Assembly (NCBI RefSeq): GCF_024171725.1
Contig: NZ_JAMTCG010000006.1
Span: forward strand, 1-64,000
Source of the DNA: Williamsia serinedens
GTDB lineage: Bacteria > Actinomycetota > Actinomycetes > Mycobacteriales > Mycobacteriaceae
Length of the DNA: 64,000 bases
Direction: 5' to 3'
Shown: piece by piece, positions 1-64,000 of the stretch
Numbering within the stretch: position 1 is the first letter of the stretch
Layout: the number at the start of each line of letters is the position of its first letter
Made by a program: the position numbers and the translations under genes
Notes under the pieces: model-generated
The model's database searches: none
What the model was told of the DNA's origin: nothing
Seen by the model: the letters and a program-made list of their open reading frames with translations, nothing else

Positions 1-285
1 AGCCCCGCGAAATTCGCCCACCTCTGCGGAGCAGCCCCGATCCACGCCTCCTCAGGCACCCGCACCCGGTACCGCCTCAACCGCGGCGGCAACCGGCAAG
101 CCAACCGGGCTTTGCACACCATCGTCACCACCCGACTGCGCACCGATGAACGCACCCGCGCCTACCTCGCCCGACGCACCACCGAAGGCAAAACCCGACG
201 AGAGATCACCCGCTGCCTCAAACGCTACGTAGCCCGCGAGATCTACCACCACATCGCCGCAACACCCGTCCCGCTCGCGGCTTGA
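1..285 (+). mobile_element. IS110-family transposase, C-terminal part (cut by window edge)
   Basis: The frame is open from base 1 to a TGA at 283-285 (94 residues). It reads like the C-terminal Transposase_20 region of IS110/IS900-type transposases: a Gly-Ala-Ala-Pro-Ile helix-hairpin stretch, an Arg-Leu-Asn-Arg-Gly-Gly-Asn motif, then a basic tail with the Arg-Cys-Leu-Lys-Arg-Tyr segment usual before the end of these proteins. The N-terminal DEDD catalytic part must lie left of the window. The bases after the stop (286-328) probably hold the right end of the element, but IS110 elements usually lack terminal inverted repeats, so I cannot fix the boundary. The element converges on the oxidation operon at 329-5387. 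Confidence 0.85.
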
Positions 286-328
286 CTCTTATAGGAGCAT
301 CGCTCGGGGAGTCGCCAGCCGGCTACAG

Positions 329-1216
329 CTACGCCGTGAGGATGCGGATCGCGTCGACGAACTGGCCGGGGAGTTCCTGCGGCGGGTTGTGACCGCAGGC
401 CACCTCGCGGACCGCGCGGAGATCGGTGACGTGCGCTGCGTGGTCGGGGCGACCGTACAAGGCGGCGACGGTGTCCTCGGTGGGGTCGACGACGACGGTC
501 GGCACGGCGATCACCGGGGCCTGCGCGAGCGCGCGTTCGGTGTCCTCGTAGGCCGGGTCGCCGTCGACCAGTCCGTAGCGATGCCGGTAGGAGTGCACGG
601 ACACGTCGACGAAGTCGGGGTTGTGCAGATCGGCAGCGCTCGCCGCGAACTCGGAGTCCCCGAAGCGCCACGTCGGTGACCACTCGGTCCACAGGATCTG
701 CGCGAACTCCTCGCGGTGCTCGGCCAGTCCGGCGCGGCCGCGCTCGGAGTGCAGGTACCACTGGTACCAGTAGCGCTTCTCGAGATGCGGTGCGACCGGG
801 GTGACGGCGGCGGAGGCGATGTCCTGGACCAGGTATCCCGACACGCTGACGAGCCCCGACACCAGCTCGGGCCACAGAGCGGCGACGACGCACGCCGCGC
901 GGCCGCCCCAGTCGTAGCCGACGACGACCGGCCGGTCGAGATCGAGCGCCTCGATCAGCGCGCGCAGATCATGCCCGAGCGCCGCCTGCTGTCCCGATCG
1001 CATCGTGGCGTCGTCGACGAACCGCGTCCCGCCGTACCCACGCAGGTGCGGGACGACGACGTCGTGACCGGTGTCGACGAGCAACCGTACGACGTCGTCG
1101 TATCCCCGTGCGCTGTACGGGAACCCGTGCAGCAGGACCACGCTCCGACCGTCACGGTCACCGTGGCGCTCCACCGCGACGTCGAGGACACCGGCACGCA
1201 CCGTCGAGGACTCCAT
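329..1216 (-). CDS. alpha/beta hydrolase, epoxide hydrolase / haloalkane dehalogenase-like
   Basis: A 295-residue single-domain alpha/beta hydrolase. The oxyanion-loop motif HGFP is at 30-33, the nucleophile elbow is Gly-Tyr-Asp-Trp-Gly-Gly with Asp102, and the likely catalytic His is His276 (CGHNPP). An Asp nucleophile rather than Ser places it with epoxide hydrolases, haloalkane dehalogenases and fluoroacetate dehalogenases, not with esterases. It is the last gene of a six-gene minus-strand operon, starting 21 bp after the ferredoxin stop. In that setting, opening an epoxide made by the P450 is a reasonable but unproven role. ATG at 1216 is the only good start. Confidence 0.85.
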   Translation of the reverse strand: MESSTVRAGVLDVAVERHGDRDGRSVVLLHGFPYSARGYDDVVRLLVDTGHDVVVPHLRGYGGTRFVDDATMRSGQQAALGHDLRALIEALDLDRPVVVGYDWGGRAACVVAALWPELVSGLVSVSGYLVQDIASAAVTPVAPHLEKRYWYQWYLHSERGRAGLAEHREEFAQILWTEWSPTWRFGDSEFAASAADLHNPDFVDVSVHSYRHRYGLVDGDPAYEDTERALAQAPVIAVPTVVVDPTEDTVAALYGRPDHAAHVTDLRAVREVACGHNPPQELPGQFVDAIRILTA

Positions 1217-1237
1217 CCCTCGAGTGTGCCGGACGAG

Positions 1238-1426
1238 CTACTCGTGCAGCGTGATCGCCTGCGTCGGGCACTCGGCGATCGCCCGACGCACGGTGTCGAC
1301 GTTCGCCTCGACGGCGGTGTCGTCCGCCTGCACCTCTCCGGAGTCAGCGAGCTCGAAGACGTTCGGCGCGGCCATCTCGCAGTTGCCCGACGCGCAGCAC
1401 ACGTCGCGGTCGATCGTCACGTGCAT
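1238..1426 (-). CDS. small [3Fe-4S]-type ferredoxin
   Basis: A 62-residue ferredoxin of the kind that feeds electrons to actinobacterial cytochromes P450. Cluster ligands are Cys10, Cys16 and Cys53 (Cys-Pro); the position that would hold a fourth Cys is Ser13, as expected for a [3Fe-4S] cluster. I chose the ATG at 1426 because a GGAGG sequence lies 6 nt upstream; a TTG two codons earlier is less likely. The gene sits 12 bp downstream of the aldehyde dehydrogenase and in the same operon as the P450 at 3697-4950. No ferredoxin reductase is present nearby, so reducing power must come from a reductase encoded elsewhere. Confidence 0.9.
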   Translation of the reverse strand: MHVTIDRDVCCASGNCEMAAPNVFELADSGEVQADDTAVEANVDTVRRAIAECPTQAITLHE

Positions 1427-1438
1427 CAGCAACCTCCG

Positions 1439-2845
1439 TCAGAGCATCCGGCGGAGCAGCTTCACCGCGCGGTCGCTGTAGGGCGGGTAGATCAGGGACA
1501 GGTCCGGCTTCGCCGGCTTGGCCAGCACCGCCTTGCGGTGACTGAGCGCCTCGAACCCCCACTTCCCGTGATAGGCACCCATGCCGCTGGCCCCGACGCC
1601 ACCGAAGGGCAGCTGCGGGATGAGGCAGTGCATCGCGATGTGGTTCACCACGGCACCGCCCGACGGGATGGAGTCGATCATGCGCTGCGCCAGCGCCTTC
1701 GACGACGTGAACACGTAACTCGCCAGCGGCTTGGGTCGGCCGTTGACGAACGCGATCGCCGCGTCGGGTGAGTCGATCGTCAGCACCGGCAGGATGGGCC
1801 CGAAGATCTCGTTCTCCATCAGTGCGTCGGCCGGGTCGGGGTCGACGACGATCGTCGGCTCGATGCGGCCGTGGTCGCGGTCGATCCCGCCGCCGAGGGC
1901 CACGCGGCCCGTGGTCTCCTGCAGGTAGGACGCCAATCGCTCGAACTGGCGGTCGTTGACTATCTGCACTGTCGGCTCGGTCTTGTCGGCGCGGAACTCG
2001 GCGATCGTCTCGCCGATCTTCGTGACCAGGCTGTCGACGACGGACGGGTCCGCGAGGACGTAGTCCGGCGCGATGCAGGTCTGCCCGGAGTTGAGCAGCT
2101 TCGTCCAGGCGATGCGACGGGCCGTGACGTCGAGATCGGCGTCGGCGGCGACGTAGACCGGGCTCTTGCCACCGAGCTCCAGGGTGATCGGGGTCAGGGT
2201 GGGCGCCGCAGCGGCCATGATCTTCTTGCCGACCTCGGTGCCACCGGTGAACACCGCGTGGTCGAACCCGAGAGCGAGCAGATCCTGGGTGACCTGCGCT
2301 GCGCCCTCGACGACGCGGAAGGCACGGGCGTCGAGGTACTGCGGCACGAGCCGCGCCAGCACCGCCGACGACGCCGGCGCCAGCTCGGAGGGCTTGAGCA
2401 CCGCGCAGTTGCCCGCCGCGATCGCCGCGACCAGGGGCCCGAGCGTGAGGTACACGGGGTAGTTCCAGGGGCCGATGACGAGCACGACGCCGAGCGGCTC
2501 GTACTGCACCCAGCCCCGCGCGGGTAGCTGCGCCAGGGGCATCGACTGCTTCTGGCGCTTCATCCACTTCTTGAGGTTCTTGCGGGCGAAGGTCGCCTCG
2601 CCCTTCGTCGACGCGACGTCGCCGAGCCAGGCGTCGAAGCCCGCACGGCCGAGGTCGGCGTCGAGCGCGGCGACGATCTCGTCCTCGCGCTCGTCGAGCA
2701 TGCGCTCGAGTGCCGACAACTGACCGGTTCGCCACGCGATGTCGCGGGTGACCCCGGTCGAGTGATACCGCCGCAGCTCGGCGAGCAGGTCGGGGTCGAC
2801 GCGGTCGCCGTCGAGGGCGGTGGGGTCGGTGGTGGGTGCAGCCAT
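1439..2845 (-). CDS. aldehyde dehydrogenase, class 3-like (short form)
   Basis: A 468-residue NAD(P)-dependent aldehyde dehydrogenase, oxidising an aldehyde to the acid. Visible motifs: the GPWNYP segment near residue 125, the general base Glu223 in LELGGKSP, and the nucleophile Cys257 in NSGQTC. The length and the basic C-terminal tail match the ALDH3 / coniferyl-aldehyde dehydrogenase branch, which favours aromatic or fatty aldehydes, rather than the roughly 500-residue betaine-type enzymes. AGAGGAA precedes the ATG at 2845. The gene lies 31 bp after the SDR and would take the aldehyde made by that enzyme to the carboxylate. Confidence 0.93.
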   Translation of the reverse strand: MAAPTTDPTALDGDRVDPDLLAELRRYHSTGVTRDIAWRTGQLSALERMLDEREDEIVAALDADLGRAGFDAWLGDVASTKGEATFARKNLKKWMKRQKQSMPLAQLPARGWVQYEPLGVVLVIGPWNYPVYLTLGPLVAAIAAGNCAVLKPSELAPASSAVLARLVPQYLDARAFRVVEGAAQVTQDLLALGFDHAVFTGGTEVGKKIMAAAAPTLTPITLELGGKSPVYVAADADLDVTARRIAWTKLLNSGQTCIAPDYVLADPSVVDSLVTKIGETIAEFRADKTEPTVQIVNDRQFERLASYLQETTGRVALGGGIDRDHGRIEPTIVVDPDPADALMENEIFGPILPVLTIDSPDAAIAFVNGRPKPLASYVFTSSKALAQRMIDSIPSGGAVVNHIAMHCLIPQLPFGGVGASGMGAYHGKWGFEALSHRKAVLAKPAKPDLSLIYPPYSDRAVKLLRRML

Positions 2846-2876
2846 GGTGTTCCTCTTCTCTCGCGTCGGCGCCGGG

Positions 2877-3671
2877 TCAGATCTCGGGCGCCGGGACGAC
2901 CCCGCTCAGGACGCCGCCGGTGAGACCACCGTCGACGACGAGCGCGGTGCCGTTGACCCAGCGCGCGTCGTCCCCGACGCACAGCAGGACGGCGTCGGCG
3001 ATGTCCTCGGGCTGCGCGTGGCGACCCAGCAGGGCACGGACCCCGTCGAGCACATCCTTGCCCATCGACGCCTCGAAGTCGGGCAGAATCGGCGTCTCCA
3101 CCGGCCCGGGCATCACGGCGTTGATGCGGATGCCGTGCTCGACGAGCGGCACCGCCATCGACAGCGCGTAGACCGTCGCGACCTCCTTGGAGAAGGTGTA
3201 GGCGTTGCCCTCCTGCGGGTTCTCCGCGAACCACCGTGCCCCGTCGGCGAACGACGCGGTCGCGAGCACCGCGCGGATCTGCTCGAGCCGCGCCGGCCAC
3301 ATCGCACCGGCGATCGAGGACACCACCACGACGGACCCGCCGCGTCGGATGCGGCCCACCAGGGCGCCCGTCAGATGGCGCACGGCGAGGGCGTTGACGG
3401 CGAACACCTGGTCCCCGGGCGCGGTGCCGGGGATCCCGGCCACGTTGATCAGACCGTCGACGTCACCGACGGGCAGGGCGGCGACGGCGGCGTCGATGCT
3501 CGACGGGTCGGCGAGGTCGACCTCGGTGTGGCTGGTCAGTTCGGCGGTCGGTGGTTTGCGGTCGAGACCGTGGACCTGCGCGCCGGCGGCGAGCAGTCGA
3601 CGCGCGACCGCCTGCCCGATGCCGGATGCGGTGCCGGTGACGACATAGGTGCGGTCGGTGAGGTCGCTCAT
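2877..3671 (-). CDS. SDR family alcohol dehydrogenase (coniferyl-alcohol / 3-alpha-HSD-like)
   Basis: A 264-residue short-chain dehydrogenase. The cofactor motif TGTASGIG is near residue 13, and the catalytic Tyr-Lys pair is in AYTFSKE. The roughly 40-residue insertion between the catalytic Ser strand and the YxxxK motif is typical of the 3-alpha-hydroxysteroid / coniferyl-alcohol dehydrogenase subgroup. The ATG at 3671 is preceded by AGGAGA; an upstream in-frame start would run into the P450 gene. It lies 25 bp downstream of the P450 stop. Inferred role: oxidising the alcohol made by the P450, upstream of the aldehyde dehydrogenase that follows. Confidence 0.88.
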   Translation of the reverse strand: MSDLTDRTYVVTGTASGIGQAVARRLLAAGAQVHGLDRKPPTAELTSHTEVDLADPSSIDAAVAALPVGDVDGLINVAGIPGTAPGDQVFAVNALAVRHLTGALVGRIRRGGSVVVVSSIAGAMWPARLEQIRAVLATASFADGARWFAENPQEGNAYTFSKEVATVYALSMAVPLVEHGIRINAVMPGPVETPILPDFEASMGKDVLDGVRALLGRHAQPEDIADAVLLCVGDDARWVNGTALVVDGGLTGGVLSGVVPAPEI

Positions 3672-3696
3672 GGGTGTCTCTCCTGGAGGTCCGGGG

Positions 3697-4950
3697 TCAG
3701 CGAAGGGTGTACGGCATGGCCCGTACGGCGTGGACGAAGTTGCCGACGAGGGGCTCGGGCTCACCGAGCGTCAGACCGGGTGCCCGGGTGATCAACTGCC
3801 CGAACAGTTCCCGCAACTGCGTCTTGGCCAGGAAGGCGCCCATGCAGTAGTGCGGTCCGCCGCCGCCGAAGCCCAGGTGCGGGTTCGGCGACCGCAGGAG
3901 GTCGAACCGATGCGGGTCGTCGAAGACGGTCTCGTCGCGGTTGCCCGACGGGTACAGCAGCAACACCCACTCCCCCGCCCGGATCTGCTGTCCACCGAGC
4001 TCGGTGTCCACCAGGGCGGTCCGGCGGAACGTCATCACCGGGGTGGCGAACCGCACGAACTCCTCGACCGCCGTGGGCATCACGCCGTCGAGGTCGTCGA
4101 CGAGGAGCTGCCGTTGATCGGGGTTGTCCTGCAACACCTTCGCGGTGAGGCTGATGGTGTTGCGCGTCGTGTCGTTGCCCGCCACGGACAGCAACACGAA
4201 GAACGCGGCGATCTCGTCGTCGGTGAGCTTCTCGCCGTCGACCTCGGCCTCCACCAACGCGGTCATGAGGTCGTCCTCGGGGTGCGAGCGACGTGCGTCC
4301 GCGAGGTCGAGCGCGAGACCCAGCAGGGTGACAAGCGATTCGGCGAGGATCTCGCCCGGCTCCCGACCCGCGGCCACGTCGGGGTCGTTCCAGGAGACGA
4401 GTCCGTCGGCGTGGTGGGCGCCGATCTCACGCTGCTCGGCCGGCAGACCCATCATCTCGTAGATCGTCCACATGGGCAGTCGCTTGCTGACCGTGGAGAC
4501 GAAGTCGCCCTCGGGCTGGTCGAGCAGGTCGTCGACGATCGCGACGCCCTGTCGGTGGATCTGCTCGGCGATGGCCGCGACACGACGCGGCGTGAAGGCC
4601 GCACTGACCAGCCGGCGGAGCGAGGTGTGCCGCTTGCCGTCCATCGCGAGGAACGACATCGACGCCTCGAGCATGTCCTCGGGCACCTCCTCGAACATCA
4701 CGCCCTGAGCGGAGGTGAACAGCTCGGGATGCTTGCTGACGTAGGTGATGTCGGCGTGGCGCGACACCGCCCACACACCCGGCTGCTCGGGCACCATGAG
4801 ACCGCCCTCGACGGGCCGGTGCCAGCTCACCGGCGCCTCGGCACGCAGCCGCGCGAACGTCGCCTCGCGCTCGTCGGCCGACGCGGCCCAGAACGACAGC
4901 GGCGAGATGGAGTCGGGATGGAAGGTCCGGTCGACGGACGGTGCACTCAT
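3697..4950 (-). CDS. cytochrome P450
   Basis: A 417-residue soluble bacterial P450. The I-helix oxygen-activation motif AGNDTTR, the ExxR motif and the haem loop FGGGGPHYCMG with thiolate ligand Cys369 are all present. Its general look resembles actinobacterial steroid/terpenoid-type P450s (CYP125/CYP124/linalool-hydroxylase-like), but I cannot assign a CYP family without alignment. The start is the ATG at 4950, 11 bp after the SCP2-type gene; a longer frame upstream only overlaps that gene. Operon partners (ferredoxin, SDR, aldehyde dehydrogenase) fit hydroxylation of a methyl or primary carbon followed by oxidation to the acid. Confidence 0.93.
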   Translation of the reverse strand: MSAPSVDRTFHPDSISPLSFWAASADEREATFARLRAEAPVSWHRPVEGGLMVPEQPGVWAVSRHADITYVSKHPELFTSAQGVMFEEVPEDMLEASMSFLAMDGKRHTSLRRLVSAAFTPRRVAAIAEQIHRQGVAIVDDLLDQPEGDFVSTVSKRLPMWTIYEMMGLPAEQREIGAHHADGLVSWNDPDVAAGREPGEILAESLVTLLGLALDLADARRSHPEDDLMTALVEAEVDGEKLTDDEIAAFFVLLSVAGNDTTRNTISLTAKVLQDNPDQRQLLVDDLDGVMPTAVEEFVRFATPVMTFRRTALVDTELGGQQIRAGEWVLLLYPSGNRDETVFDDPHRFDLLRSPNPHLGFGGGGPHYCMGAFLAKTQLRELFGQLITRAPGLTLGEPEPLVGNFVHAVRAMPYTLR

Positions 4951-4961
4951 GCGGGGCCTCC

Positions 4962-5387
4962 TCAGGCGACGACGAGGTCGTCGCGGCCGTCGGCGCGCAG
5001 GCGCTCGACGTAGACGGGGAACAACTTCTTCGACAGCGGGGCGAGTTTGAGCAGCGTGCCGATCTCGCCCGAGACGGTGATGCGCTTGCGCGCCATGGCC
5101 ATCGGGAGGTTCACCTTCCCCTGCCAGTACGCGTTGCTCACGGCCGACGACATCGCCATGGTCGCGGTCGCCGCCGGGGCGTCGGGGCCGTCGTCGTGCA
5201 CGGTGCCCGAACCGGTGTCGATGACGAGCCGCGCGTCGGGCTCGGTGCACTCGACGGCGAGCACGATGCCCACCGCGGCGAGCTTCGGTCCGAGCTCGGG
5301 GTCGGCGAAGGCGGTCTCGAAGATCCCGCCGATGTAGCGACGCACCTCCTCCGCCGTCGCGAATCCTGCTGCCTCTCTGGTCGCCAC
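4962..5387 (-). CDS. SCP2-type sterol/lipid-binding protein
   Basis: A 141-residue protein that looks like an SCP2 sterol-carrier domain: an N-terminal amphipathic part, a beta-rich middle, and the segment with AYWQGKVN and AMARKRITVSG that often closes the lipid-binding pocket. No catalytic residues are visible, so a carrier or presenting role is likely. I chose the GTG at 5387 because GAGGAGG lies 5 nt upstream; two ATGs further upstream overlap the candidate operator. It is the first gene of the operon, directly before the P450, which suggests that the P450 substrate is a hydrophobic, sterol- or terpenoid-like compound. Confidence 0.78.
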   Translation of the reverse strand: MATREAAGFATAEEVRRYIGGIFETAFADPELGPKLAAVGIVLAVECTEPDARLVIDTGSGTVHDDGPDAPAATATMAMSSAVSNAYWQGKVNLPMAMARKRITVSGEIGTLLKLAPLSKKLFPVYVERLRADGRDDLVVA

Positions 5388-5437
5388 CGGGTCCTCCTCG
5401 GGGTCACATTCGTCGTCGACCATGACGTGGGTCACAG

Positions 5438-5454
5438 TAACATAAGTCATGTTA
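5438..5454. promoter_or_regulatory. inverted repeat between divergent ArsR gene and P450 operon (candidate operator)
   Basis: TAACAT-AAGTC-ATGTTA is a perfect 6-bp inverted repeat with a 5-bp spacer, AT-rich in a GC-rich genome. It lies 50 bp upstream of the GTG at 5387 and 42 bp upstream of the ATG at 5497, so one bound dimer could control both directions. ArsR-type regulators usually bind AT-rich imperfect palindromes of this size. Confidence 0.55.
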
Positions 5455-5496
5455 TGGCAACCATGCCGCAGTGGGCGTCGCTCTATCGTGGGGACC

Positions 5497-5835
5497 ATGG
5501 CGACCGGCGCGGACGAGACCGCACTCGACGACGACGCCCTGCTCGGCGCGCTCAAGGCGTTGGCGAACCCGGTGCGCCTGCAGATCGTCCGCTGGCTCGA
5601 CGATCCCCACGACGCCTTCGCCGAGTACGAACCCGTCGCCGACCGTGATGTCGTCGGCGTCTGCGTCACCCACATCCAGGCCAAGGCGGGACTCGCGCAG
5701 TCGACGGTGTCGACGTACATGGCGACGCTCGAGAAGGCCGGGCTGGTGGAGTCCACACGCGTGGGGAAGTGGACCCACTACCGACGAAGCGAGGAGCGGT
5801 TGCGCTCACTCGAGAAGGCGCTGCACGATCTCTGA
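5497..5835 (+). CDS. ArsR/SmtB-type winged-helix transcriptional regulator
   Basis: A 112-residue protein with an ArsR-type HTH: ALANPVRLQIVRWL forms the first helices, and the recognition region is around GLAQSTVSTYMATLEKAGLV, followed by a wing. Metal-binding Cys/His clusters of the ELCVCDL type are absent; the single Cys lies in GVCVTH, so an organic ligand is more likely than a metal. It is transcribed divergently from the P450 operon with a palindrome between them, the usual arrangement for a local repressor. The ATG at 5497 has a GGGG-type Shine-Dalgarno; a start at 5449 would overlap the palindrome. Confidence 0.85.
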   Translation: MATGADETALDDDALLGALKALANPVRLQIVRWLDDPHDAFAEYEPVADRDVVGVCVTHIQAKAGLAQSTVSTYMATLEKAGLVESTRVGKWTHYRRSEERLRSLEKALHDL

Positions 5836-5840
5836 TCGAC

Positions 5841-5860
5841 ATATCGCGAAACATCGATAT
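5841..5860. promoter_or_regulatory. inverted repeat upstream of flavin reductase gene
   Basis: ATATCG-N8-CGATAT is a perfect 6-bp inverted repeat, 6 bp after the ArsR stop and 9 bp before the GTG at 5870. It may be an operator for the TetR protein encoded at 6578-7129, or an overlapping promoter element. Its sequence differs from the palindrome at 5438, which suggests a separate regulator. Confidence 0.45.
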
Positions 5861-5869
5861 GATCTTGGG

Positions 5870-6568
5870 GTGACCTCCCCTCGACGCGCCCTGCTCGTGC
5901 ACGCCCACCCCGAACCCTCGTCGTTCAGCTCCGCCCAGGCCGACGCCGCCGCCGCCGCTCTCGCAAACCGTGGGCTGATCGTCGACCGCATCGACCTCCA
6001 CGCCGATCGGTGGCAGCCCGTGCTCGACCGACACGAGTTCCCCGCTGCGACAGACCCGTTCAAGCCGCAGGCCGAACAGATGCGCGCGGTCGCGGCCGGC
6101 ACGCTCGCGTCCGATGTCCGCCACGACCTCGACCGTCTCCTGGCCGCGGACCTGCTCGTGCTCTCGTTCCCACTGTGGTGGTTCTCCGTCCCCGCCATCC
6201 TCAAGGGCTGGATCGACCGCGTGTTCGTGGTGGGCGCGACGTTCGGCGGTGACCTCGGACTGTTCGAGGCGGCCGCCTTCGCCGGCCGTCAGGCAGTCCT
6301 GTCCGTCACGACAGGGGGTCCGCCCGCGTCGTTCGCGCGAGGAGGGGCCTTCGGAGCCATCGAGGACTTCCTCTACCCGATACACCGCGGCGTGCTCGAG
6401 TTCGTGGGATATCGGGTCCTGCCGCCGGTCCTCACCTACGGCCCCGCCCACCTCACCGACGACGATCGTGTTGAGGCGCTGCACGCTGTGTCGGAGGCGT
6501 TCGCGACCATCGGCGACTGCGTGGCCCGAACGGGCGACATGACCGTGACGGCACAGTCCTACCCCTAG
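5870..6568 (+). CDS. NAD(P)H-dependent oxidoreductase, flavodoxin-like fold
   Basis: A 232-residue protein of the NQO1/MdaB/KefF family (Flavodoxin_2 fold), flavoproteins that reduce quinones or other acceptors by two electrons. The N-terminal strand ALLVHAHPEPSSF and the FMN/FAD-contacting segment FPLWWFSVPAILKGWIDRVF are characteristic. The GTG at 5870 is the first start in frame after the ArsR stop. It is followed 9 bp later by a TetR gene on the same strand, and a palindrome lies just upstream. These look like a self-contained reductase-regulator pair responding to quinones or electrophiles (inference). Confidence 0.85.
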   Translation: MTSPRRALLVHAHPEPSSFSSAQADAAAAALANRGLIVDRIDLHADRWQPVLDRHEFPAATDPFKPQAEQMRAVAAGTLASDVRHDLDRLLAADLLVLSFPLWWFSVPAILKGWIDRVFVVGATFGGDLGLFEAAAFAGRQAVLSVTTGGPPASFARGGAFGAIEDFLYPIHRGVLEFVGYRVLPPVLTYGPAHLTDDDRVEALHAVSEAFATIGDCVARTGDMTVTAQSYP

Positions 6569-6577
6569 GCTGGGAGG

Positions 6578-7129
6578 ATGCCCGCCACGACGACACGCCT
6601 CGCGTATCTCGAGACGGGTCTGTCGATCCTGGCGGACCTGGGTTACGGCGGACTCAAACTGGCCGAGGTGTGCCGACGGCTCGGCGTGACGTCGGGGTCC
6701 TTCTATCACTTCTTCGCGAACTGGGGCACGTACACGACGGAGCTCATCGCGCACTGGGAGAGCGAGAGCAACACCGCACTCATCCGCCACGTGCGTGCCG
6801 AGGAGGACCCCCGCCGGCGGATCGACATCCTGCGCGGCATCGCCCTGTCGCTGCCGTATCACGCCGAGGCGGCGATCCGGACCTGGAGCAGCCTCGACCC
6901 GGATGTGCGCGAGGTCCAGCAGCGGGTGGACGAGTCGCGGTTCGAGGTGCTGGTCGAGTCGGCCGAGTCCATCATGGGCGACCGGCGGGGTGCGGAGCTC
7001 TTCGCCAAGTGGGCGATGTACCTGCTCGCCGGCTACGAGCAGATCACGCTGCCCGACGACCCCGACGCTCTCGCCTGGCTCTTCACCCAGGCGGAGGGGT
7101 TCCTCGTGGGTCGGGCGGCGAAGCCCTAG
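6578..7129 (+). CDS. TetR family transcriptional regulator
   Basis: A 183-residue TetR-type regulator. The N-terminal HTH is clear (LAEVCRRLGVTSGSFYHFF, residues about 28-47), followed by an all-helical ligand domain without recognisable specificity. GGGAGG precedes the ATG at 6578. It follows the flavodoxin-fold reductase by 9 bp and probably autoregulates the pair through the palindrome at 5841-5860. It ends 9 bp before the convergent M18 peptidase gene, leaving no room for a separate terminator. Confidence 0.85.
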   Translation: MPATTTRLAYLETGLSILADLGYGGLKLAEVCRRLGVTSGSFYHFFANWGTYTTELIAHWESESNTALIRHVRAEEDPRRRIDILRGIALSLPYHAEAAIRTWSSLDPDVREVQQRVDESRFEVLVESAESIMGDRRGAELFAKWAMYLLAGYEQITLPDDPDALAWLFTQAEGFLVGRAAKP

Positions 7130-7138
7130 GTCGCAGGG

Positions 7139-8419
7139 TCAGGCCGGGGCCAAAAACGCCTGCAACGCAGCGGAATAACTGGTGACGTCGCGGGCTCCCA
7201 TGACCTCCCGCGCACTGTGCATGGCGAGCTGCGGCGCACCGACGTCGACCGTCGACAAGCCGGTGCGCGTCGCGGTGATGGGGCCGATGGTGGAGCCACA
7301 GGGCAGGTCCGCGCGATGGACGTAGCGCTGCAGGGGAACTCCCGCGTCCTGACACGCGATCGCGAAGACGGCCTCCCCCGTCGCGTCGCTGGCGTAGCGC
7401 AGGTTCTGGTTCACCTTGAGCACCGGACCGCCGTTGACCGCGATGGTGTGCGAGGGCTCGTGCCGCTCGGGGTAGTTCGGGTGCGTCGCATGCGCCATGT
7501 CGCCGGAGGCGCAGACACTGCCGGCCATCGCGGCGAGGAACGCGTCCCGATCGTCGCCGCGGGCCATCACGATCCGCTCGAGGACGGTGATCAGGAAGTC
7601 CGACGCCGCACCGCGATCCGAGCCGCTGCCGACCTCCTCGTGGTCGAACAGCGCGAGCACCCTCGTCGCGCCCGACGACGACGTGCGCTCGCCCGCGTCG
7701 AGCAGTGCCCGCAGGCCCGCGTAACAGGTCCCCTGGTTGTCGAGGCGCGGTGCGCTGACGAGGTCACGCTCGGCCCCGACCACCGCGCTCGGTGCGAGAT
7801 CGTGGGTCATGAGTTCCCACCCCAGGACGTCGTCGACGACGACACCGGCGCGGTCGGCGACGGTCTCGAGGAAGCCGGCACCACCCGGGATCCCCCACAG
7901 CGCGTTGACATGTCGCTGCGGGTCGAGGGAGACGCCCTTGCGGTCCTCGGACAGGTGGATGGCCAGCTGGGGCACGCGCAGCACGGGGTCGTCGATGCGC
8001 AGGGGGATCTGGCGGATGCCGTCGGGTCCGCGTACCGCGAGACGCCCGGACACCCCGAGGTCGCGGTCGAGCCAGGAGTTCAGCCACGCGCCGCCGTACG
8101 GTTCGAGACCGACCATCGCCAGACCGGCCGACACGTACTCCGGATGCTGCTTGACCCGCAGGTTGGGACTGTCGGTGTGGCCGCCCACGATGCGGAAGGT
8201 GCTTCCCCCGCCCCGCGCGTCCCACGCGATCACCGACCCGCCGCGGACGACGAAGAACCGTCCCGCGGAACCGATCCCGGCCCAGGCGTCGGTCTCGTGC
8301 AGCTCGGTCCACCCTGCATCACGCAGGGTGTCGGCGACGGTCGCGCAGACGTGGAACGGTGACGGCGACGCGTCGACGAACCGACAGAGCCCGTCCGCGT
8401 CGGCTGTGCTGGTGATCAT
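7139..8419 (-). CDS. apeB: M18 family aminopeptidase
   Basis: A 426-residue zinc aminopeptidase of family M18 (aspartyl aminopeptidase type; PepC/ApeB in actinobacterial annotations). The length fits the family. Metal and catalytic motifs visible: [12 protein letters not shown] near residue 80, DHEEVGS in the middle, and [15 protein letters not shown] further on, which supplies the last ligands. It releases N-terminal, often acidic, residues from peptides in the cytoplasm. ATG at 8419. It lies 16 bp after purQ on the same strand; in mycobacteria pepC is also in the broader purQ region (recalled, not checked). Confidence 0.93.
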
Positions 8420-8435
8420 CGGATGGGGATCGTGC

Positions 8436-9116
8436 TCAGGCGGTGGCGAGCACTGCGTCGAGGGCCGAGTAGAACAGTCCGAGGCCGTCGTCGCTCGGGC
8501 CGGTCAGCGGCTCGGTGGCGTGTTCGGGGTGCGGCATCAGCCCGACGATCCGCTTGTCGGCGCTGGCGATCCCGGCGATCGCGTTCAGCGAGCCGTTCGG
8601 GTTGTCGCCGGCGTAGCGGAACACCACGCGGCCCTCCCCCTCGAGTTCGGCGAGCACCTCGTCGGACGCGACGTAGCGACCCTCCCCGGACTTCAGCGGG
8701 ATGAGGATCTCGGCGCCCTGCTCGAACCGGCTGCTCCACGCGGTGTCGGTCGAGACGACCTCGAGCCACTGGTCGCGGCACACGAAGTGCAGACCGATGT
8801 TGCGGGTCAACGCACCGGGGAGCAGACCGGCCTCACACAGCACCTGGAAACCGTTGCAGATACCCAGGATCGGGGTGCCTCGGGTGGCTGCTTGCACGAC
8901 GGCGCCCATCATCGGGGCGAAGCGGGCGATGGCCCCGGCGCGCAGGTAGTCGCCGTAGGAGAACCCACCGGGCACGACGACCGCGTCGACACCCTGCAGG
9001 TCGGCGTCGGCGTGCCACAGCTCGACCGGTTCCGCCCCGGCCAGGCGGACCGCGCGGCTCGCGTCGATGTCGTCGAGCGTCCCGGGGAAGGTGATGACGC
9101 CGATGCGGGCGGTCAC
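8436..9116 (-). CDS. purQ: phosphoribosylformylglycinamidine synthase, glutaminase subunit PurQ
   Basis: A 226-residue class I glutamine amidotransferase that supplies ammonia to PurL for the FGAR to FGAM step of purine synthesis. The nucleophile Cys is in GICNGFQVL, the catalytic His-Glu pair is in MPHPEHA, and the N-terminal GVITFPGT and [12 protein letters not shown] motifs are typical of PurQ. The GTG start at 9116 overlaps the purS stop by 4 bp (GTGA), so the two are translationally coupled. purL, the synthetase subunit, is not in the window, unlike the purSQL clusters of many bacteria. Confidence 0.97.
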
Positions 9117-9352
9117 GAGTCGACCCGGCTCACGACGAAGTCCTCGATGACGGTGTTGGCCAACAACTCCGAGGCGATGCGCTCGAGGGTGACGTCGTCG
9201 ACGTCGCCGTCGAGGTCGAGCTCGAACCGCTTGCCCTGCCGAACGTCGGCGATCCCGGAGAACCCGAGGCGCCCCAGCGCCCCGACGATCGCCTGCCCCT
9301 GCGGGTCGAGGATCTCCGCCTTGGGCATCACGTCGACCACAACACGCGCCAT
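9113..9352 (-). CDS. purS: phosphoribosylformylglycinamidine synthase subunit PurS
   Basis: A 79-residue PurS, the small scaffold that joins PurQ to small-type PurL in the FGAM synthase complex. It shows the usual start ([16 protein letters not shown]), the GxxxV-type helix, and the FELDLDG strand. The ATG at 9352 is preferred over an upstream in-frame start because it matches the family N-terminus. It overlaps purQ by 4 bp. The 124 bp upstream to 9476 hold the probable promoter; I see no riboswitch fold there. Confidence 0.95.
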
Positions 9353-9476
9353 GGACACACTCCCGTTCGTCACTCGTCATCCCAGGGCCCGCGGGCATCG
9401 GTGCACGTCACGGCCGACCGGGGATCAGCGGTCACTCTACCGGCCGACGGTCGCCCGCCCGCGTCCCGGTGAGGGG

Positions 9477-10184
9477 TCAGGCGGCGGTGTGACCTGCGCG
9501 GGTGAGGGTCAGCTCGCGATAGGTGGCCGGCGTCAGCTCGTGGTGGCGGGTGAGGTCGACGCAGTCGAGCAGGGTCTGGCGCGCGAGCGGGGTGGCGAGG
9601 TGCTTCCCGGCGATCGACAAACGGACGTGCCCGCCGCGCCGCGCGGTGCGGTTGGTCGCCGCGACCACCATGCGGCACCACCAGGGGTCGACGCGGAACC
9701 CGTCGCCGAACCCCAGCACGCGCGCCCGGGTGCTCGAACCCGTGACCAGGTCGTCCCATCCCGTGAAGCCCAGGTTGACCCGGAACCCGGCGCGCGGCAG
9801 GGCGGTGAGGGCGCCCGGGGAGGCGGTCCAGCGGGGCGCGGCGAACAGGCGGGTGCGCAGCCCGCAGGTCTCCAGCACGCGGTCGGCCGCGGCCAGACGG
9901 AGACCGGCCTCGTGGGCGTCGATCACGGCGAACTCCCCGCGGCGGCGCTTCGTCGGGGCCTGGTCGTAGCCGTGCAGGACCACGGCGTCGTCGCCGGAGC
10001 GGCGTTCGCGCAGCCAGTCGACCGTGGCCGCGTCCTCGTGCAGTCGGTAGCCGTGCTTGAGTCGCGGCGACACCAGCAGCGAGACGGGGACCTCGCGGGC
10101 GGCGAGGTCGTCGACGAGGACGCGCACATCGGCGAGCGTCTCGGCGCGGATGCCCGAGACGGAGACATACAGTCGGCCGGCCAT
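9477..10184 (-). CDS. DUF2334 polysaccharide-deacetylase-like protein
   Basis: A 235-residue cytoplasmic protein of the DUF2334 group, a divergent branch of the carbohydrate esterase 4 / deacetylase fold. Segments VSVSGI at the N-terminus, SLLVSPRLKHGYRLHED, DDAVVLHGYDQ and LFAAPRWTAS match the barrel strands carrying the His/Asp residues of this family. No signal peptide or membrane segment is seen. The substrate is unknown. It is followed by the glutathione peroxidase gene upstream on the same strand and by purS downstream, with gaps of about 70 and 124 bp, so it may be monocistronic. Confidence 0.75.
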   Translation of the reverse strand: MAGRLYVSVSGIRAETLADVRVLVDDLAAREVPVSLLVSPRLKHGYRLHEDAATVDWLRERRSGDDAVVLHGYDQAPTKRRRGEFAVIDAHEAGLRLAAADRVLETCGLRTRLFAAPRWTASPGALTALPRAGFRVNLGFTGWDDLVTGSSTRARVLGFGDGFRVDPWWCRMVVAATNRTARRGGHVRLSIAGKHLATPLARQTLLDCVDLTRHHELTPATYRELTLTRAGHTAA

Positions 10185-10254
10185 GCCGTGGAGTGTGGTC
10201 GCCGCAGGTGAGGCGACGGTGGCGACGACGTGTACGGGCGCCGAACGCCGGGCG

Positions 10255-10743
10255 TCAGCGGGTCAGGACGCCCTCGATCGCCTCGATGACCTCGGGGGCG
10301 TCGGGCTCGGTCCGCGGCCGGAACCGACGCACGACGGTCCCGTCGGCGTCGACGAGGAACTTCTCGAAGTTCCACTGCACGTCACCGGCCTCGCCGTCGG
10401 CGTCGGCGGTCTTGGTCAGCTCGGCGTACAGCGGGTGCCGGTTCTCGCCGTTGACCTCGGTCTTCTCCAGCAGCGGGAAGGTGACCCCGTAGGTCGTCGA
10501 GCAGAAGGTCTCGATCTCCTCGGCCGTGCCCGGTTCCTGACCCATGAACTGGTTGCAGGGGACGCCGACGACGGTGAGCCCGCGATCGCGGTAGTCCTCG
10601 GCGATCTTCTCCAGGCCCGTGTACTGCGGGGTGAGGCCGCACTTGCTCGCGACGTTGACGACGAGGACGGGTCCGTCGAACTGGCCGAGGGTCGCGTCCT
10701 CGCCGCGCAGGGTCTTCACGGGGATGTCGCTGATGCTGGTCAT
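10255..10743 (-). CDS. glutathione peroxidase (Cys-type, thioredoxin-linked)
   Basis: A 162-residue thiol peroxidase of the glutathione-peroxidase fold. The peroxidatic residue is Cys35 in VASKCGLTPQY (Cys, not Sec); the Gln is in CNQFMGQEPG and the Trp in WNFEKFLV, completing the catalytic tetrad. A second Cys in FCSTTYG is well placed as the resolving Cys. Actinobacteria lack glutathione, so thioredoxin or mycothiol/mycoredoxin is the likely reductant. The ATG at 10743 is chosen over an upstream in-frame start that lacks a Shine-Dalgarno. It is divergent from the MarR gene. Confidence 0.95.
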   Translation of the reverse strand: MTSISDIPVKTLRGEDATLGQFDGPVLVVNVASKCGLTPQYTGLEKIAEDYRDRGLTVVGVPCNQFMGQEPGTAEEIETFCSTTYGVTFPLLEKTEVNGENRHPLYAELTKTADADGEAGDVQWNFEKFLVDADGTVVRRFRPRTEPDAPEVIEAIEGVLTR

Positions 10744-10816
10744 GGCGACGAGCGTAGCCACGGGCATGCGTGCGCCGAACATCGCTCACCGAGTGATCGC
10801 GGTCTCACAGGCTGGC

Positions 10817-10826
10817 GTCACGTGAC
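10817..10826. promoter_or_regulatory. 10-bp palindrome upstream of marR-efflux operon
   Basis: GTCACGTGAC is a perfect palindrome in the 140-bp divergent gap between the peroxidase gene (start 10743) and the MarR gene (start 10884). It is flanked by two direct copies of GCTGGCGTC (10811 and 10846). It is a possible MarR operator, but it is short and could also be an E-box-like chance palindrome. Confidence 0.35.
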
Positions 10827-10883
10827 CGATGGCACAGTCACTTGCGCTGGCGTCGATAGTTGCGTGCGGGTTAGCTTTTTCCC

Positions 10884-11384
10884 GTGCACACGACGGGTGA
10901 GGTGACGACCGAGGCGACGTTCGACGTCCTCAGCGAGTTCCTCAGTCGTCTGCTCACGACCGCCGAGGTCGACGCGATCGACGGGCTCGCGACGAGCGAC
11001 ATCTCGTTCGCCCACTTCCGCACCCTGATGGTGCTGGCCGGTCGGGCGCGGGCGCTCTCGCTCGCCGAACTGGCCGAGATCCTGCACCTGTCTGTCGCGG
11101 CGACCGGTCGGAACGTCGACAAGCTGGTCGGGATGGGACTCGTCGACCGTCGGGAGGACCCGTCCGACCGCCGGGTCAAGCGTGTGTCGCTCACCGACGA
11201 GGGGCACCACAGGGTCACCGAGCATCTCGACCGCAAGGAGGACGAGTTCCGGAATTTCCTGGACCGTCTGCCCGCTGCACTCCGCGACGACCTCCATCAG
11301 GTCCTGCACTCGATAGTCACCGGGGACTATCTCGCCGATCCCGATCCGGTGTTCGTACACCGACGTCAGAAAGCGACACGATGA
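10884..11384 (+). CDS. MarR family transcriptional regulator
   Basis: A 166-residue MarR-type regulator. The winged helix spans about 48-115: LAELAEILHLSVAATGRNVDKLVGMGLV is the HTH, and DRREDPSDRRVKRVSLTDEG is the classical MarR wing with the conserved Asp-Arg-Arg. GTG start at 10884. Its stop overlaps the start of the DHA2 efflux gene by 4 bp (ATGA), so the pair is one operon. It probably represses itself and the pump and is released by a small lipophilic or phenolic ligand (family knowledge). Confidence 0.92.
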   Translation: MHTTGEVTTEATFDVLSEFLSRLLTTAEVDAIDGLATSDISFAHFRTLMVLAGRARALSLAELAEILHLSVAATGRNVDKLVGMGLVDRREDPSDRRVKRVSLTDEGHHRVTEHLDRKEDEFRNFLDRLPAALRDDLHQVLHSIVTGDYLADPDPVFVHRRQKATR

Positions 11385-12853
11385 CAACCACGCAAGCCCC
11401 GTCGACGCCCGCCGCCGACTCGGCGCCCGGCCTCGACGCCCGCACCCTGAAGGTCGCGGCCGTCGTCGTGCTGGGTGCGATCATGTCCATCCTCGACACC
11501 ACGGTCGTGGCCGTCGCCCAGAACACCTTCCAGCAGGTCTTCTCGACCTCCGCGGCCAACGCCGCGTGGACGGCGACGGGCTACACGCTCGCGCTCGCCG
11601 CGGTCATCCCGCTCTCCAGCTGGGCGACCGCGCGGTTCGGCACCAAGAACGTCTACATGACCTCGCTCGTGCTGTTCGTGATCGGCTCGGTGCTCTGCGC
11701 CTTCGCGTGGAACATCGGCTCGCTGGTCGCGTTCCGCATGCTGCAGGGCGCAGGCGGCGGCATGCTGATGCCCGTCGGCATGATGATCCTGACTCGCGCC
11801 GCGGGCCCGGAACGCGTCGGCTCGATCATGGCCGTCCTCGGCATCCCGATGCTGCTGGGGCCGATCGCCGGCCCGATCCTCGGTGGCGTGCTCATCGAGT
11901 ACGTCTCGTGGCACTGGATCTTCCTCATCAACGTCCCGATCGGCATCCTCGCCATCCTCTACTCGGCGTGGATCCTGCCCGGTGACGAGGAGAAGTCGCG
12001 GCCGTCGTTCGACTTCGTCGGACTGTTGCTGCTGTCGCCGGGTCTCGCGGTGTTCCTGTTCGGTGTGTCGTCGTCGAACGAGGCCGGCACCTTCCTCGCG
12101 GCGAAGGTGTTGATCCCCATGGCGATCGGCGCCGTGCTCATCGTCGCGTTCATCACGCACGCACTGCGCGGCAAGAAGCCGCTCCTCGACCTGCGGCTGT
12201 TCACGAACCGCACCCTGAGCATCACGATCATCACGTTCACGTTCTTCCTGATCGCGTTCTTCGGTGCGTCACTGCTGTTCCCGCAGTACTTCATCGGCGT
12301 CCGCGGCGAGTCGACGCTCATGGCCGGTCTGCTAGTCGCCCCGCAGGGCATCGGCGCGATGATCACCATGCCGATCGCGGGCCGCATGACCGACAAGATC
12401 GGTCCCGGCAAGTTCGTGCTCACCGGCATCGTGCTCATCGCGATCGGGCTGGGCGCGTTCATGTTCCTCGGCTCCGACACGTCCTACTGGCTGCTCGGCG
12501 GGGCGCTGTTCGTCCAGGGTCTCGGCATGGGCATGTCGATGATGCCGATGATGTCGGCGGCGCTCGCGACGCTGAAGGCCGAGAGTGTGGCCGACGGCTC
12601 GACGCTGGTGAACGTCGTCCAGCAGACGGCCGCCTCGATCGGTACCGCGGTGATCTCGGTGATCCTGGCCAGCAACCTGAAGTCGCTGGTGCCGCCGACC
12701 CCGTCCGCCGCCGCGGGCGCCTTCGGCGACACGTTCGTCGTCGCCGTCGTGCTCATCGCGATCTGCCTCGTGCCGGCCTTCTTCCTGCCCCGCAAGAAGA
12801 TCGCCGTCGCGAGCCCGGACGGCGAGCCCGCCGCCCCGGTGATGATGCACTGA
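11381..12853 (+). CDS. MFS drug:H+ antiporter, DHA2 (EmrB/QacA) family
   Basis: A 490-residue inner-membrane protein with about 14 predicted membrane segments, as in 14-TMS DHA2 exporters. The N-terminal motif LDTTVVAVA in helix 1, the loop-2/3 motif ATARFGTKNVYM and the motif-C-like GPIAGPILGGVLI in helix 5 are typical of EmrB/QacA antiporters. The N-terminal 20 residues and the last 25 are cytoplasmic. It is translationally coupled to the MarR gene. A strong hairpin follows the stop at 12867-12902. An EmrB-like pump is also found in the mycobacterial ptrB region (recalled). Confidence 0.94.
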   Translation: MTTTQAPSTPAADSAPGLDARTLKVAAVVVLGAIMSILDTTVVAVAQNTFQQVFSTSAANAAWTATGYTLALAAVIPLSSWATARFGTKNVYMTSLVLFVIGSVLCAFAWNIGSLVAFRMLQGAGGGMLMPVGMMILTRAAGPERVGSIMAVLGIPMLLGPIAGPILGGVLIEYVSWHWIFLINVPIGILAILYSAWILPGDEEKSRPSFDFVGLLLLSPGLAVFLFGVSSSNEAGTFLAAKVLIPMAIGAVLIVAFITHALRGKKPLLDLRLFTNRTLSITIITFTFFLIAFFGASLLFPQYFIGVRGESTLMAGLLVAPQGIGAMITMPIAGRMTDKIGPGKFVLTGIVLIAIGLGAFMFLGSDTSYWLLGGALFVQGLGMGMSMMPMMSAALATLKAESVADGSTLVNVVQQTAASIGTAVISVILASNLKSLVPPTPSAAAGAFGDTFVVAVVLIAICLVPAFFLPRKKIAVASPDGEPAAPVMMH

Positions 12854-12866
12854 CACACCCGCAGTC

Positions 12867-12902
12867 GACGACGGGCCCTGGCACACGCCGGGGCCCGTCG
12901 TC
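12867..12902 (+). terminator. hairpin terminator after efflux pump gene
   Basis: A perfect 12-bp stem (GACGACGGGCCC with its complement at 12891-12902) around a 12-nt loop, 13 bp after the stop codon. There is no long T-run, as is usual for GC-rich actinobacterial terminators. Confidence 0.7.
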
Positions 12903-12910
12903 GTCTCCGG

Positions 12911-13022
12911 CCGCCTGTTGGGCAGTTGAAGCCGTTCGTTGGGCGGTAGGAGCACACCCGGCGCGACAACGTGCGTCCCGACTGCCCAACAGACGGTCCC
13001 AACCGCCCAACAGACGGCATGA
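12911..13022. repeat. 21-bp-period intergenic repeat array with inverted arms
   Basis: Two 21-bp units lie in one orientation (12911-12931 and 12932-12952, core GTTGGGC then A/G then G), and two 21-bp units lie in the opposite orientation (12981-13001 and 13002-13022, core CCCAACAGACGG), separated by 28 bp. The two halves could fold into a long cruciform. It sits between the convergent efflux and oligopeptidase genes. The same core and period recur at 21668-21824. It has no CRISPR features: units are contiguous and no spacers exist. Confidence 0.75.
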
Positions 13023-13059
13023 CACCCGGCTTGGGGCGGGGTGAGCGTCGAGGTGCCGG

Positions 13060-15165
13060 TCAGAGGGCCTTGGTCTGGCGGAGGACCCAGGCGTGCTCGA
13101 ACGCGACCTCTTCCCACTGCTTGTAGCGACCGCTCACACCGCCGTGGCCGGCGGTCATCTCGGTCTTCAGCAGGATCGGGGCGTCGGAGGTGGTGTTCGC
13201 CTGCAACCGCGCGACCCACTTCGCCGCCTCGGTGTACATGACGCGCGTGTCGTTGAGCGAGGTGAGCGCCAGGATCGACGGGTACGCCTTCGCCTCGACG
13301 TTCTCGTACGGCGAGTAACTCTTCATGTACGCGTACACCTCGGGGTCCTCGAGCGGATTGCCCCACTCGTCCCACTCGATGACGGTCAGCGGCAGCGACG
13401 GGTCGAGGATCGACGTCAGCGGGTCGACGAACGGCACGACGGCCAGGATCCCGCTGAACAACTCCGGCGCCATGTTCGCGACCGCACCGATCAACAGCCC
13501 GCCCGCGGAGCCGCCCTCCCCCACCAGCTGCGAGGGCGTGGTCGCGCCCGTGTCGACGAGATGCTGTGCGGCGTCGACGAAGTCGGTGAAGGTGTTCTTC
13601 TTGGTGAGCGTCTTGCCGTTCTCGTACCAGTGACGACCCATCTCGCCGCCACCGCGGATGTGGGCGACGACGAACACGACGCCCCGGTCCAGCAGCGACA
13701 ACCGCGCGATGGAGAACGCCGGGTCCATGCTCGCCTCGTACGAGCCATAGCCGTACAGCAGCGTCGGAGCAGGACGTTCGACGCCCCGCCTCGAGATCAC
13801 CGACAGCGGCACCTGCGTCCCGTCGCGGGCGGTCACCCATTCGCGCCGCTGCTCGTAGTCGGCGGGGTCGTACCCGCCGAGGACGGGCTGACGCCGCAAC
13901 AGGATCCGCTCGCCGGTGCGCAGGTCGAGGTCGAACACCTCCGACGGCTCGATGAAACTCGTGTACCCGATACGCAGTCGCGGCGCGGTCCACTCCGGGT
14001 TCGAGGCGAGGCCCGCGGACGAGATCTCCTGGTCGAACTCGATCTCGTCGAAGGCGATCTCGTCGTCGACGCCGACTCCGGCGAGGTCGGCGACGGCGAT
14101 CCGCGGCGTCGCCGCCCGCCGGTAGCTGAGCACCAGGCGGTCCGCGAACGCGTCGACGCCCTCGATCCGACGCTCCGTGTCGTGGGGGACCACCACCCGC
14201 GTCGCCGTCGGGTCGTCGACGGGTGCGGAGAGCACCTCGAAGTTCTCGGCGTTCTCGTTGTGGGTGATCAGGAACCGGTCCTCGCCCCCGATCACGGCGT
14301 GCTCGACGTCGTACTCGATGCCGTCACGACGCGGCCAGACGACCCGGAACTCGCCGGTCGGGTCGGACGCGTCGAGGACGTGCACCTCGGACGTGATCTT
14401 CGACCCGAGCGCGATCACCAGGTACCGATCGCTCCGTGTGGTCCCCATGCCGACCCAGAACCGCTCGTCGGGCTCGTGGAACACCCGCACGTCGTCGGTC
14501 CCGGCCCCGATGTCGTGGCGCCACACCGTGTCCGGGCGCCACGCGTCGTCGACGGTGAGATAGAAGACGTGCCGCCCGTCGGCCGACCACGTCGCCCCGG
14601 GAGCGGTGTTCTCGACGGTGTCGGAGAGCAGCTCGCCGGAGGTGAGGTCCTTGAACCGCAGCGTGTACCGCTCGTCGCCGACGACGTCGACGCCGTAGGC
14701 CAGCAGGGCGCCGTCGTCGCTGACCGAGAACGAGCCCAGCGAGTAGAAGTCGGTGCCCTCCGCCTCGACGTTGGAGTCGAGCAGGACGGTCTCGCCGTCG
14801 AGCGGGTCGTCCCCGACGGTCGGCGGATCCCAGTCGTCGTCGCCGCGGATCGGGCAGCGGCAGCTGATCCCGTACTGCTTGCCCTCGACGGTGCGCGAGT
14901 AGTACCAGAAGCGGCCCCGGCGCACCGGGACCGACATGTCGGTCTCCTTGGTGCGCGCCTTGATCTCGCCGACGATGGTCGACCGCAGGTCGGCGAGTTC
15001 GGCGGTGTCGGCCTCGGTCAGCGCGTTCTGCGCCTCGAGGTAGGCGATGACCTCGGGATCGTCCTTGTCGCGCAACCACTCGTACTCGTCGACGACCACG
15101 TCGCCGTGGTGTTCGCGGGTCGTCGGGACCGTCTTCGCGGTCGGCACCGCGGGTCGCTCGGTCAC
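13060..15165 (-). CDS. ptrB: oligopeptidase B-like S9 family serine peptidase
   Basis: A 701-residue prolyl-oligopeptidase-family protein: an N-terminal seven-bladed propeller (about 70-410) and a C-terminal alpha/beta hydrolase domain. The catalytic Ser is in [10 protein letters not shown], the Asp follows the [11 protein letters not shown] segment, and the His is in MTAGHGG close to the end. The YGYGSYE and [10 protein letters not shown] motifs are characteristic of oligopeptidase B, which cuts peptides after Arg/Lys in the cytoplasm. The GTG at 15165 has GGGAGG upstream and overlaps the purC stop (GTGA). In M. tuberculosis this gene is split in two (recalled); here it is one intact frame. 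Confidence 0.93.
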
Positions 15166-16055
15166 AGCGCACCTCCCGGCCACTGCGCGAACGACCGGCC
15201 CGAGATCGTCTCGTACGCCTCGACGTACCGGGCGCGCGTCCGCGCGACCACATCACCCGGCAGCGGTGGCGGTGGCACGGGACCTGTTCTGTCCCAACCC
15301 GACTCGGGTCCCGTCAACCAGTTGCGCACGATCTGCTTGTCGAAGCTCGGCTGCACGACACCCGGCGTGTGGATCCCCGCGTCCCAGTACCGCGACGAGT
15401 CCGGCGTGAGCACCTCGTCGGCGAGCACCAGCGACCCGTCCGGTGCGAGACCGAACTCGAACTTGGTGTCGGCGAGGATGATCCCGCGGCTCGCCGCGAG
15501 TTCCGCGCCGCGCATGTAGATGTCGAGGGTGGCGTCGCGGAGCGCGCGGGCGGTCGGCTCGCCCACCCGCTCGACGACACCGGCGAAGTCGATGTTCTCG
15601 TCGTGGTCGCCGATCGCGGCCTTGCTCGCCGGGGTGAAGATCGGCATGGGCAGGCGCGAGGCCTCCTGCAGGCCCGGCGGCAGCGAGATCCCACACACCG
15701 ATCCGGTCGCGCGGTAGTCGAGCAGACCTGACCCGGTGAGGTAGCCGCGGGCGACGCATTCCACCGGCAGCATCGGCAGTTTGCGCACCACCATCGACCG
15801 CCCGAGCTCGGCGGCCGGGATCCGCGGGTCGTCGGGTCCGCCGACGAGGTGGTTGGCGATGCCGAGCGTCTCGAACCAGAAGAACGACATCGCGGTCAGG
15901 ACGCGCCCCTTGTCGGGGATGAGGCTGTCGAGCACGTGGTCGTAGGCGGAGATGCGATCCGTCGACACCATGAGCAGCGTGTCGGCGTCGATCTCGTACA
16001 GCTCGCGGACCTTGCCCGACGCCACATGGCGATAGGACTCGAGGGTGGGACGCAT
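15162..16055 (-). CDS. purC: phosphoribosylaminoimidazole-succinocarboxamide synthase
   Basis: A 297-residue SAICAR synthetase, which couples CAIR and aspartate with ATP in purine synthesis. The N-terminal [11 protein letters not shown] and [10 protein letters not shown] motifs (phosphate binding), the [13 protein letters not shown] strand and the late [13 protein letters not shown] segment (substrate Asp/Ser contacts) are all present. ATG at 16055. The stop overlaps the oligopeptidase B start, so the two are coupled, the same order as purC-ptrB in mycobacteria (recalled). Confidence 0.97.
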
Positions 16056-16109
16056 GGCCCAAGGCTAGTGGTGCGCGGACCGCGACCACCGCGCCTACCC
16101 TCGTCACGC

Positions 16110-16409
16110 ATGACGACGCCCGAGGTGTCCCCACCCGCCGTGCGCATCCGCTACTGCACGCTGTGCAACTGGCTGCTGCGGGCGAACTGGATGTCGGCGG
16201 AGCTGCTGTCGACGTTCGGCACCGAGCTGGGGTCGCTCACCCTCGTGCCCGACACCGGCGGCGTCTTCACCGTCGAGGTCGACGGCAGCCCGGTGTGGGA
16301 CCGCTCCGTGGACGGCGGCTTCCCCGACGCCGCCGAGCTGAAGCGCCGCGTCCGCGACGCCGCGTTCCCCGACCGCGACCTCGGGCACGGAGAGACGCGC
16401 ACGTCCTGA
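16110..16409 (+). CDS. SelT/SelW/SelH-like (Rdx family) protein
   Basis: A 99-residue thioredoxin-like protein. The N-terminal strand VRIRYCTLCNW holds the CxxC redox motif at about residues 17-20, where eukaryotic selenoproteins have Cys-x-x-Sec; here both are Cys. A GGVFTVEVDG strand and a C-terminal helix complete the Rdx fold. The family's exact electron partner is unknown. ATG at 16110, divergent from purC with a 54-bp gap. Family membership is fairly sure from the motif and length. Confidence 0.82.
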   Translation: MTTPEVSPPAVRIRYCTLCNWLLRANWMSAELLSTFGTELGSLTLVPDTGGVFTVEVDGSPVWDRSVDGGFPDAAELKRRVRDAAFPDRDLGHGETRTS

Positions 16410-16479
16410 TCTGCGGGGAATGCGCGCCCGCACCGTCGTACGTTGCACCGGGGGTCCCCTGCCGACCCGAGGAGTCCCC

Positions 16480-17001
16480 GTGACCGACACCGACACCGCC
16501 CTGCACGACGTCCTCGTCGATGCCTTCACCCGCGCCGACGACGCCGTTGCCTCGCTCACCGACGGTGCTTCCGCCGCCGTCCTCACCCACCGCGTCGACG
16601 CCGACGCCAACACCATCGCCTGGCTGATCTGGCACTCCGCGCGCGTTCTGGACGACCACGTGACCGGCCTGACCGGCGGGGAGCAGCAGTGGCCACAGTG
16701 GCGTGACCGCTTCGACCTCCCGTTCGACGACTGGGCGACCGGCTACGGCCAGAGCAGCGACGAGGTGGCCGCCGTGCCCGGCGACGGCGACCTGCTCGCC
16801 GGCTACTTCCACGCCGTGCACCAGGCCGCGCTCGACTACATCCGCACCCTCACGCCCGACGAGGTCGAGCGCATCGTCGACGAGAACTGGGATCCGCCGG
16901 TGACCGCCGGCGTCCGGCTGGTCAGCGTCCTCAACGACATCACCCTGCACATCGGGCAGGCGCAGTTCGTCGCGGGGATCGCCGAGCGCGCGGGGATCTG
17001 A
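16480..17001 (+). CDS. DinB-like (DUF664) mycothiol-transferase-type protein
   Basis: A 173-residue four-helix-bundle protein of the DinB / DUF664 superfamily, which in actinobacteria contains mycothiol-dependent transferases and isomerases. Candidate metal-binding histidines are in LIWHSARVLDDHV and in DITLHIGQAQ near the C-terminus, the usual three-His spacing. GTG at 16480 is preceded by GAGGAG. It is 70 bp downstream of the SelW-like gene on the same strand and may share its transcript. The substrate is unknown. Confidence 0.78.
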   Translation: MTDTDTALHDVLVDAFTRADDAVASLTDGASAAVLTHRVDADANTIAWLIWHSARVLDDHVTGLTGGEQQWPQWRDRFDLPFDDWATGYGQSSDEVAAVPGDGDLLAGYFHAVHQAALDYIRTLTPDEVERIVDENWDPPVTAGVRLVSVLNDITLHIGQAQFVAGIAERAGI

Positions 17002-17039
17002 CGCACGTCGGCCGGGGCGGTTCGGATCCACGTCGACGA

Positions 17040-17201
17040 GACTCCGCGGCGAGCGGGCGAATCCGCGCCGAACTCGGCGCGGGTTCGTCCACTGAACGCG
17101 GGTTCGCGAGAACGGCGCGGGTTCGCGAGAACGGCGCAGGTTCCCCGGCCCACCCACGACTCCGCGGCGAGCGGGCGAATCCGCGCCGAACTCGGCGCGG
17201 G
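17040..17201. repeat. 19-bp-period intergenic repeat array bracketed by a 44-bp direct repeat
   Basis: The 44 bp at 17040-17083 recur exactly at 17158-17201. Each copy contains a hairpin (CGAATCCGCGCCGA facing TCGGCGCGG). Between them lie 19-bp units at 17078-17096, 17097-17115, 17116-17134 and 17135-17153; units two and three are identical (CGCGGGTTCGCGAGAACGG). It fills most of the roughly 300-bp gap between the convergent DinB-like and purB genes. The rest of the gap (17202-17306) shows nothing I recognise. The same unit recurs at 53.7 and 54.2 kb. Confidence 0.85.
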
Positions 17202-17306
17202 AAGGTGAGTAGGCCGCCGGTGCACATGCCGGGCACGGCGAGGCGTGGCAGAAGTGCGCGCATTGCCACCGATCACCGATCGTCGGAGACGACTCGCGAG
17301 CGTGAG

Positions 17307-18746
17307 CTACAGGATCGGCGCGGGGGTGTAGCGCGCGGCGTCGGGGTACTGGGCGGCGAGCCGCCCGACGGCGGCGACGACGTCGGCCACCTGCTGCTCG
17401 GCGGCTCCGATGAAGGCGTGCTTGTCCGCCAGCGCTGCGTCGAGGGCCGCACGGTCGAGCGGGAGGCGGTCGTCGGCGGCGAGGCGGTCGAGAAGGTCCG
17501 GTTCGCGGCCCTCCTCGCGCATCGCCAGCGCGACGGCCACGGCGTTCTCCTTGATCGCCTCGTGCGCGGTCTCGCGTCCGACGCCGGCGCGCACCGCGGC
17601 GATGAGCACCTTCGTGGTCGCGAGGAACGGCAGGTAGCGGTCCAGTTCGTTCGCGATCACCGCCGGGTAGGCACCGAACTCGGCGAGGACCGTCAGGAAC
17701 GTCTCCATCAGCCCATCGACGGCGAAGAACGCGTCGGGCAGGGCGACGCGGCGCACCACCGAGCAGAACACGTCGCCCTCGTTCCATTGCGCCCCAGCGA
17801 GCTCCGCGGTCATCGACGCGTATCCCCGCAGCACCACGGCCAATCCGTTCACCCGCTCGCAGCTGCGCGTGTTCATCTTGTGCGGCATGGCCGAACTGCC
17901 GACCTGACCCGGTTGGAAGCCCTCGGTGACCAGCTCGTGGCCGGCCATCAGCCGGATGGTGTGCGCCATCGACGACGGACCGGCGGCCACCTGCACCAGC
18001 GCGGACACCACGTCGTGGTCGAGCGATCGCGGGTACACCTGACCGACCGACGTCAGAGATCGCGAGAAGCCCAGGTGCGCAGCCACTCTCGACTCCAGCG
18101 ACGCCAGCTTCTCGGTGTCGCCGTCGAACAGGTCGAGCATGTCCTGCGACGTGCCCATCGGACCCTTGATGCCGCGCAGCGGATACCGGCCGATCAGTTC
18201 GCGCAGCCGGGTGAGCGCGATGAGCAGTTCGTCGACAGCGGACGCGAACCGCTTGCCGAGCGTCGTCGCCTGGGCGGCGACGTTGTGGCTGCGACCGGCC
18301 ATCACGATCGACGAGTACTGGGCGGCGCGGTCGGCGAGGCGGGCGGCCACCGCGACACCGTGGGCGTGCACATGCTCGAGCGAGCGCAGGATCTGCAGCT
18401 GCTCGACGTTCTCGGTGAGGTCGCGGCTCGTCATCCCCTTGTGGATGTGTTCGTGGCCGGCGAGCGCGTTGAACTCCTCGATGCGCGCCTTCACGTCGTG
18501 ACGGGTGACGCGCTCCCGCTCGGCGATGGAGGCGAGGTCGACGTCGTCGACGACGCGCTCGTAGTCCTCGATGACCCCGTCGGGGACGTCGACGCCGAGG
18601 TCACGCTGGGCGGTGAGCACCGCGATCCACAGCCGCCGCTCGAGGACGATCTTGTGCTCGGGCGACCACAGGGTCACCAGCTCGGCCGAGGCGTAGCGCC
18701 CGGCCAGGACATCGGTGATGCGCGGCTTGTCAGACACGCGGCTCAT
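17307..18746 (-). CDS. purB: adenylosuccinate lyase
   Basis: A 479-residue fumarase/aspartase-superfamily lyase acting twice in purine synthesis (SAICAR to AICAR, and adenylosuccinate to AMP). The signature loop GSSAMPHKMN is present with its catalytic Ser, as is the HIHKGMTSRDLTEN segment with the catalytic His region. The ATG at 18746 gives the expected N-terminus; an in-frame start 24 bp upstream has no support. It ends 105 bp from the 19-bp repeat array. Confidence 0.96.
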   Translation of the reverse strand: MSRVSDKPRITDVLAGRYASAELVTLWSPEHKIVLERRLWIAVLTAQRDLGVDVPDGVIEDYERVVDDVDLASIAERERVTRHDVKARIEEFNALAGHEHIHKGMTSRDLTENVEQLQILRSLEHVHAHGVAVAARLADRAAQYSSIVMAGRSHNVAAQATTLGKRFASAVDELLIALTRLRELIGRYPLRGIKGPMGTSQDMLDLFDGDTEKLASLESRVAAHLGFSRSLTSVGQVYPRSLDHDVVSALVQVAAGPSSMAHTIRLMAGHELVTEGFQPGQVGSSAMPHKMNTRSCERVNGLAVVLRGYASMTAELAGAQWNEGDVFCSVVRRVALPDAFFAVDGLMETFLTVLAEFGAYPAVIANELDRYLPFLATTKVLIAAVRAGVGRETAHEAIKENAVAVALAMREEGREPDLLDRLAADDRLPLDRAALDAALADKHAFIGAAEQQVADVVAAVGRLAAQYPDAARYTPAPIL

Positions 18747-18786
18747 TCTGCCCCGCCGCGGGCCGGGCACCCCAATCGCGACCGGG

Positions 18787-19377
18787 TCAGCGACCGCTGG
18801 GTGCGAGCGCGTCGACGACGTGGGTCAGCGCCTCGTAGGTCGCGGCGTGCACGTCGTCGACCGAGTCCGACAGGGCACGGACCACCGCACCCTCCTCGAC
18901 CGCCATCAGCTGGGCGATGGACGCGGTCGCCACCGTCCGGCCCGACTTCTCCAGCACCTCGTGGTGCAGCTCGCCGAGCAGCTTGCCCCGGTTGACCAAC
19001 AGCGGGCGTAGACGTGGGAACCGTTGTGCCAGAACGACGGTCTCGCAGCGGGTGGTGAGCAGCTCGCGGTCGTCGCCGACGAAGACGTCGGCGAGGGCCT
19101 CGGCCGTGGCCTCGCAGCCGCGCCGACGTCGGGTGAGATGCGAGGTGCGGTCGCGGATCGCGTCCATGTCGTCGTGACAGACGTGGGACACCGCCTCGAC
19201 GACGAGATCCTCGAGCGACTCGAAGTAGTACGTGGTCGAGGCGAGCGGCAACCCCGCGCGATCGGCGACGGCGCGGTGACGGACGGCGTCAAACCCGCCC
19301 TCCACCAGCAGATCTCCGGCCGCCGCGATGAGACGGGCACGACGTCGCAGACCCTTGGGAGTCGCTGCTGACGTCAT
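18787..19377 (-). CDS. TetR family transcriptional regulator
   Basis: A 196-residue TetR-type regulator. HTH at about 11-55: RRARLIAAAGDLLVEGGFDAVRH, then a recognition helix with LPLASTTYYFESLEDLV. The ligand domain has no recognisable specificity. Two ATGs (19386 and 19377) are possible; neither has a strong Shine-Dalgarno. It lies between the aminotransferase and purB on the same strand. In mycobacteria a TetR gene also lies between the esterase and purB (recalled), so this is probably a conserved neighbour rather than a purine regulator. Confidence 0.85.
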   Translation of the reverse strand: MTSAATPKGLRRRARLIAAAGDLLVEGGFDAVRHRAVADRAGLPLASTTYYFESLEDLVVEAVSHVCHDDMDAIRDRTSHLTRRRRGCEATAEALADVFVGDDRELLTTRCETVVLAQRFPRLRPLLVNRGKLLGELHHEVLEKSGRTVATASIAQLMAVEEGAVVRALSDSVDDVHAATYEALTHVVDALAPSGR

Positions 19378-19472
19378 GGGGGACATGCTGCCAAACCGCG
19401 GGTCACCGGCGACGCGTTTTCGCAGGTCTGATGACCTTCGGCGGCGTGTTGGCCCCGGCCACGCCGGAGCGG

Positions 19473-20663
19473 TCAGCCCCGCGTCAGCACCGGCGCGAGC
19501 AGTTCGAGTCCCCGGGCGATGTCGGAGCGGTCGCCAGCGAAGCTGAGACGGATGGTGCGCGAGCCACGCACGGTGTCGAAATCGACTCCCGGGGCGATCG
19601 CGACACCGGTGGATGCGAGCACCTGCCGGCACCAGGCGAGGCTGTCGTCGGTGACGTGGCCGACGTCGGCGTAGAGGTAGAACGCGCCGTCGGGAGGGGC
19701 GATCTCGGTGACCCCGAGGTCGGCGAGCCCGGCGATCAGCGCATCCCGGTTCGCGGTGTAGCGGGCCACGTGGGCGTCGCACTCGGCGAGCGACACGTCG
19801 TCGAACGCGGCCACCGCGGCGATCTGCGACAGCGTCGGCGGGCAGATGGTGAGGTTCGCGGTGAGGCGTTCGACGGCACGCCGGTACCGCTGCGGCACCA
19901 GCATCCACCCGAGCCGCCACCCGGTCATGCAGAAGTACTTCGACATCGACCCCATGACCACGGCCTCCCGCGAGGTGGACCATGCGCACGACGTCGCCGG
20001 CGCTCCCGGGTGCTCGATGCCGTGGTAGATCTCGTCGGAGATGAGCAGGGTGCCGCGGTCCTCGCACCACCGCGCCAGCGCGGCGAGGTCGTCGGGCGGG
20101 ATGATCGTGCCCGTCGGGTTGGCGGGGCTGGCGACGATGAGGCCCGCCGGCGGTTCGCCGAGCGCGTCGAGCATGTCGACGGTCAGCCGGTAGTCCGCCT
20201 CCGCCCCGCAGTCGAGTTCGACGACCTCGCATCCCAGCGCGCTCAGCGCGTTGCGGTAGGCGGGATATCCCGGGCGCAGCAGCACGACGCGATCGCCGGG
20301 CGAGAACGCGGCCAGGAAGATCAGGGTGAACGCGCCCGACGACCCCGTGGTGACGATGACGTCCGACGCGTTGACGTCGAGTCCGTACCGACGGCGATGG
20401 TGACCGGCGATCGCGCCGCGGATGGCGGCCGTGCCCGACGACTCGGTGTAGCCCAGCAGGTCGGCGTCGATCGCCTCCCGGACCGCGCGCCGCACCGGTT
20501 CCGGCGCCGGCGTCGACGGTTGTCCGGCCGCCAACGAGACCACCTCGAGGCCCGCGTCACGGCGTGCCGCACCGGCGGCGAGCACGTCCATGACGTGGAA
20601 CATCGCGATGTCGGAGCGGGCGGACGGCGCGGGCGCGAGCGGGCCGGGACGCGGGAAGGCCAT
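19473..20663 (-). CDS. PLP-dependent aminotransferase, class I/II
   Basis: A 396-residue fold-type I aminotransferase. The PLP-binding Lys is in SMSKYFCMTGWRLGW, the Asp is in the ISDEIYHGI strand, and the Asn is in SPANPTGT; the C-terminal Arg that holds the substrate carboxylate is in SRTIRLSFA. It resembles aspartate/branched-chain-type aminotransferases of the AspC/AlaA kind, but substrate specificity cannot be read. I chose the ATG at 20663; a GTG three codons earlier is equally possible, and neither shows a clear Shine-Dalgarno. It diverges from the esterase gene with a 98-bp gap. Confidence 0.9.
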   Translation of the reverse strand: MAFPRPGPLAPAPSARSDIAMFHVMDVLAAGAARRDAGLEVVSLAAGQPSTPAPEPVRRAVREAIDADLLGYTESSGTAAIRGAIAGHHRRRYGLDVNASDVIVTTGSSGAFTLIFLAAFSPGDRVVLLRPGYPAYRNALSALGCEVVELDCGAEADYRLTVDMLDALGEPPAGLIVASPANPTGTIIPPDDLAALARWCEDRGTLLISDEIYHGIEHPGAPATSCAWSTSREAVVMGSMSKYFCMTGWRLGWMLVPQRYRRAVERLTANLTICPPTLSQIAAVAAFDDVSLAECDAHVARYTANRDALIAGLADLGVTEIAPPDGAFYLYADVGHVTDDSLAWCRQVLASTGVAIAPGVDFDTVRGSRTIRLSFAGDRSDIARGLELLAPVLTRG

Positions 20664-20761
20664 GGGTCGCACTGTAGGCGAGAGCCGGTATCCTCTGGAC
20701 TCGTCACGAGCCGTTCGACGACGCCCCGCAGGACGTCGTCGGATCCTGCCGGAAGAGGGGT

Positions 20762-21664
20762 ATGCGCGCAGTCGACCGACGCACCGTCCTGGGTGCGGGC
20801 GCCGGGATCGGCGCCCTGCTCGCGCTCGGTGCGTGCAGCCGCGACGACGACGGGACCCCGCGCCGTCAGGCGCAGACGCGCACGCAGGACGAGGTGTCGC
20901 CGGAGTCCACGCCGACCACGACCTCGCGACCGGGTGACCCGGAGCTGATCACCGGCAGTTTCCGCTCGACGAAGATGCTGGGTCGCGAGACGCGCTGGAT
21001 CGTCGCCCGGCCACCGGGCGTCGTCGGGACGCTGCCGGTCGTCGTCGTGCTGCACGCGCTGAACACCGACGAGAAGACCGCGTTCATCTCCAGCCTGCAG
21101 ATGCACCGCTACCTGGCGCAGTCGGTCGCGGCCGGCACGGCGCCGTTCGCGCTGGCCGCCCCGGACACCGGTCGGAACTACTACCACCCGCGGCTCGACG
21201 GGACCGATGCCGCGGCGATGGTCGTCGACGAGTTCCTGCCCATGCTCGCGTCGAACCCCACCCTGGGGCTCTCGACCGAGCGGATCGGCCTGTACGGGTG
21301 GTCGATGGGCGGCTACGGGGCGCTGCGTCTCGGCGCGATCCTCGGCCCGCGTCGCGTGGCGGCGATCGCGGCGAGCTCGCCCGCGCTGTGGGGCGACCCG
21401 CGGACGTTCCCGCCGCGGGCGTTCGACAGTCCCGAGGACTACCGCGCCAACTCCCTGTTCGGCCAGCAGGGTGCGTTCGCGCAGATCCCGCTGCTCATCG
21501 ACATCGGCGCGAGCGACCAGTTCTACCTGTACACGCGGCAGTGGATGGCGGGACTGCACCCGCCCGCGGCGTTCTCGACCTCACCGGGCGGCCACAACAA
21601 CCGGTTCTGGCGCAGCGTCCTGCCCGACCAGATGGCCTTCCTCGGCCGCAACCTCGCCGCCTGA
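20762..21664 (+). CDS. exported lipoprotein esterase, alpha/beta hydrolase (esterase D / Ag85-like)
   Basis: A 300-residue predicted lipoprotein: Arg-rich start (VDRR), hydrophobic stretch, and lipobox LGAC with Cys25, then a Thr/Pro-rich linker. The mature part is an alpha/beta hydrolase with the nucleophile Ser in GWSMGGYG and a late His in GGHNNRFW; the layout resembles antigen-85-type or esterase-D-type proteins. A twin-Arg-like VDRRTVLG suggests Tat export. Likely role: a surface ester hydrolase or acyl transferase, like the exported esterase next to purD in mycobacteria (Rv0774c, recalled). Its stop is 4 bp before a 21-bp repeat array. Confidence 0.85.
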   Translation: MRAVDRRTVLGAGAGIGALLALGACSRDDDGTPRRQAQTRTQDEVSPESTPTTTSRPGDPELITGSFRSTKMLGRETRWIVARPPGVVGTLPVVVVLHALNTDEKTAFISSLQMHRYLAQSVAAGTAPFALAAPDTGRNYYHPRLDGTDAAAMVVDEFLPMLASNPTLGLSTERIGLYGWSMGGYGALRLGAILGPRRVAAIAASSPALWGDPRTFPPRAFDSPEDYRANSLFGQQGAFAQIPLLIDIGASDQFYLYTRQWMAGLHPPAAFSTSPGGHNNRFWRSVLPDQMAFLGRNLAA

Positions 21665-21667
21665 CCT

Positions 21668-21824
21668 CGTTCCCACTGCCCAACGGATCGTTCCTGCTGC
21701 CCAACAGATCGTTCCTGCTGCCCAACAGACGGCGGTTCCCGACGTCGAGTGGGCGGTAACGGACGTCGAGTGGGCGGTAACGGACGTCGACTGGGCGGTT
21801 ACGGACGTCGACTGGGCGGTTCCC
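21668..21824. repeat. 21-bp-period intergenic repeat array between esterase and purD
   Basis: Three units with core CTGCCCAAC (21668-21688, 21689-21709, 21710-21730), then a 10-bp joint, then four opposite-oriented units with core TGGGCGGT (21741-21761, 21762-21782, 21783-21803, 21804-21824). The first two of the last block are identical, and the third and fourth differ by a few bases. The GACGTC that opens each unit is repeated once more and ends in the purD stop codon (21829-21831). Same family as 12911-13022. Confidence 0.88.
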
Positions 21825-21828
21825 GACG

Positions 21829-23085
21829 TCAGGGGATGGTGATACGGCCTTCGAGGGCGGCCAGACCGATGTCGGTGCGGTGGTGCGAGCCGGCGAGACG
21901 GATCCCGGCGACGCGGTCGTAGGCCTGCGCGCGGGCCGCGGCGAGGTCGTCGCCGACGCCGACGACCGCCAGCACCCGACCACCCGACGACACGACCGAC
22001 CCGTCCGCGTCGACCTTCGTCCCCGCGTGCAGCACACCGTCGACGTCGGCGCCGGTGATCGTGTCACCCGTCCGCGGGGTGCCGGGGTAGTTCTCCGCGG
22101 CGACGACGACGGTGACCGCGGATCCCTCGCGCCAGCGCAGGGGGCCGAGCTCGGCGAGACGGCCGGTGGCCGTGGCGTCCAGCGCCTCACCGAGCGGTGA
22201 CTCGAGCAGCGCCAGCACGGCCTGCGTCTCGGGATCGCCGAAGCGACAGTTGAACTCGACGACCGCGGGCCCGTCGGCCCCGATCGCCAGGCCGGCGTAC
22301 AGCAGACCGCTGAACGGGCAACCGCGAGAACTCATCTCGCGCGCGACGGGCTCGACGACGTCGTCGACGATCCGCTGGACCATGGCCTCGGGCAGCCACG
22401 GCAGCGGCGTGTAGGCGCCCATGCCTCCGGTGTTCGGGCCCTGGTCCCCGTCGCCGACGCGCTTGTGGTCCTGCGCGGGCAGGAGCGGGACGACGTCGGT
22501 GCCGTCGACGAGGCAGAACAGCGACACCTCGGGGCCGTCGAGGAACGATTCCAGCAGTACCGGGTGACCAGCTTCGAGCAGGTCGGCGGCGTGCGCGCGG
22601 GCGGCGGCTCGATCGGCCGAGACGACGACCCCCTTGCCGGCGGCGAGTCCGTCGTCCTTGACGACCCACGTCGGGCCGAAGCGGTCGAGCGCCGCGTCGA
22701 GATGTGCTGGGTTGTCGACGATCTCGCTGTGCGCGGTCCGTACGCCCGCAGCGGCCATCACGTCCTTGGCGAACGCCTTCGAGCCCTCGATCCGCGCGGC
22801 GGCTGCGCTCGGACCGAACGTCGCGATCCCCGCCTCCCGCAACGCGTCGGCGACGCCGAGCACCAGGGGGACCTCCGGCCCGACGACCACGAGGTCGGCG
22901 CCGATCTCGCGGGCGAGGGCGACCACGGCGTCCGACGAGGCGACGTCGACGGGATGGTTGGTGGCGATCGAGCGGGTACCGGCATTGCCGGGCGCGACGT
23001 GCAGGTCGTCGACGCCGGGGTCGGCCGTCAGGCCCAGGAGCAGGGCGTGTTCGCGTCCACCGGATCCGATCACCAGAACTCGCAC
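21829..23085 (-). CDS. purD: phosphoribosylamine--glycine ligase
   Basis: A 418-residue GAR synthetase (ATP-grasp), the second step of purine synthesis. The N-terminal [14 protein letters not shown], the ATP-grasp segment [16 protein letters not shown], the Asp/Asn metal ligands in [14 protein letters not shown], and the [10 protein letters not shown] loop are all present. GTG start at 23085 matches the family N-terminus. The stop codon lies at the edge of the 21-bp repeat array. It is the most upstream of the window's five purine genes on the minus strand, but unrelated genes separate them. Confidence 0.97.
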
Positions 23086-23116
23086 GGGGGTGGACTCTAC
23101 CGTCGCGTCCCGGGGC

Positions 23117-24364
23117 CTACCCCGACCGCAGGCGCAGGAGGGCCTCGGCGCGGTGCCGGGTCCCGACCGCCTCGTCGACGGCGACGATCCCGACCGGCGC
23201 GACGGCCGCGACGACCAGCGCCCACACCACCGACATCCCGGCGGCCGCGGCCGCGACGGCCACGCCGAGGATCACCAGCCCGGCCAGTGTCAGCGCGGCG
23301 TTGAGGACGTCGAACTCGACCAGGTACGAGTACGTGAGGGTGAGCATCACGAAGTAGACGGCCAGGGGCACGGCCACCGCCGCCACGGCCACCTCGGCCC
23401 CGATGTCCGCGTGGTGTTCGAGGTACAGGGCCGCGACGTGCAGTCCGGCACCGACGGCCGCGATCGCCATGAACACCAGGATGTGCGAGTACCCCCAGGC
23501 GAAGCACTTGGACCGGTCGGCCTCCAGCGCGTCCCCGGCGGGCACGACAAAGTAGATCCACCACAGCGAGAACGTGATCGCCACCCCCGCGAGGCCCAGC
23601 ACAGCCGTCTCGACGGTCCAGCCCTGCTCCGCGATCACCGACTGCAGCGCGACCGCCGTCCCGACGATCCCCTCCCCCAGGGTGATGATCGCGAGCAGTC
23701 CGTACCGCTCGGCGATGTGGTGCGGGTGCCACGGGGTCGGCATGCGCCGTTCGGCCACGAACGGCCCTGCCAGCTCGACGCCCACCAGCACGACGGTCGC
23801 GATCGCGGTCGGGAGCAACGACATCTCGAGGACGATGACGACCACCCATCCGACCTGGGCGACGAGGATCGCGGCGGCGTACGTCAGGCAGGTGCGGCGG
23901 TACTGCTCACTCTGCGACGCGGCCCGCAGCCACTGCACCAGCATCGCCACACGCATCACGACGTACCCGAGCACCAGGACGCGGTTGTCGAGGTGGTCCC
24001 CGGAGTCCAGCGACTCGAACACCGGCGCGATGCCCAGCGACAGGACGAGCACCCCGCCCATCTGCACCATCGTCACCACGCGGAACACCCAGTCGTCGGT
24101 GTCGAAGGCGGAGGCGAACCAGGAGAAGTTGATCCAGGCCCAGATCGTCGCGAACGAGGAGAAGAGGAATCCTGCGACCGCTGTGCGGTAGTGCCCCTCG
24201 GCGAGGTACTCCGCCACCTGCACGCCGGCGACGGAGAACGCCACGACGAACGTCAGGTCGAAGAACAGTTCCAGGTCCGACGCCGTCCGACCGTCCTCGT
24301 GGTGATCGCGGCCGGTCATGCGACGGATCCGGTGCGCCACCGAGGGCACGGTTCCAGCGGTCAT
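23117..24364 (-). CDS. low temperature requirement protein A (LtrA) family membrane protein
   Basis: A 415-residue polytopic membrane protein with about 12 hydrophobic segments. The start of the conserved region, [16 protein letters not shown], is the LtrA signature, and the later [20 protein letters not shown] stretch is also characteristic. LtrA was first linked to growth in the cold in Listeria; its molecular function is unknown. GGGAGG precedes the ATG at 24364; a second ATG 15 codons in is possible. A GC hairpin follows in the upstream region (24400-24414). Confidence 0.88.
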
Positions 24365-24399
24365 GGGTCCTCCCGGTCAAAGACGTCGCGTCGACGATC

Positions 24400-24414
24400 G
24401 GGGGCCGAGCCCCC
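24400..24414. other. short GC hairpin in upstream region of ltrA-like gene
   Basis: GGGGGC-CGA-GCCCCC is a perfect 6-bp stem, 35 bp upstream of the LtrA start, in the 267-bp gap 24365-24631. It might be a leader structure or the end of transcripts from the left. Nothing else in this gap is recognisable; a short open frame through it has no family features and no Shine-Dalgarno. Confidence 0.3.
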
Positions 24415-24631
24415 GGGTGACCGTATAGCGGACGACCGCGCGGCGCGGATCAGACCGCGGCGGAGGGAGCCTCGGGGTGGCACGTCGACGCGGCGGCGCA
24501 CAGCGCTGCCGTGTCGAGGCGGAACGACCGCCGCCACCGCCACACGCGCGACCAGCGGGACCAGGACATGCCGACCACCCTGGCGCGGCCGGACGGGTGG
24601 CACCAGGGTTGGCGTCAGCGTGATCGCAGCA

Positions 24632-25120
24632 TCAGGCGACGACGCGTGCGACGAAGGCCGCGATGTTCTCCCGGACCCGGGCGATCTTGCTGTCGACGTC
24701 GAGGTCGTCGCGGTACTGCTTGCCCAGCGACGGTGTCCGAGTCCCCCGCGCGTAGGCCGGGCAGGCGAGGTCGGAGCAGATGTAGGCGCCGACCGAGTCG
24801 CCCTTGCGGCCCGCGGCCCCGGCCTTCGCGGCCGTCATGAGCGCGACACCGCCCGACGGGTGGGTGGTCTGACAGATGGTGCACATCTGGGCGCGTCGCG
24901 AGGAGCCGGATGCGTGCCGCAGAGCGACGCCTGTCACGCCGTCGTCGCCGGGAACCACGACGTAGGAGCGCCCCGCGAAGGTGGCGTCGGACCAGCCGAG
25001 GAAGTCGAGCGCGTCCCAGTCGAGGGAGTCGAGATCCGACGGGACCGACATGCGCTTGGCGTCGCCCTTGGAACAGTTGACGAACGACGACCGGATCTCG
25101 GCCTCGGACAGCGGGAGCAT
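24632..25120 (-). CDS. FBP-domain (FusB-like zinc finger, EF-G-binding) protein
   Basis: A 162-residue protein with the FBP / treble-clef architecture. A four-Cys zinc site is visible: Cys80 and Cys83 in MCTICQ, Cys115 and Cys120 in YICSDLACPAY. The N-terminal part (SFVNCSKGDAKRM) also fits. In staphylococcal FusB/FusC this fold binds EF-G and releases it from fusidic-acid-stalled ribosomes; actinobacterial members are untested and may act in ribosome recycling. ATG at 25120, divergent from the StyA-like gene with a 197-bp gap that contains both promoters. Confidence 0.82.
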   Translation of the reverse strand: MLPLSEAEIRSSFVNCSKGDAKRMSVPSDLDSLDWDALDFLGWSDATFAGRSYVVVPGDDGVTGVALRHASGSSRRAQMCTICQTTHPSGGVALMTAAKAGAAGRKGDSVGAYICSDLACPAYARGTRTPSLGKQYRDDLDVDSKIARVRENIAAFVARVVA

Positions 25121-25317
25121 GGTCTTTCCTCACACGACGGGACACCGTCGTCCGACGGTGCGCGGACGACGCTATCGGCGCGGCCCTGAGCACCACAAAG
25201 GGATTTTCGTCGCCGGCGGGCCGCCTTGCGTTCATCGGACGCCAAACCCTTCTGCCCGGCCCCGCACCGCGACACCGTGGGCGGCGTCAGTTCACTTTCT
25301 TGGGCAGGAGAACACAC

Positions 25318-26673
25318 ATGGCATCCACCACCCGATCCGCCGCGGTGATCGGCGCCGGGATCGCCGGGACCACAGCGGCTCTCGGCCTCGTCGACGCCGG
25401 GTTCGACGTCACGCTGTACAGCGACCGCGACCGGAGGTCGCTGCGTGACGACGTCCCGCCGACCGGCACGGCCGTCCTCTTCGGCAAGTCGAAGGACTAC
25501 GACGCCTCCATCATCGAGGACCTGTACTCCGTCGGGAACACCAGCGGGATCAGTGCGCGGCTGTACGCCGGGGACGGCGCCGACCGCGCCCAGGTGTTGG
25601 AGTTCAACCCCGACTTCCACTACGACACGCAGGCCGTCGACGTCCGTCTGCGCTCCGACGACCGGCTCGGCCGGTTCCTGGAGCGCGGCGGCAGGTTCGA
25701 GGTGCGGTCCGTCGACCCGACGGTGCTCGACGAGATCGCCGGGTCGCACGACCTGACGCTCGTCGCGACCGGCAAGGGTGGTCTCGCGCAGCTCTTCGGC
25801 GTCGACGAGTCCCGAACCGTGTACGACCGGCCGCAGCGCCACCTGCTCCAGATCGTCCTGAAGGGACTCGACCAGGGCGAGGACGTGTTCGCCTACCGCA
25901 ACCGCGAGGGTGGCAAGCACGACCTCTACAACCTCGACGCCGACAACGGCGAGGCGTGGCTCGGTCCGTACCTCCACAAGGACGAGGGCGTCACCTGGGC
26001 GTTCCTCGGTTTCGCGAAGCCCGAGGGCCAGTGGGTCGACCGATTCGCCGGCGCGACCGACCGCGAGTCGGCGCGACAGATCGTGCTCGATCTCTACCGC
26101 GACTACTTCCCGCACGACCTCCCCGAGGTCGAGAAGCTCGAGATCGTCGAGTCCGACGAGAAGTCATGGGCGAAGGGCGCGGTCACGCCGGTCGTCCGCA
26201 ATGCGACGGCCACCACCGCGAGCGGTCACGTCGTCGCGGCGATCGGTGACACGGCCATCGCCGTCGATCCCGTCGCGGGCCAGGGCGCGCAGAACGCACT
26301 GGTGCAGGTGTCCGAGCTGGTGAGAGCGGCTGCCGCGCACGACGGCCCGTTCACCGCGGACTGGCTGTCGGAGCGGTTCGAGGAGTTCTGGGAGCTGCGC
26401 GGACACGCGGCCGTCGAGGTCACGCGCCTGTTCCTCGGACACCCCGACTACGCGGAGCACCTCGAGCTCGCGTTCCCCGCGGCCGCGGTCAACACCGACA
26501 TCGCGTCGGCGCTGTTCGGGCTGCTGTCGGACCCGAACCCGTTGCTGACCTTGAAGACCCGCGACGACATCCTCGGCTTCATCTCCGCCGTCGCCGGCGA
26601 GCCCGCCGAGGACGTCCTGGCGAAGTTCAGTCCCGCAGGCGACTTCACGCGCGCGGAGCCGGTCCCGGCCTGA
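25318..26673 (+). CDS. styrene/indole monooxygenase-like (StyA-type) FAD flavoprotein
   Basis: A 451-residue group E-type flavoprotein monooxygenase. The N-terminal Rossmann motif GAGIAG is at about residues 14-19, followed by the LYSDRD strand; the late GDTAIAVDPVAGQGAQNAL segment is the FAD-ribityl motif of this class. StyA epoxidises styrene or indole using FADH2 from a separate reductase, StyB. No StyB-type reductase is nearby and no fusion is present, so it is an orphan oxygenase. AGGAGAA precedes the ATG at 25318. A strong hairpin terminator follows. Confidence 0.82.
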   Translation: MASTTRSAAVIGAGIAGTTAALGLVDAGFDVTLYSDRDRRSLRDDVPPTGTAVLFGKSKDYDASIIEDLYSVGNTSGISARLYAGDGADRAQVLEFNPDFHYDTQAVDVRLRSDDRLGRFLERGGRFEVRSVDPTVLDEIAGSHDLTLVATGKGGLAQLFGVDESRTVYDRPQRHLLQIVLKGLDQGEDVFAYRNREGGKHDLYNLDADNGEAWLGPYLHKDEGVTWAFLGFAKPEGQWVDRFAGATDRESARQIVLDLYRDYFPHDLPEVEKLEIVESDEKSWAKGAVTPVVRNATATTASGHVVAAIGDTAIAVDPVAGQGAQNALVQVSELVRAAAAHDGPFTADWLSERFEEFWELRGHAAVEVTRLFLGHPDYAEHLELAFPAAAVNTDIASALFGLLSDPNPLLTLKTRDDILGFISAVAGEPAEDVLAKFSPAGDFTRAEPVPA

Positions 26674-26688
26674 GCTCTCCCCTCACGC

Positions 26689-26724
26689 ACACCGCCCGCG
26701 ACGAGCAATCGTCGCGGGCGGTGT
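26689..26724 (+). terminator. hairpin terminator after StyA-like gene
   Basis: A perfect 16-bp stem (ACACCGCCCGCGACGA and its complement) with a GCAA tetraloop, 15 bp after the stop. It is one of the strongest hairpins in the window and is symmetrical, so it could also stop transcripts of the convergent luciferase-like gene. Confidence 0.85.
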
Positions 26725-26781
26725 CGTGTGCACGGTCGATGGGAAGTACTGCACGTGCGACGGGATCTGGTGCACGCTCGG

Positions 26782-26809
26782 GGCAGTAGGCAGTAGGCAG
26801 TAGGCAGTG
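26782..26809. repeat. four tandem copies of a 7-bp unit
   Basis: GGCAGTA is repeated three times exactly and a fourth time as GGCAGTG, ending 6 bp before the stop codon of the convergent luciferase-like gene (26816). Copy number could vary by replication slippage. It lies in the 3' untranslated region, so it would not change a protein. Confidence 0.8.
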
Positions 26810-26815
26810 AGGCGG

Positions 26816-27964
26816 TCAGGCCGGCAGGCCCCAGGCCTTCGCGAGGAGTTCGTAGGAGCGGAAGCGGTCGCGCTCGTCGTGGGTGATGCTGGTGACGACG
26901 AGTTCGTCGGCACCGAGACCCCGGGCGAGGGTCTGCAGACCGTCGACGACGGTGTCCGGCGACCCGACGATCTGGGTGCGCGTCCGGTCGGACACCACCG
27001 CCAACTGATCATCGGTGAGCGGTTGTGCTGCAGCGGGATACGGCTGCGCGCCGCGCCCGGTGCGGATGTCGTACACCCAGCTGCCGAAACCTGCGGCGAG
27101 GTCGCGGGCGGTCTCGTCGTCGTCGGCGACGACCACATCCGCCGACGCGATCACGTACGGCTCCGACAGGTGTTCCGACGGCCGGAACGCGGCGCGGTAG
27201 GCCTCGACCGCGTCGAGCGCCCCGGACGGGACGATGTGGTACGCCGCGACGAACGGCAGGCCCCGCTCCCCCGCCACCCGGGCGCTCTGGCCACCGCTGC
27301 TGCCGAGCACCCACACGGCGACGTCGGCCTCGGCGGCCTGCCAGGACCGCAGCGGCGCCGGGGTGTCCGAGTTCGGCGGCGTGACCGCATAGGTGCCGTC
27401 GAACATCGCCAGCACGGCGTCGACGGCATCGTCGAAGTCGGGGATCTGCGAGCCGGGGAACACGAGCGCCTCGGTGGACGCGGCGATGGTCGGCGACCCG
27501 AGCAGTTCCTTCGGGATCGGGAACGGCGCCGGGATCAGCAGACCGTCGACGACGCGGTCCTCCTCCGGCGGCCCCGACGGCGGCTTCGGGGCCTTCGGCC
27601 CCGTGGACTCGGCGCGCCGTTGCACCGACCGCCCCAGCCCGAGGTCGAGACGGCCGGGGTGCAGGGCGTCGATGGTGGCGAAGGCCTCGACGGCGGCGAC
27701 CGGCGTGGTGAACCCGATCAGCACAGCCGCGGACCCCACGCGGATGGTCGAGGTGTTCGCGGCCACCAGACCGACGAGCGTGGCGGGCGACGCTCCCGCG
27801 ACGGCGGCGAAGTGGTGCTCGGCCAGCCAGTAACGTCGGTAGCCCCACTGCTCGGCTGCGACGGCCAGGTCGACGGTCGTCCGAAGGGCCTGGGCCGCGG
27901 TCCCACCCTCGGGGATCGGCGAGAGGTCCAGCACGGACAACGGCAGGGGTGGGGCAGAGGTCAC
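26816..27964 (-). CDS. LLM-class flavin-dependent oxidoreductase (luciferase-like)
   Basis: A 382-residue TIM-barrel luciferase-like protein. The N-terminus PLSVLDLSPIPEGGTAAQAL and the segment YWLAEHHF are typical of the LLM subgroup often annotated MsnO8-like; the GSSGGQSARVAGERGLPFVAAYH segment binds the flavin phosphate. It needs reduced flavin from an outside reductase. I chose the GTG at 27964, which gives the family N-terminus; an ATG at 27985 is possible. It is divergent from two further LLM genes, making three in 3.9 kb. Confidence 0.87.
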   Translation of the reverse strand: MTSAPPLPLSVLDLSPIPEGGTAAQALRTTVDLAVAAEQWGYRRYWLAEHHFAAVAGASPATLVGLVAANTSTIRVGSAAVLIGFTTPVAAVEAFATIDALHPGRLDLGLGRSVQRRAESTGPKAPKPPSGPPEEDRVVDGLLIPAPFPIPKELLGSPTIAASTEALVFPGSQIPDFDDAVDAVLAMFDGTYAVTPPNSDTPAPLRSWQAAEADVAVWVLGSSGGQSARVAGERGLPFVAAYHIVPSGALDAVEAYRAAFRPSEHLSEPYVIASADVVVADDDETARDLAAGFGSWVYDIRTGRGAQPYPAAAQPLTDDQLAVVSDRTRTQIVGSPDTVVDGLQTLARGLGADELVVTSITHDERDRFRSYELLAKAWGLPA

Positions 27965-28093
27965 CTGATCATGTCTAGCGCGCATCGGCGTCGTCGCGCC
28001 CGGGTTCCGGTCACCGTGATCGCATGTCCCGTCCGTGGGATCAGCTGTGCCACCGTCGTGGTTCGCATCGAGGAGTGACGACGAGGAGTCCCG

Positions 28094-29317
28094 GTGACCG
28101 ATTCGACTGACCACATCCACCTCGTGGTGGCCCTGGAGGGTGCCGGCTGGCACCCGGCGGCCTGGCGCGAGGAGACCGCACGTCCGGACGAACTGTTCGG
28201 CGCCCGCTACTGGGTGGACCTCGTCGCGACCGCCGAACGCGCTGCGATCGACGCGGTGACCATCGAGGACTCGTTCGGTCTGCGACCGACGAAGCGGCGT
28301 GACCTGGAGCCTCGCACCGACCTGGTGTCGGGCCACCTCGACGCTGTCCTGCTGGCCAATCGCCTCGCGCCGACGACGTCGCACATCGGGTTCCTGCCGA
28401 CGGCGGTGGTGACGCACACCGAGCCGTTCCACACGTCGAAGGCGATCGCGACGCTCGACCACGTGAGCAGCGGTCGCGCCGGGGTGCGACTGCAGGTGTC
28501 TGCCCGGCCGCACGAGGCGGCGCTGTTCGGGCGTCGGACATTCCCCGAGGGATCGGCGTCGGATCCCACGGACCCCGCGAACGGCGCCCTCGTCGGCGAC
28601 CTGTTCCGCGAGGCCCACGACTACGCGGAGGTGCTGCGCCGGCTCTGGGATTCGTGGGAGGACGACGCCGAGATCCGCGACGTCGCCACCGGACGGTTCG
28701 TCGACCGCGACAAGCTGCACTACATCGACTTCGAGGGTCCGTGGTTCTCTGTGCGCGGGCCGTCCATCACCCCACGGTCCCCGCAGGGCCAGCCCGTGAT
28801 CGCGGCGCTCGGCCACCAGGCGGTGCCGTTCGAGTTCATCGGCGAATCCGCCGACATCGGGTTCATCACACCGCGTGACCTCGACGAGGCGGCCGACATC
28901 GTCGCGGCCGTCGACGCCGCGCACCGTGCGGCCGACCGGAGCGATCCGGTGCGGGTTCTCGTCGACCTGCTCGTCGTGCTCGGTGACACCACCACCGCGG
29001 CGCAGGACCGTCTCGCTCGTCTCGACGACCGTTTCGGGTCCCCTGTCCGCTCCGACGCCGAGATCGTCGTCGGCACCGCCGCCGACGTCGCCGACCGCAT
29101 CGCCGAACTGACCGCGGTCGACGGGATCTCCGGCGTGCGCCTCCGTCCCGCACGTCTTCCCGACGACCTCACGCGCATCGCCGACGATCTCGTGCCGGAG
29201 CTGCGCCGCCGCGGACTGTTCCGGGACGAGTACGCCGAATCGTCACTGCAGGAACGGTTCGGACTGGACCCCCACCCCGCCAACCGCTACGCGACGACAG
29301 GAGGCGCGTCGGCATGA
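28094..29317 (+). CDS. LLM-class flavin-dependent monooxygenase
   Basis: A 407-residue luciferase-like barrel of the NtaA/SnaA-type group that pairs with a second LLM gene. The segments LDAVLLANRLAPTTSHIGFLPT and TLDHVSSGRAGVRLQ are family-typical, and RSPQGQPVI is the flavin-phosphate strand seen in NtaA-like enzymes. GTG at 28094 with GAGGAG upstream. Its stop overlaps the next gene by 4 bp (ATGA). The paired arrangement is common in clusters that desulfurise or open N- or S-containing xenobiotics. The substrate cannot be read from sequence. Confidence 0.87.
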   Translation: MTDSTDHIHLVVALEGAGWHPAAWREETARPDELFGARYWVDLVATAERAAIDAVTIEDSFGLRPTKRRDLEPRTDLVSGHLDAVLLANRLAPTTSHIGFLPTAVVTHTEPFHTSKAIATLDHVSSGRAGVRLQVSARPHEAALFGRRTFPEGSASDPTDPANGALVGDLFREAHDYAEVLRRLWDSWEDDAEIRDVATGRFVDRDKLHYIDFEGPWFSVRGPSITPRSPQGQPVIAALGHQAVPFEFIGESADIGFITPRDLDEAADIVAAVDAAHRAADRSDPVRVLVDLLVVLGDTTTAAQDRLARLDDRFGSPVRSDAEIVVGTAADVADRIAELTAVDGISGVRLRPARLPDDLTRIADDLVPELRRRGLFRDEYAESSLQERFGLDPHPANRYATTGGASA

Positions 29318-30660
29318 CCAAGCAGGTGCACCTGGCGGCCCACTTCCCGGGCGTCAACAACACCACGGTGTGGAGCGACCCCGCCGCGGGCAGCCACATC
29401 GACTTCTCGTCGTTCGTCCACTTCGCGCAGACCGCGGAGCGGGCGAAGATGGACTTCCTGTTCCTCGCCGAGGGACTCCGACTGCGGGAGCAGAACGGGA
29501 AGATCTACGACCTCGACGTCGTCGGCCGCCCGGACACGTTCGCGATCCTCTCCGCGCTCGCGGCGGTGACGACGCACCTGGGCCTGGCGGGCACCATCAA
29601 CTCGACGTTCAACGAGCCCCTCGAGGTGGCACGACAGTTCGCGACGCTGGACCACCTCAGCGACGGGCGTGCGGCGTGGAACGTGGTGACGTCGTGGGAC
29701 GAGTTCACCGGGGAGAACTTCCGCCGTGGTGGGTACCTCCCGCAGAGCGAGCGGTACACGCGCGCACAGCAGTTCCTGCAGGTCGCCACCGAGCTGTGGG
29801 ACTCGTGGCGCGACGACGACATCGTCGCCGACAAGCAGTCGGGTCGGTTCCTGGCCCGCCCGGACGTCGGCTCGTTCTCGCACACCGACTCCCAGTTCGA
29901 CATCGCCGGCCAGTTCCCGGTGCCGCGCAGCCCGCAGGGCCGGCCGGTGATCTTCCAGGCGGGTGACTCCGACGCCGGGCGCGACTTCGCGGCGCAGCGC
30001 GCCGACGCGATCTTCTCGCGCCACGCCACCTACGACGAGGGCCGTGCCTTCTTCGCCGACGTGAAGGGCCGCCTCCCCGGGTTCGGGCGGCGCCCCGAGG
30101 ACCTGCTGATCCTCCCGGCCGCGACCTTCGTGCTCGGCGACACCGACGCCGAGGCCGCCGACATCGCCCACGAGGTGCGGCTGCAGCAGGTCAGCGGCGC
30201 GACGGCGATCGCGTTCCTCGAACAGATGTGGAACCGCGACCTGTCCGACCACGACCCCGACGGGCCGCTGCCCACGGTCGACCCGGTGCCCGGTGAGAAC
30301 ACCGTGGCCCGCGGCCGCGCGAGCGTGCGTCACCATCGCGACCCGATCGAGGTGGCACGCGAGTGGCGTGCGATCGCCGAGGCGAAGAACCTGACCACCC
30401 GGGAACTGATCGTCGAGGTGACGAGTCGGCAGAACTTCGTCGGGTCGCCGCAGACCGTCGCCGACACCATCGACCGCTTCGTGCAGGACGACGTCTCCGA
30501 CGGGTTCATCCTCGTCCCGCACATCACCCCCGGTGGGCTCGACCGGTTCGCCGACGACGTCATCCCACTGCTGCAGGAGAAGGGCGTCTACCGCACGGAG
30601 TGGGAGGGCACGACGTTGCGCGACAACCTCGGCCTGACCCACGCACCGGTCACCGGCTGA
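29314..30660 (+). CDS. NtaA/DszA/SnaA-family FMN-dependent monooxygenase
   Basis: A 448-residue flavin-dependent monooxygenase of the nitrilotriacetate / dibenzothiophene-sulfone monooxygenase type. Signature parts: a long N-terminal LAAHFPGVNNTTVW, then TLDHLSDGRAAWNVVTSWDE, the SERYTRAQQFLQV helix and RSPQGRPVIFQAGDSDAGRDFAA, a near-canonical NtaA/DszA flavin-phosphate motif. The length matches this class (about 440-460). It is coupled to the preceding LLM gene. It lacks a local flavin reductase (no DszD/NtaB-type gene), so it shares a cellular FMN reductase. Confidence 0.9.
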   Translation: MTKQVHLAAHFPGVNNTTVWSDPAAGSHIDFSSFVHFAQTAERAKMDFLFLAEGLRLREQNGKIYDLDVVGRPDTFAILSALAAVTTHLGLAGTINSTFNEPLEVARQFATLDHLSDGRAAWNVVTSWDEFTGENFRRGGYLPQSERYTRAQQFLQVATELWDSWRDDDIVADKQSGRFLARPDVGSFSHTDSQFDIAGQFPVPRSPQGRPVIFQAGDSDAGRDFAAQRADAIFSRHATYDEGRAFFADVKGRLPGFGRRPEDLLILPAATFVLGDTDAEAADIAHEVRLQQVSGATAIAFLEQMWNRDLSDHDPDGPLPTVDPVPGENTVARGRASVRHHRDPIEVAREWRAIAEAKNLTTRELIVEVTSRQNFVGSPQTVADTIDRFVQDDVSDGFILVPHITPGGLDRFADDVIPLLQEKGVYRTEWEGTTLRDNLGLTHAPVTG

Positions 30661-30688
30661 ACCGACCCGCGCGGCTAGGGTTCCGCGC

Positions 30689-31501
30689 ATGCAGCTACGC
30701 CACGACGTCATCGGTGACGGTCCGACGCTCGTCCTCGTGCACGGGGTGATCCACCGCCGCCAGGCGTGGTCAGTGGTGGCCGATCTCCTGGCGCCGTATC
30801 GCCGGGTGGTCGTCGTCGACCTGCCGGGGCACGGCGAATCCGACGACTTCGACCAGCCCGGCAGCGAGCGGATCGCGATGATGCTCGACGAGCTGAGCGC
30901 GTTCGTGCAGCAGGTCGGGGACGGCAGCGGCCCCGCGCATGTCGCGGGGAACTCGCTCGGCGGGTACCTCGCGCTGTGTCTCGCCGCGCGGGGTGAGGTA
31001 GCGACGGCGACGGCGTTGTCGCCGGCCGGGTTCTGGCGCGGTCACGGTGAGCAGTCCCGCGCGATCGGACGCTTCACGGCCCTCCGCGCGGCGGCGTCGA
31101 CGATGGGTGAGCGCGCACCGTCGCTGTTCCGCAGCCGACTGGTGCGCTACCCGTCCCTCGCACCGTTCTTCGCCCACCCCAGCCACGTCTCGTACGAGAA
31201 CGCCGTCGTCGACCTGAACTCGTTGCGCACCAACACCGCACTCGACGACGGCATCGACGCGCAGTTCGTCTTACCGTCCGTCACCGATCCGTCGGTGCCG
31301 GTCACCGTCGCCTGGGGCACGCGCGACCTGATCCTGCCCGCGCGGCAACGACATCGGGTGCGCGACCACTTCCCACAGGCGCGCGTCATCACGGTCCCGG
31401 GTGTCGGCCACGTCCCCATGACCGACAACCCGGAACTGATCGCCTCGATCCTGCTGGCCGGGAGCACCGTCCCGACGGCGGGTTTTACTTCGGGTCGGTG
31501 A
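30689..31501 (+). CDS. alpha/beta hydrolase
   Basis: A 270-residue Ser-type alpha/beta hydrolase. The oxyanion motif is LVHGVIHRR, the nucleophile Ser is in GNSLGGYLAL, an Asp is in the WGTRDLILP strand, and the His is in GVGHVPMTD. It follows the NtaA-like gene by 28 bp on the same strand, so it may hydrolyse a product of the flavin monooxygenases. Its 3' end overlaps the 3' end of the convergent glycosyltransferase gene by 17 bp; both stops lie inside the overlap region, so transcripts must be antisense there. Confidence 0.88.
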   Translation: MQLRHDVIGDGPTLVLVHGVIHRRQAWSVVADLLAPYRRVVVVDLPGHGESDDFDQPGSERIAMMLDELSAFVQQVGDGSGPAHVAGNSLGGYLALCLAARGEVATATALSPAGFWRGHGEQSRAIGRFTALRAAASTMGERAPSLFRSRLVRYPSLAPFFAHPSHVSYENAVVDLNSLRTNTALDDGIDAQFVLPSVTDPSVPVTVAWGTRDLILPARQRHRVRDHFPQARVITVPGVGHVPMTDNPELIASILLAGSTVPTAGFTSGR

Positions 31502-33647
31502 GGTCGTACAGGGTGACCGACCCGACCGTGCGCGGTGTGTAGTTCGCCTCGACCCACGACCGGATGTCGGACGCGGTGCCGCGGGCGTTCATGCCGCCGC
31601 CGAAACCACCACCGCCACCGATGAACCAGTGGATCTTGCCCTCTCGCACGTACTGCTGGAACTGCGCGAGTGTGGGCGACGGGTCGCTGCCGTTGAAGCC
31701 GCCGATCGGCATGACCGGGTCCTGCGTCGCCAGCTGATAGCCGGACGCCGAGTTCGACCCCACGGCCGCCGCGACCCAGGTGTAGCGGTCGGCGTCGCGT
31801 TCGAGCAGCGCGGTGAGTTCGGCCGACGGTCGCGATCCCTCCAGGAGACCGCCGCCGGGACCACCCATGCCACCACCCATCGCCTCGGCGAACGCCGCGA
31901 ACGGGTTGGCCGCGTTCTGGCCGCCCGGACCCGTCTGGCCGCTCAGCCGGCCGGGCTGACCGGGTTGCCCGAACTGGCCCGGCTGACCGAACTGCCCTTG
32001 CTGCCCCCCGAACTGCCCTTGCTGCCCGCCGAACTGGCCGGGCTGACCGAACTGCCCGCGCTGGCCGAACCGGCCCGGACCACCGTGCCCACCGGGGCCG
32101 AAGCCACCGGCGACCCGGGGTCCGGCGCTGATGATCGACCCGCTCACCGACGTCGACACGGTGTCGATCGCATAGGCGGCGGGGCCGGCGAGCCCGAGGA
32201 TCACGGCGAGCGCAGCACCGATGGCGGCGACCCGCGGAATCCGTGTGAGCAGTACGGCGATCGCGGCGACGATGGCGCCGACGAGGACCACCCATCGCAG
32301 CCACGGCACGAAGTCCGCGGACCGGTCGAGCAGGACGTAGGCCATGACCCCCGTCGCGACGACCGACGCGGCCAGCACGATCCTGGCCCAGACGCGTCGT
32401 CGCTCCTGCCAACACATCCATCCGGCGGCGCCGACGACGCCGGCGACCGCCGGTGCCAGCGCCACGGTGTAGTACGCGTGGAAGATGCCCGACATGAAGC
32501 TGAAGGTCAGGTAGGTCACGACCAGCCACAGGAGCATCACGACGAGCAGTGCGCGACGGAGGTCGGTGCGGGCGGCGCGGCCGCAGATGACCAGGGCCGC
32601 GACACCGAGGATGATCGCGGCGGGGATCAACCAGGCGATCTGGCCGCCCTGTTCGGGCTGGAACATCCGCCAGAAGCCGGTCTCACCCCACATGCCGCCA
32701 CCCCGACCGCCTCCAAGACCTCCGGCGGGGAAGCCCGCGGCGCGGGCGAACTCGCTGAACGCGGCCCGGTTGCCGCCTCCGCCCGGCAGCGTGCTCCCGG
32801 TCTCGTTGCCGGTGAGGCGCCCGAATCCGTTGTAGCCGAACGTCAACTCGAGGATCGAGTTGTGCTGCGACCCGCCGATGTACGGGCGCGAGTCCTTCGG
32901 CCACAGCGTGACGGCGAGAACCCACCAGCCGGCAGCCACGACGAGCGCCAGCCCGGCGGCGAGCAGATGGCCGATGCGCTTGACCCAGGTGTGCTGCCCG
33001 AACGCGAGGTAGGTGAGGGCGAGCGGCGGGATGACGAGGAACACCTGCAACTGCTTGGTGAGGAACCCGAACCCGACGAACACGCCGGTCAGCACCATCC
33101 ACCGGATGCGGCCGTCCTCGATACCCCGCATCGTCGCCCACACCGCGGCCAGCATCAGGAGTACGAGCAACGCGTCGGGGTTGTCGAACCGGAACATCAA
33201 CGCCGCCACGGGCGTCAGGGCGAGCGCGAGCCCGGCGAGCAGGCCGGCCTGCCAGCCCGCGTACCGGCGGACGATGACGTACAGCAGGGCGACGGACGCC
33301 ACGCCCATCAGCGCCTGCGGCACCAGGACCGACCAGGAGTTCAGACCGAAGATGCGGACCGCGATGCCCGGGATCCACAGGGACATCGGGGGTTTGTCGA
33401 CGGTGATCGAGTTCGCGGCGTCGGACGAGCCGAAGAACCACGCCTTCCACGAGACCGAGCCGGCCTGGATCGCGGCCGCGTAGAACGAGTTGCCCCAGCC
33501 GTTCGCGGACAGGTTCCACAGGTACAGGATCGCCGTACCCGTGAGCAGGGCACCGAGGCCCCACCGGTCCGGTCGGGCGAGGCGGCGCCCCGCAGCCGGG
33601 GTCGGCTGCGGGGCGTCGATGCGGGTGGTGTCGAGGGTGTCGGTCAC
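31485..33647 (-). CDS. ArnT/PMT-like membrane glycosyltransferase (GT-C) with Gly/Gln-rich exoloop
   Basis: A 720-residue polyprenyl-phosphate-dependent glycosyltransferase of the GT-C type. About 12 membrane segments occupy the first 480 residues; the first outer loop (GSVSWKAWFFGSSD, then DKPPMSLW) contains the Asp-Lys-Pro-Pro motif of ArnT/PMT-like enzymes. A FGQ/GQPGQ-rich repeat stretch (about 524-570) and a globular C-terminal domain (about 605-720) lie outside the membrane. GTG at 33647 overlaps the upstream GT2-GtrA stop (GTGA). Presumably it moves a lipid-linked sugar made by that protein onto an envelope acceptor. Confidence 0.88.
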   Translation of the reverse strand: MTDTLDTTRIDAPQPTPAAGRRLARPDRWGLGALLTGTAILYLWNLSANGWGNSFYAAAIQAGSVSWKAWFFGSSDAANSITVDKPPMSLWIPGIAVRIFGLNSWSVLVPQALMGVASVALLYVIVRRYAGWQAGLLAGLALALTPVAALMFRFDNPDALLVLLMLAAVWATMRGIEDGRIRWMVLTGVFVGFGFLTKQLQVFLVIPPLALTYLAFGQHTWVKRIGHLLAAGLALVVAAGWWVLAVTLWPKDSRPYIGGSQHNSILELTFGYNGFGRLTGNETGSTLPGGGGNRAAFSEFARAAGFPAGGLGGGRGGGMWGETGFWRMFQPEQGGQIAWLIPAAIILGVAALVICGRAARTDLRRALLVVMLLWLVVTYLTFSFMSGIFHAYYTVALAPAVAGVVGAAGWMCWQERRRVWARIVLAASVVATGVMAYVLLDRSADFVPWLRWVVLVGAIVAAIAVLLTRIPRVAAIGAALAVILGLAGPAAYAIDTVSTSVSGSIISAGPRVAGGFGPGGHGGPGRFGQRGQFGQPGQFGGQQGQFGGQQGQFGQPGQFGQPGQPGRLSGQTGPGGQNAANPFAAFAEAMGGGMGGPGGGLLEGSRPSAELTALLERDADRYTWVAAAVGSNSASGYQLATQDPVMPIGGFNGSDPSPTLAQFQQYVREGKIHWFIGGGGGFGGGMNARGTASDIRSWVEANYTPRTVGSVTLYDLTDPK
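31950..32078 (-). repeat. degenerate coding minisatellite (FGQ / GQPGQ repeats)
   Basis: The DNA repeats the unit CCGAACTGCCC with variants and encodes repeated Phe-Gly-Gln and Gly-Gln-Pro-Gly-Gln blocks in the exoloop of the ArnT-like protein. Unit lengths are multiples of three, so the frame is kept when copy number changes. Confidence 0.7.
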
Positions 33648-34945
33648 GGTGTCGCTCCGGCGGGGACGTCGTCGTCGCCGTTCTCCCGGAACACCCAGCG
33701 CAGGGCCACGAACCGGGTGAGGGTGGCGACGAGGTTGGCGATGATGAGGACGGCGAGCTGCACGTGCTTCGACGCACCGGGTGCCGTCGTCTCGAGGATC
33801 CACAGTGACCCGGACGTGAGTGCCCAGCCGAAGACGAACACCACGAAACCCTGCAGGTGGTGACGGGCGGCGCCGTCACGCCCCTTCACACCGAAGGTGA
33901 AGGCACGGTTGGCCGCGGTGTTGCCGACGGCCGTGACGAGCAGCGCGACGAAGTTCGCGGCCTGCGCGCCCATCACCGGGTGGAGCAGCAGGTACAGCAC
34001 CGCGAACGCGATCGTGGAGATCACGCCGATCACGGCGAAGCGGACGAGCTGCCCGACCATCCCGCGCGGCACGCCGGCCACCTGCGGGTCGTCGAACCGG
34101 TTGCGTCCCAGCGTGCGTCGGAGGTCGGCCACGGGGAGGTCACCCTTCGCGAGGGCGCGTCCGACGCGCCAGCAGCCCTGCAGGTCCTTGACCGCGGTGT
34201 CGACGATGTCGACCTTGGAGTTCGGGTCGTCGACCCAGTCGACGGGCACCTCCGCGATGCGCAGGCCGACACGCTCGGCGAGCACGAGCACCTCGGTGTC
34301 GAAGAACCAGCCGGTGTCGGCCACGTAGGGCAGCAACGCCTTCGCGACGTCGCCGCGCATCGCCTTGAAGCCGCACTGGGCGTCGGAGAACTTCGCACCC
34401 ATCGTGGTGCGCAGGATCAGGTTGTAGCTGCGGGAGATGAACTCGCGCTTGGCGCCGCGGACCACCCGCGACGAGCGGGACAGCCGCGACCCGATGGCCA
34501 CGTCCGAGTGCCCGGACAGCAGCGGGGCGACCAGCGGCATGAGTGCGTTGAGGTCGGTGGACAGATCGACATCGCAGTAGGCGACGACGGTGGCGTCACT
34601 GGCGGTCCACGTCGCGTTCAGGGCGCGACCCCGGCCCTTCTGGTCGAGATGGACGACGCGGACGCAGTCCATGGTCTGCGCGAGCTCGACCGCCACCGCG
34701 AGCGTGGCGTCGGTGCTGGCGTTGTCGGCGATCGTGATGCGGGCCGAGTACGGGACGCGCGTCCTGAGGTGCTCGGCGAGGCGCTCCACGCACGACGCGA
34801 GGTCGGCCTCCTCGTTGTAGACCGGGACCACGACGTCGAGCGCCGGGGTCCTCGGGGTGCGGTCGTGGACGACCGTCATCGCGGGGGCGCCGGCTCCGTC
34901 GGGACGCGACGCCCCGGCTGACCGGTCGATGGTCTCTGCTGTCAT
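33644..34945 (-). CDS. GT2 glycosyltransferase fused to GtrA-like membrane domain
   Basis: A 433-residue fusion. Residues about 36-270 are a dolichol/undecaprenol-phosphate sugar transferase of the GT2 type (VVVPVYNEEADLASC, ADNASTD, DVDLSTD for the metal Asp pair, and FSDAQCGFKAMR). Residues about 295-425 are a four-helix GtrA-like domain, a probable flippase. One polypeptide could therefore make a polyprenyl-phosphate sugar and flip it outward for the downstream ArnT-like enzyme. The ATG at 34945 lies 45 nt from the 17-bp box at 34991. The arrangement supports a complete lipid-linked sugar module. Confidence 0.92.
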   Translation of the reverse strand: MTAETIDRSAGASRPDGAGAPAMTVVHDRTPRTPALDVVVPVYNEEADLASCVERLAEHLRTRVPYSARITIADNASTDATLAVAVELAQTMDCVRVVHLDQKGRGRALNATWTASDATVVAYCDVDLSTDLNALMPLVAPLLSGHSDVAIGSRLSRSSRVVRGAKREFISRSYNLILRTTMGAKFSDAQCGFKAMRGDVAKALLPYVADTGWFFDTEVLVLAERVGLRIAEVPVDWVDDPNSKVDIVDTAVKDLQGCWRVGRALAKGDLPVADLRRTLGRNRFDDPQVAGVPRGMVGQLVRFAVIGVISTIAFAVLYLLLHPVMGAQAANFVALLVTAVGNTAANRAFTFGVKGRDGAARHHLQGFVVFVFGWALTSGSLWILETTAPGASKHVQLAVLIIANLVATLTRFVALRWVFRENGDDDVPAGATP

Positions 34946-34990
34946 GCCAGAGACTCTCGTTCCCGCCGCTGACGTGCCTCTGCGCGCAGA

Positions 34991-35007
34991 CTGTCAGATT
35001 CCTGTGA
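34991..35007 (-). promoter_or_regulatory. 11-bp-spaced direct-repeat box upstream of GT2-GtrA
   Basis: On the minus strand TCACAGGAATCTGACAG: half-sites TCACAG and TGACAG start 11 bp apart, as in OmpR/PhoP-type tandem sites. 13 of 17 bases match the box at 37774-37790, including the first nine. It ends 45 nt before the ATG at 34945. The rest of the 190-bp gap 34946-35135 probably holds the promoter. Confidence 0.6.
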
Positions 35008-35135
35008 GCGCTCCCGGCGGCGTCGATCCGGTCATCGCTGTCCGATTCCCGCGCCGAGACGACGCGCGGGGGTCACGGTGACCACGGACCCACGCCAGGA
35101 CGCGGATCTCGGACAGATCGCACGGTCGCCGGGTC

Positions 35136-35561
35136 TCAGTCGGCGGTGTGGGCGTCCTCGCCGGCGGCGCGCAGGGCCGCGCGGATCTTCTCGGCGGCCT
35201 CGTCGAGCGCGGCGGGATCGGGGTCCTTCTCCGCGTTCGCCAGGTCGAACGTCTCCAGCGAGTGGGCCGGGAAGACGTGGATGTGCAGGTGCGGCACCTC
35301 GAGGCCGGCGATGAGCAGGCCCATCCGGGGCGCGTCGAAGGCATCGCGGGTGGCCCGGCCGATGGTCTGCGCGACCGTCGTGAGGTGCGCGAACACGCCG
35401 GTGTCGACCTGCTCCCAATGATCGATCTCCTCGCGGGGCACCACCAGCACGTGACCGGGGGTGACGGGGTTGATCGTCAGGAAGGCGACGGCGGTGTCGT
35501 CCTTCCACACGAACCGTCCGGGGATGTCCCCGTTGATGATCATGGTGAAGACCGATGCCAT
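35136..35561 (-). CDS. HIT family hydrolase
   Basis: A 141-residue histidine-triad nucleotide-binding protein. The HxHxH motif is in [10 protein letters not shown] near residue 90, and the N-terminal [12 protein letters not shown] is typical of Hint/FHIT-like bacterial HIT proteins. They hydrolyse nucleoside phosphoramidates, dinucleotides or AMP-linked compounds. The C-terminal 35 residues are charged and probably flexible. ATG at 35561, 30 bp downstream of the sensor kinase stop on the same strand. Confidence 0.93.
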
Positions 35562-35591
35562 GCGCCGATCGTAACGGCGCGACCGGTCGCC

Positions 35592-37034
35592 TCAGTCGGT
35601 GCGCGGGATGCGGACCCAGAAGGTCGCCCCGCCGCCGGGGGTGTCCTCGACGCCGACGCGGCCACCGTGTGCGTCGACGATGGCCGCGACGATCGACAGT
35701 CCGAGGCCGCTGCCGCCGGGCGCACCGCCCCGGAAGCGTGACGAGTCGCCGCGGTAGAAGCGTTCGAAGACACGGCTGCGGTCCTCGGGGCTCAGCCCCG
35801 GACCGGTGTCGACGACCTCGATCAGCGCCCACGACTCCTCGGTGCCGACGCGCGTGACGATGGACGCCTCGTCGGGCGTGTGCCGGATCGCGTTCGTCAG
35901 CAGGTTGCTGAGCACCTGGGTGAGTCGCGGCGCGTCCCCGACCACCATCGGGACACCGGGACCGTCGATGATCTCGACCGAGATCTCGCGCCGGGGCGCC
36001 GTCGCGCGCGCGCTGTGCACCGCGTCGGACGCCAGCGAGAGCAGATCGACCGGTGCTCGCTCGAGCGGTCGCTGGGCGTCGAGCCGCGCGAGCATCAGCA
36101 GTTCCTCGACGAGCAGTCCCATCCGACTCGCCTCGTGCTCGATCCGCGACATCAACTGGTCGGTGTCGGTCATCGCGCCCTGCCGGTAGAGCTCGGAGAA
36201 CCCTCGGATCGACGTCAACGGGGTGCGAAGTTCGTGACTGGCGTCGGCGACGAACCGGCGCATCAGATCCTCCGAGGCCCGGGCCTGCTCCTCCGACGCC
36301 GCCGTCTTCGCGAACGCCGTCTGGATCTGGTGCAGCATCGCGTTCAGCGACATCGCGAGGCTGCCGACCTCGGTGTTCGGGGCGGACTCGGGGACGCGGT
36401 GGTCCAGGTCGCCCCCGGCGATCTGTTCCGCGGTCTCCTCGACGCGACGCAGCGGCCGCAGGCTGGTGCGGACGAGGACGTACCCCAGGCCGCCGACCAC
36501 GACCATCACCGCGAGCCCGATCCCGAGCTGCAGCCAGATGAGGCGCTGCACGGTGTCGACGACGTCGGTGAGCTTCACCGCGACGATCGAGGTGCCGTAC
36601 TCGTTGACCGTCTTCACCACCCGCCACTGCGTGGACGAGCCGTCCGCCGATCCGACGGTCTGCGGTGAGGTCCGCAACCGGTCGATGTCGCCGAGTGCGG
36701 GCGTCCCACCGACGTCGTTGACGGTGAACTCTCCGCCGTCGGGCCGGATCACCTGGATCCAGTACGGCGACGGTGGGCGACGCTCGTCCTGAGGCGGGCC
36801 GAGGCGGTCGTTTCCGCGGGGCCGGGCCCAGCCGTCGGCCGCACCCATCAGCGCGTTGTCGGTGCGGTCGACGAGACGGTTCTCCATCGCCGACGTCACC
36901 GACACCCCGGAGACGAGGAGTCCGACGGCGAGCACCACCACCATGAGCGCGACCAACGACACCCGCAGCGGGATGCCCCGACGACGTCGGGTCTCGCCGG
37001 ACGTGCCCGGCGCGATGAGCGCAGGAGCGGTCAC
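35592..37034 (-). CDS. two-component sensor histidine kinase
   Basis: A 480-residue membrane kinase. Two membrane segments (about 24-46 and 168-190) flank a roughly 120-residue extracytoplasmic sensor; then HAMP, DHp with the phospho-His in DASHELRTPLTS, and a HATPase domain (N box LTNAIRHTPD, DTGPGLSPEDR and GLGLSIVAAIV). The layout is that of the TrcS/MprB/PhoR kinases of mycobacteria. GTG at 37034 overlaps the response-regulator stop by 4 bp. The sensor domain is Pro/Arg-rich and gives no hint of its ligand. Confidence 0.94.
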   Translation of the reverse strand: MTAPALIAPGTSGETRRRRGIPLRVSLVALMVVVLAVGLLVSGVSVTSAMENRLVDRTDNALMGAADGWARPRGNDRLGPPQDERRPPSPYWIQVIRPDGGEFTVNDVGGTPALGDIDRLRTSPQTVGSADGSSTQWRVVKTVNEYGTSIVAVKLTDVVDTVQRLIWLQLGIGLAVMVVVGGLGYVLVRTSLRPLRRVEETAEQIAGGDLDHRVPESAPNTEVGSLAMSLNAMLHQIQTAFAKTAASEEQARASEDLMRRFVADASHELRTPLTSIRGFSELYRQGAMTDTDQLMSRIEHEASRMGLLVEELLMLARLDAQRPLERAPVDLLSLASDAVHSARATAPRREISVEIIDGPGVPMVVGDAPRLTQVLSNLLTNAIRHTPDEASIVTRVGTEESWALIEVVDTGPGLSPEDRSRVFERFYRGDSSRFRGGAPGGSGLGLSIVAAIVDAHGGRVGVEDTPGGGATFWVRIPRTD

Positions 37035-37729
37035 CGCGGCTCGCGCATCACGTACCCCACACCCCGCAGGGTGTGGATGAGGCGCTTCTCCCCGGTGTCG
37101 ACCTTCCGGCGCAGGTAGGAGACGTACGACTCGACGACGTTGACCTCACCGCCGAAGTCGTAGTTCCACACGTGGTCCAGGATGCGCGGCTTCGACAGCA
37201 CCGTGCCGGCGTTGATCATGAAGTAGCGCAGCAGAGTGAACTCGGTCGGCGAGAGCGCGACCAGTTCGCCGTTCTTCCACACCTCGTGGGTGTCGTCGTC
37301 GAGCTCGATGTCGGCGAACGTGATCCGGCTCGGCTCGGGCTCCTTCTCGCCGAATCCGCTGCGCCGCAATATCACCCGCAGTCGGGCCACGACCTCTTCG
37401 AGGCTGAACGGCTTGGTGACGTAGTCGTCGCCGCCGATGGTGAGTCCGGTGATCTTGTCCTCCATCGAGTCCCGCGCGGTGAGGAACAGCGCGGGGGCGT
37501 CGACGCCGTCGGCGCGCAGGCGACGCAGTAGCCCGAACCCGTCCATCCCGGGCATCATCACGTCGAGCACGAGGGCGTCGGGTCGGAAGGATCGTGCCTT
37601 GTCGATCGCGGCGGGCCCGTTCGCCGCCGTCGCGACGTCGAAGTTCTGGAACTTGAGCGACACCGACAACAGCTCGAGGATGTTGGGCTCGTCGTCGACG
37701 ACGAGGACCCGGGCACCGGAATCAGACAT
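37031..37729 (-). CDS. OmpR/PhoB-family response regulator
   Basis: A 232-residue regulator. The receiver domain (about 7-120) has the acidic pair in VVDDEPN, the phospho-accepting Asp in VLDVMMPG, the Thr in LTARD, and Lys in TKPFSLEE. The C-terminal winged helix (about 135-232) has ALSPTEFTLLRYFMIN, WNYDFGGEVNVVESYVSYLRRKV and TLRGVGYVMRE. It is closest in look to TrcR/PrrA/TcrX of mycobacteria. The ATG at 37729 is chosen over a start 69 bp upstream because that would overlap the tandem-repeat box. It forms one operon with the kinase. Confidence 0.95.
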   Translation of the reverse strand: MSDSGARVLVVDDEPNILELLSVSLKFQNFDVATAANGPAAIDKARSFRPDALVLDVMMPGMDGFGLLRRLRADGVDAPALFLTARDSMEDKITGLTIGGDDYVTKPFSLEEVVARLRVILRRSGFGEKEPEPSRITFADIELDDDTHEVWKNGELVALSPTEFTLLRYFMINAGTVLSKPRILDHVWNYDFGGEVNVVESYVSYLRRKVDTGEKRLIHTLRGVGYVMREPR

Positions 37730-37773
37730 GCTGCCACCTTCCGCCGTCGCGCTGGGCCGAGCCTGCGAGGAAC

Positions 37774-37790
37774 CTGCATGGTTCCTGTGA
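37774..37790 (-). promoter_or_regulatory. 11-bp-spaced direct-repeat box upstream of the response regulator
   Basis: On the minus strand TCACAGGAACCATGCAG, with half-sites TCACAG and ATGCAG 11 bp apart. It ends 44 nt before the ATG at 37729, the same distance as its twin at 34991. It overlaps a perfect inverted repeat, GGAACC-TGCAT-GGTTCC (37769-37785). It is a strong candidate for an autoregulatory site. Confidence 0.6.
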
Positions 37791-37822
37791 ACCCTCACCA
37801 GGGTCGCATGCGGTGCGGCCGG

Positions 37823-38353
37823 TCAGAACAACGTCGGCTCGCCGAACCCGGCGACACCCTCCGCGGCCAGTATCGATCTCTTGGTCGCGACACCGCCCGG
37901 CGCGGAGAACCCGCCGATCTCGGTGCCCGCACCGAGCACCCGGTGACACGGCACGACGATCGGGAAGGGGTTGCGTCCGAGCGCCCGGCCGACGGCCTGC
38001 GCCGCTCCCGGAGCCCCGACCCTGGCCGCGACCTCGCCGTAGGTGAGCACCGCCCCGCGCGGGATGGCGCGCAGCACGTCGTACACGCGCCGGTCGAAGT
38101 CGGGCAGGTCGTCGTCGGCGACCACCACGTCGAGCAGGTCGACGTCCTGTCCGGCCAGCAGGGCGGACATGCGATCGGCGACGTCGACGATGCCGTCCGG
38201 CGGGTCCGCGACCGGCACGTCCAGGTGGGAGACGACGGCCGCGGCGTCCCGGTCGGGCAGGGCCACCGCGGTCACGCGACCCTCCCCGTCCCAGGCGACA
38301 CCGCAGGGCCCCAGGACGGTGTCGACGACGTGGCACCCGACCGACGCCGTCAC
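37823..38353 (-). CDS. ogt: methylated-DNA--protein-cysteine methyltransferase (Ogt-like)
   Basis: A 176-residue O6-alkylguanine-DNA alkyltransferase. The active-site PCHRVLG with its acceptor Cys is present, as are the DNA-binding helix with the flipping Arg (AVGRALGRNPFPIV) and the preceding RAIPRGAVLTYGEVA. It removes alkyl groups from O6-guanine in a single-use reaction. GTG at 38353 overlaps the stop of the HTH_42 gene (GTGA). It is the last of three genes (RidA, HTH_42, Ogt), and the HTH_42 partner is also a DNA-alkylation-repair candidate. Confidence 0.95.
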   Translation of the reverse strand: MTASVGCHVVDTVLGPCGVAWDGEGRVTAVALPDRDAAAVVSHLDVPVADPPDGIVDVADRMSALLAGQDVDLLDVVVADDDLPDFDRRVYDVLRAIPRGAVLTYGEVAARVGAPGAAQAVGRALGRNPFPIVVPCHRVLGAGTEIGGFSAPGGVATKRSILAAEGVAGFGEPTLF

Positions 38354-39576
38354 CGCGACACGGTCTTCATGAACGGCGCCGGGTAGCCCGGGGTGGCCTT
38401 CACCGGGCCGAGCCATGCGGCCATCTCCTCAGCCCGACGACGGAGCCCGGCGGCCGCGCGCCGGGGGATCGTCTCCAGCAGGTGCAGTCCCACACCGCCG
38501 TCCACCTCGCGGTACCACCCTCCGACGATGTGACCGTCCCACCACACCGTCTGGCCGCCGTTGCCGTTGCGGTCGAACAGGTGCTCACCGTGCGGGGCGA
38601 GGTACCAGTCGCGCTGCTTCCATCCCATCGTCGTCGGGTCGAGTTCGGGCAGCAGGAACCCGTCGCGGTCGACGGGCTCGACCGGTTCGAGGTCGTCGGG
38701 GAGGAGATACCCGACCGCCCACTCCCCCGGTCCGGTCTCGACGTCCACCTCGACCGCCCCGACCGTCGCGAGCGCCTCGCGCACAGCGGCTTTCGTCGAC
38801 CCGAGCCACCACACGATGTCCGTCTCGGTACCCGGCCCGAAGGCACGCAACCACCTGCGGACGAGCGCCGCGTGGCCGTCGGCGACGGTGCCGTCGGGGA
38901 TCGGGCCACCGAGCCAGTGCTCCATCGCCGACCACCGTGGCCGTGACACGTGCCAGCCACCGGTGTTGACCCCGCGGACGATCTGCCCTGCGGCACTCAT
39001 CATGTTCAACACGCGCGGTCCCATGGGGATGGACCCGCCCCAGCTCTTGTCGCCACCCACCGACACCCGGCCGTCGAGCTGCGGGAGTCTTTCGCGCAGT
39101 TCGGCCGACGTCGCGTCGGAGCCGTCCGCGAGGTGGTCGCGGACGGCCGTGGCGGCGGTGTCGATCCACGCCTCGGGGTCGTCGAAGTCAGGACTGCGCC
39201 GCAGGTCCCGCAACATGTTGGTGCGTTCCGACGCCGCGACCCGCGGGCCGACGGCGTGCACCGCGTCGGCGAGCGTGTCGCGGTCGAGCACGAACGCGGT
39301 ACGTCGCATGCAGAGGTGACGGACCAGCGACCGGTCGGCGTAGAGCGCGTGCTCGACGTCGGCCGGGGTGATGCCGTCGATGCGGGCCCAGGCGGCGAGG
39401 AACACCGTCGGCGGGCACGTGGCGTGCAGGGCGACGATGTCCCCGGCGAGCCGGACGACGGCCTCGGGTCCGGAGGAGTCGTCGGCGGACAGCCGCGTCC
39501 CGCGCACCAGATGGTGCCGGCGCAGCACCCGGGCGCGGCGCTGCGCGATGTCGACGCGGGGCCGCGCGGCGGACAT
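38350..39576 (-). CDS. winged-helix HTH_42 protein, AlkZ-like DNA glycosylase family
   Basis: A 408-residue protein of the HTH_42 superfamily that includes AlkZ/YcaQ/AlkX DNA glycosylases. Winged-helix tandem features are seen: the N-terminal VRLAGDIVALHAT, RRTAFVLDRDTL, and the C-terminal WWDGHIVGGWYREVDGGVGLHLLE beta barrel. In AlkZ the catalytic Gln-x-Gln sits at the position where this protein has His-Ala-Thr, a variant I recall from other actinobacterial members. Glycosylase activity is therefore uncertain. It starts at 39576, overlapping the RidA stop by 1 bp, and is coupled to ogt. Confidence 0.82.
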   Translation of the reverse strand: MSAARPRVDIAQRRARVLRRHHLVRGTRLSADDSSGPEAVVRLAGDIVALHATCPPTVFLAAWARIDGITPADVEHALYADRSLVRHLCMRRTAFVLDRDTLADAVHAVGPRVAASERTNMLRDLRRSPDFDDPEAWIDTAATAVRDHLADGSDATSAELRERLPQLDGRVSVGGDKSWGGSIPMGPRVLNMMSAAGQIVRGVNTGGWHVSRPRWSAMEHWLGGPIPDGTVADGHAALVRRWLRAFGPGTETDIVWWLGSTKAAVREALATVGAVEVDVETGPGEWAVGYLLPDDLEPVEPVDRDGFLLPELDPTTMGWKQRDWYLAPHGEHLFDRNGNGGQTVWWDGHIVGGWYREVDGGVGLHLLETIPRRAAAGLRRRAEEMAAWLGPVKATPGYPAPFMKTVSR

Positions 39577-39977
39577 CAGGCCGGCGGGGTGGCCGCGACC
39601 GCCTCGATCTCGACCAATTGGTCGTCGTGTGCGAGAACGGTGACACCGAGCAGGGTCCCGACGGGCTTGTGGTCACCGAAGGCCTCGACCACGGCGTCCC
39701 ACGCGACGACGAGATCGGCCTGCAGACCCTCGGCGACGTAGACCGTCACCTTCGCGACGTCGGTGAGGGCCGCTCCGGCATCGCGCAGCGCAACCTCGAG
39801 GTTGGCCATGCACTGCCGCGCCTGCGCCTGCACGTCCCCGGGCGCGACGGTCGCACCGTCGGTGTCGATCGGTGCGGCGCCGGCGGTGAAGATCACCGAT
39901 CCGGGCGCCGCGGTGGCGGTGTGCGACCACCCGCCCGCGTAGAGGGATCCCGACGCGGCGACACGGACGTGCGACAT
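39576..39977 (-). CDS. RidA family protein
   Basis: A 133-residue protein of the RidA/YjgF family. RidA proteins hydrolyse reactive enamines/imines to keto acids, protecting PLP enzymes. The usual landmarks are seen: VIFTAGAAPIDTDG, the QARQCMANLEVALRDAGA helix, and the DVAKVTVYVAEG strand. The substrate-carboxylate Arg typical of canonical RidA (near residue 105) is not obvious; the region reads KPVGTLLGVTVL, so this may belong to a non-canonical Rid subgroup. ATG at 39977; first gene of the repair-linked operon. Confidence 0.88.
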   Translation of the reverse strand: MSHVRVAASGSLYAGGWSHTATAAPGSVIFTAGAAPIDTDGATVAPGDVQAQARQCMANLEVALRDAGAALTDVAKVTVYVAEGLQADLVVAWDAVVEAFGDHKPVGTLLGVTVLAHDDQLVEIEAVAATPPA

Positions 39978-40114
39978 GGCCTCACCCTACGACGCGCCCC
40001 CGACGCCCACGGTGTCGCACGGATCGGACAGCGGGTCGCAGCCGCGGGATAGCGCCGCGTCCCCGGGGCGCAGCAGGCTCACAGCATCCATGTCACACGT
40101 GAGGGAGCCCGACG

Positions 40115-40618
40115 ATGAGCGAGCAGCAGGTGCCGGCGACGATCGCCACGGCGTTGTCCGAGGCCGACGAGAGGTTCAAGCAGTTGGACCATGCACTGGC
40201 AGCGCTGAGCGATGGTGACCTGCACCGCGCGCACCGGGACGGCGGCTGGACGGTGGCGCAGGTGGTCTCGCACATCTCGATGTGCACGATCCTGTGGCTC
40301 GGCGACCTGAAGCGCGTCGAGAACGACCCCGACCTGGACTTCATCTTCCGCGAGGAGGTCGGCCACGACCTCCTCGGCTACCCGCAGCCGACGGTCGAGC
40401 TCGCCCGACGACAGCTGGCGAGCACCCGCCGCACCATGTCCACGGCCGCCGGCGCGGTCGGACCCGACGTGCTGGCCCGCACGGTGACCATCCCCGACCT
40501 CGGGACGATGACCATCGAGGAGTGGTCGCCGCTGATCATCGGCCACGCCGCCGGGCACGTCGACCAGGCATTCGAGATCATGCGCGACCGCGAGCTCGCC
40601 GTCGGGGTCGTCGCGTGA
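40115..40618 (+). CDS. DinB superfamily protein
   Basis: A 167-residue DinB/YfiT-type four-helix bundle. Three candidate metal His residues are visible: in VVSHISMC (near 53), and in IIGHAAGHVDQ (near 143 and 147), the usual spacing. Actinobacterial members include mycothiol-dependent enzymes and stress proteins; this one is uncharacterised. ATG at 40115 with GAGGGAG upstream. Its stop overlaps the start of the zinc alcohol dehydrogenase gene by 4 bp, so the two may act together. Confidence 0.82.
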   Translation: MSEQQVPATIATALSEADERFKQLDHALAALSDGDLHRAHRDGGWTVAQVVSHISMCTILWLGDLKRVENDPDLDFIFREEVGHDLLGYPQPTVELARRQLASTRRTMSTAAGAVGPDVLARTVTIPDLGTMTIEEWSPLIIGHAAGHVDQAFEIMRDRELAVGVVA

Positions 40619-41634
40619 AGGCGGCGGTGCTGGTCGGCATCGAGCAGGTCGAGCTGCAGGAGCGCCCCGAACCGGCGGCGAAGCCCGGCTGGGCGGTCGT
40701 GCAGGTCGAGTCGGCGTCGTTGTGCGGCACCGACTCCCACCAGTACGACGGCCGGATCGACACGCCGTTCCCGCGTGTGCCCGGCCACGACTTCTCCGGC
40801 CGGGTTGTCGCGATCGGTGACGGCGTCGACACGACCTGGATGGACCAGGCCGTCGCCGTGAAGCCGTCACTGCCGTGCGGCGACTGCCTGGAGTGCGCGC
40901 AGGACAAGCCGTTCGACTGCAAGAAGAAGAAGCTCATCGGCCTGTGGTCCGACGGCTGCATGACCGAACGCATCGCCGTCCCGGTGGTCAACCTGATCCC
41001 GCGCCCCGACGGCGTCGAGGCGTGGCAGGCATCGCTCCTCGAGCCGATCGCGGTGGGACTCAACACCGTCGACCGCCTGCGCATCCTGCTCGGCGAGACG
41101 GTCGTCGTCCTGGGACAGGGGCCGATCGGTCTCGCACTGACCCGGTTGTGCGCGCTGTCGGGCGCCGGGCGGCTGATCGTCACCGACGCGCGCGAGGCGC
41201 CGTTCACGGTGTCCCGGGCCTACGGCGCCAGCGACTGCCTCGACGTCACGCAGGTCGACGCGAAGAAACGCATCCTCGAGCTCACCGACGGCGTCGGTGC
41301 CGACATCGTCATCGAGACGTCCGGTTTCCCGGCGTCGTCGGCGATGGTGCTCGACCTGGTGCGCAAGGAGGGCAAGGTCGCCCACATCGGCTGGGCCAAC
41401 GACCTCCCGCCGCTGCCCGTCATCCCGATCATGGCCAAGACGCTGACGGTGTTCGGCGTCGGCGGCAACGGCGGTCGCGGTCAGTACGAGCGCGCGCTCG
41501 AACTGGTCCGCACCGGACGTCTGGACCTCGATCCGGTCGTGACGCACCGCTTCTCGCTCGACGACGTCGCCGAGGCGTTCCGCGTGGCGTCGTCGAAGCA
41601 GGACGGTGCGATCAAGGTGATCGTCAACCCCTGA
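40615..41634 (+). CDS. zinc-containing medium-chain alcohol dehydrogenase
   Basis: A 339-residue MDR-family dehydrogenase of the sorbitol/threonine dehydrogenase type. Catalytic zinc ligands are in ASLCGTDSHQY (Cys) and PGHDFSGRV (His); the structural-zinc Cys cluster CGDCLECAQDKPFDC holds four Cys. The NAD-binding motif is VVLGQGPIGLAL near residue 165, and the Glu of the SLLEPIAVGLN segment is typical. GTG at 40615 is coupled to the DinB gene. Substrate unknown. Confidence 0.92.
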   Translation: MKAAVLVGIEQVELQERPEPAAKPGWAVVQVESASLCGTDSHQYDGRIDTPFPRVPGHDFSGRVVAIGDGVDTTWMDQAVAVKPSLPCGDCLECAQDKPFDCKKKKLIGLWSDGCMTERIAVPVVNLIPRPDGVEAWQASLLEPIAVGLNTVDRLRILLGETVVVLGQGPIGLALTRLCALSGAGRLIVTDAREAPFTVSRAYGASDCLDVTQVDAKKRILELTDGVGADIVIETSGFPASSAMVLDLVRKEGKVAHIGWANDLPPLPVIPIMAKTLTVFGVGGNGGRGQYERALELVRTGRLDLDPVVTHRFSLDDVAEAFRVASSKQDGAIKVIVNP

Positions 41635-41643
41635 CCGCGACCG

Positions 41644-42552
41644 TCACCCGGCGGCCCGCTTGTACGGGTCGGGCGGGAACCAGCCGCGGGCGACGAGACG
41701 CTCGCCCCACGGCTCGAGGTACCCGACGACGCGGTCGAGGTCGCCACCGATCGCCGCGATCGCCGGGGCGACGGAGCGGTCGGTGGCCTCCTCCAGGTCG
41801 TGACGAGCCTCCTCGCCGGCCGGGGTGAGCCTCCCGTCGGCCAGCCATCCCCGGTCGGCGAGGGCGGCACCGGCTCCGGCCATCGCTTCGTCGGACCATG
41901 CGCGGGACGCCGTGTAGGCCAGCGGATCCCAGCCGACCCACAGTTCGGTGAGATGGTTGGCGGCCACCCCGTCGATCCCCGCGGCGACGAGCGCGGCGAG
42001 GTGGCCGTCGCCGCGATGTTCGCGCAGGATCGTCGCGGCGTGCCACACCTGGCCCACCGGGTCCTCGGGCCAGGGCAGCGCCGTGAGTCCCGCGTGCAGC
42101 GCGCGGCCGGTCGGGTCCGCGGCGTCACACCCGCGACGGAGGATGGTCGCGATCTCGGCGACCTCCGGCGCGTCGGCGTCGTCGCCCAGCACCGCGCGCA
42201 GGGCGGCCACCGCGCCCGACTCCTTCGCCGCGCGGATCGCGGCGAGGTCAGCGACGCCGCGTGCGTCGGCGAGCACCCCGCTGACCAGACCCGGTTCGAA
42301 CACCCCGAACGCCGCTGCGGCGACGGACGGTTCCGCATCGCCCAGCACGCACGACCGGCTGTAGACGTAGCCCTGCAGGAAGTCGAGACCGAGTGCGGCG
42401 TACGCGTCGTACGCGGGCTCACTCCAGAAGCAGACGGTGGCGATCGGCTCCAGCGCATCGCGCAGGGTGCGGGCGGGGCTGGTGAAGCCCAACGGCCGCA
42501 CCTCCCCCTCACGCGGGGTGAAGAAGGCGGCCTGGGCCTCGGCGTAATCCAT
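41644..42552 (-). CDS. SCO6745-family protein
   Basis: A 302-residue protein that resembles a conserved actinobacterial family named after Streptomyces SCO6745. It starts with an ARTLRDALEPIATVCFWSEPAYDAYAALGLDFLQGYVYSRS segment, and its C-terminal half contains HLAALVAAGIDGV, RLTPAGEEARHDLEEATDR and a final helix. The TPAGEEARHDLE motif looks like the wing end of a MarR-like fold, so a DNA-binding or ligand-binding role has been suggested for the family. No catalytic site is visible. ATG at 42552, divergent from the CoA-transferase gene with a 74-bp gap. Confidence 0.72.
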   Translation of the reverse strand: MDYAEAQAAFFTPREGEVRPLGFTSPARTLRDALEPIATVCFWSEPAYDAYAALGLDFLQGYVYSRSCVLGDAEPSVAAAAFGVFEPGLVSGVLADARGVADLAAIRAAKESGAVAALRAVLGDDADAPEVAEIATILRRGCDAADPTGRALHAGLTALPWPEDPVGQVWHAATILREHRGDGHLAALVAAGIDGVAANHLTELWVGWDPLAYTASRAWSDEAMAGAGAALADRGWLADGRLTPAGEEARHDLEEATDRSVAPAIAAIGGDLDRVVGYLEPWGERLVARGWFPPDPYKRAAG

Positions 42553-42626
42553 GCCCGGCAGCCTGCCCGCGGCCCGTCGTCGGACACCAGAGCTGCGGCG
42601 ACAGTCTGCGCGCATCGGTCACGACG

Positions 42627-43922
42627 GTGCAGCCGACGGCTACGGCGTCCCCGTCCGGCTCCGGCACGCTCGACCACGTGGACCCGACCCGAGATCTCGA
42701 CCCCGACGTCCTCGACCCGCTGCGTCCGCTGGCCGGGCTGCGCGTCGTCGAACTCGGCAACTACATCGCCGCGCCGACGGCCGGACGGCTGTTGGCCGAC
42801 TTCGGCGCCGAGGTCGTCAAGGTCGAACGTCCTCGGACCGGTGACGAGCTCCGCGTGTGGCGGCTCCATGCCGGCGACACGTCGCTGCTCTACCGCACCA
42901 TCAACCGCGGCAAGCGCTCGGTCGAGATCGACCTGCGCACCGACGAGGGTCGCGCGGTGGTCCTGTCGCTGGTGGCCTCGGCCGACGCGCTGCTCGAGAA
43001 CTTCCGTCCGGGCACCCTCGACCGCTGGGGCCTGACTCCCGAGGTCCTCGCCGAGGCGAACCCGGAACTCGTGGTCGCACGGGTGTCGGCGTTCGGCCAG
43101 ACGGGTCCGATGTCGCAGCGCCCCGGGTTCGCCGCCGTCGCAGAGGGGTTCGGCGGGATGCGCGAACTCGTCGGCGACCCGGACCGCCCGCCGGCGCGCG
43201 TGGGTGTCTCGATCGGCGACTCCATCGCCGGGCTCTACGCCGCGTTCGGCGTCACGATGTCGCTCTTCGACCGGGAGCGACGACGCGCCGCCGGCGCCGA
43301 CGTCGTCACACCGCAGCAGCGCCACATCGACGTCGCGCTGCACGAGGCCGTGTTCTCGATGATGGAGTCGCTCGTCCCCGATCACTCCGCGTTCGGCGTC
43401 GAACGACAGCGCACCGGCGGGCGCATGGAGGGCATCGCGCCGTCGAACGCCTACTCCTGTGCCGACGGGGCATCGGTCGTGATCGCCGGGAACGGCGACT
43501 CGATCTTCGTGCGGCTCATGCGGACCGTCGGCCGCGACGACCTCGCCGACGACCCCGACCTCGCCGGCAACGCCGGACGGTGGGCGCGCCGCGACGAACT
43601 CGACGCCGCCATCGAGGCGTGGACGCGGACGATGCCGCGCACCGAGGTGTTGCAGCGCCTCGACGACGCGTCGGTCCCGGCCGGCCCGATCTACCGCGCG
43701 GCCGACATCGTCACCGACGAGCAGTACCGCGCACGGGCCATGGTGCAGGAGTTGCCCGTGGACATCGACGGCGAACAGCGACAGGTCGCGTTCCCCGGGG
43801 TCGTCCCCCTGCTGGGCGAGGCGTCGCTGCCGCTGACCCATCCCGGCCCCGACCTCGGCGCCGACAACGACTGGCTGCGGCGCGAGCTGGGCCTCGACGG
43901 AGGTGACGCACCGCTCGGCTGA
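42627..43922 (+). CDS. family III CoA-transferase (CaiB/BaiF)
   Basis: A 431-residue class III CoA-transferase, moving CoA between acids. The N-terminal LRVVELGNYIAAPTAGRLLADFGAEVVKVERP is the family signature, and the catalytic Asp is in GVSIGDSIAGLYAAF. The length is normal. Two GTG starts (42627 and 42678) are possible; the second is closer to the family N-terminus. It is divergent from the SCO6745-type gene and followed by the AraC regulator. It could activate a carboxylic acid for beta-oxidation, but the acid is unknown. Confidence 0.92.
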   Translation: MQPTATASPSGSGTLDHVDPTRDLDPDVLDPLRPLAGLRVVELGNYIAAPTAGRLLADFGAEVVKVERPRTGDELRVWRLHAGDTSLLYRTINRGKRSVEIDLRTDEGRAVVLSLVASADALLENFRPGTLDRWGLTPEVLAEANPELVVARVSAFGQTGPMSQRPGFAAVAEGFGGMRELVGDPDRPPARVGVSIGDSIAGLYAAFGVTMSLFDRERRRAAGADVVTPQQRHIDVALHEAVFSMMESLVPDHSAFGVERQRTGGRMEGIAPSNAYSCADGASVVIAGNGDSIFVRLMRTVGRDDLADDPDLAGNAGRWARRDELDAAIEAWTRTMPRTEVLQRLDDASVPAGPIYRAADIVTDEQYRARAMVQELPVDIDGEQRQVAFPGVVPLLGEASLPLTHPGPDLGADNDWLRRELGLDGGDAPLG

Positions 43923-44002
43923 CCCGCCTGAGCTGGTCCGATCCGGTACCGCAGGCGTGCCCCGGTAGTGTGATCGGGGTCACCTGAGGGGGAACGTCAG
44001 CA

Positions 44003-44977
44003 ATGTATCGGGAGTACCTCGGCGCGGACCAGGTCATGGCCACCCGCAGCCTGGAGGAGGCGCGCGACGCCGTCACGCGTGTCTACCTGCCGCACGACCT
44101 GGTCGGTGCGTCCGAGACGCTGGACATGCGGCTCAACGCCGTCAGCGACCAGGTGCTCACGCTGGGATACCTGACCTACCAGGCCGAGACCGAGCTGCGG
44201 ATGCCCGCGGCGCAGCAGTGGTATCACGTCAACCTGCAGATGACCGGGGAGACCTGGGCGCGGCGCCACGACGGCGGGACCGAGCACACGCCGGCCGGGG
44301 CGCGCGGTCTGGTGCTGAACCCGGAGCAGGCGAACACCGTGCGATGGTCACCGGACGCGGAGCAGCTCATCCTCAAGGTCTCGCGCGGCGCGCTCGAGTC
44401 GCACCTGTCGAGCCTTCTGGGTCGGCCGGTCACCGAGGTCGTCGACTTCGACTTCGGCCTCGACCTCACCACGCCCGCCGGACAGACGCTGCTGCGGTCG
44501 GTGCAGTTCCTCGCCCTGGAACTCGACCGTCCCGGCGGGGTGCGCGACCTGCCCCTGGCTCGGCGGCAGCTGGAGTCGTACGTGCTGACCGCGCTGCTGC
44601 AGGCCGGTCGGCACCAGTACACCGACGCGCTGCACGGCCGTGAGGACTCGGTGAGGCTCGGGCGGCTGGCCCCGGTGATCCGTCACATCGAGGAGCACGC
44701 CGACACCGAACTCACGCCGGAGTCGTTGGCGCGCATCGCCTGTGTGAGTGTGCGGACGCTGCACGCCGCCTTCGCCGACCAGCTCGGCGAGACGCCGATG
44801 GCCTATGTGCGCCGGATCCGACTGGGCCGCGTGCGCTCGGACCTCCTGCACGCCGACGCCCAGCGCACCCGCGTCACCGACATCGCGATGCGGTGGGGGT
44901 TCTTCCACCAGAGCCGCTTCGCGCAGCAGTACCGCGAGCAGTTCGGCGAGCTGCCCAGCGTCACGCTGCACAGCTGA
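44003..44977 (+). CDS. AraC/XylS-family transcriptional regulator
   Basis: A 324-residue regulator: an N-terminal AraC-binding-like (cupin-type) domain to about 190, including WYHVNLQMTGE, then a C-terminal double HTH (LTPESLARIACVSVRTLHAAFADQL and TRVTDIAMRWGFFHQSRFAQQYREQFGE). This domain pairing is common for activators of aromatic- or alkane-catabolic genes. It directly precedes an aldehyde dehydrogenase, and direct repeats with 17-bp spacing lie in the 74-bp gap. ATG at 44003. Confidence 0.92.
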   Translation: MYREYLGADQVMATRSLEEARDAVTRVYLPHDLVGASETLDMRLNAVSDQVLTLGYLTYQAETELRMPAAQQWYHVNLQMTGETWARRHDGGTEHTPAGARGLVLNPEQANTVRWSPDAEQLILKVSRGALESHLSSLLGRPVTEVVDFDFGLDLTTPAGQTLLRSVQFLALELDRPGGVRDLPLARRQLESYVLTALLQAGRHQYTDALHGREDSVRLGRLAPVIRHIEEHADTELTPESLARIACVSVRTLHAAFADQLGETPMAYVRRIRLGRVRSDLLHADAQRTRVTDIAMRWGFFHQSRFAQQYREQFGELPSVTLHS

Positions 44978-44983
44978 CGCGCT

Positions 44984-45010
44984 GCGGGCAGCGGACGCTC
45001 GCGGGCAGCG
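44984..45010. promoter_or_regulatory. 17-bp-spaced direct repeat before aldehyde dehydrogenase
   Basis: GCGGGCAGCG occurs at 44984-44993 and again at 45001-45010. It lies in the gap between the AraC gene (stop 44977) and the aldehyde dehydrogenase (start 45052). AraC-type activators bind direct repeats about two turns apart, so this is a plausible operator; the high GC makes chance repetition possible. Confidence 0.4.
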
Positions 45011-45051
45011 ATCGGATAGAGCGGCGCCATGCGCACTCGTAGCGTCGAGTC

Positions 45052-46548
45052 ATGACGATCGCGCCGGGTACCGCCACCGACCTGCAGCACTTCGGGATGT
45101 TCATCGACGGGAAGCAGGTCGACGCCCTGTCGGGCCGGACCTTCGAGTCGCAGAACCCCTACGCCGGAGAACCGTGGGCGACGATCGCCGACGGCGGACC
45201 GGAGGACGTGGACCGAGCCGTCGCGTCGTCGCGGACCGCGTTCGAGGGTGAGTGGCGCGAGCTCGGCGGGTTCGGCCGGGCGCGGGTCATGCGGCGACTG
45301 GCCGACGCCATCACCGACAACGCCGAGCGGCTGGCCCTGCTCGAGGTCAACGACTCCGGCAAGCTGCTGCGTGAGATGCGTGGCCAGTTGAACGGCCTGG
45401 GCGCCTGGTACTCCTACTTCTCCGGCCTCGCCGACAAGCTCGAGGGCCGCACCGTCCCGCAACTCGCACCCCAGACCTACTTCGGCTACACCCTGCGCGA
45501 GCCGATCGGTGTCGTCGGCGCGATCACGCCGTGGAACAGCCCGCTGCTGCTGCTCACCTTCAAGCTCGCCCCGTTGCTCGCCGCCGGGTGCACCTGTGTC
45601 GTGAAGCCGTCGGAGCACGCGCCCGCGTCGACGATCGCGTTCGCCGAGGTGCTGCACGAGGCCGGGCTGCCCGCCGGTGTGCTCAACGTCGTCACCGGGT
45701 GGGATCGCTCGACCGGCGAGGCGCTCGCGTCGCACACGGGGATCGACAAGGTCGCCTTCACCGGGTCCACCGCCACCGGGGCGAAGGTGGCGCAGGCCGC
45801 CGTCGCCAACATCAACCGGGTCACCCTCGAGCTCGGCGGCAAGTCACCCCAGGTGGTGTTCGCCGACGCCGACCTCGACGCCGCCGCCAACGGTCTGGTC
45901 GCCGGTGTGTTCGCCGCGACCGGACAGACCTGCATGGCCGGGTCGCGGCTGATCGTGCACGAGTCGGTCCGCGACGAACTCGTCGCGAAGGTCGTGGCGC
46001 GGGCGGAGACGATACTGCAGGGCGACCCCACCCAGGCCGACACGGAGATGGGTCCGGTCGCCAACCAGCCGCAGTACGACAAGGTGCTCGGCTACCTGCA
46101 GGGTGCCCGCGACGAGGGCTGGACCATCGCCACCGGCGGCGAACCGAACGACGACCTCGGCGGGCTCTTCGTGAAGCCCACGGTCGTCGTCGCAGAGCAC
46201 GACGCCACCATCGCGCGCGAGGAGGTGTTCGGGCCGGTGCTCACCGCTTACACCTTCCGCGACGAGGACGAGGCGATCCGCCTCGCCAACGACACCCCCT
46301 ACGGTCTCGCGGGCGCGGTGTGGACCAAGGACGTCCACCGCGCCCACCGGATGGTCGCCGCGATCAAGGCCGGCACGGTGTGGGTGAACGCCTACCGCGT
46401 CGTCGCGCCGAACATGCCGTTCGGCGGCTACGGACTCTCGGGCATCGGCCGCGAGAACGGTGCGGCCGCGGTCGAGGAGTACTTGGAGACCAAGTCGGTC
46501 TACATCGAGCTCACCGGCGGCACCCGGGATCCGTTCACGCTGGGCTGA
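45052..46548 (+). CDS. aldehyde dehydrogenase (classical, about 500 residues)
   Basis: A 498-residue NAD(P)-dependent aldehyde dehydrogenase of the betaine-aldehyde/5-carboxy-2-hydroxymuconate type. Motifs: GAITPWNSPLLLL (cofactor), KPSEHAP, FTGSTATG, the base Glu in LELGGKSP, the nucleophile Cys in GQTCMAGSR, and the C-terminal EEVFGPVL. It follows the AraC activator with a short gap, so it is probably that regulator's target. It differs in class from the shorter ALDH3-like enzyme at 1439-2845. Confidence 0.95.
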   Translation: MTIAPGTATDLQHFGMFIDGKQVDALSGRTFESQNPYAGEPWATIADGGPEDVDRAVASSRTAFEGEWRELGGFGRARVMRRLADAITDNAERLALLEVNDSGKLLREMRGQLNGLGAWYSYFSGLADKLEGRTVPQLAPQTYFGYTLREPIGVVGAITPWNSPLLLLTFKLAPLLAAGCTCVVKPSEHAPASTIAFAEVLHEAGLPAGVLNVVTGWDRSTGEALASHTGIDKVAFTGSTATGAKVAQAAVANINRVTLELGGKSPQVVFADADLDAAANGLVAGVFAATGQTCMAGSRLIVHESVRDELVAKVVARAETILQGDPTQADTEMGPVANQPQYDKVLGYLQGARDEGWTIATGGEPNDDLGGLFVKPTVVVAEHDATIAREEVFGPVLTAYTFRDEDEAIRLANDTPYGLAGAVWTKDVHRAHRMVAAIKAGTVWVNAYRVVAPNMPFGGYGLSGIGRENGAAAVEEYLETKSVYIELTGGTRDPFTLG

Positions 46549-46612
46549 CCGCCCGCACGACTTGCCGAGCCCCCTCCCGCGGTCCGTAGCCTCAGCGGGT
46601 GAGGCAGCGACG

Positions 46613-47437
46613 ATGAGCGACGACCGGACCCGACGCGAGGTCGGCAGCAACGACGGACCGCTGGAGAACGAGCTCGAACGCAGCTTCTCCACGATCGTCA
46701 CCGAGGGCGCCGAACGCCTGCACCGCACGACGCGGACCGTGCTCATCACCGGCCTGTTCGGCGGCATCGAGGTCGGCATCGGCGTGATGGCGCTGCTCGC
46801 GGTGCTGCACGAGACCGGCAACCACCTGCTCGCCGGACTGGCCTTCTCCATAGGGCTGATCGCGATCCTCCTCGCGCACAGCGAGCTGTTCACCGAAGAC
46901 TTCCTCATGCCCGTCGCCGCCGTCGTCGCGCGCGACGGCCGCCTCCGCGACCTCGCCAAGCTGTGGGTGGGGACGTTGGCCGCGAACCTCGTCGGCGGGT
47001 GGGTGGTGATGCTGATCGTCGTGCACGCGTTCCCCGAGTGGTCGTCGGTGCTGTCGGAGTCGGCGCACCACTTCGTCGACGCCCCGCTGGGTTGGCAGTC
47101 GGTCTGTCTGGCGATCCTCGGCGGCAGCACGATGACCCTGCTGACCCGGATGCAGCAGGGCACGGAGTCGATGCCGGCGAAGCTGGCCGCCTGCGTCGGC
47201 GCAGCCTTCCTGCTCGCAGGTCTGCAGCTGTTCCACTCGGTGCTCGACTCGCTGCTGATCTTCGGCGCCGTGCTGTCCGGCGCCGACGTCGGCTACGGCG
47301 ACTGGCTGTCGTGGTTCTGGTACACCGTGCTGCTGAACATCGCCGGTGGCGTGGTGCTGGTGACCGCGCTACGGCTCGTCCGGACAAAGGAACTCGTCGC
47401 CGAGGAGCAGCGCGACGGGCGACACTCGGACGCCTAA
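46613..47437 (+). CDS. formate/nitrite transporter family protein (YfdC-like)
   Basis: A 274-residue membrane channel with six predicted helices. Features: a charged N-terminal 45 residues, GLFGGIEVGIGV in helix 1, LAHSELFTEDFLMPVAA and LWVGTLAANLVGGW (family loops), and the C-terminal AVLSGADVGYGDW. It fits the YfdC subgroup of the FocA/NirC family better than classic formate channels. Substrate unknown. ATG at 46613. The 149 bp to the tRNA gene contain no clear terminator. Confidence 0.85.
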   Translation: MSDDRTRREVGSNDGPLENELERSFSTIVTEGAERLHRTTRTVLITGLFGGIEVGIGVMALLAVLHETGNHLLAGLAFSIGLIAILLAHSELFTEDFLMPVAAVVARDGRLRDLAKLWVGTLAANLVGGWVVMLIVVHAFPEWSSVLSESAHHFVDAPLGWQSVCLAILGGSTMTLLTRMQQGTESMPAKLAACVGAAFLLAGLQLFHSVLDSLLIFGAVLSGADVGYGDWLSWFWYTVLLNIAGGVVLVTALRLVRTKELVAEEQRDGRHSDA

Positions 47438-47586
47438 CAGCGCCGGGAACGGTGAAGCAGATCACGGCGTCCGATCGCTCGCGACAGGAACCCGGGCGGG
47501 TCCCCGAACCGTTGAGCTCGGTGGGTTTCGCCCGTGGCGCGTCGGGCCATACGGTGTGCGCGGGAACGGCGGGGCCGCTCGATGAG

Positions 47587-47658
47587 AGCCCCCCGTCGGG
47601 ATTGAACCGACGACCGCTCGCTTACAAGGCGAGTGCTCTACCACTGAGCTAGGGAGGC
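47587..47658 (-). tRNA. tRNA-Thr (anticodon TGT)
   Basis: A 72-nt cloverleaf on the minus strand: acceptor GCCTCCC pairs with GGGGGGC (one G-T); D-arm GCTC/GAGC; anticodon stem CTCGC/GCGAG with loop CTTGTAA, giving anticodon TGT for ACA; T-arm GTCGG-TTCAATC-CCGAC. The discriminator is T, and no CCA is encoded, as is usual in these bacteria. The 5' end lies 9 bp from the GTG of the divergent ThrE-type exporter. Confidence 0.93.
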
Positions 47659-47667
47659 GAGGTTTTC

Positions 47668-49335
47668 GTGCGTGAGTATATCGGCCGGATGATGCGACCC
47701 CTGGCCGGATCCCGCCGGGCCACGATCGACACGATCGAGCCGCTCACCTCCGCGCTCTCCCCCCGCAAGCCGGTCGACCTCACCGACGACGCCGCGGTCA
47801 CCGAGGTGCTCGACCTGGCCATCAAGGTCGGCTCGGTCCTCCTCGACTCCGGCACGGGTGCGATCGACACGCAGACCCAGATCCGTTTCGTCGCAGGCAT
47901 GTTCGGCGTCGAGCGGTGCGAGGTCGACGTCACGTACAACACGATCGTGGTGAGCGCCCGCCGCGGCTCCGCGCTGCCACCGGTGACCGCGATGCGCACT
48001 GTGCACTACCGCTCGCTCGACTTCACCCGCCTCGCCCAGGTCGATCGTCTGATCCGCAAGATCCGCGGCCTCGCGGTCACGCCGTCGGAGGCGCACGCCG
48101 TCATCGACGAGATCGTCGCCGCACCCCACCCCTACAAGCGGTGGATCGCGACGGCCGCATGGTCGATGCTGGCCGCGTCCCTCGCCGTCGCCTTCGGCGG
48201 TGGCGCGTGGGTCGCAGTGGTCGCCTTCCTCACCACCGCCGTCATCGACCGGGTGAACCGCGTCCTGAACTCCTACGGCACACCGATCTTCTTCCAGCAG
48301 GTGACCGGTGGGTTCATCGCCGTGATCCCGGCGGCCGTCGTGTTCCGGTTCTCCGAGAGTCTCGGGGTCGCGGTCGCGCCGACCCTGGTCATCGCCGCCG
48401 GTGTGACGGTGCTGCTGTCGGGACTGTCTCTGGTGGGTTCGGTGCAGGACGCGATCACCGGCGCCCCCATCACCGGTGTCGCACGCTTCTTCGAACTGCT
48501 CATCATGACCGGCGGCATCATCACCGGCGTCAGCATCGCGCTCCGACTGCTCGAGGCGACGGGCATCATCCTGCCCACGATCACCAGCACCACCTCCCTG
48601 GGCATCTCCGACGCACCCGCCCAGATCACCGGTGGCGGCATCGCGGCGGCGGCCTTCGCGCTCGCCAGCTACGCCGAGCGCCGCGCGCTGCCGGTCGCGT
48701 TCTTCGCCGGGATCCTCGGCACCGCGGTCGTCGTCCTCGGCGCGATCGTCGGGATCGGGAGCGTCATCGCCTCGGGCGTCGCGGCCGTCGCGGTCGGGTT
48801 CCTCGGTGGTCTGCTGGCCCGTCGCGCGCTGACGCCACCGCTGGTCGTCGCGGTCGCCGGCATCACGCCGCTGCTGCCCGGTCTCGCCATCTACCGCGGC
48901 CTGTACGGCGTCCTCAACGACCAGACCCTCGACGGGTTCACCGCCCTCGCCGCCGCACTCGGGACGGGCGCCGCGCTGGCGGCCGGCGTCACCTTCGGTG
49001 AGTTCATGGCCCGCACCCTGCGTCGGCCCCGCATCCCGACCCGCCGGACACGCGCCCTGTTCGGTGCGCGGTCGGCGTTGCGGCCGAAGCGGTTCACCCG
49101 TCTCGACCCCGAGACGCAGCAGCCCGACGAGACCGCGCGCGTGCTCGACACCGACCACCTCATCGAGGTGCACACCGGTGCGCTCAGCGGCATCCGTGAG
49201 CGTCTGGAGGCGGAGGCGGCAGCCGATCCCCCACCGCCGGTCGAGCCCCCGCGGGCCTGGAGCGCGGCCCCGCCGCGACCGCTGTCGCAGCGGCACCGTC
49301 GGTCGCCGGGCGTCCCCCGCGACCGAGTAAAGTGA
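47668..49335 (+). CDS. thrE: ThrE-family threonine/serine exporter
   Basis: A 555-residue membrane protein of the ThrE (ThrE-1/ThrE-2 domain) family that exports threonine and serine in corynebacteria. A soluble N-terminal domain (about 40-140, with LLDSGTGAIDTQTQIR and VDVTYNTIVVSARRG) precedes about ten membrane helices; a C-terminal charged tail follows. GTG at 47668 has GAGG 5 nt upstream. ATGs at 47689 and 47692 are alternatives. Its promoter must lie inside or beyond the divergent tRNA-Thr gene, an unusual arrangement. Confidence 0.9.
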   Translation: MREYIGRMMRPLAGSRRATIDTIEPLTSALSPRKPVDLTDDAAVTEVLDLAIKVGSVLLDSGTGAIDTQTQIRFVAGMFGVERCEVDVTYNTIVVSARRGSALPPVTAMRTVHYRSLDFTRLAQVDRLIRKIRGLAVTPSEAHAVIDEIVAAPHPYKRWIATAAWSMLAASLAVAFGGGAWVAVVAFLTTAVIDRVNRVLNSYGTPIFFQQVTGGFIAVIPAAVVFRFSESLGVAVAPTLVIAAGVTVLLSGLSLVGSVQDAITGAPITGVARFFELLIMTGGIITGVSIALRLLEATGIILPTITSTTSLGISDAPAQITGGGIAAAAFALASYAERRALPVAFFAGILGTAVVVLGAIVGIGSVIASGVAAVAVGFLGGLLARRALTPPLVVAVAGITPLLPGLAIYRGLYGVLNDQTLDGFTALAAALGTGAALAAGVTFGEFMARTLRRPRIPTRRTRALFGARSALRPKRFTRLDPETQQPDETARVLDTDHLIEVHTGALSGIRERLEAEAAADPPPPVEPPRAWSAAPPRPLSQRHRRSPGVPRDRVK

Positions 49336-49340
49336 CACCC

Positions 49341-49508
49341 ATGCCTGCGAAGACCAGCGACAAGACCGAACTCGGCGACGAGGACCTCGGTGCCGTCGCC
49401 GACGAGACGGCGAACGCCGCACGTCGCGTCGTCGCCACCTACGCGACCGATGCCGAGGAGTGCCGGATGCTCCTGTCGATGCTCGGTATCGCACTCGACG
49501 ACAACTGA
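49341..49508 (+). CDS. conserved small protein upstream of otsA
   Basis: A 55-residue ORF (ATG 49341, TGA 49506-49508), lying 5 bp after thrE and 3 bp before the otsA GTG. It reads MPAKTSDKTELGDEDLGA, then a helix-rich part with VVATYATDAEECRMLLSMLGI and the end ALDDN. It is acidic, with one Cys. A protein of this size precedes otsA in mycobacteria (Rv3489 next to Rv3490, recalled). Tight spacing suggests co-translation with otsA; it could be a partner of trehalose-6-phosphate synthase. No function is known to me. Confidence 0.75.
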   Translation: MPAKTSDKTELGDEDLGAVADETANAARRVVATYATDAEECRMLLSMLGIALDDN

Positions 49509-49511
49509 TCA

Positions 49512-51050
49512 GTGACCGCGACCGGCGAGGATCAGACCGACCGCAGCGCTGACGTCCCCGCGGAGATCGCCGAGACGGCCGACTTCGTCGTCGTCGCCAA
49601 CCGACTCCCCGTCGACAAGGAGACCCTCCCCGACGGCACCGTGCGGTGGAAGCGGAGCCCCGGCGGTCTGGTGACCGCACTGGAACCGATCCTGCGGTCG
49701 CGTACCGGCGCGTGGGTCGGCTGGTCCGGTGTCCCCGACTCCGCCGACAACCCCGTCGTCGACGGCCTGCAGTTGGTGTCCGTGCCGCTCTCGGCGCAGG
49801 AGATCAACGAGTACTACGAGGGCTTCTCCAACGCGACGCTGTGGCCGCTCTACCACGACGTCCTCGTCAAACCCGAGTACCACCGCGAGTGGTGGAACGC
49901 CTACGTCGAGGTCAACCGGCGGTTCGCCGAGGCGGCGTCGGAGATCGCGTCGCACGGCGCGATGGTGTGGATCCAGGACTACCAGCTGCAGCTGGTGCCG
50001 AAGATGCTGCGGATGCTCCGGCCCGACCTGCGCATCGGGTTCTTCCTGCACATCCCGTTCCCGCCCGTGGAACTGTTCATGCAGCTGCCGTGGCGCACCG
50101 AGATCGTCGAGGGCCTGCTCGGCGCCGACCTCATCGGCTTCCACCTCCCCGGCGGTGCGCAGAACTTCCTGTACCTCGCGCGTCGCCTCGCCGGCCAGGC
50201 GACGTCGAAGGGGACCGTCGGTGTCCGGGCCAAGTTCGGTGTGGTCCAGGTCGGTTTCCGCCACGTCCGGGTGGGTGCGTTCCCGATCTCCATCGACTCC
50301 GGCGCACTCGACGCGATCTCGAAGTCGAAGAAGATCCGCGACCGCGCCGCCGAGCTGCGGCGCGAGCTGGGGAACCCGAGGACCATCATGTTGGGCGTCG
50401 ACCGCCTCGACTACACCAAGGGCATCGACGTCCGCCTCAAGGCACTGTCGGAGCTGTTGGCCGAGGGACGCGTCGACCCCCGCGAGACGGTGATGATCCA
50501 GCTCGCCACCCCGAGCCGCGAACGCGTCGACAGCTACATCCGCATGCGGGCCGGCATCGAGCAGCTCGTCGGCAACATCAACGGCACCCACGGCGAGGTC
50601 GCGCACCAGGTGGTGCAGTACCTGCACCGTCCCGTCGACCGCGACGAGCTCATCGCCTTCTTCGTCGCCGCCGACGTCATGCTGGTCACCCCGCTGCGCG
50701 ACGGCATGAACCTCGTCGCGAAGGAGTACGTCGCCTGCCGCAGCGACCTCGGGGGCGCACTGGTGCTCAGCGAGTTCACCGGTGCCGCCGCCGAACTGCG
50801 GTCGGCGTACCAGGCCAACCCGTACGACCTCGACGGCGTGAAGGACGCGATCGTCAGCGCGGTCTCGCAGACGCCCGACGAGGGTCGTCGCCGTATGCGG
50901 GCGCTCCGTCGTCAGGTCCTCGCGCACGACGTCAGCCGGTGGGCGCAGAGCTTCCTCGACACCCTGGCCACGGTGAACGAGACCACCACGAGCGAGAACC
51001 GCGGCATCGACCTCGTCGGCGAGGACGGCGACCCGCGCGAGGACGACTGA
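49512..51050 (+). CDS. otsA: alpha,alpha-trehalose-phosphate synthase (GT20)
   Basis: A 512-residue retaining GT20 enzyme: glucose from UDP/ADP-glucose plus glucose-6-phosphate to trehalose-6-phosphate. Sequence marks: [12 protein letters not shown] at the N-terminus, [36 protein letters not shown] and, in the C-terminal lobe, [11 protein letters not shown] and [18 protein letters not shown]. The GTG at 49512 is 3 bp after the small ORF. The next gene supplies the phosphatase, so the two-step OtsAB route is complete here. A further 35 residues after the catalytic domain are low complexity. Confidence 0.97.
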
Positions 51051-51114
51051 ACAGCTTCTGCGAGATCGGTGACTGATTGGGACCGTTCACGATGTCGGCC
51101 CTAGACTTCACCCG

Positions 51115-53673
51115 GTGAGTGCCCAGGATCTTGCACCCGAGCTGCGCCGAGCGCTCAAGGACATCGCGCGCACTCCGCGACTGCTCGTCGCCTCCGACTA
51201 CGACGGGTGCATGGCACCGATCGTCTCGCGCCCCGAAGACGCACGGCCCAACCCGGATTCGGTCCGCGCGATGCGCGCCATCGCCGACCTCGACTCGACC
51301 ACAGCGGCCGTCATCTCCGGCCGCGCCCTGCGCGATCTGGCGACGCTGTCCCGCCTGCCCGCCGAGGTCCACCTGGTCGGCAGCCACGGCAGCGAGTTCG
51401 ACATCGGCTTCGTCCACGAGATCGGCCCCGAGGCGCAGGAACTGCTGAGCACCGTCGTCGGCGAACTGCAGGCCATCGCGGTCGACTACGACGGCGTGAC
51501 CGTCGAGACCAAGCCGGCCAGCACCGCGATGCACGTCCGCAACGCCGACGAGGTCGACGCCGAGGCCGCGCTGCACCGCGTCCGCACCGGCCCGGCCACC
51601 TGGGACGGCGTGCAGGTCACCGAGGGCAAGGCGGTCATCGAGCTCGCGGTCATCCGCACCGACAAGGGGCAGGCGCTCGACATCCTGCGCCACCAGGCCG
51701 GCGCGGGCGCGGCCATCTTCTTCGGCGACGACGTCACCGACGAGAAGGCCTTCCGGCGTCTGCACGGCCCCGATTTCGGTGTGAAGGTCGGCGACGGTGA
51801 CACCCTCGCGACCTACCGCGTCCCCGACACCGACCACGTCGCGACCGCGTTGGCGTTCCTGTACGAGGAGCGGCGGGCGTGGCTGCGGGGCGAGAACGCC
51901 GCCCCCATCGAGCGGCTGACGATGCTGGCGTCGCCGCGCACCGTCGCACTGGTGACCCCGGATGCCAAGGTCTGCTGGATGTGCCACCCCGAACCCGACG
52001 CCGCCGCGCTGTTCGCCAGCCTGCTGGGCACCGTCGACGCCGGCGAGTTCGGCATCCGACCGCACGTCGAGGGCGACCGCCGCGCCCCGCTCCCGCAGAG
52101 CCAGCGCTACGTCGACGGCACCATGACCGTGGCGACCCGCTGGGCCGGTCTCGAGGTGATCGACTACCTCCCCCATGACGTCGCACCGGGCCGCACCGAC
52201 CTCATCCGCGTCGTCACCGGGTCGGCGCCCGCGCTCGTCGAGTTCGCGCCGCGTCCCGAGTTCGGCCAGACCAGCGTGCAAATCGAGCCGGTCGAGGACG
52301 GGCTGCGCGTCTACGGCTCCAACGACCCCATCGTGCTGCGCGCGCCGGGTGTGGTGTGGCGCGTCGACACCGAACGCTTCTACCAGCGCGCGACGGCCGT
52401 CGTGGACCCCTCGTCGGGGCCGATCGTCTTCGAGTTGCGCTGCGGCACCGACTACATCGGCGAGGAGGAGCGCACGGAGGCGCAGCGCCGCGCGATCGCC
52501 GAGGAGCACTGGCGGTCATGGGCCGACGGCCTTGTCCTGCCACCCCGCAAGCCCGACCTGATGAAGCGGTCGGCGCTGACCCTCAAAGGCCTCGTCCACG
52601 CCGACTCCGGCTCGATCATGGCCGCGGCGACGACGTCACTGCCGGAGGAGATCGGCGGCGTCCGCAACTGGGACTACCGCTACTGCTGGCTCCGCGACGC
52701 CGCGCTCACCGCGTCGGCGCTGGTGTCGGTGGGGTCGCTGCACGAGGCCGAGGGCTACCTGACGTGGCTCTACCGCGTGCTCGGGACCATCAGCGGACCC
52801 GAGTGGCTGCACCCCCTGTACACGCTGCACGGCGGGGGCCTGCCGCCCGAGGCCATCATCGACTCGCTGCCCGGATACGCCGGGTCGCGGCCGGTCCGCG
52901 TCGGCAACGCCGCGAACCAGCAGGTCCAGCTCGACGTGTTCGGTCCCATCGTCGACCTCATCGGTCACCTGGCCGAGGCGCGCTCCGCCGGTGGCACCGA
53001 GACCCCGCTGACCGACGCCGACTGGGATCTCGTCGCCAACATGGTGTGGGCGGTGGAGCGTCGGTGGTTCGAGCCCGACCACGGCATCTGGGAGATCCGC
53101 GGCAACCCGCGCCATCACGTGTACTCGAAGGTCATGTGCTGGATGACCGTCGACCGTGCGATCGCGATCGGTGAACGGTTCGGCCGCGAGATCGAGCCCG
53201 GGTGGCCGGTCCTGCGCGACGTCATCGCGGCACAGGTCCTCGACCAGGGGTGGAACCCGACGGTGAAGTCATTCACCGCGGCCTACGACGGCACCGACCT
53301 CGACGCGGCCACCCTGTTCATCGGTCTGGCCGGGTTGATCTCGCCGGACGACCCTCGGTTCACCCAGACCGTCGAGGCCACCGAGGCCGAACTCCGCAGC
53401 GGCGCAACGGTGTACCGCTACCACCACGACGACGGCCTGCCCGGCGGCGAGGGCGGTTTCCACCTGTGCGCGGCGTGGCTGGTCGAGGCGTATCTGCTCA
53501 TCGGCCGTCGGTCCGACGCCGAGGCGCTGTTCGACCAGCTCGTGAAGGCCGCCGGCCCGACCGGGTTGCTGTCGGAGGAATACGACCCGGTCGCCGAGCG
53601 GTCGCTGGGCAACCACCCGCAGGCCTACAGCCACATCGGCTTGCTCCGCTGCGCCGCGCTCCTCGGCGCCTGA
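51115..53673 (+). CDS. otsB: OtsB trehalose-phosphatase fused to GH15 trehalase-like domain
   Basis: An 852-residue fusion. Residues about 15-250 are a HAD-type trehalose-6-phosphate phosphatase: DYDGCMAPI with the catalytic Asp pair, SGRALRDL, GSHG and the FFGDDVTDEKAF motif. Residues about 260-852 are a glycoside hydrolase family 15 domain with a beta-sandwich part, then the (alpha/alpha)6 barrel: NWDYRYCWLRDAALT, DHGIWEIRG with the catalytic Glu, and EEYDPVAERSLGNHPQAYSHIGL with the base Glu. One protein thus makes trehalose and, if the GH15 part is a trehalase, breaks it down. GTG at 51115. The stop codon lies in a 19-bp repeat. Confidence 0.93.
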   Translation: MSAQDLAPELRRALKDIARTPRLLVASDYDGCMAPIVSRPEDARPNPDSVRAMRAIADLDSTTAAVISGRALRDLATLSRLPAEVHLVGSHGSEFDIGFVHEIGPEAQELLSTVVGELQAIAVDYDGVTVETKPASTAMHVRNADEVDAEAALHRVRTGPATWDGVQVTEGKAVIELAVIRTDKGQALDILRHQAGAGAAIFFGDDVTDEKAFRRLHGPDFGVKVGDGDTLATYRVPDTDHVATALAFLYEERRAWLRGENAAPIERLTMLASPRTVALVTPDAKVCWMCHPEPDAAALFASLLGTVDAGEFGIRPHVEGDRRAPLPQSQRYVDGTMTVATRWAGLEVIDYLPHDVAPGRTDLIRVVTGSAPALVEFAPRPEFGQTSVQIEPVEDGLRVYGSNDPIVLRAPGVVWRVDTERFYQRATAVVDPSSGPIVFELRCGTDYIGEEERTEAQRRAIAEEHWRSWADGLVLPPRKPDLMKRSALTLKGLVHADSGSIMAAATTSLPEEIGGVRNWDYRYCWLRDAALTASALVSVGSLHEAEGYLTWLYRVLGTISGPEWLHPLYTLHGGGLPPEAIIDSLPGYAGSRPVRVGNAANQQVQLDVFGPIVDLIGHLAEARSAGGTETPLTDADWDLVANMVWAVERRWFEPDHGIWEIRGNPRHHVYSKVMCWMTVDRAIAIGERFGREIEPGWPVLRDVIAAQVLDQGWNPTVKSFTAAYDGTDLDAATLFIGLAGLISPDDPRFTQTVEATEAELRSGATVYRYHHDDGLPGGEGGFHLCAAWLVEAYLLIGRRSDAEALFDQLVKAAGPTGLLSEEYDPVAERSLGNHPQAYSHIGLLRCAALLGA

Positions 53674-53760
53674 ACCCGCGGCCAGTTCGCGTTCCCGCGT
53701 CGTCCTCGTGAACCCGCGCCGTGCGTGAAGCGGGAACGCCGAGTCGGCGCGGGAACGGGG
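53672..53760. repeat. 19-bp-period intergenic repeat array after otsB
   Basis: Contiguous 19-bp units at 53672-53690, 53691-53709, 53710-53728, 53729-53747, then a fifth, incomplete copy to 53760. The first three carry the core in the minus orientation (GAACCCGCG / GTTCCCGCG), the last two in the plus orientation (GCGGGAACG). The TGA of the preceding gene is made by the first unit. Same family as 17040-17201 and 54201-54296. Confidence 0.8.
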
Positions 53761-53804
53761 CCGATCCGACGGACCCGGACCGACGCCCCCTGTACGTTCG
53801 ATCG

Positions 53805-54184
53805 GTGACGACCCCCGAGCCGCCTGATCTCCACGACTCCGACTGGCGGATGGACTTCGAACTCAACCGCTACATGTTCGAGGCCTACTGCCTGACGATC
53901 GTGACCGACTTGTCCATCGACGAGTTCTTGGCCCTCGTCCCATCCGCGAGGGTCGTCGACGAATGCGACTACGAGACCCTCGAGGACCGAGGGATGGACA
54001 TCTTCAGCGAAATCGGTGGCGGAGCGGGCCTCCTCCAGGTCGGATCCTCGGTGGTGATGTTCGAGCCGAACGGCTACCGCGGCGTTACGACGGATCTGAT
54101 GATCGCGGTGTCGATCGGCCGCACGGTGGTGAGCGACCTAGGGAGTCGACGTACCTCAGCGTCGACATCCCGATTCCGGCCTAG
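53805..54184 (+). pseudogene. small DUF6461-like gene, apparently frameshifted
   Basis: From GTG 53805 the frame reads a soluble protein: DSDWRMDFELNRYMFEAYCLTIVTDLSIDEFLALVP, then SSVVMFEPNGYRG, resembling small actinobacterial DUF6461-type proteins. After IGRTVVS the frame continues into basic low-complexity residues and through the next repeat array to 54290. The third frame instead gives STYLSVDIPIPA and a stop at 54184, a sensible beta-strand end. I therefore infer a frameshift near 54130-54150 and a decayed or truncated gene. It is flanked on both sides by 19-bp repeat arrays. Confidence 0.5.
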
Positions 54185-54200
54185 GTCCGCGCCCCGTCAG

Positions 54201-54296
54201 CGAATCCGCGCCGAGCATCGCGCGGATTCGCGAGCACGCCGCGGGAACGCACAACCGCCGCGGATTCACGAGATCGGCGCGGGTTCGTGAGATCGG
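54201..54296. repeat. 19-bp-period intergenic repeat array with leading hairpin
   Basis: A perfect 11-bp hairpin (CGAATCCGCGC, 8-nt loop, GCGCGGATTCG; 54201-54230) leads into 19-bp units at 54221-54239, 54240-54258, 54259-54277 and 54278-54296; a fifth partial unit, CGCGGATCA, supplies the stop codon of the convergent transglutaminase gene (54303-54305). Consensus CGCGGRTTCGCGAGATCGG. Confidence 0.85.
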
Positions 54297-54302
54297 CGCG
54301 GA

Positions 54303-55124
54303 TCAGCCGATGCTGATCTGCTGCTTGCCGTCGTCGATCGGCAGGTCACCGGAGACGGTGGCGATCACCTGCTGGCCGTTCATCGTGATGGTGCCGCGGT
54401 GGTTGTCGAGGAAGGCGGTGTCGGCGGCGTCGCGACCGGTCGCGATGCGCACCAGGCTCTGCCGCGGCGCGAGACCGGTCGCGTCGACGACGACCCACCG
54501 GTCGTCGATGATCGCCTCGGCGACGGCGTGGAAGTCCATCGGGTCGCAGCCCGGTGCGTAGACCGCGACGAGCCGGGCGGGGATGTTCAGAGCCCGCAGC
54601 AGGGCGACGACGAGGTGCGCGTAGTCGCGGCAGACCCCGGCACCGGCGAGGAGGGTGTCCGCGGCGCCGTCGATCGGATCGCTGGACCCGGGCAGGTAGC
54701 TGAGCCGTCGGGCGACGAACCGGGTCACCTGCTGCAGCAGGTCCGCCGGGTCGTCGTCGAGGTCGAACTCGCCCGAGACGTACCCGAAGAACTTGTCCGC
54801 CTCCGCATAGCGACTGGGGCGCAGGTAGACCGAGCTGTCTCCGACCTCCACCGGGACCGGATCGGCGGGCGAGGTCACCGACGCCGAGTAGTGCACCAGC
54901 ACCGTGCCCGAGTCGACCGAGAACCGATGGATCCGTGTCCCGCACTCCGCGACGATCTCCGTCGGCGTGACGTGGGAGCCGTCGACGGTGATGGAGAGCG
55001 ACTCCTCCACCTCGAGCCCGGGCAGCTTCGCGACCGCGATCTGCAGTTCGAGCTCCGTGGCCGCCTCCACGGTGAGGTCGAGCATGGCGGAGACCTCGCG
55101 GGGCGGGGTGGTCACGTCGGACAC
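54303..55124 (-). CDS. transglutaminase-like protein
   Basis: A 273-residue cytoplasmic protein with an N-terminal beta domain (to about 150) and a transglutaminase/protease core. Triad: Cys in GAGVCRDYAHL, His in MDFHAVAEAII, Asp in WVVVDATG. The LARRL...GVCRDYAHLV sequence is typical of the bacterial transglutaminase-like superfamily, often cysteine proteases or amidases. AGGAGG lies 6 nt before the GTG at 55124. It is divergent from the SDR gene with a 112-bp gap. The stop codon sits at the edge of the 19-bp array. Confidence 0.88.
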   Translation of the reverse strand: MSDVTTPPREVSAMLDLTVEAATELELQIAVAKLPGLEVEESLSITVDGSHVTPTEIVAECGTRIHRFSVDSGTVLVHYSASVTSPADPVPVEVGDSSVYLRPSRYAEADKFFGYVSGEFDLDDDPADLLQQVTRFVARRLSYLPGSSDPIDGAADTLLAGAGVCRDYAHLVVALLRALNIPARLVAVYAPGCDPMDFHAVAEAIIDDRWVVVDATGLAPRQSLVRIATGRDAADTAFLDNHRGTITMNGQQVIATVSGDLPIDDGKQQISIG

Positions 55125-55236
55125 GAGAGCCTCCTGGGCGAGCGGATCGGTTCGGCGTGACTCCCCGACTGCTGCACGGCGTCCACCCTGAGCGCAACCG
55201 TAGTGCCGCGCGCGACGATCCGTAAACTCGGTCGGC

Positions 55237-55992
55237 GTGAGCACCGACACCTCCTCCCCCGACCGTCGCGTCGCCGTCGTCACCGGCGCCAGTTCCGGCA
55301 TCGGCGCCGCGACCGCGAGAACCCTTGCGGCGCAGGGTTTCCACGTCGTGATCGGCGCCCGCCGCACCGACCGACTGGAGAGCCTGGCCGCGGAGATCGG
55401 CGCGACCGCCCGCTCGCTCGACGTCACCGACGACGCGTCCGTCGCCGCCTTCTGCGACGGACTCGACCGCGTCGACGTGCTGGTGAACAACGCAGGCGGC
55501 GCGAAGGGGCTGGCGACCGTCGCCGAGGCCGACCTCGACGACTGGCGCTGGATGTGGGAGACGAACGTGCTCGGCACGCTGCGGCTGACCCGCGCCCTGC
55601 TCCCCGCGCTGGAGGCGTCCGGCGACGGGCTCGTCGTGACGATCACGTCGATCGCGGCGCTCGAGGCGTACGACAACGGCGCCGGCTACACCTCGGCCAA
55701 GCACGCGCAGGGCGTGCTGCACCGCACCCTGCGATTCGAGTTGCTGGGTAAGCCTATTCGCCTCACCGAGATCGCCCCGGGCATGGTCGAGACGGAGTTC
55801 TCGCTCGTCCGGTTCGACGGCGATCAGGAGAAGGCCGACGCCGTGTACGACGGCCTCACGCCGCTGACCGCCGACGACGTCGCCGAGGTCATCGGCTTCG
55901 TCGCGTCACGACCGCCGCACGTCAACCTTGATCAGATCGTGCTGAAGCCGCGCGATCAGGCCAGCGCCCGCCGCAACGTCCGGACGGGCTAG
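55237..55992 (+). CDS. SDR family oxidoreductase
   Basis: A 251-residue classical short-chain dehydrogenase: TGASSGIG at about residue 17, NNAGG, catalytic Ser in ITSIAALEAYDNGAGY and Tyr-Lys in YTSAKHA. Its length and the ending PRDQASARR resemble the serine-3-dehydrogenase/YdfG subgroup. In M. tuberculosis an SDR (Rv0484c) lies in the same place relative to lprQ and murB (recalled). GTG at 55237. Its 3' end is 3 bp from the convergent L,D-transpeptidase stop. Confidence 0.9.
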   Translation: MSTDTSSPDRRVAVVTGASSGIGAATARTLAAQGFHVVIGARRTDRLESLAAEIGATARSLDVTDDASVAAFCDGLDRVDVLVNNAGGAKGLATVAEADLDDWRWMWETNVLGTLRLTRALLPALEASGDGLVVTITSIAALEAYDNGAGYTSAKHAQGVLHRTLRFELLGKPIRLTEIAPGMVETEFSLVRFDGDQEKADAVYDGLTPLTADDVAEVIGFVASRPPHVNLDQIVLKPRDQASARRNVRTG

Positions 55993-55995
55993 GTC

Positions 55996-57306
55996 TCAGC
56001 CCGTCGGGCCCTGCGTGGCCGGCTGCGGGGTCGTCGTCGAGATCCCCGACAGCTGCGGGGCACCCGACGGGGTGGCCGGCGCAGACGACTGCGTGACCTC
56101 ACCCTCCAGCGCTGACATCGACTTCCAGTCGTCCCAGCTGATCGTCCAGTCGTAGATGTCGCCGTCGGCCTGCGACAGCTCGATCCGGGTGTTCGTCACC
56201 TCGACCGGGTCGCCGTAGATCGCCGTCTCGAAGTAGCGCTGCGCGTTGTCCAGCGACAGGTTGATGCAGCCGTTGGTGACGTTCGACGACCCCTGCACGC
56301 CGGTGGTCTCCGGGTTGGCGTGGATGAACTCGCCGTTGTTGGAGATGCGCACCGCGAACCGCTCGCGGATGTTGAAGTACCCAGCGGCGGGGTTCGACAT
56401 GTAGAAGTCCTCGTGCTTCTCGCTGACGACGTGGATGCCCGACCGCGTCACGTTGCGGTCGAGGTCACCGCTGCCGTAACTGCACGGGAGCGTCATCAGC
56501 ACGGATCCGTCGCGGACGACGTCGATCTTGAACGAGGTCGCGTCGGCCTTGACGATCTGCGACCGGCCGATCGTGAAGTCGGAGGTGACGTCGGCGGCAC
56601 CGTAGGCGCCGTCGCCGTGGTCGAGGCCGTAGAGCTTGCCGACCATCGACACCTTCGTGCCCGGGGCGAAGTACTCCTTCGTCCGCCAGTGGGCACGCGA
56701 GCCGTTGTCCTCCGGCAGCCAGGCCCAGCTGCCCTCGGTCTCGGGGGTGGTCTTCACCGTCAGGGCCTTCTCGACGGCCTTCTTGTCGGTGACGGTGGAG
56801 TCGAACTTGAGGATCAGCGGCGCCGCGATGCCGACCTCCTGGCCGTCGGCGATGTTGATGACGACGTTGATCTGCTGCTGCGGGTTCAGCGTCGTGAACG
56901 ACCCCTGCACCGGGACGGTCTTGCGGTCCTCGCCGATGGCCGTGCCCGACCACGTGTACGTGCCGCCGTAGCCCAGGGGCTCGGAGATCGTGTAGGTGGT
57001 GCGGTCCTCCGAGAGCGCACCGGTGACGACGGTCCCCCGCTGGTTGGTCAGCTTCACGTCCGGGTTGAGCTGGCCCTTCTCGACCGTGACCGAGAAGGTC
57101 GCCGTCGGGCTCGGCGCGTCCTTGTCGTCCAGGGCGGGGGTGAAGGTGAGCTTGGCCGTCGGCTCGGCGCTCTTCGACGCGGCGGCGCCGGTCGTCGAGC
57201 TCTTGTCGCCGGTGGAGCAGGCTGCGGCGGCGACACCCGCGGCGCCGACGGCGAGTGCGGCGAGTGCGCCGCGCCTGGTCATCTGTGCACGGGAAGCGGC
57301 AGTCAT
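55996..57306 (-). CDS. L,D-transpeptidase lipoprotein (LprQ/Ldt5-like)
   Basis: A 436-residue predicted lipoprotein: twin-Arg-like TRRGAL start, hydrophobic stretch, lipobox AAAC with Cys31, then Ser/Thr-rich linker. Two Ig-like domains (about 55-260) precede the YkuD catalytic domain, with the His in [10 protein letters not shown] and the Cys in [10 protein letters not shown]. Other Ldts have Ser-His-Gly-Cys where this has Thr-Asn-Gly-Cys, as in the LprQ branch (recalled). It makes 3-3 cross-links in peptidoglycan. A Pro/Ser/Gln tail follows. It lies 90 bp from murB on the same strand, as in mycobacteria. Confidence 0.9.
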
Positions 57307-57396
57307 GTTCGCCGAGGATACCGGGAGTTCGGGGTGCCCCCGACCGGCGTCGCAGGTGGTGGCGCCGCGGGAGACACGCCTCACAGGGCCGATCGG

Positions 57397-58452
57397 TCAC
57401 ACGGAGCAGCCGACCAGCACCGGTTCGGGGTGCAGTCGGACGCCGAAGGCGTCCTCGACACCGTCGCGTACGCGTCGGGCGAGCGCGACGATGTCCTCGG
57501 CCGACGCCGCCCCGCGGTTCGTGAGGGCCAACGTGTGTTTCGTCGACAGCCGGGCCGCGGCGTCGGCGCCCGGGAAGCCGCGGGAGAACCCGGCCTTCTC
57601 GATCAGCCAGCCCGCCGACAGCTTGACCCCGCCGTCCGCGGGATAGCGCGGCATGTCCGCCGAGCCGGTCCGGGCGCGGACCGCGTCCTCGACGGCGGGG
57701 AGGTCTGCCTCGGGCACGACCGGGTTCGTGAAGAACGACCCGGAGCTCCACGTGTCGGGGTCGTCGGCGTCGAGCACCATCCCCTTGCCGCGGCGCAGCG
57801 CCAGCACGGCCTCCCGCGCGTCGGCCACCGGGGCACGCTCCCCCATCTCGACGCCGAGCACGCCGGCGAGCTCGCGGTAGCGGATCGGAGCGCTGACGCC
57901 GTCGTCGGTGAGGCGAAACGCGACGGTGAGCACGATGCGTTCGTCCCGGTGTTTGAGGGCACTGGTCCGGTACCCCAGGCCCAGCGCGGACGGCGCGACC
58001 CACGATCGCTCGCCCGTCGTGCGGTCGAGCAGTTCGACGCCGTCGAGGACGTCGGCGATCTCGACGCCGTACGCCCCGACGTTCTGCACGGGCGTCGCGC
58101 CGACGGATCCCGGTATGCCCGACAGGCATTCGAGCCCCCCGAGACCACGGGCCACCGCATCGGCCACCGTCGCATCCCAGTCGGCACCGGCACCCACGGT
58201 CATCCGCACACCGCCGTCGGGCAGCGTCTGGACCGCGACGTCGGCGTGGGAGACCTTCACGACCGTCGCGTCGACCCCGTCGTCGCCGACGAGCAGGTTG
58301 GAACCGCCCCCGATGACAAGGACGGGTTCGCCCGCGGCGTCGAGGCGACCGAGGGTGTCGACGAGCTCGTCGGCCGAGGACGGTGTCACCAGGCCGCGGG
58401 CGGGTCCGCCGACGCGCATCGTCGTCAACGACGACAGCAACACCCCGGACAT
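57397..58452 (-). CDS. murB: UDP-N-acetylenolpyruvoylglucosamine reductase
   Basis: A 351-residue type I MurB: FAD/NADPH reduction of enolpyruvyl-UDP-GlcNAc to UDP-MurNAc, an early peptidoglycan step. Seen: the FAD-binding LVIGGGSNLLV, GLECLSGIPGSVGATPVQNVGAYG, the catalytic Ser in SGSFFTNPVV and the C-terminal AGWLIEKAGF. ATG at 58452 gives the family N-terminus; upstream in-frame starts overlap the divergent DUF2505 gene region. Next to the L,D-transpeptidase gene in the same direction, suggesting cell-wall co-regulation. Confidence 0.97.
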   Translation of the reverse strand: MSGVLLSSLTTMRVGGPARGLVTPSSADELVDTLGRLDAAGEPVLVIGGGSNLLVGDDGVDATVVKVSHADVAVQTLPDGGVRMTVGAGADWDATVADAVARGLGGLECLSGIPGSVGATPVQNVGAYGVEIADVLDGVELLDRTTGERSWVAPSALGLGYRTSALKHRDERIVLTVAFRLTDDGVSAPIRYRELAGVLGVEMGERAPVADAREAVLALRRGKGMVLDADDPDTWSSGSFFTNPVVPEADLPAVEDAVRARTGSADMPRYPADGGVKLSAGWLIEKAGFSRGFPGADAAARLSTKHTLALTNRGAASAEDIVALARRVRDGVEDAFGVRLHPEPVLVGCSV

Positions 58453-58477
58453 GGGCCAACGGTAACGTCTGCAGATC

Positions 58478-58981
58478 ATGGCGACGAAGCTGCAGCACCC
58501 GGTCACCTATCCCCTGAGTCTCGACCGCGTGCGCGCCGCGGTGAGCGACCGCGCGTACTGGGAGGCCCTCGCCGCGAGCGTCGAGAAGTCCCCCGGGGAG
58601 GTGAAGTCCGTCGACGTCAGCGGCGACCAGGTCACCGTCGAACTCACCCAGCGCATCCCGTCGGACAAGCTGCCGTCGGTGGTGACGTCGCTGGTCAGCG
58701 GCGATCTCGCGATCGAGCGCACGATGAGCTGGACGTTCTCGTCCGACACGGCCGCGCAGGGCACGTTCCACGCGACCGTGCCCGGGACGCCCGCCACCAC
58801 CGAGGGGTCGTTCTCGCTACGCGAGGACGGTGGGACGACGGTGGCCGAGTTCGACGGGTCGGTGACCGTCCGAATCCCGTTGGTCGGCGGCAAGATCGAG
58901 AAGCTGATCAGCCAGAACATGCTGACGCTGTTCGACGCCGAGCGCGACTTCACCGTTGCGTGGGACGACGAGAAGGGCTGA
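58478..58981 (+). CDS. DUF2505 protein (first of a tandem pair)
   Basis: A 167-residue protein of the DUF2505 family, probably a START/SRPBCC-like lipid-binding fold without enzymatic residues. Typical segments: an N-terminal YPLSLDRVRAAVSDRAYWEAL, the strand-rich middle, and the final FVGGKIEKLISQNML-type helix (here PLVGGKIEKLISQNM). It is divergent from murB (25-bp gap) and followed 24 bp later by a second DUF2505 gene. Mycobacteria have one such gene (Rv0481c) here (recalled), so this looks like a local duplication. Confidence 0.87.
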   Translation: MATKLQHPVTYPLSLDRVRAAVSDRAYWEALAASVEKSPGEVKSVDVSGDQVTVELTQRIPSDKLPSVVTSLVSGDLAIERTMSWTFSSDTAAQGTFHATVPGTPATTEGSFSLREDGGTTVAEFDGSVTVRIPLVGGKIEKLISQNMLTLFDAERDFTVAWDDEKG

Positions 58982-59005
58982 CCACCCCCGGGTAGCGTGA
59001 GCGCC

Positions 59006-59515
59006 ATGGCGCGTCGTCTCAGCTACTCGGCCCGGTATGAGCACCCGGCCGAGACGGTCTACCAGGCTCTGTCGTCCCGGCAGTTCTGGGACGACCAGAT
59101 GGTCGAGTTCCGCAAGCTCACCCCGCAGTCCGACGTCGACAAGTTCGTCGTCGACGAGAACGGCATCGACCTGGTGCTGGTGCAGACCCTGCCCCGATCG
59201 GACCTCCCGTCGATCGCGAGCGCGGTGATCAAGAAGGACATGGTGATCACCCGCACCGAGAAGCTGGGCCCGTTCCACCCCGAGAAGACCGAGGGCACCT
59301 ACACCGCCGGCATCCCCGCCGGTCCCGGCAGCCTCACCGGCGTGCAGGAGTTGTTCCCGACGGAGTCGGGGTCGACGCTGCGTCGGACGACCGAGGTCAA
59401 GGTCTACGTGCCGTTCGTCAACGGCAAGCTCGAGCAGCTGATCCTGGTGAACCTCGTCGACCTGTTCCGCGGCGAGGCCGAGTTCACGGCCGACTGGATC
59501 GCCGCCAACGCCTGA
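59006..59515 (+). CDS. DUF2505 protein (second of a tandem pair)
   Basis: A 169-residue DUF2505 protein with the same plan as its neighbour: SARYEHPAETVYQALSSRQFWDDQMVEF at the start and YVPFVNGKLEQLILVNLVDLFRGEAEFTADW at the end. The two copies share the layout but not much exact sequence, so the duplication is old. ATG at 59006 is preferred to an in-frame start 9 bp upstream. Function unknown; the pair next to murB suggests an envelope-related role (inference). Confidence 0.87.
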   Translation: MARRLSYSARYEHPAETVYQALSSRQFWDDQMVEFRKLTPQSDVDKFVVDENGIDLVLVQTLPRSDLPSIASAVIKKDMVITRTEKLGPFHPEKTEGTYTAGIPAGPGSLTGVQELFPTESGSTLRRTTEVKVYVPFVNGKLEQLILVNLVDLFRGEAEFTADWIAANA

Positions 59516-59523
59516 GGTCGACC

Positions 59524-60315
59524 GTGCAGCCGGGTGACCGTCGCGGTGTCGACGGTCAGATCACCCGGGGCACGACGAACGTCGGTCGTCTCCGACGCGT
59601 CGACAGGTGGATCGCCGCCCGCGCGGAGATCGTCGACGTCCTGCGGTCCGCCGGCCGGCCGCTCGTCGTCGACCTCGGGTACGGCGACCGCCCCGACACC
59701 GCGGTCGACCTGCACCGACGTCTGCGCGCCGTCGTCCCCGGGGTCGCGACCGTCGGGTTGGAGATCGACCCCGACCGCGTCGTCGACGACCGGGACGGCG
59801 TGCGGTTCGCCCGCGGCGGTTTCGAGCTCGCCGGCCTGCGACCCCATCTCGTGCGGGCGTTCAACGTGCTCCGCCAGTACGACGAGTCGCAGGTCGGCCC
59901 GTCGTGGGCCCGGATGCAGGCGGCGCTCGCGGCGGGCGGGCTGATCGTCGAGGGCACATGCGACGAGATCGGTCGCCGCTGCACGTGGGTCCTCCTCGAC
60001 GCCGCCGGCCCCCGCACGCTCACCCTGGCCTGGGATCCCGCCCACACCGACCGGCCGTCCGACGTCGCCGAACGGCTCGTCAAGGCGCTCATCCACCACA
60101 ACGTCCCCGGCGAGCCGATCGGTGAGCTTCTCGCCGCGGCCGACCGGTGCTGGGACGCGGCGGCCGCCTGGGCCCCGTACGGCCCACGGTTCCGGTGGCT
60201 GCGGGCGCGCGAGGCCCTCGCCGCCTCCGGCATCCCCTGCGAGCGTCCGCGGCGGCGCGAACACGACAACACCCTCACGGTCCCGTGGTCCGTGGTCGAC
60301 CCGGCCGGAAACTAG
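59524..60315 (+). CDS. class I SAM-dependent methyltransferase-like protein
   Basis: A 263-residue protein with a Rossmann methyltransferase look: LVVDLGYGDRPDT as motif I, VGLEIDPDRV as the acidic strand after it, and VRAFNVLRQYDES at the position of motif IV. GLIVEGTCDEIGRRCTWVLLD follows as a later strand. The substrate is unknown. GTG at 59524, 8 bp after the DUF2505 gene, and 10 bp before the nitrilase gene, so they probably form one operon. Some members are annotated only as hypothetical. Confidence 0.72.
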   Translation: MQPGDRRGVDGQITRGTTNVGRLRRVDRWIAARAEIVDVLRSAGRPLVVDLGYGDRPDTAVDLHRRLRAVVPGVATVGLEIDPDRVVDDRDGVRFARGGFELAGLRPHLVRAFNVLRQYDESQVGPSWARMQAALAAGGLIVEGTCDEIGRRCTWVLLDAAGPRTLTLAWDPAHTDRPSDVAERLVKALIHHNVPGEPIGELLAAADRCWDAAAAWAPYGPRFRWLRAREALAASGIPCERPRRREHDNTLTVPWSVVDPAGN

Positions 60316-60325
60316 GCTCGACCCC

Positions 60326-61129
60326 ATGCGAGTGGCGATGGCGCAGGTCGCGGCGGGCACCGACCCGGCCGTCAACCTCGAGACCGTCCGGGTGCGGACC
60401 CGCGAGGCGGCCGACGGCGGGGCCGACCTCGTCGTCTTCCCCGAGGCAATGATGTGCCGCTTCGGGGTGCCGCTCGGCCCGGTCGCCGAACCCCTCGACG
60501 GTCCGTGGGCCGACGGCGTCCGTGCCGCGGCGGTCGAGGCCGGCGTCACCGTCGTGGCGGGGATGTTCACCCCGGGTGACGAGCACGCCGGGCGACGTCG
60601 CGTGGTGAACACCCTGATCGCGGCCGGCCCCGACGGGTCGTCGACGGGCTACGACAAGATCCACCTCTACGACGCCTACGGCTTCCGCGAGTCCGACACC
60701 GTGGCGCCGGGCGAGACGACCCGCACGATCACCGTCGCCGAGGTGACCGTCGGGCTCGCGACCTGCTACGACATCCGCTTCCCGGGCCTGTTCACCCGAC
60801 TCGCCCGCGAGGGCGCGCAGGTCGTCGTCGTCCCGACGTCATGGGGGTCGGGCCCGGGCAAGGTCGAGCAATGGCAGGTCCTCACCCGCGCACGCGCGCT
60901 CGACAGCTCCACCGTCGTCGTCGGGGTCGGTCAGCCCCTGCCCGCCGACCCCGCCGTCGCCGACAGCACCGCCCCGACCGGTGTGGGGCACTCCACCGTC
61001 GCCGACCCGTACGGCCGGGTGCTGGTCGAATACGATGACGCCGAGCATCTCGGTGTGCACGACCTGGACCTCGAACCCGTGCAGCGCGCCCGTCGGGACA
61101 TCGCAGTCCTCGACAACGCGCGTCTGTGA
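60326..61129 (+). CDS. carbon-nitrogen hydrolase (nitrilase superfamily)
   Basis: A 267-residue omega-amidase/Nit-type hydrolase with the complete Glu-Lys-Cys triad: Glu40 in VFPEAMM, Lys111 in YDKIHLYD and Cys147 in ATCYDIRFP. It resembles Nit1/Nit2 and mycobacterial Rv0480c (recalled) and may repair deaminated metabolites or hydrolyse amides. ATG at 60326. It ends 36 bp before a set of 11-bp direct repeats. Confidence 0.93.
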   Translation: MRVAMAQVAAGTDPAVNLETVRVRTREAADGGADLVVFPEAMMCRFGVPLGPVAEPLDGPWADGVRAAAVEAGVTVVAGMFTPGDEHAGRRRVVNTLIAAGPDGSSTGYDKIHLYDAYGFRESDTVAPGETTRTITVAEVTVGLATCYDIRFPGLFTRLAREGAQVVVVPTSWGSGPGKVEQWQVLTRARALDSSTVVVGVGQPLPADPAVADSTAPTGVGHSTVADPYGRVLVEYDDAEHLGVHDLDLEPVQRARRDIAVLDNARL

Positions 61130-61164
61130 GAGGGTCCCTCCCCGTCGGGTGACGGCCGCGTCTC

Positions 61165-61197
61165 TCACCGAACCCTCACCGAAGTCTCATCTGTGCC
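61165..61197 (+). promoter_or_regulatory. three 11-bp direct repeats upstream of DUF2993 gene
   Basis: TCACCGAACCC, TCACCGAAGTC and TCATCTGTGCC follow one another with an exact 11-bp period, 28 bp before the ATG at 61226. The period and the TCACC half-site match the direct-repeat operators of PhoB/RegX3/OmpR-type regulators. The box differs in sequence from those at 34991 and 37774. Confidence 0.55.
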
Positions 61198-61225
61198 GCC
61201 CGGACGGCAGGCACAATCGACCCCG

Positions 61226-62245
61226 ATGACCCAACCCAGTGATCCTTCGCATCCCGAGTCCGATCCGTCGGCACCGAACACCGAGCGGATCCCCCAGCCG
61301 CAGCAGTCGCCGCAGGCCTGGTCGCAGACCCGTCCGTTCGACACGTCGTCGTACCCGTACTCCGATGCCCAGCCCGTCGCCGACGCCCGGCCCGGTCCCG
61401 ACGCGCGTCCACGCCGCCCTCGCCGGAGGGTGGCCATGATCGTGGGCGTCAGCACGCTCGTCGTGCTGCTCGTGCTGGTCATCGCCGGCGTGGGCAGCGA
61501 GTTGTACCTGCGGAACGCGACGAAGGACTGCCTGCAGAAGTCGTTCTCGAGCCTGACGGGCTCGTCGACGTCGGTGTCGCTGAGCAAGCAGCCCATGCTG
61601 GTGCAGTACGCCACCAAGAAGGTGCCCTACGTCCAGGTCGACTCGTCCGGGGACAACGGGCAGGCCATCGAGCTGCACGGACGTGCCGACGACATCACCG
61701 GCCGTTCTGACGGCTCGACGCTGGGGTCTCTCGCCGCGACGGGCAGCGTGCCGTTCTCGCGGATCGTCGCGTTGAGCAAGCAGGGTGCCGCGAGCGGTCA
61801 GAGCGGCCAGTCGTCGGGGGACTCGACATCCGGCGACTCGTCGGGTCTGGGCGGACTGTTCGGCGGGTTCACCCTGTCGAACGTCACCGGCAACCCGTCC
61901 ACGGGCACCATGACGATCGACGCGACGGTCACCGTCGCGATCATCCCCGTCCCGGTCAGCACCGAGATCAAGCCGGTCGTCACGAACGGCAAGCTCGAGT
62001 TCCAGGTGGTCAAGGCCAGTGCGTTCGTGTTCGGTGTGCCGTCGGGGTTCGCGCAGACCATCGTCGACGGTGTCTCGAAGTCGCTGTTCCCGCCGCTGTT
62101 CGACGAGCTGCAGTTCCAGAAGCTGTCGGTCACGTCGCAGGGTGTCGACTTCGCCGTCCGCGGCTCGAACGTCGCACTGGACCAGGACTCCCTCGGCGCC
62201 ACCGGGAACACCGGGTCGCAGCAGAGCACTTGCTCTGTTCTATGA
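61226..62245 (+). CDS. DUF2993/LmeA-like membrane-anchored phospholipid-binding protein
   Basis: A 339-residue protein: an acidic, Pro/Gln/Ser-rich cytoplasmic N-terminus (about 1-70), one membrane helix (about 71-93), then an extracytoplasmic domain that fits DUF2993 (LmeA-type, a TULIP-like lipid-binding fold in mycobacteria). ATKDCLQKSFSSLTG follows the helix, and FDELQFQKLSVTSQGVDFAVRGSNVAL is near the end. A Ser/Gly-rich stretch (about 190-210) interrupts the domain. Its stop overlaps the photolyase start by 4 bp (ATGA). Confidence 0.8.
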   Translation: MTQPSDPSHPESDPSAPNTERIPQPQQSPQAWSQTRPFDTSSYPYSDAQPVADARPGPDARPRRPRRRVAMIVGVSTLVVLLVLVIAGVGSELYLRNATKDCLQKSFSSLTGSSTSVSLSKQPMLVQYATKKVPYVQVDSSGDNGQAIELHGRADDITGRSDGSTLGSLAATGSVPFSRIVALSKQGAASGQSGQSSGDSTSGDSSGLGGLFGGFTLSNVTGNPSTGTMTIDATVTVAIIPVPVSTEIKPVVTNGKLEFQVVKASAFVFGVPSGFAQTIVDGVSKSLFPPLFDELQFQKLSVTSQGVDFAVRGSNVALDQDSLGATGNTGSQQSTCSVL

Positions 62246-63777
62246 CGGCGACGAAGAAGTCAGGCACGAAGAAATCCGGGGCGTCGGGTCCCGACCCGCT
62301 GTGGCTGTTCGCCGACCAGCTCGGTCCGCACATCCACTCCTGCGACGACCACAAGGACCGGCAGGTCCTGCTGATCGAGTCGACCGCGGCGCTGGCGCGT
62401 CGCGGCGGACATCGGCAGAAGGCGCACCTCGTCCTGTCGGGGATGCGTCACCTCGCCGCCGAACTCGGCGACCGCGCCGAGTTCTGGCAGGCCGAGGGCT
62501 ACCGCGACGCGCTCGTCGAGTTCGGACGGCCCGTCGTGGTGCACGAACCGTCGTCGCGGGCAGCCTCGCGCTTCGTGCACGCCCTGCACGACGAGGGACT
62601 GGTGTCGGAGATCCTGCCCAACCCGACCTTCGCGCTGTCGCGGAAGGACTTCGAGACCTGGGCCGGCGAGGGCGAGAACTTCCGGATGGAGAACTTCTAC
62701 CGGGACCAGCGCCGTCGCTTCGACATCCTCATGGACGGCACGTCGCCGGCCGGCGGGAAGTGGAACTACGACGCGGAGAACCGGGACAGCCCGCCGAAGC
62801 GAGAGACCCTCGGCGTCGACCCTCCCTGGTGGCCGGAGGAGGACGACATCGACGAGGAGGTCCGTGCCGACCTCGACGCCCTCGTCGACGACCGGCCCGA
62901 CGTGCGCTTCACCGGGGTCGACGGGCCACGCCAGTTCGCCGTCACCGGCGACGAGGCGCAGAAGGCGCTGCGCACGTTCCTCGACCACCGTCTGGCGACG
63001 TTCGGACGGTGGGAGGACGCCATGATGGGCGGCGACTGGACGATGTCGCACTCGCTGCTGTCGGTGCCGCTGAACCTGTCGCTGCTCGACCCGCTCGACG
63101 TCGTGCACGCCGCCGAGTCCGCGGCCCGCGACGGCTCCGTCGACATGGCGGCGGCCGAGGGCTTCATCCGGCAGATCATCGGGTGGCGCGAGTTCATCTG
63201 GCACCTGTACTGGCATTTCGGCCCCGGCTACATGAAGAAGAACGAACTGAAGGCGCACACCCGCCTGCCGGACTGGTTCACCGACCTCGACGCCGACGCC
63301 GTCACCGCCCGGTGCCTCTCCGACGTGTTGGCCGGCGTCCGCGACCGTGGCTGGGTGCATCACATCCCGCGCCTGATGATCCTCGGCAGCCACGCCCTGC
63401 AACGCGGCTACGACCCCGCCGAGCTGACCGAGTGGTTCCGCGCCAACTTCGTCGACGGGTTCGACTGGGTCATGCCCGTCAACGTCATCGGCATGAGCCA
63501 GCACGCCGACGGTGGGCGGATGGCGACCAAGCCGTACACGTCGGGGGGCGCCTACATCAACACGATGTCGGACTACTGCGGCGACTGCGCCTACAACCCG
63601 AAGGTGCGTGTCGGGGAGAACGCATGTCCCTTCACCGCGGGTTACTGGCAGTTCACCCACCGCCACCAGAACATGCTGAAGGCCAACAACCGGACCGCGC
63701 GGTCGGTGGCCACCATGAACCGGCTGAAGGATCTCGACGAACTGTTGGAACAGGAACGCGCCCGCGACGAATTCTGA
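62242..63777 (+). CDS. Fe-S bacterial cryptochrome/photolyase (FeS-BCP, PhrB-like)
   Basis: A 511-residue photolyase-family protein of the CryPro/FeS-BCP branch, related to the (6-4) photolyase PhrB. FAD-binding features: the C-terminal IIGWREFIWHLYWHFGPGYM and IPRLMILGSHALQRG regions. Four cluster Cys fit PhrB: one in ARCLSD, two in DYCGDCAYNP, and one in ENACPF. The N-terminal LWLFADQLG is an antenna-domain start. The ATG at 62242 overlaps the DUF2993 stop; whether this is functional coupling or coincidence is unclear. Confidence 0.92.
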   Translation: MTATKKSGTKKSGASGPDPLWLFADQLGPHIHSCDDHKDRQVLLIESTAALARRGGHRQKAHLVLSGMRHLAAELGDRAEFWQAEGYRDALVEFGRPVVVHEPSSRAASRFVHALHDEGLVSEILPNPTFALSRKDFETWAGEGENFRMENFYRDQRRRFDILMDGTSPAGGKWNYDAENRDSPPKRETLGVDPPWWPEEDDIDEEVRADLDALVDDRPDVRFTGVDGPRQFAVTGDEAQKALRTFLDHRLATFGRWEDAMMGGDWTMSHSLLSVPLNLSLLDPLDVVHAAESAARDGSVDMAAAEGFIRQIIGWREFIWHLYWHFGPGYMKKNELKAHTRLPDWFTDLDADAVTARCLSDVLAGVRDRGWVHHIPRLMILGSHALQRGYDPAELTEWFRANFVDGFDWVMPVNVIGMSQHADGGRMATKPYTSGGAYINTMSDYCGDCAYNPKVRVGENACPFTAGYWQFTHRHQNMLKANNRTARSVATMNRLKDLDELLEQERARDEF

Positions 63778-63812
63778 CCCGATGCTCAGGTTGCCGCGTT
63801 AGGCTCGGCACT

Positions 63813-63840
63813 CCCGGCAGCCGCCGACCGTGGCTGCGGG
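63813..63840 (+). terminator. possible hairpin after photolyase gene
   Basis: CCCG-G-CAGCC pairs with GGCTGCGGG across an 8- to 10-nt loop with one bulged G, 36 bp after the photolyase stop. Moderate strength, no T-run. Confidence 0.4.
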
Positions 63841-63879
63841 ACCGTGACCGACCGACGTGCTGACACGAGGTGGCAGACG

Positions 63880-64000
63880 ATGAGGAACGACGCACACAAC
63901 CCCACTGCGCTGGCGATTCTCGGCTATGCGGGGGTGATCTACGCAGCGGTCGCCGTCTTCGTGGTGACGCTGTTCGGCGCCTCCGCGGTGGACGGTCACG
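63880..64000 (+). CDS. membrane protein, 5' part only (cut by window edge)
   Basis: From ATG 63880 the frame is open to the window end (40 residues). After a short polar start (MRNDAHNPTA) it has one hydrophobic segment, LAILGYAGVIYAAVAVFVVTLF, that would span the membrane. GGTGGCAGACG precedes the start. Too little is present to assign a family. Confidence 0.55.
   Translation, partial: MRNDAHNPTALAILGYAGVIYAAVAVFVVTLFGASAVDGH

Follow-up and report, generated by a model that had tools for sequence, protein, structure and literature searches.

Intergenic repeat arrays of Williamsia serinedens match the flanks of actinobacterial nuclease-like genes and suggest an undescribed repeat-plus-enzyme system

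The stretch of DNA analysed here (64 kb, referred to as the window) contains five arrays of 21-bp or 19-bp units, and both direct and inverted copies of these units are visible in the sequence (Table 1). Tandem Repeats Finder assigns period 21 to 12975-13017, 21667-21729 and 21731-21830, and period 19 to 17097-17143 and 54212-54303, which are the unit lengths given in an earlier note on this DNA. Together with inspection of the sequence, these calls confirm what that note had described as a plan shared by families with different cores: 3' location, fixed period and mixed orientation. The same plan is also seen in further families, both in this genome and in others. According to codon-model gene calls, all five arrays are located in four convergent gaps (12854-13059, 17002-17306, 21665-21828 and 53674-54302). 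The earlier count of four arrays out of five between convergent genes holds if the DUF6461 ORF is counted as a gene; otherwise there are five arrays in four convergent gaps. This ORF was missed by the codon-model caller, which was trained on this genome and is less reliable in distant ones. It is flanked by two family E arrays, and its listed C-terminal end extends into the right array. The esterase/purD gap is filled entirely by the two adjacent 21-bp arrays. The family B-like stretch is too short for the array test, and repeats at 31969-32078 were set aside as they are located within a called gene. Rfam search at gathering thresholds detected only one tRNA in the window; the arrays match no known RNA family.

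Table 1. Arrays and neighbouring features in the window
Position	Strand	Feature	Remarks
12911..13017	.	21-bp array, family A1	+ units at 12917, 12938; - units at 13001, 12980
13060..15165	-	oligopeptidase B-like gene, right border of first gap	codon-model call; below cut-off in one model
17040..17200	.	19-bp array, family E	units in either orientation
21665..21729	-	21-bp array, three A1 units	Tandem Repeats Finder and sequence inspection
21731..21828	+	21-bp array, about five A2 units	score 120 vs null 33 against nuclease flanks
21829..23073	-	purD	3' end abuts array
26729..26785	.	short family B-like stretch	by eye; comes after conserved hairpin; absent from G006
53674..53719	-	19-bp family E units	directly past trehalase stop codon
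53721..54290	+	ORF with DUF6461 domain	residues 38-139, about 53832-54137; Pfam E 3.4e-8
54196..54302	+	19-bp array, family E, mainly + units	whole gap score 56 vs null 38

A census of arrays was taken over 864 kb of this genome. Among gaps of at least 30 bp, arrays were found in 16 of 60 convergent, 9 of 249 tandem and 1 of 121 divergent ones. Dinucleotide shuffles of all these gaps gave six array calls over five rounds, none of them in convergent gaps. Several unrelated units coexist within this one genome. Comparison with the flanks of nuclease-like genes from the genus revealed matches for 15 of the 16 convergent array gaps vs 3 of 150 array-free gaps; the latter are mostly non-convergent, and 3 of the 11 convergent ones matched a nuclease flank. 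Since all but one of the 16 convergent array gaps show a match to a recurring repeat family and shuffles give no array in such gaps, the arrays are not due to chance.

The partner protein consists of an AbiEi-like N-terminal part, by homology probably a DNA-binding winged helix, and a C-terminal Vsr-like nuclease domain (MTES_1575/DUF559). In a set of 20 diverse partner proteins, MTES_1575 was detected in 14, DUF559 in 11, AbiEi_1 in five, AbiEi_4 in four and Mg_chelatase_C in one, and no transposase family was found in this set at E 0.01. The N-terminal part is hit by PADLOC AbiEi profiles (best E 1.2e-14). PDB profile matches concern the endonuclease-like 3hrl (2.7e-5) and, weakly across the C-terminal domain, the mobile intron protein 3r3p (0.005). 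The predicted structure of one homologue, from Gordonia, was poor (L099, mean pLDDT 47). Of 118 genomes sampled from the class, 101 carry the family. There are 11 profile hits in the genome studied here, and flank units differ among the five examined. The nuclease is under purifying selection (dN/dS 0.06-0.27 across 11 pairs). Its neighbours are convergent at 57 of 90 loci, vs 153 of 703 control genes. Across species the gene stays in place, while repeats without it are scattered.

Within the genus, orthologues included, arrays of 18-26-bp units occur on both sides of the nuclease gene at 20 of 43 loci and on at least one side at 26, with no tandem array at 17; the number of control genes with arrays on both sides is 0 of 703. 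Eighteen of the 20 two-sided loci score best in inverted arrangement, including all 16 with unit similarity of at least 0.6. For a flank test, 108 loci were taken, of which 90 remained after exclusion of duplicates and of loci that did not have both neighbours or a recognised ORF; those from the class search are the best-scoring ones, with no random draw. Thirty shuffles were made per control gene and 60 otherwise. Inverted repeats common to both flanks were detected at 72 of the 90 distinct loci (36 of 41 in the genus, 36 of 49 outside), vs 2 of 126 control genes. The test was failed by 18 loci, and yet at three such loci (L092, L130 and L099) inverted motifs are visible by eye. It was also passed in direct orientation by 51 of the 90, because many flanks carry both orientations. 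Protein clade and repeat unit are correlated (Mantel r 0.52), but among 292 different-site pairs mean unit similarity is 0.32-0.40 at every protein similarity up to 0.69. The correlation thus rests on same-site orthologues and reflects joint vertical descent rather than independent co-evolution, so that it is not usable as independent proof.

Gene-less copies follow the flanks of resident nucleases. The unit CAGTTGGGCACNTAA has 77, 96, 35 and 99 matches in G001, G003, G004 and G007, each of which carries a nuclease flanked by CAGTTGGGCACNTAA, and 0 matches in G000, G002, G005 and G006; a reversed-pattern control gave 0-1. In G003, only 5 of the 96 matches lie at the nuclease locus. The prediction that a flank unit is dispersed where its nuclease resides thus held in this comparison of congeners, four with 35-99 copies and four with none, although the four positive genomes may be one clade and then count as one contrast. 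For a nuclease flank taken from a different bacterial family, matches number at least 40, 57, 33 and 3 in four genomes of its genus, and four outsiders gave 0; in some searches only part of the candidates was scored in certain genomes, so counts from these searches are lower bounds. Evidence against the link comes from family A2, a joint commonest match among arrays of the present genome (6 of 19). The A2-type nuclease of G005 and G006 is missing from the corresponding site here, five of the 11 own nuclease hits having been examined. A-like arrays were detected by Blast in G001, G004 and G007, and none of the nuclease loci examined there is of A2 type; the strict pair pattern has 14, 9 and 4 matches in these genomes vs 9, 2 and 6 for controls.

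Arrays come and go at orthologous gaps. The MFS/oligopeptidase B gap, which holds the first array of the window, contains arrays together with a nuclease gene in G005 and G006. The best match of this array is to the flanks of the genome's own C7 nuclease (score 59 vs null 35), and we read it as a gene-less derivative of a nuclease element. The family E array at 17040..17200 matches DNA beside the genome's own C8 nuclease (C8:63710-63818, 82%, E 1.5e-23; score 167 vs null 42); it is also present in G005, and the gap measures 1 bp in G006. The purD gap measures 164 bp here vs 4-18 bp in six congeners, and the purB gap is 1 bp in G006. In G005 and G006, the gap that here holds the DUF6461 ORF measures only 98 and 100 bp, respectively, and in G006 it carries a different 20-bp family (by eye). 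No target-site duplication was seen by eye at array/empty-site pairs, the gaps of which have diverged.

These observations suggest that the arrays copy repeats flanking nuclease-like genes of many actinobacteria and belong to a repeat-plus-enzyme system spreading through genomes. They are probably the gene-less half of a system that resembles REP/RAYT, an enzyme gene with dispersed gene-less repeats, served by an unrelated enzyme. In most cases examined, the nuclease gene lies between convergent genes with copies of its unit inverted on either side, and gene-less copies occupy tens of other places, preferably convergent gaps. The association is thus far what the data show; as to mechanism, we infer that the N-terminal part would bind the unit of about two turns and that the nuclease would cut arrays or target junctions, whereupon host repair may copy or insert array DNA at a new site. 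Slippage or recombination would make arrays grow and shrink. Insertions would persist mainly between stop codons, because neither promoter nor operon is broken there. We also lean towards a class-wide version of this reading. In it, nucleases with an AbiEi winged helix and a Vsr fold, maintained at fixed sites by purifying selection throughout the actinobacterial class, would spread their own repeats into convergent junctions and keep them turning over. Such a system would parallel REP/RAYT by convergence and would have given rise to the constant-size 20-21-nt repeats, at least to those of Actinobacteria. We know of no case of this enzyme class moving DNA in such a manner. In the accessible parts of the open-licence literature, no account of a nuclease gene with its own dispersed arrays at its flanks was recognised.

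The earlier note had proposed that the arrays bind a nucleoid protein or insulate transcript ends; neither is supported as the primary role, given orthologous gaps devoid of arrays, separate hairpins and the tie to nuclease-like genes. Binding of a regulator or nucleoid protein with two-turn footprint to such a platform, serving chromosome organisation, would suit the fixed period near two turns, and the AbiEi-nuclease protein itself may be the binder. Such a role is already proposed for constant-size 20-21-nt repeats in the available text of PMC8161180. We consider it unlikely, since both gain and loss at orthologous sites and the several unrelated units in one genome argue against a fixed structural role. 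Similarly improbable is that the nuclease is an AbiEi-like defence or addiction protein, with the repeats as operators or as self-markers steering it off the chromosome. The PADLOC matches point in this direction, and binding to inverted repeats is reported for AbiEi antitoxins (PMC7319586). However, the called neighbours, part of which were scanned for a toxin, are mostly convergent flanking genes rather than an operon partner, and operators would have no need of tens of distant copies.

Bidirectional terminators or insulators that stop converging polymerases, with an incidental nuclease link, are very unlikely. Preference for convergent gaps fits termination, as do RNA hairpins of four array stretches (z-scores -6.8, -3.9, -3.7 and -2.4), but the four array gaps lack T-runs of length four or longer on both strands. 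Three species allow 21 convergent gaps to be compared; 11 of these are at most 25 bp in every one of the species. In the 26674 and 181394 gaps, conservation of ordinary hairpins is seen separately (by eye). Given this, the arrays missing from orthologous gaps and the match of units to nuclease flanks, termination was rejected as the primary role. There is equally little to recommend passive spread via recombination, slippage and horizontal transfer, with the nuclease gene as a mere passenger of array-rich junctions. Other genes do lie between arrays, namely the DUF6461 ORF here, an amine oxidase-like gene in G000 with its counterpart in G006, and a CARDB/DUF11 gene in G007. Against this, one gene family with flanking repeats recurs across the class, and none of the called control genes has arrays on both sides. 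A single insertion sequence was set aside as less likely: no known transposase domain was detected, with inverted flanks at 72 of the 90 loci.

The nuclease-associated system has several traits in common with REP/REPIN and RAYT: the repeats are extragenic, dispersed and found in inverted pairs, the enzyme gene has its own repeats in inverted orientation on both sides (though not at every locus), and many gene-less extragenic copies exist in the same genome. REP-like elements, which the earlier note had set against its own proposal, come closer to the result, except that the partner enzyme is not a REP transposase. RAYT is a Y1 HUH transposase, whereas the partner here is a Vsr-like nuclease with AbiEi-like N-terminus; repeats are tandem arrays of 19-22-bp units (in the genus) and the hosts are Actinobacteria. 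RAYTs are described, in the available text of PMC3116915, as single copy and apparently not self-mobilising.

The constant-size 20-21-nt tandem repeats of Subirana and Messeguer are alike in unit length, variable sequence and several families per genome, and are said to be present in Actinobacteria as well. They were published as an enigma (PMC8161180, accessible parts). In contrast to the present arrays, no partner gene is named for the 20-21-nt class in those parts, and the words "convergent", "nuclease" and "intergenic" are absent from the main text. At least in Actinobacteria, a concrete and testable partner can now be offered for them. Should the partnership be causal, an enzyme that spreads repeats and is no known transposase would be present in many genomes, and sequence alone could suffice to link each repeat family with its enzyme. 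The type IV toxin-antitoxin AbiEi antitoxin resembles the partner in its N-terminal part, but here a C-terminal nuclease domain and flanking repeats are present, with no evident operon partner. In contrast to the Vsr-like mobile-intron endonuclease 3r3p, matched in the C-terminal domain, the gene is free-standing in intergenic gaps, at the same site across species, and its gene-less repeats are dispersed.

The five arrays of contiguous short units in the window have periods of 21 bp (family A, subdivided into A1 and A2) and 19 bp (family E) according to Tandem Repeats Finder, and runs in both orientations are visible in the sequence, confirming their earlier description. Four of them had been placed between convergent genes; the codon-model gene caller puts all five in four convergent gaps.

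Array-containing gaps in the window
Gap	Position	Neighbouring genes	Remark
MFS transporter / oligopeptidase B-like	12854-13059	convergent	codon-model caller; here holds arrays only
mycothiol transferase / purB	17002-17306	convergent	codon-model caller
esterase / purD	21665-21828	convergent	codon-model caller
trehalase / transglutaminase-like	53674-54302	convergent	codon-model caller

Four array stretches, taken as RNA, fold better than their shuffled versions. The trehalase gap encodes a DUF6461 domain with one 19-bp array on either side; this ORF (53721-54290), for which two congeners have just about 100 bp in the corresponding gap, is possibly cargo picked up by the arrays. Another convergent gap holds about four copies of a 7-bp repeat, GGCAGTA (26782-26813), with a period unrelated to the arrays.

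We wondered if the placement is general. Arrays with 18-26-bp units were counted in gaps of at least 30 bp within a sample of 864 kb out of 4.64 Mb, made up of the window and 40 evenly stepped stretches of 20 kb. They occur in 16 of 60 convergent, 9 of 249 tandem and 1 of 121 divergent gaps, more often between convergent genes than chance would give. Convergent gaps contribute 21% of gap bases (array enrichment p 7e-6), and five rounds of shuffled gaps gave six array calls, none convergent. The 22 distinct family A sites, merged from the best 30 of 56 matches in the genome, comprise 14 convergent, 5 tandem and 1 divergent; of the remaining two, one falls within a called CDS and one at an edge. 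Further families share this plan, for example family B (21-22 bp, GCACGNTCGGC) and a 20-bp family (GTGGAGCG). Survival of harmless insertions could explain the convergent location, without any targeting.

Tracing window positions 11381-26673 through congeners revealed a candidate partner gene. In two of them (G005, G006), the MFS/oligopeptidase B gap contains a gene with related arrays on both sides, the gene itself pointing in opposite directions in the two genomes. Flanking repeats are also present at this gap in another genus, where the gene was recognised only by eye, from the C-terminus of its product. The N-terminal part of the protein matches AbiEi profiles (PADLOC, best E 1.2e-14). Its C-terminus matches the MTES_1575 and DUF559 nuclease families, below Pfam cut-off in the first three proteins; among 20 diverse members at E 0.01, 14 match MTES_1575 and 11 DUF559. 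MTES_1575 is listed as a Vsr-fold REase (PMC3710099). Profile search against solved structures retrieved 3hrl, which is endonuclease-like (2.7e-5), and 3r3p, a mobile intron protein (0.005); a single structure model was poor. The nuclease is conserved (dN/dS 0.06-0.27 across 11 pairs) and widespread, being detected by profile search in 33 of 37 genomes, our own included, and at E 1e-8 in 101 of 118 genomes of a class sample, with 11 matches in our genome.

Across eight genus genomes, 43 nuclease loci were collected, orthologues counted. Arrays of 18-26-bp units lie on both sides of 20 and on at least one side of 26, compared with both sides of 0 of 703 control genes, where arrays overlapping an extended ORF start were allowed for the nuclease only; no array was found on either side at 17 of the 43. 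In 18 of the 20 pairs the best score is in inverted orientation. Within our genome, nucleases are flanked by family A1 (contig C7) and family B (C10), and the DNA to either side of a third (C8) matches family E. Considering the 90 distinct loci with both neighbours, inverted repeats common to both flanks exist at 72 (36/41 in the genus, 36/49 outside; control genes 2/126) and fail to appear at 18, direct-orientation repeats also occur at 51, and neighbours are convergent at 57 (27/41 and 30/49) versus 153 of 703 control genes of our genome. In distant genera (L311, L313, L317, L320, L324), several nuclease flanks carry TGATCA motifs by eye, some with long inverted pairs and not short tandem arrays. 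The Gordonia alkaliphila homologue (L099:5243-6628) lies downstream of purD, where our genome has an array, and adjoins large hairpin-like repeats.

Dispersed units match the flanks of resident nucleases. Two A units spaced by 21 bp have 68 matches in our genome, 38 in G005, 32 in G006 and 31 in G002 (backwards control 0 or 1 per genome). Congeners G001, G004, G007 and G003 have 14, 9, 4 and 0 (controls 9, 2, 6 and 3); BLAST with the A array located 16, 15, 11 and 0 places there. In G001, G003, G004 and G007 the MFS gap also carries a nuclease, and the unit beside it was predicted to be dispersed in these four genomes only. The counts agree with this: 77, 96, 35 and 99 matches, respectively (only 5 of the 96 at the nuclease itself), and none in the other four genus genomes (control 0-1); since the four may be one clade, this counts as one contrast. 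For the 111-bp flank of a nuclease from another bacterial family, four genomes of its genus gave at least 40, 57, 33 and 3 matches, compared with 0 in four other genomes. Of 20 such places, some at the same site, 10 lie in convergent, 5 in tandem and 1 in a divergent gap, the other 4 being called as coding.

Among gaps with arrays, nuclease flanks from the genus match 15 of 16 that are convergent and 4 of 9 that are tandem, but not the single divergent one. Among 150 array-free gaps drawn from 205, three match, all within the 11 convergent ones drawn. Best-matching flanks are A2 (6), B (6), A1 (3), E (2) and one each of the 20-bp family and of a 22-bp family. Those of A2 and of the 22-bp family belong to congeners, not to our genome. 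On contig C4, a convergent gap contains about 5-6 copies of a 23-bp unit, GTCGACAGCCCGCTCCGCTGACG (L077:2515-2728); this array matches none of the nuclease flanks tested.

Further, we compared orthologous gaps. The purD gap, 164 bp long in our genome, measures 4-18 bp in six congeners and was not found in G002, the remaining one. The nearest named relative found by PurD is Williamsia herbipolensis (83% identical). At purB, family E is present in our genome and G005, and the gap measures 1 bp in G006. In the trehalase gap, our genome has family E and DUF6461; G005 has a short stretch resembling family E, and G006, judged by eye, has the 20-bp family. A family-B-like array occupies one tandem gap in our genome alone (335 bp vs 69 and 68). 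Of 21 convergent gaps comparable across three species, 11 are at most 25 bp in all three.

The pattern is one of an enzyme gene, stable and under selection, that lies between repeats; these repeats are also dispersed without the gene, and they turn over. The same combination is seen in REP/RAYT as presented in PMC3116915, but by the RAYT membership test the partner enzyme is not a RAYT. We therefore propose, by analogy, that arrays and nuclease work like REP/RAYT without being one, with putative binding and cutting by the nuclease. Terminator, nucleoid-platform, defence and passive-spread readings of the arrays were weighed as rivals. PMC8161180 treats constant-size repeats of 20-21 nt, which occur in many bacteria and also in Actinobacteria, as unexplained; among open-licence papers searched, no description of a nuclease-array partnership was recognised.

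Several observations count against the proposed partnership, among them the 17 of 43 and 18 of 90 loci that fail the two array tests. Correlation between clade and unit rests on same-site orthologues, with a slight trend at most (0.32-0.40) over 292 different-site pairs. A2 arrays remain in our genome though its MFS gap lacks an A2-type nuclease, 5 of its 11 nuclease matches having been examined. No target duplications were seen. Genes other than the nuclease sometimes sit between arrays. An amine oxidase-like gene in our genome and its counterpart in G006 (L197:4619-5816, L199:2335-3427) likewise have arrays on both sides, with units that resemble A1 at one locus and A2 at the other.
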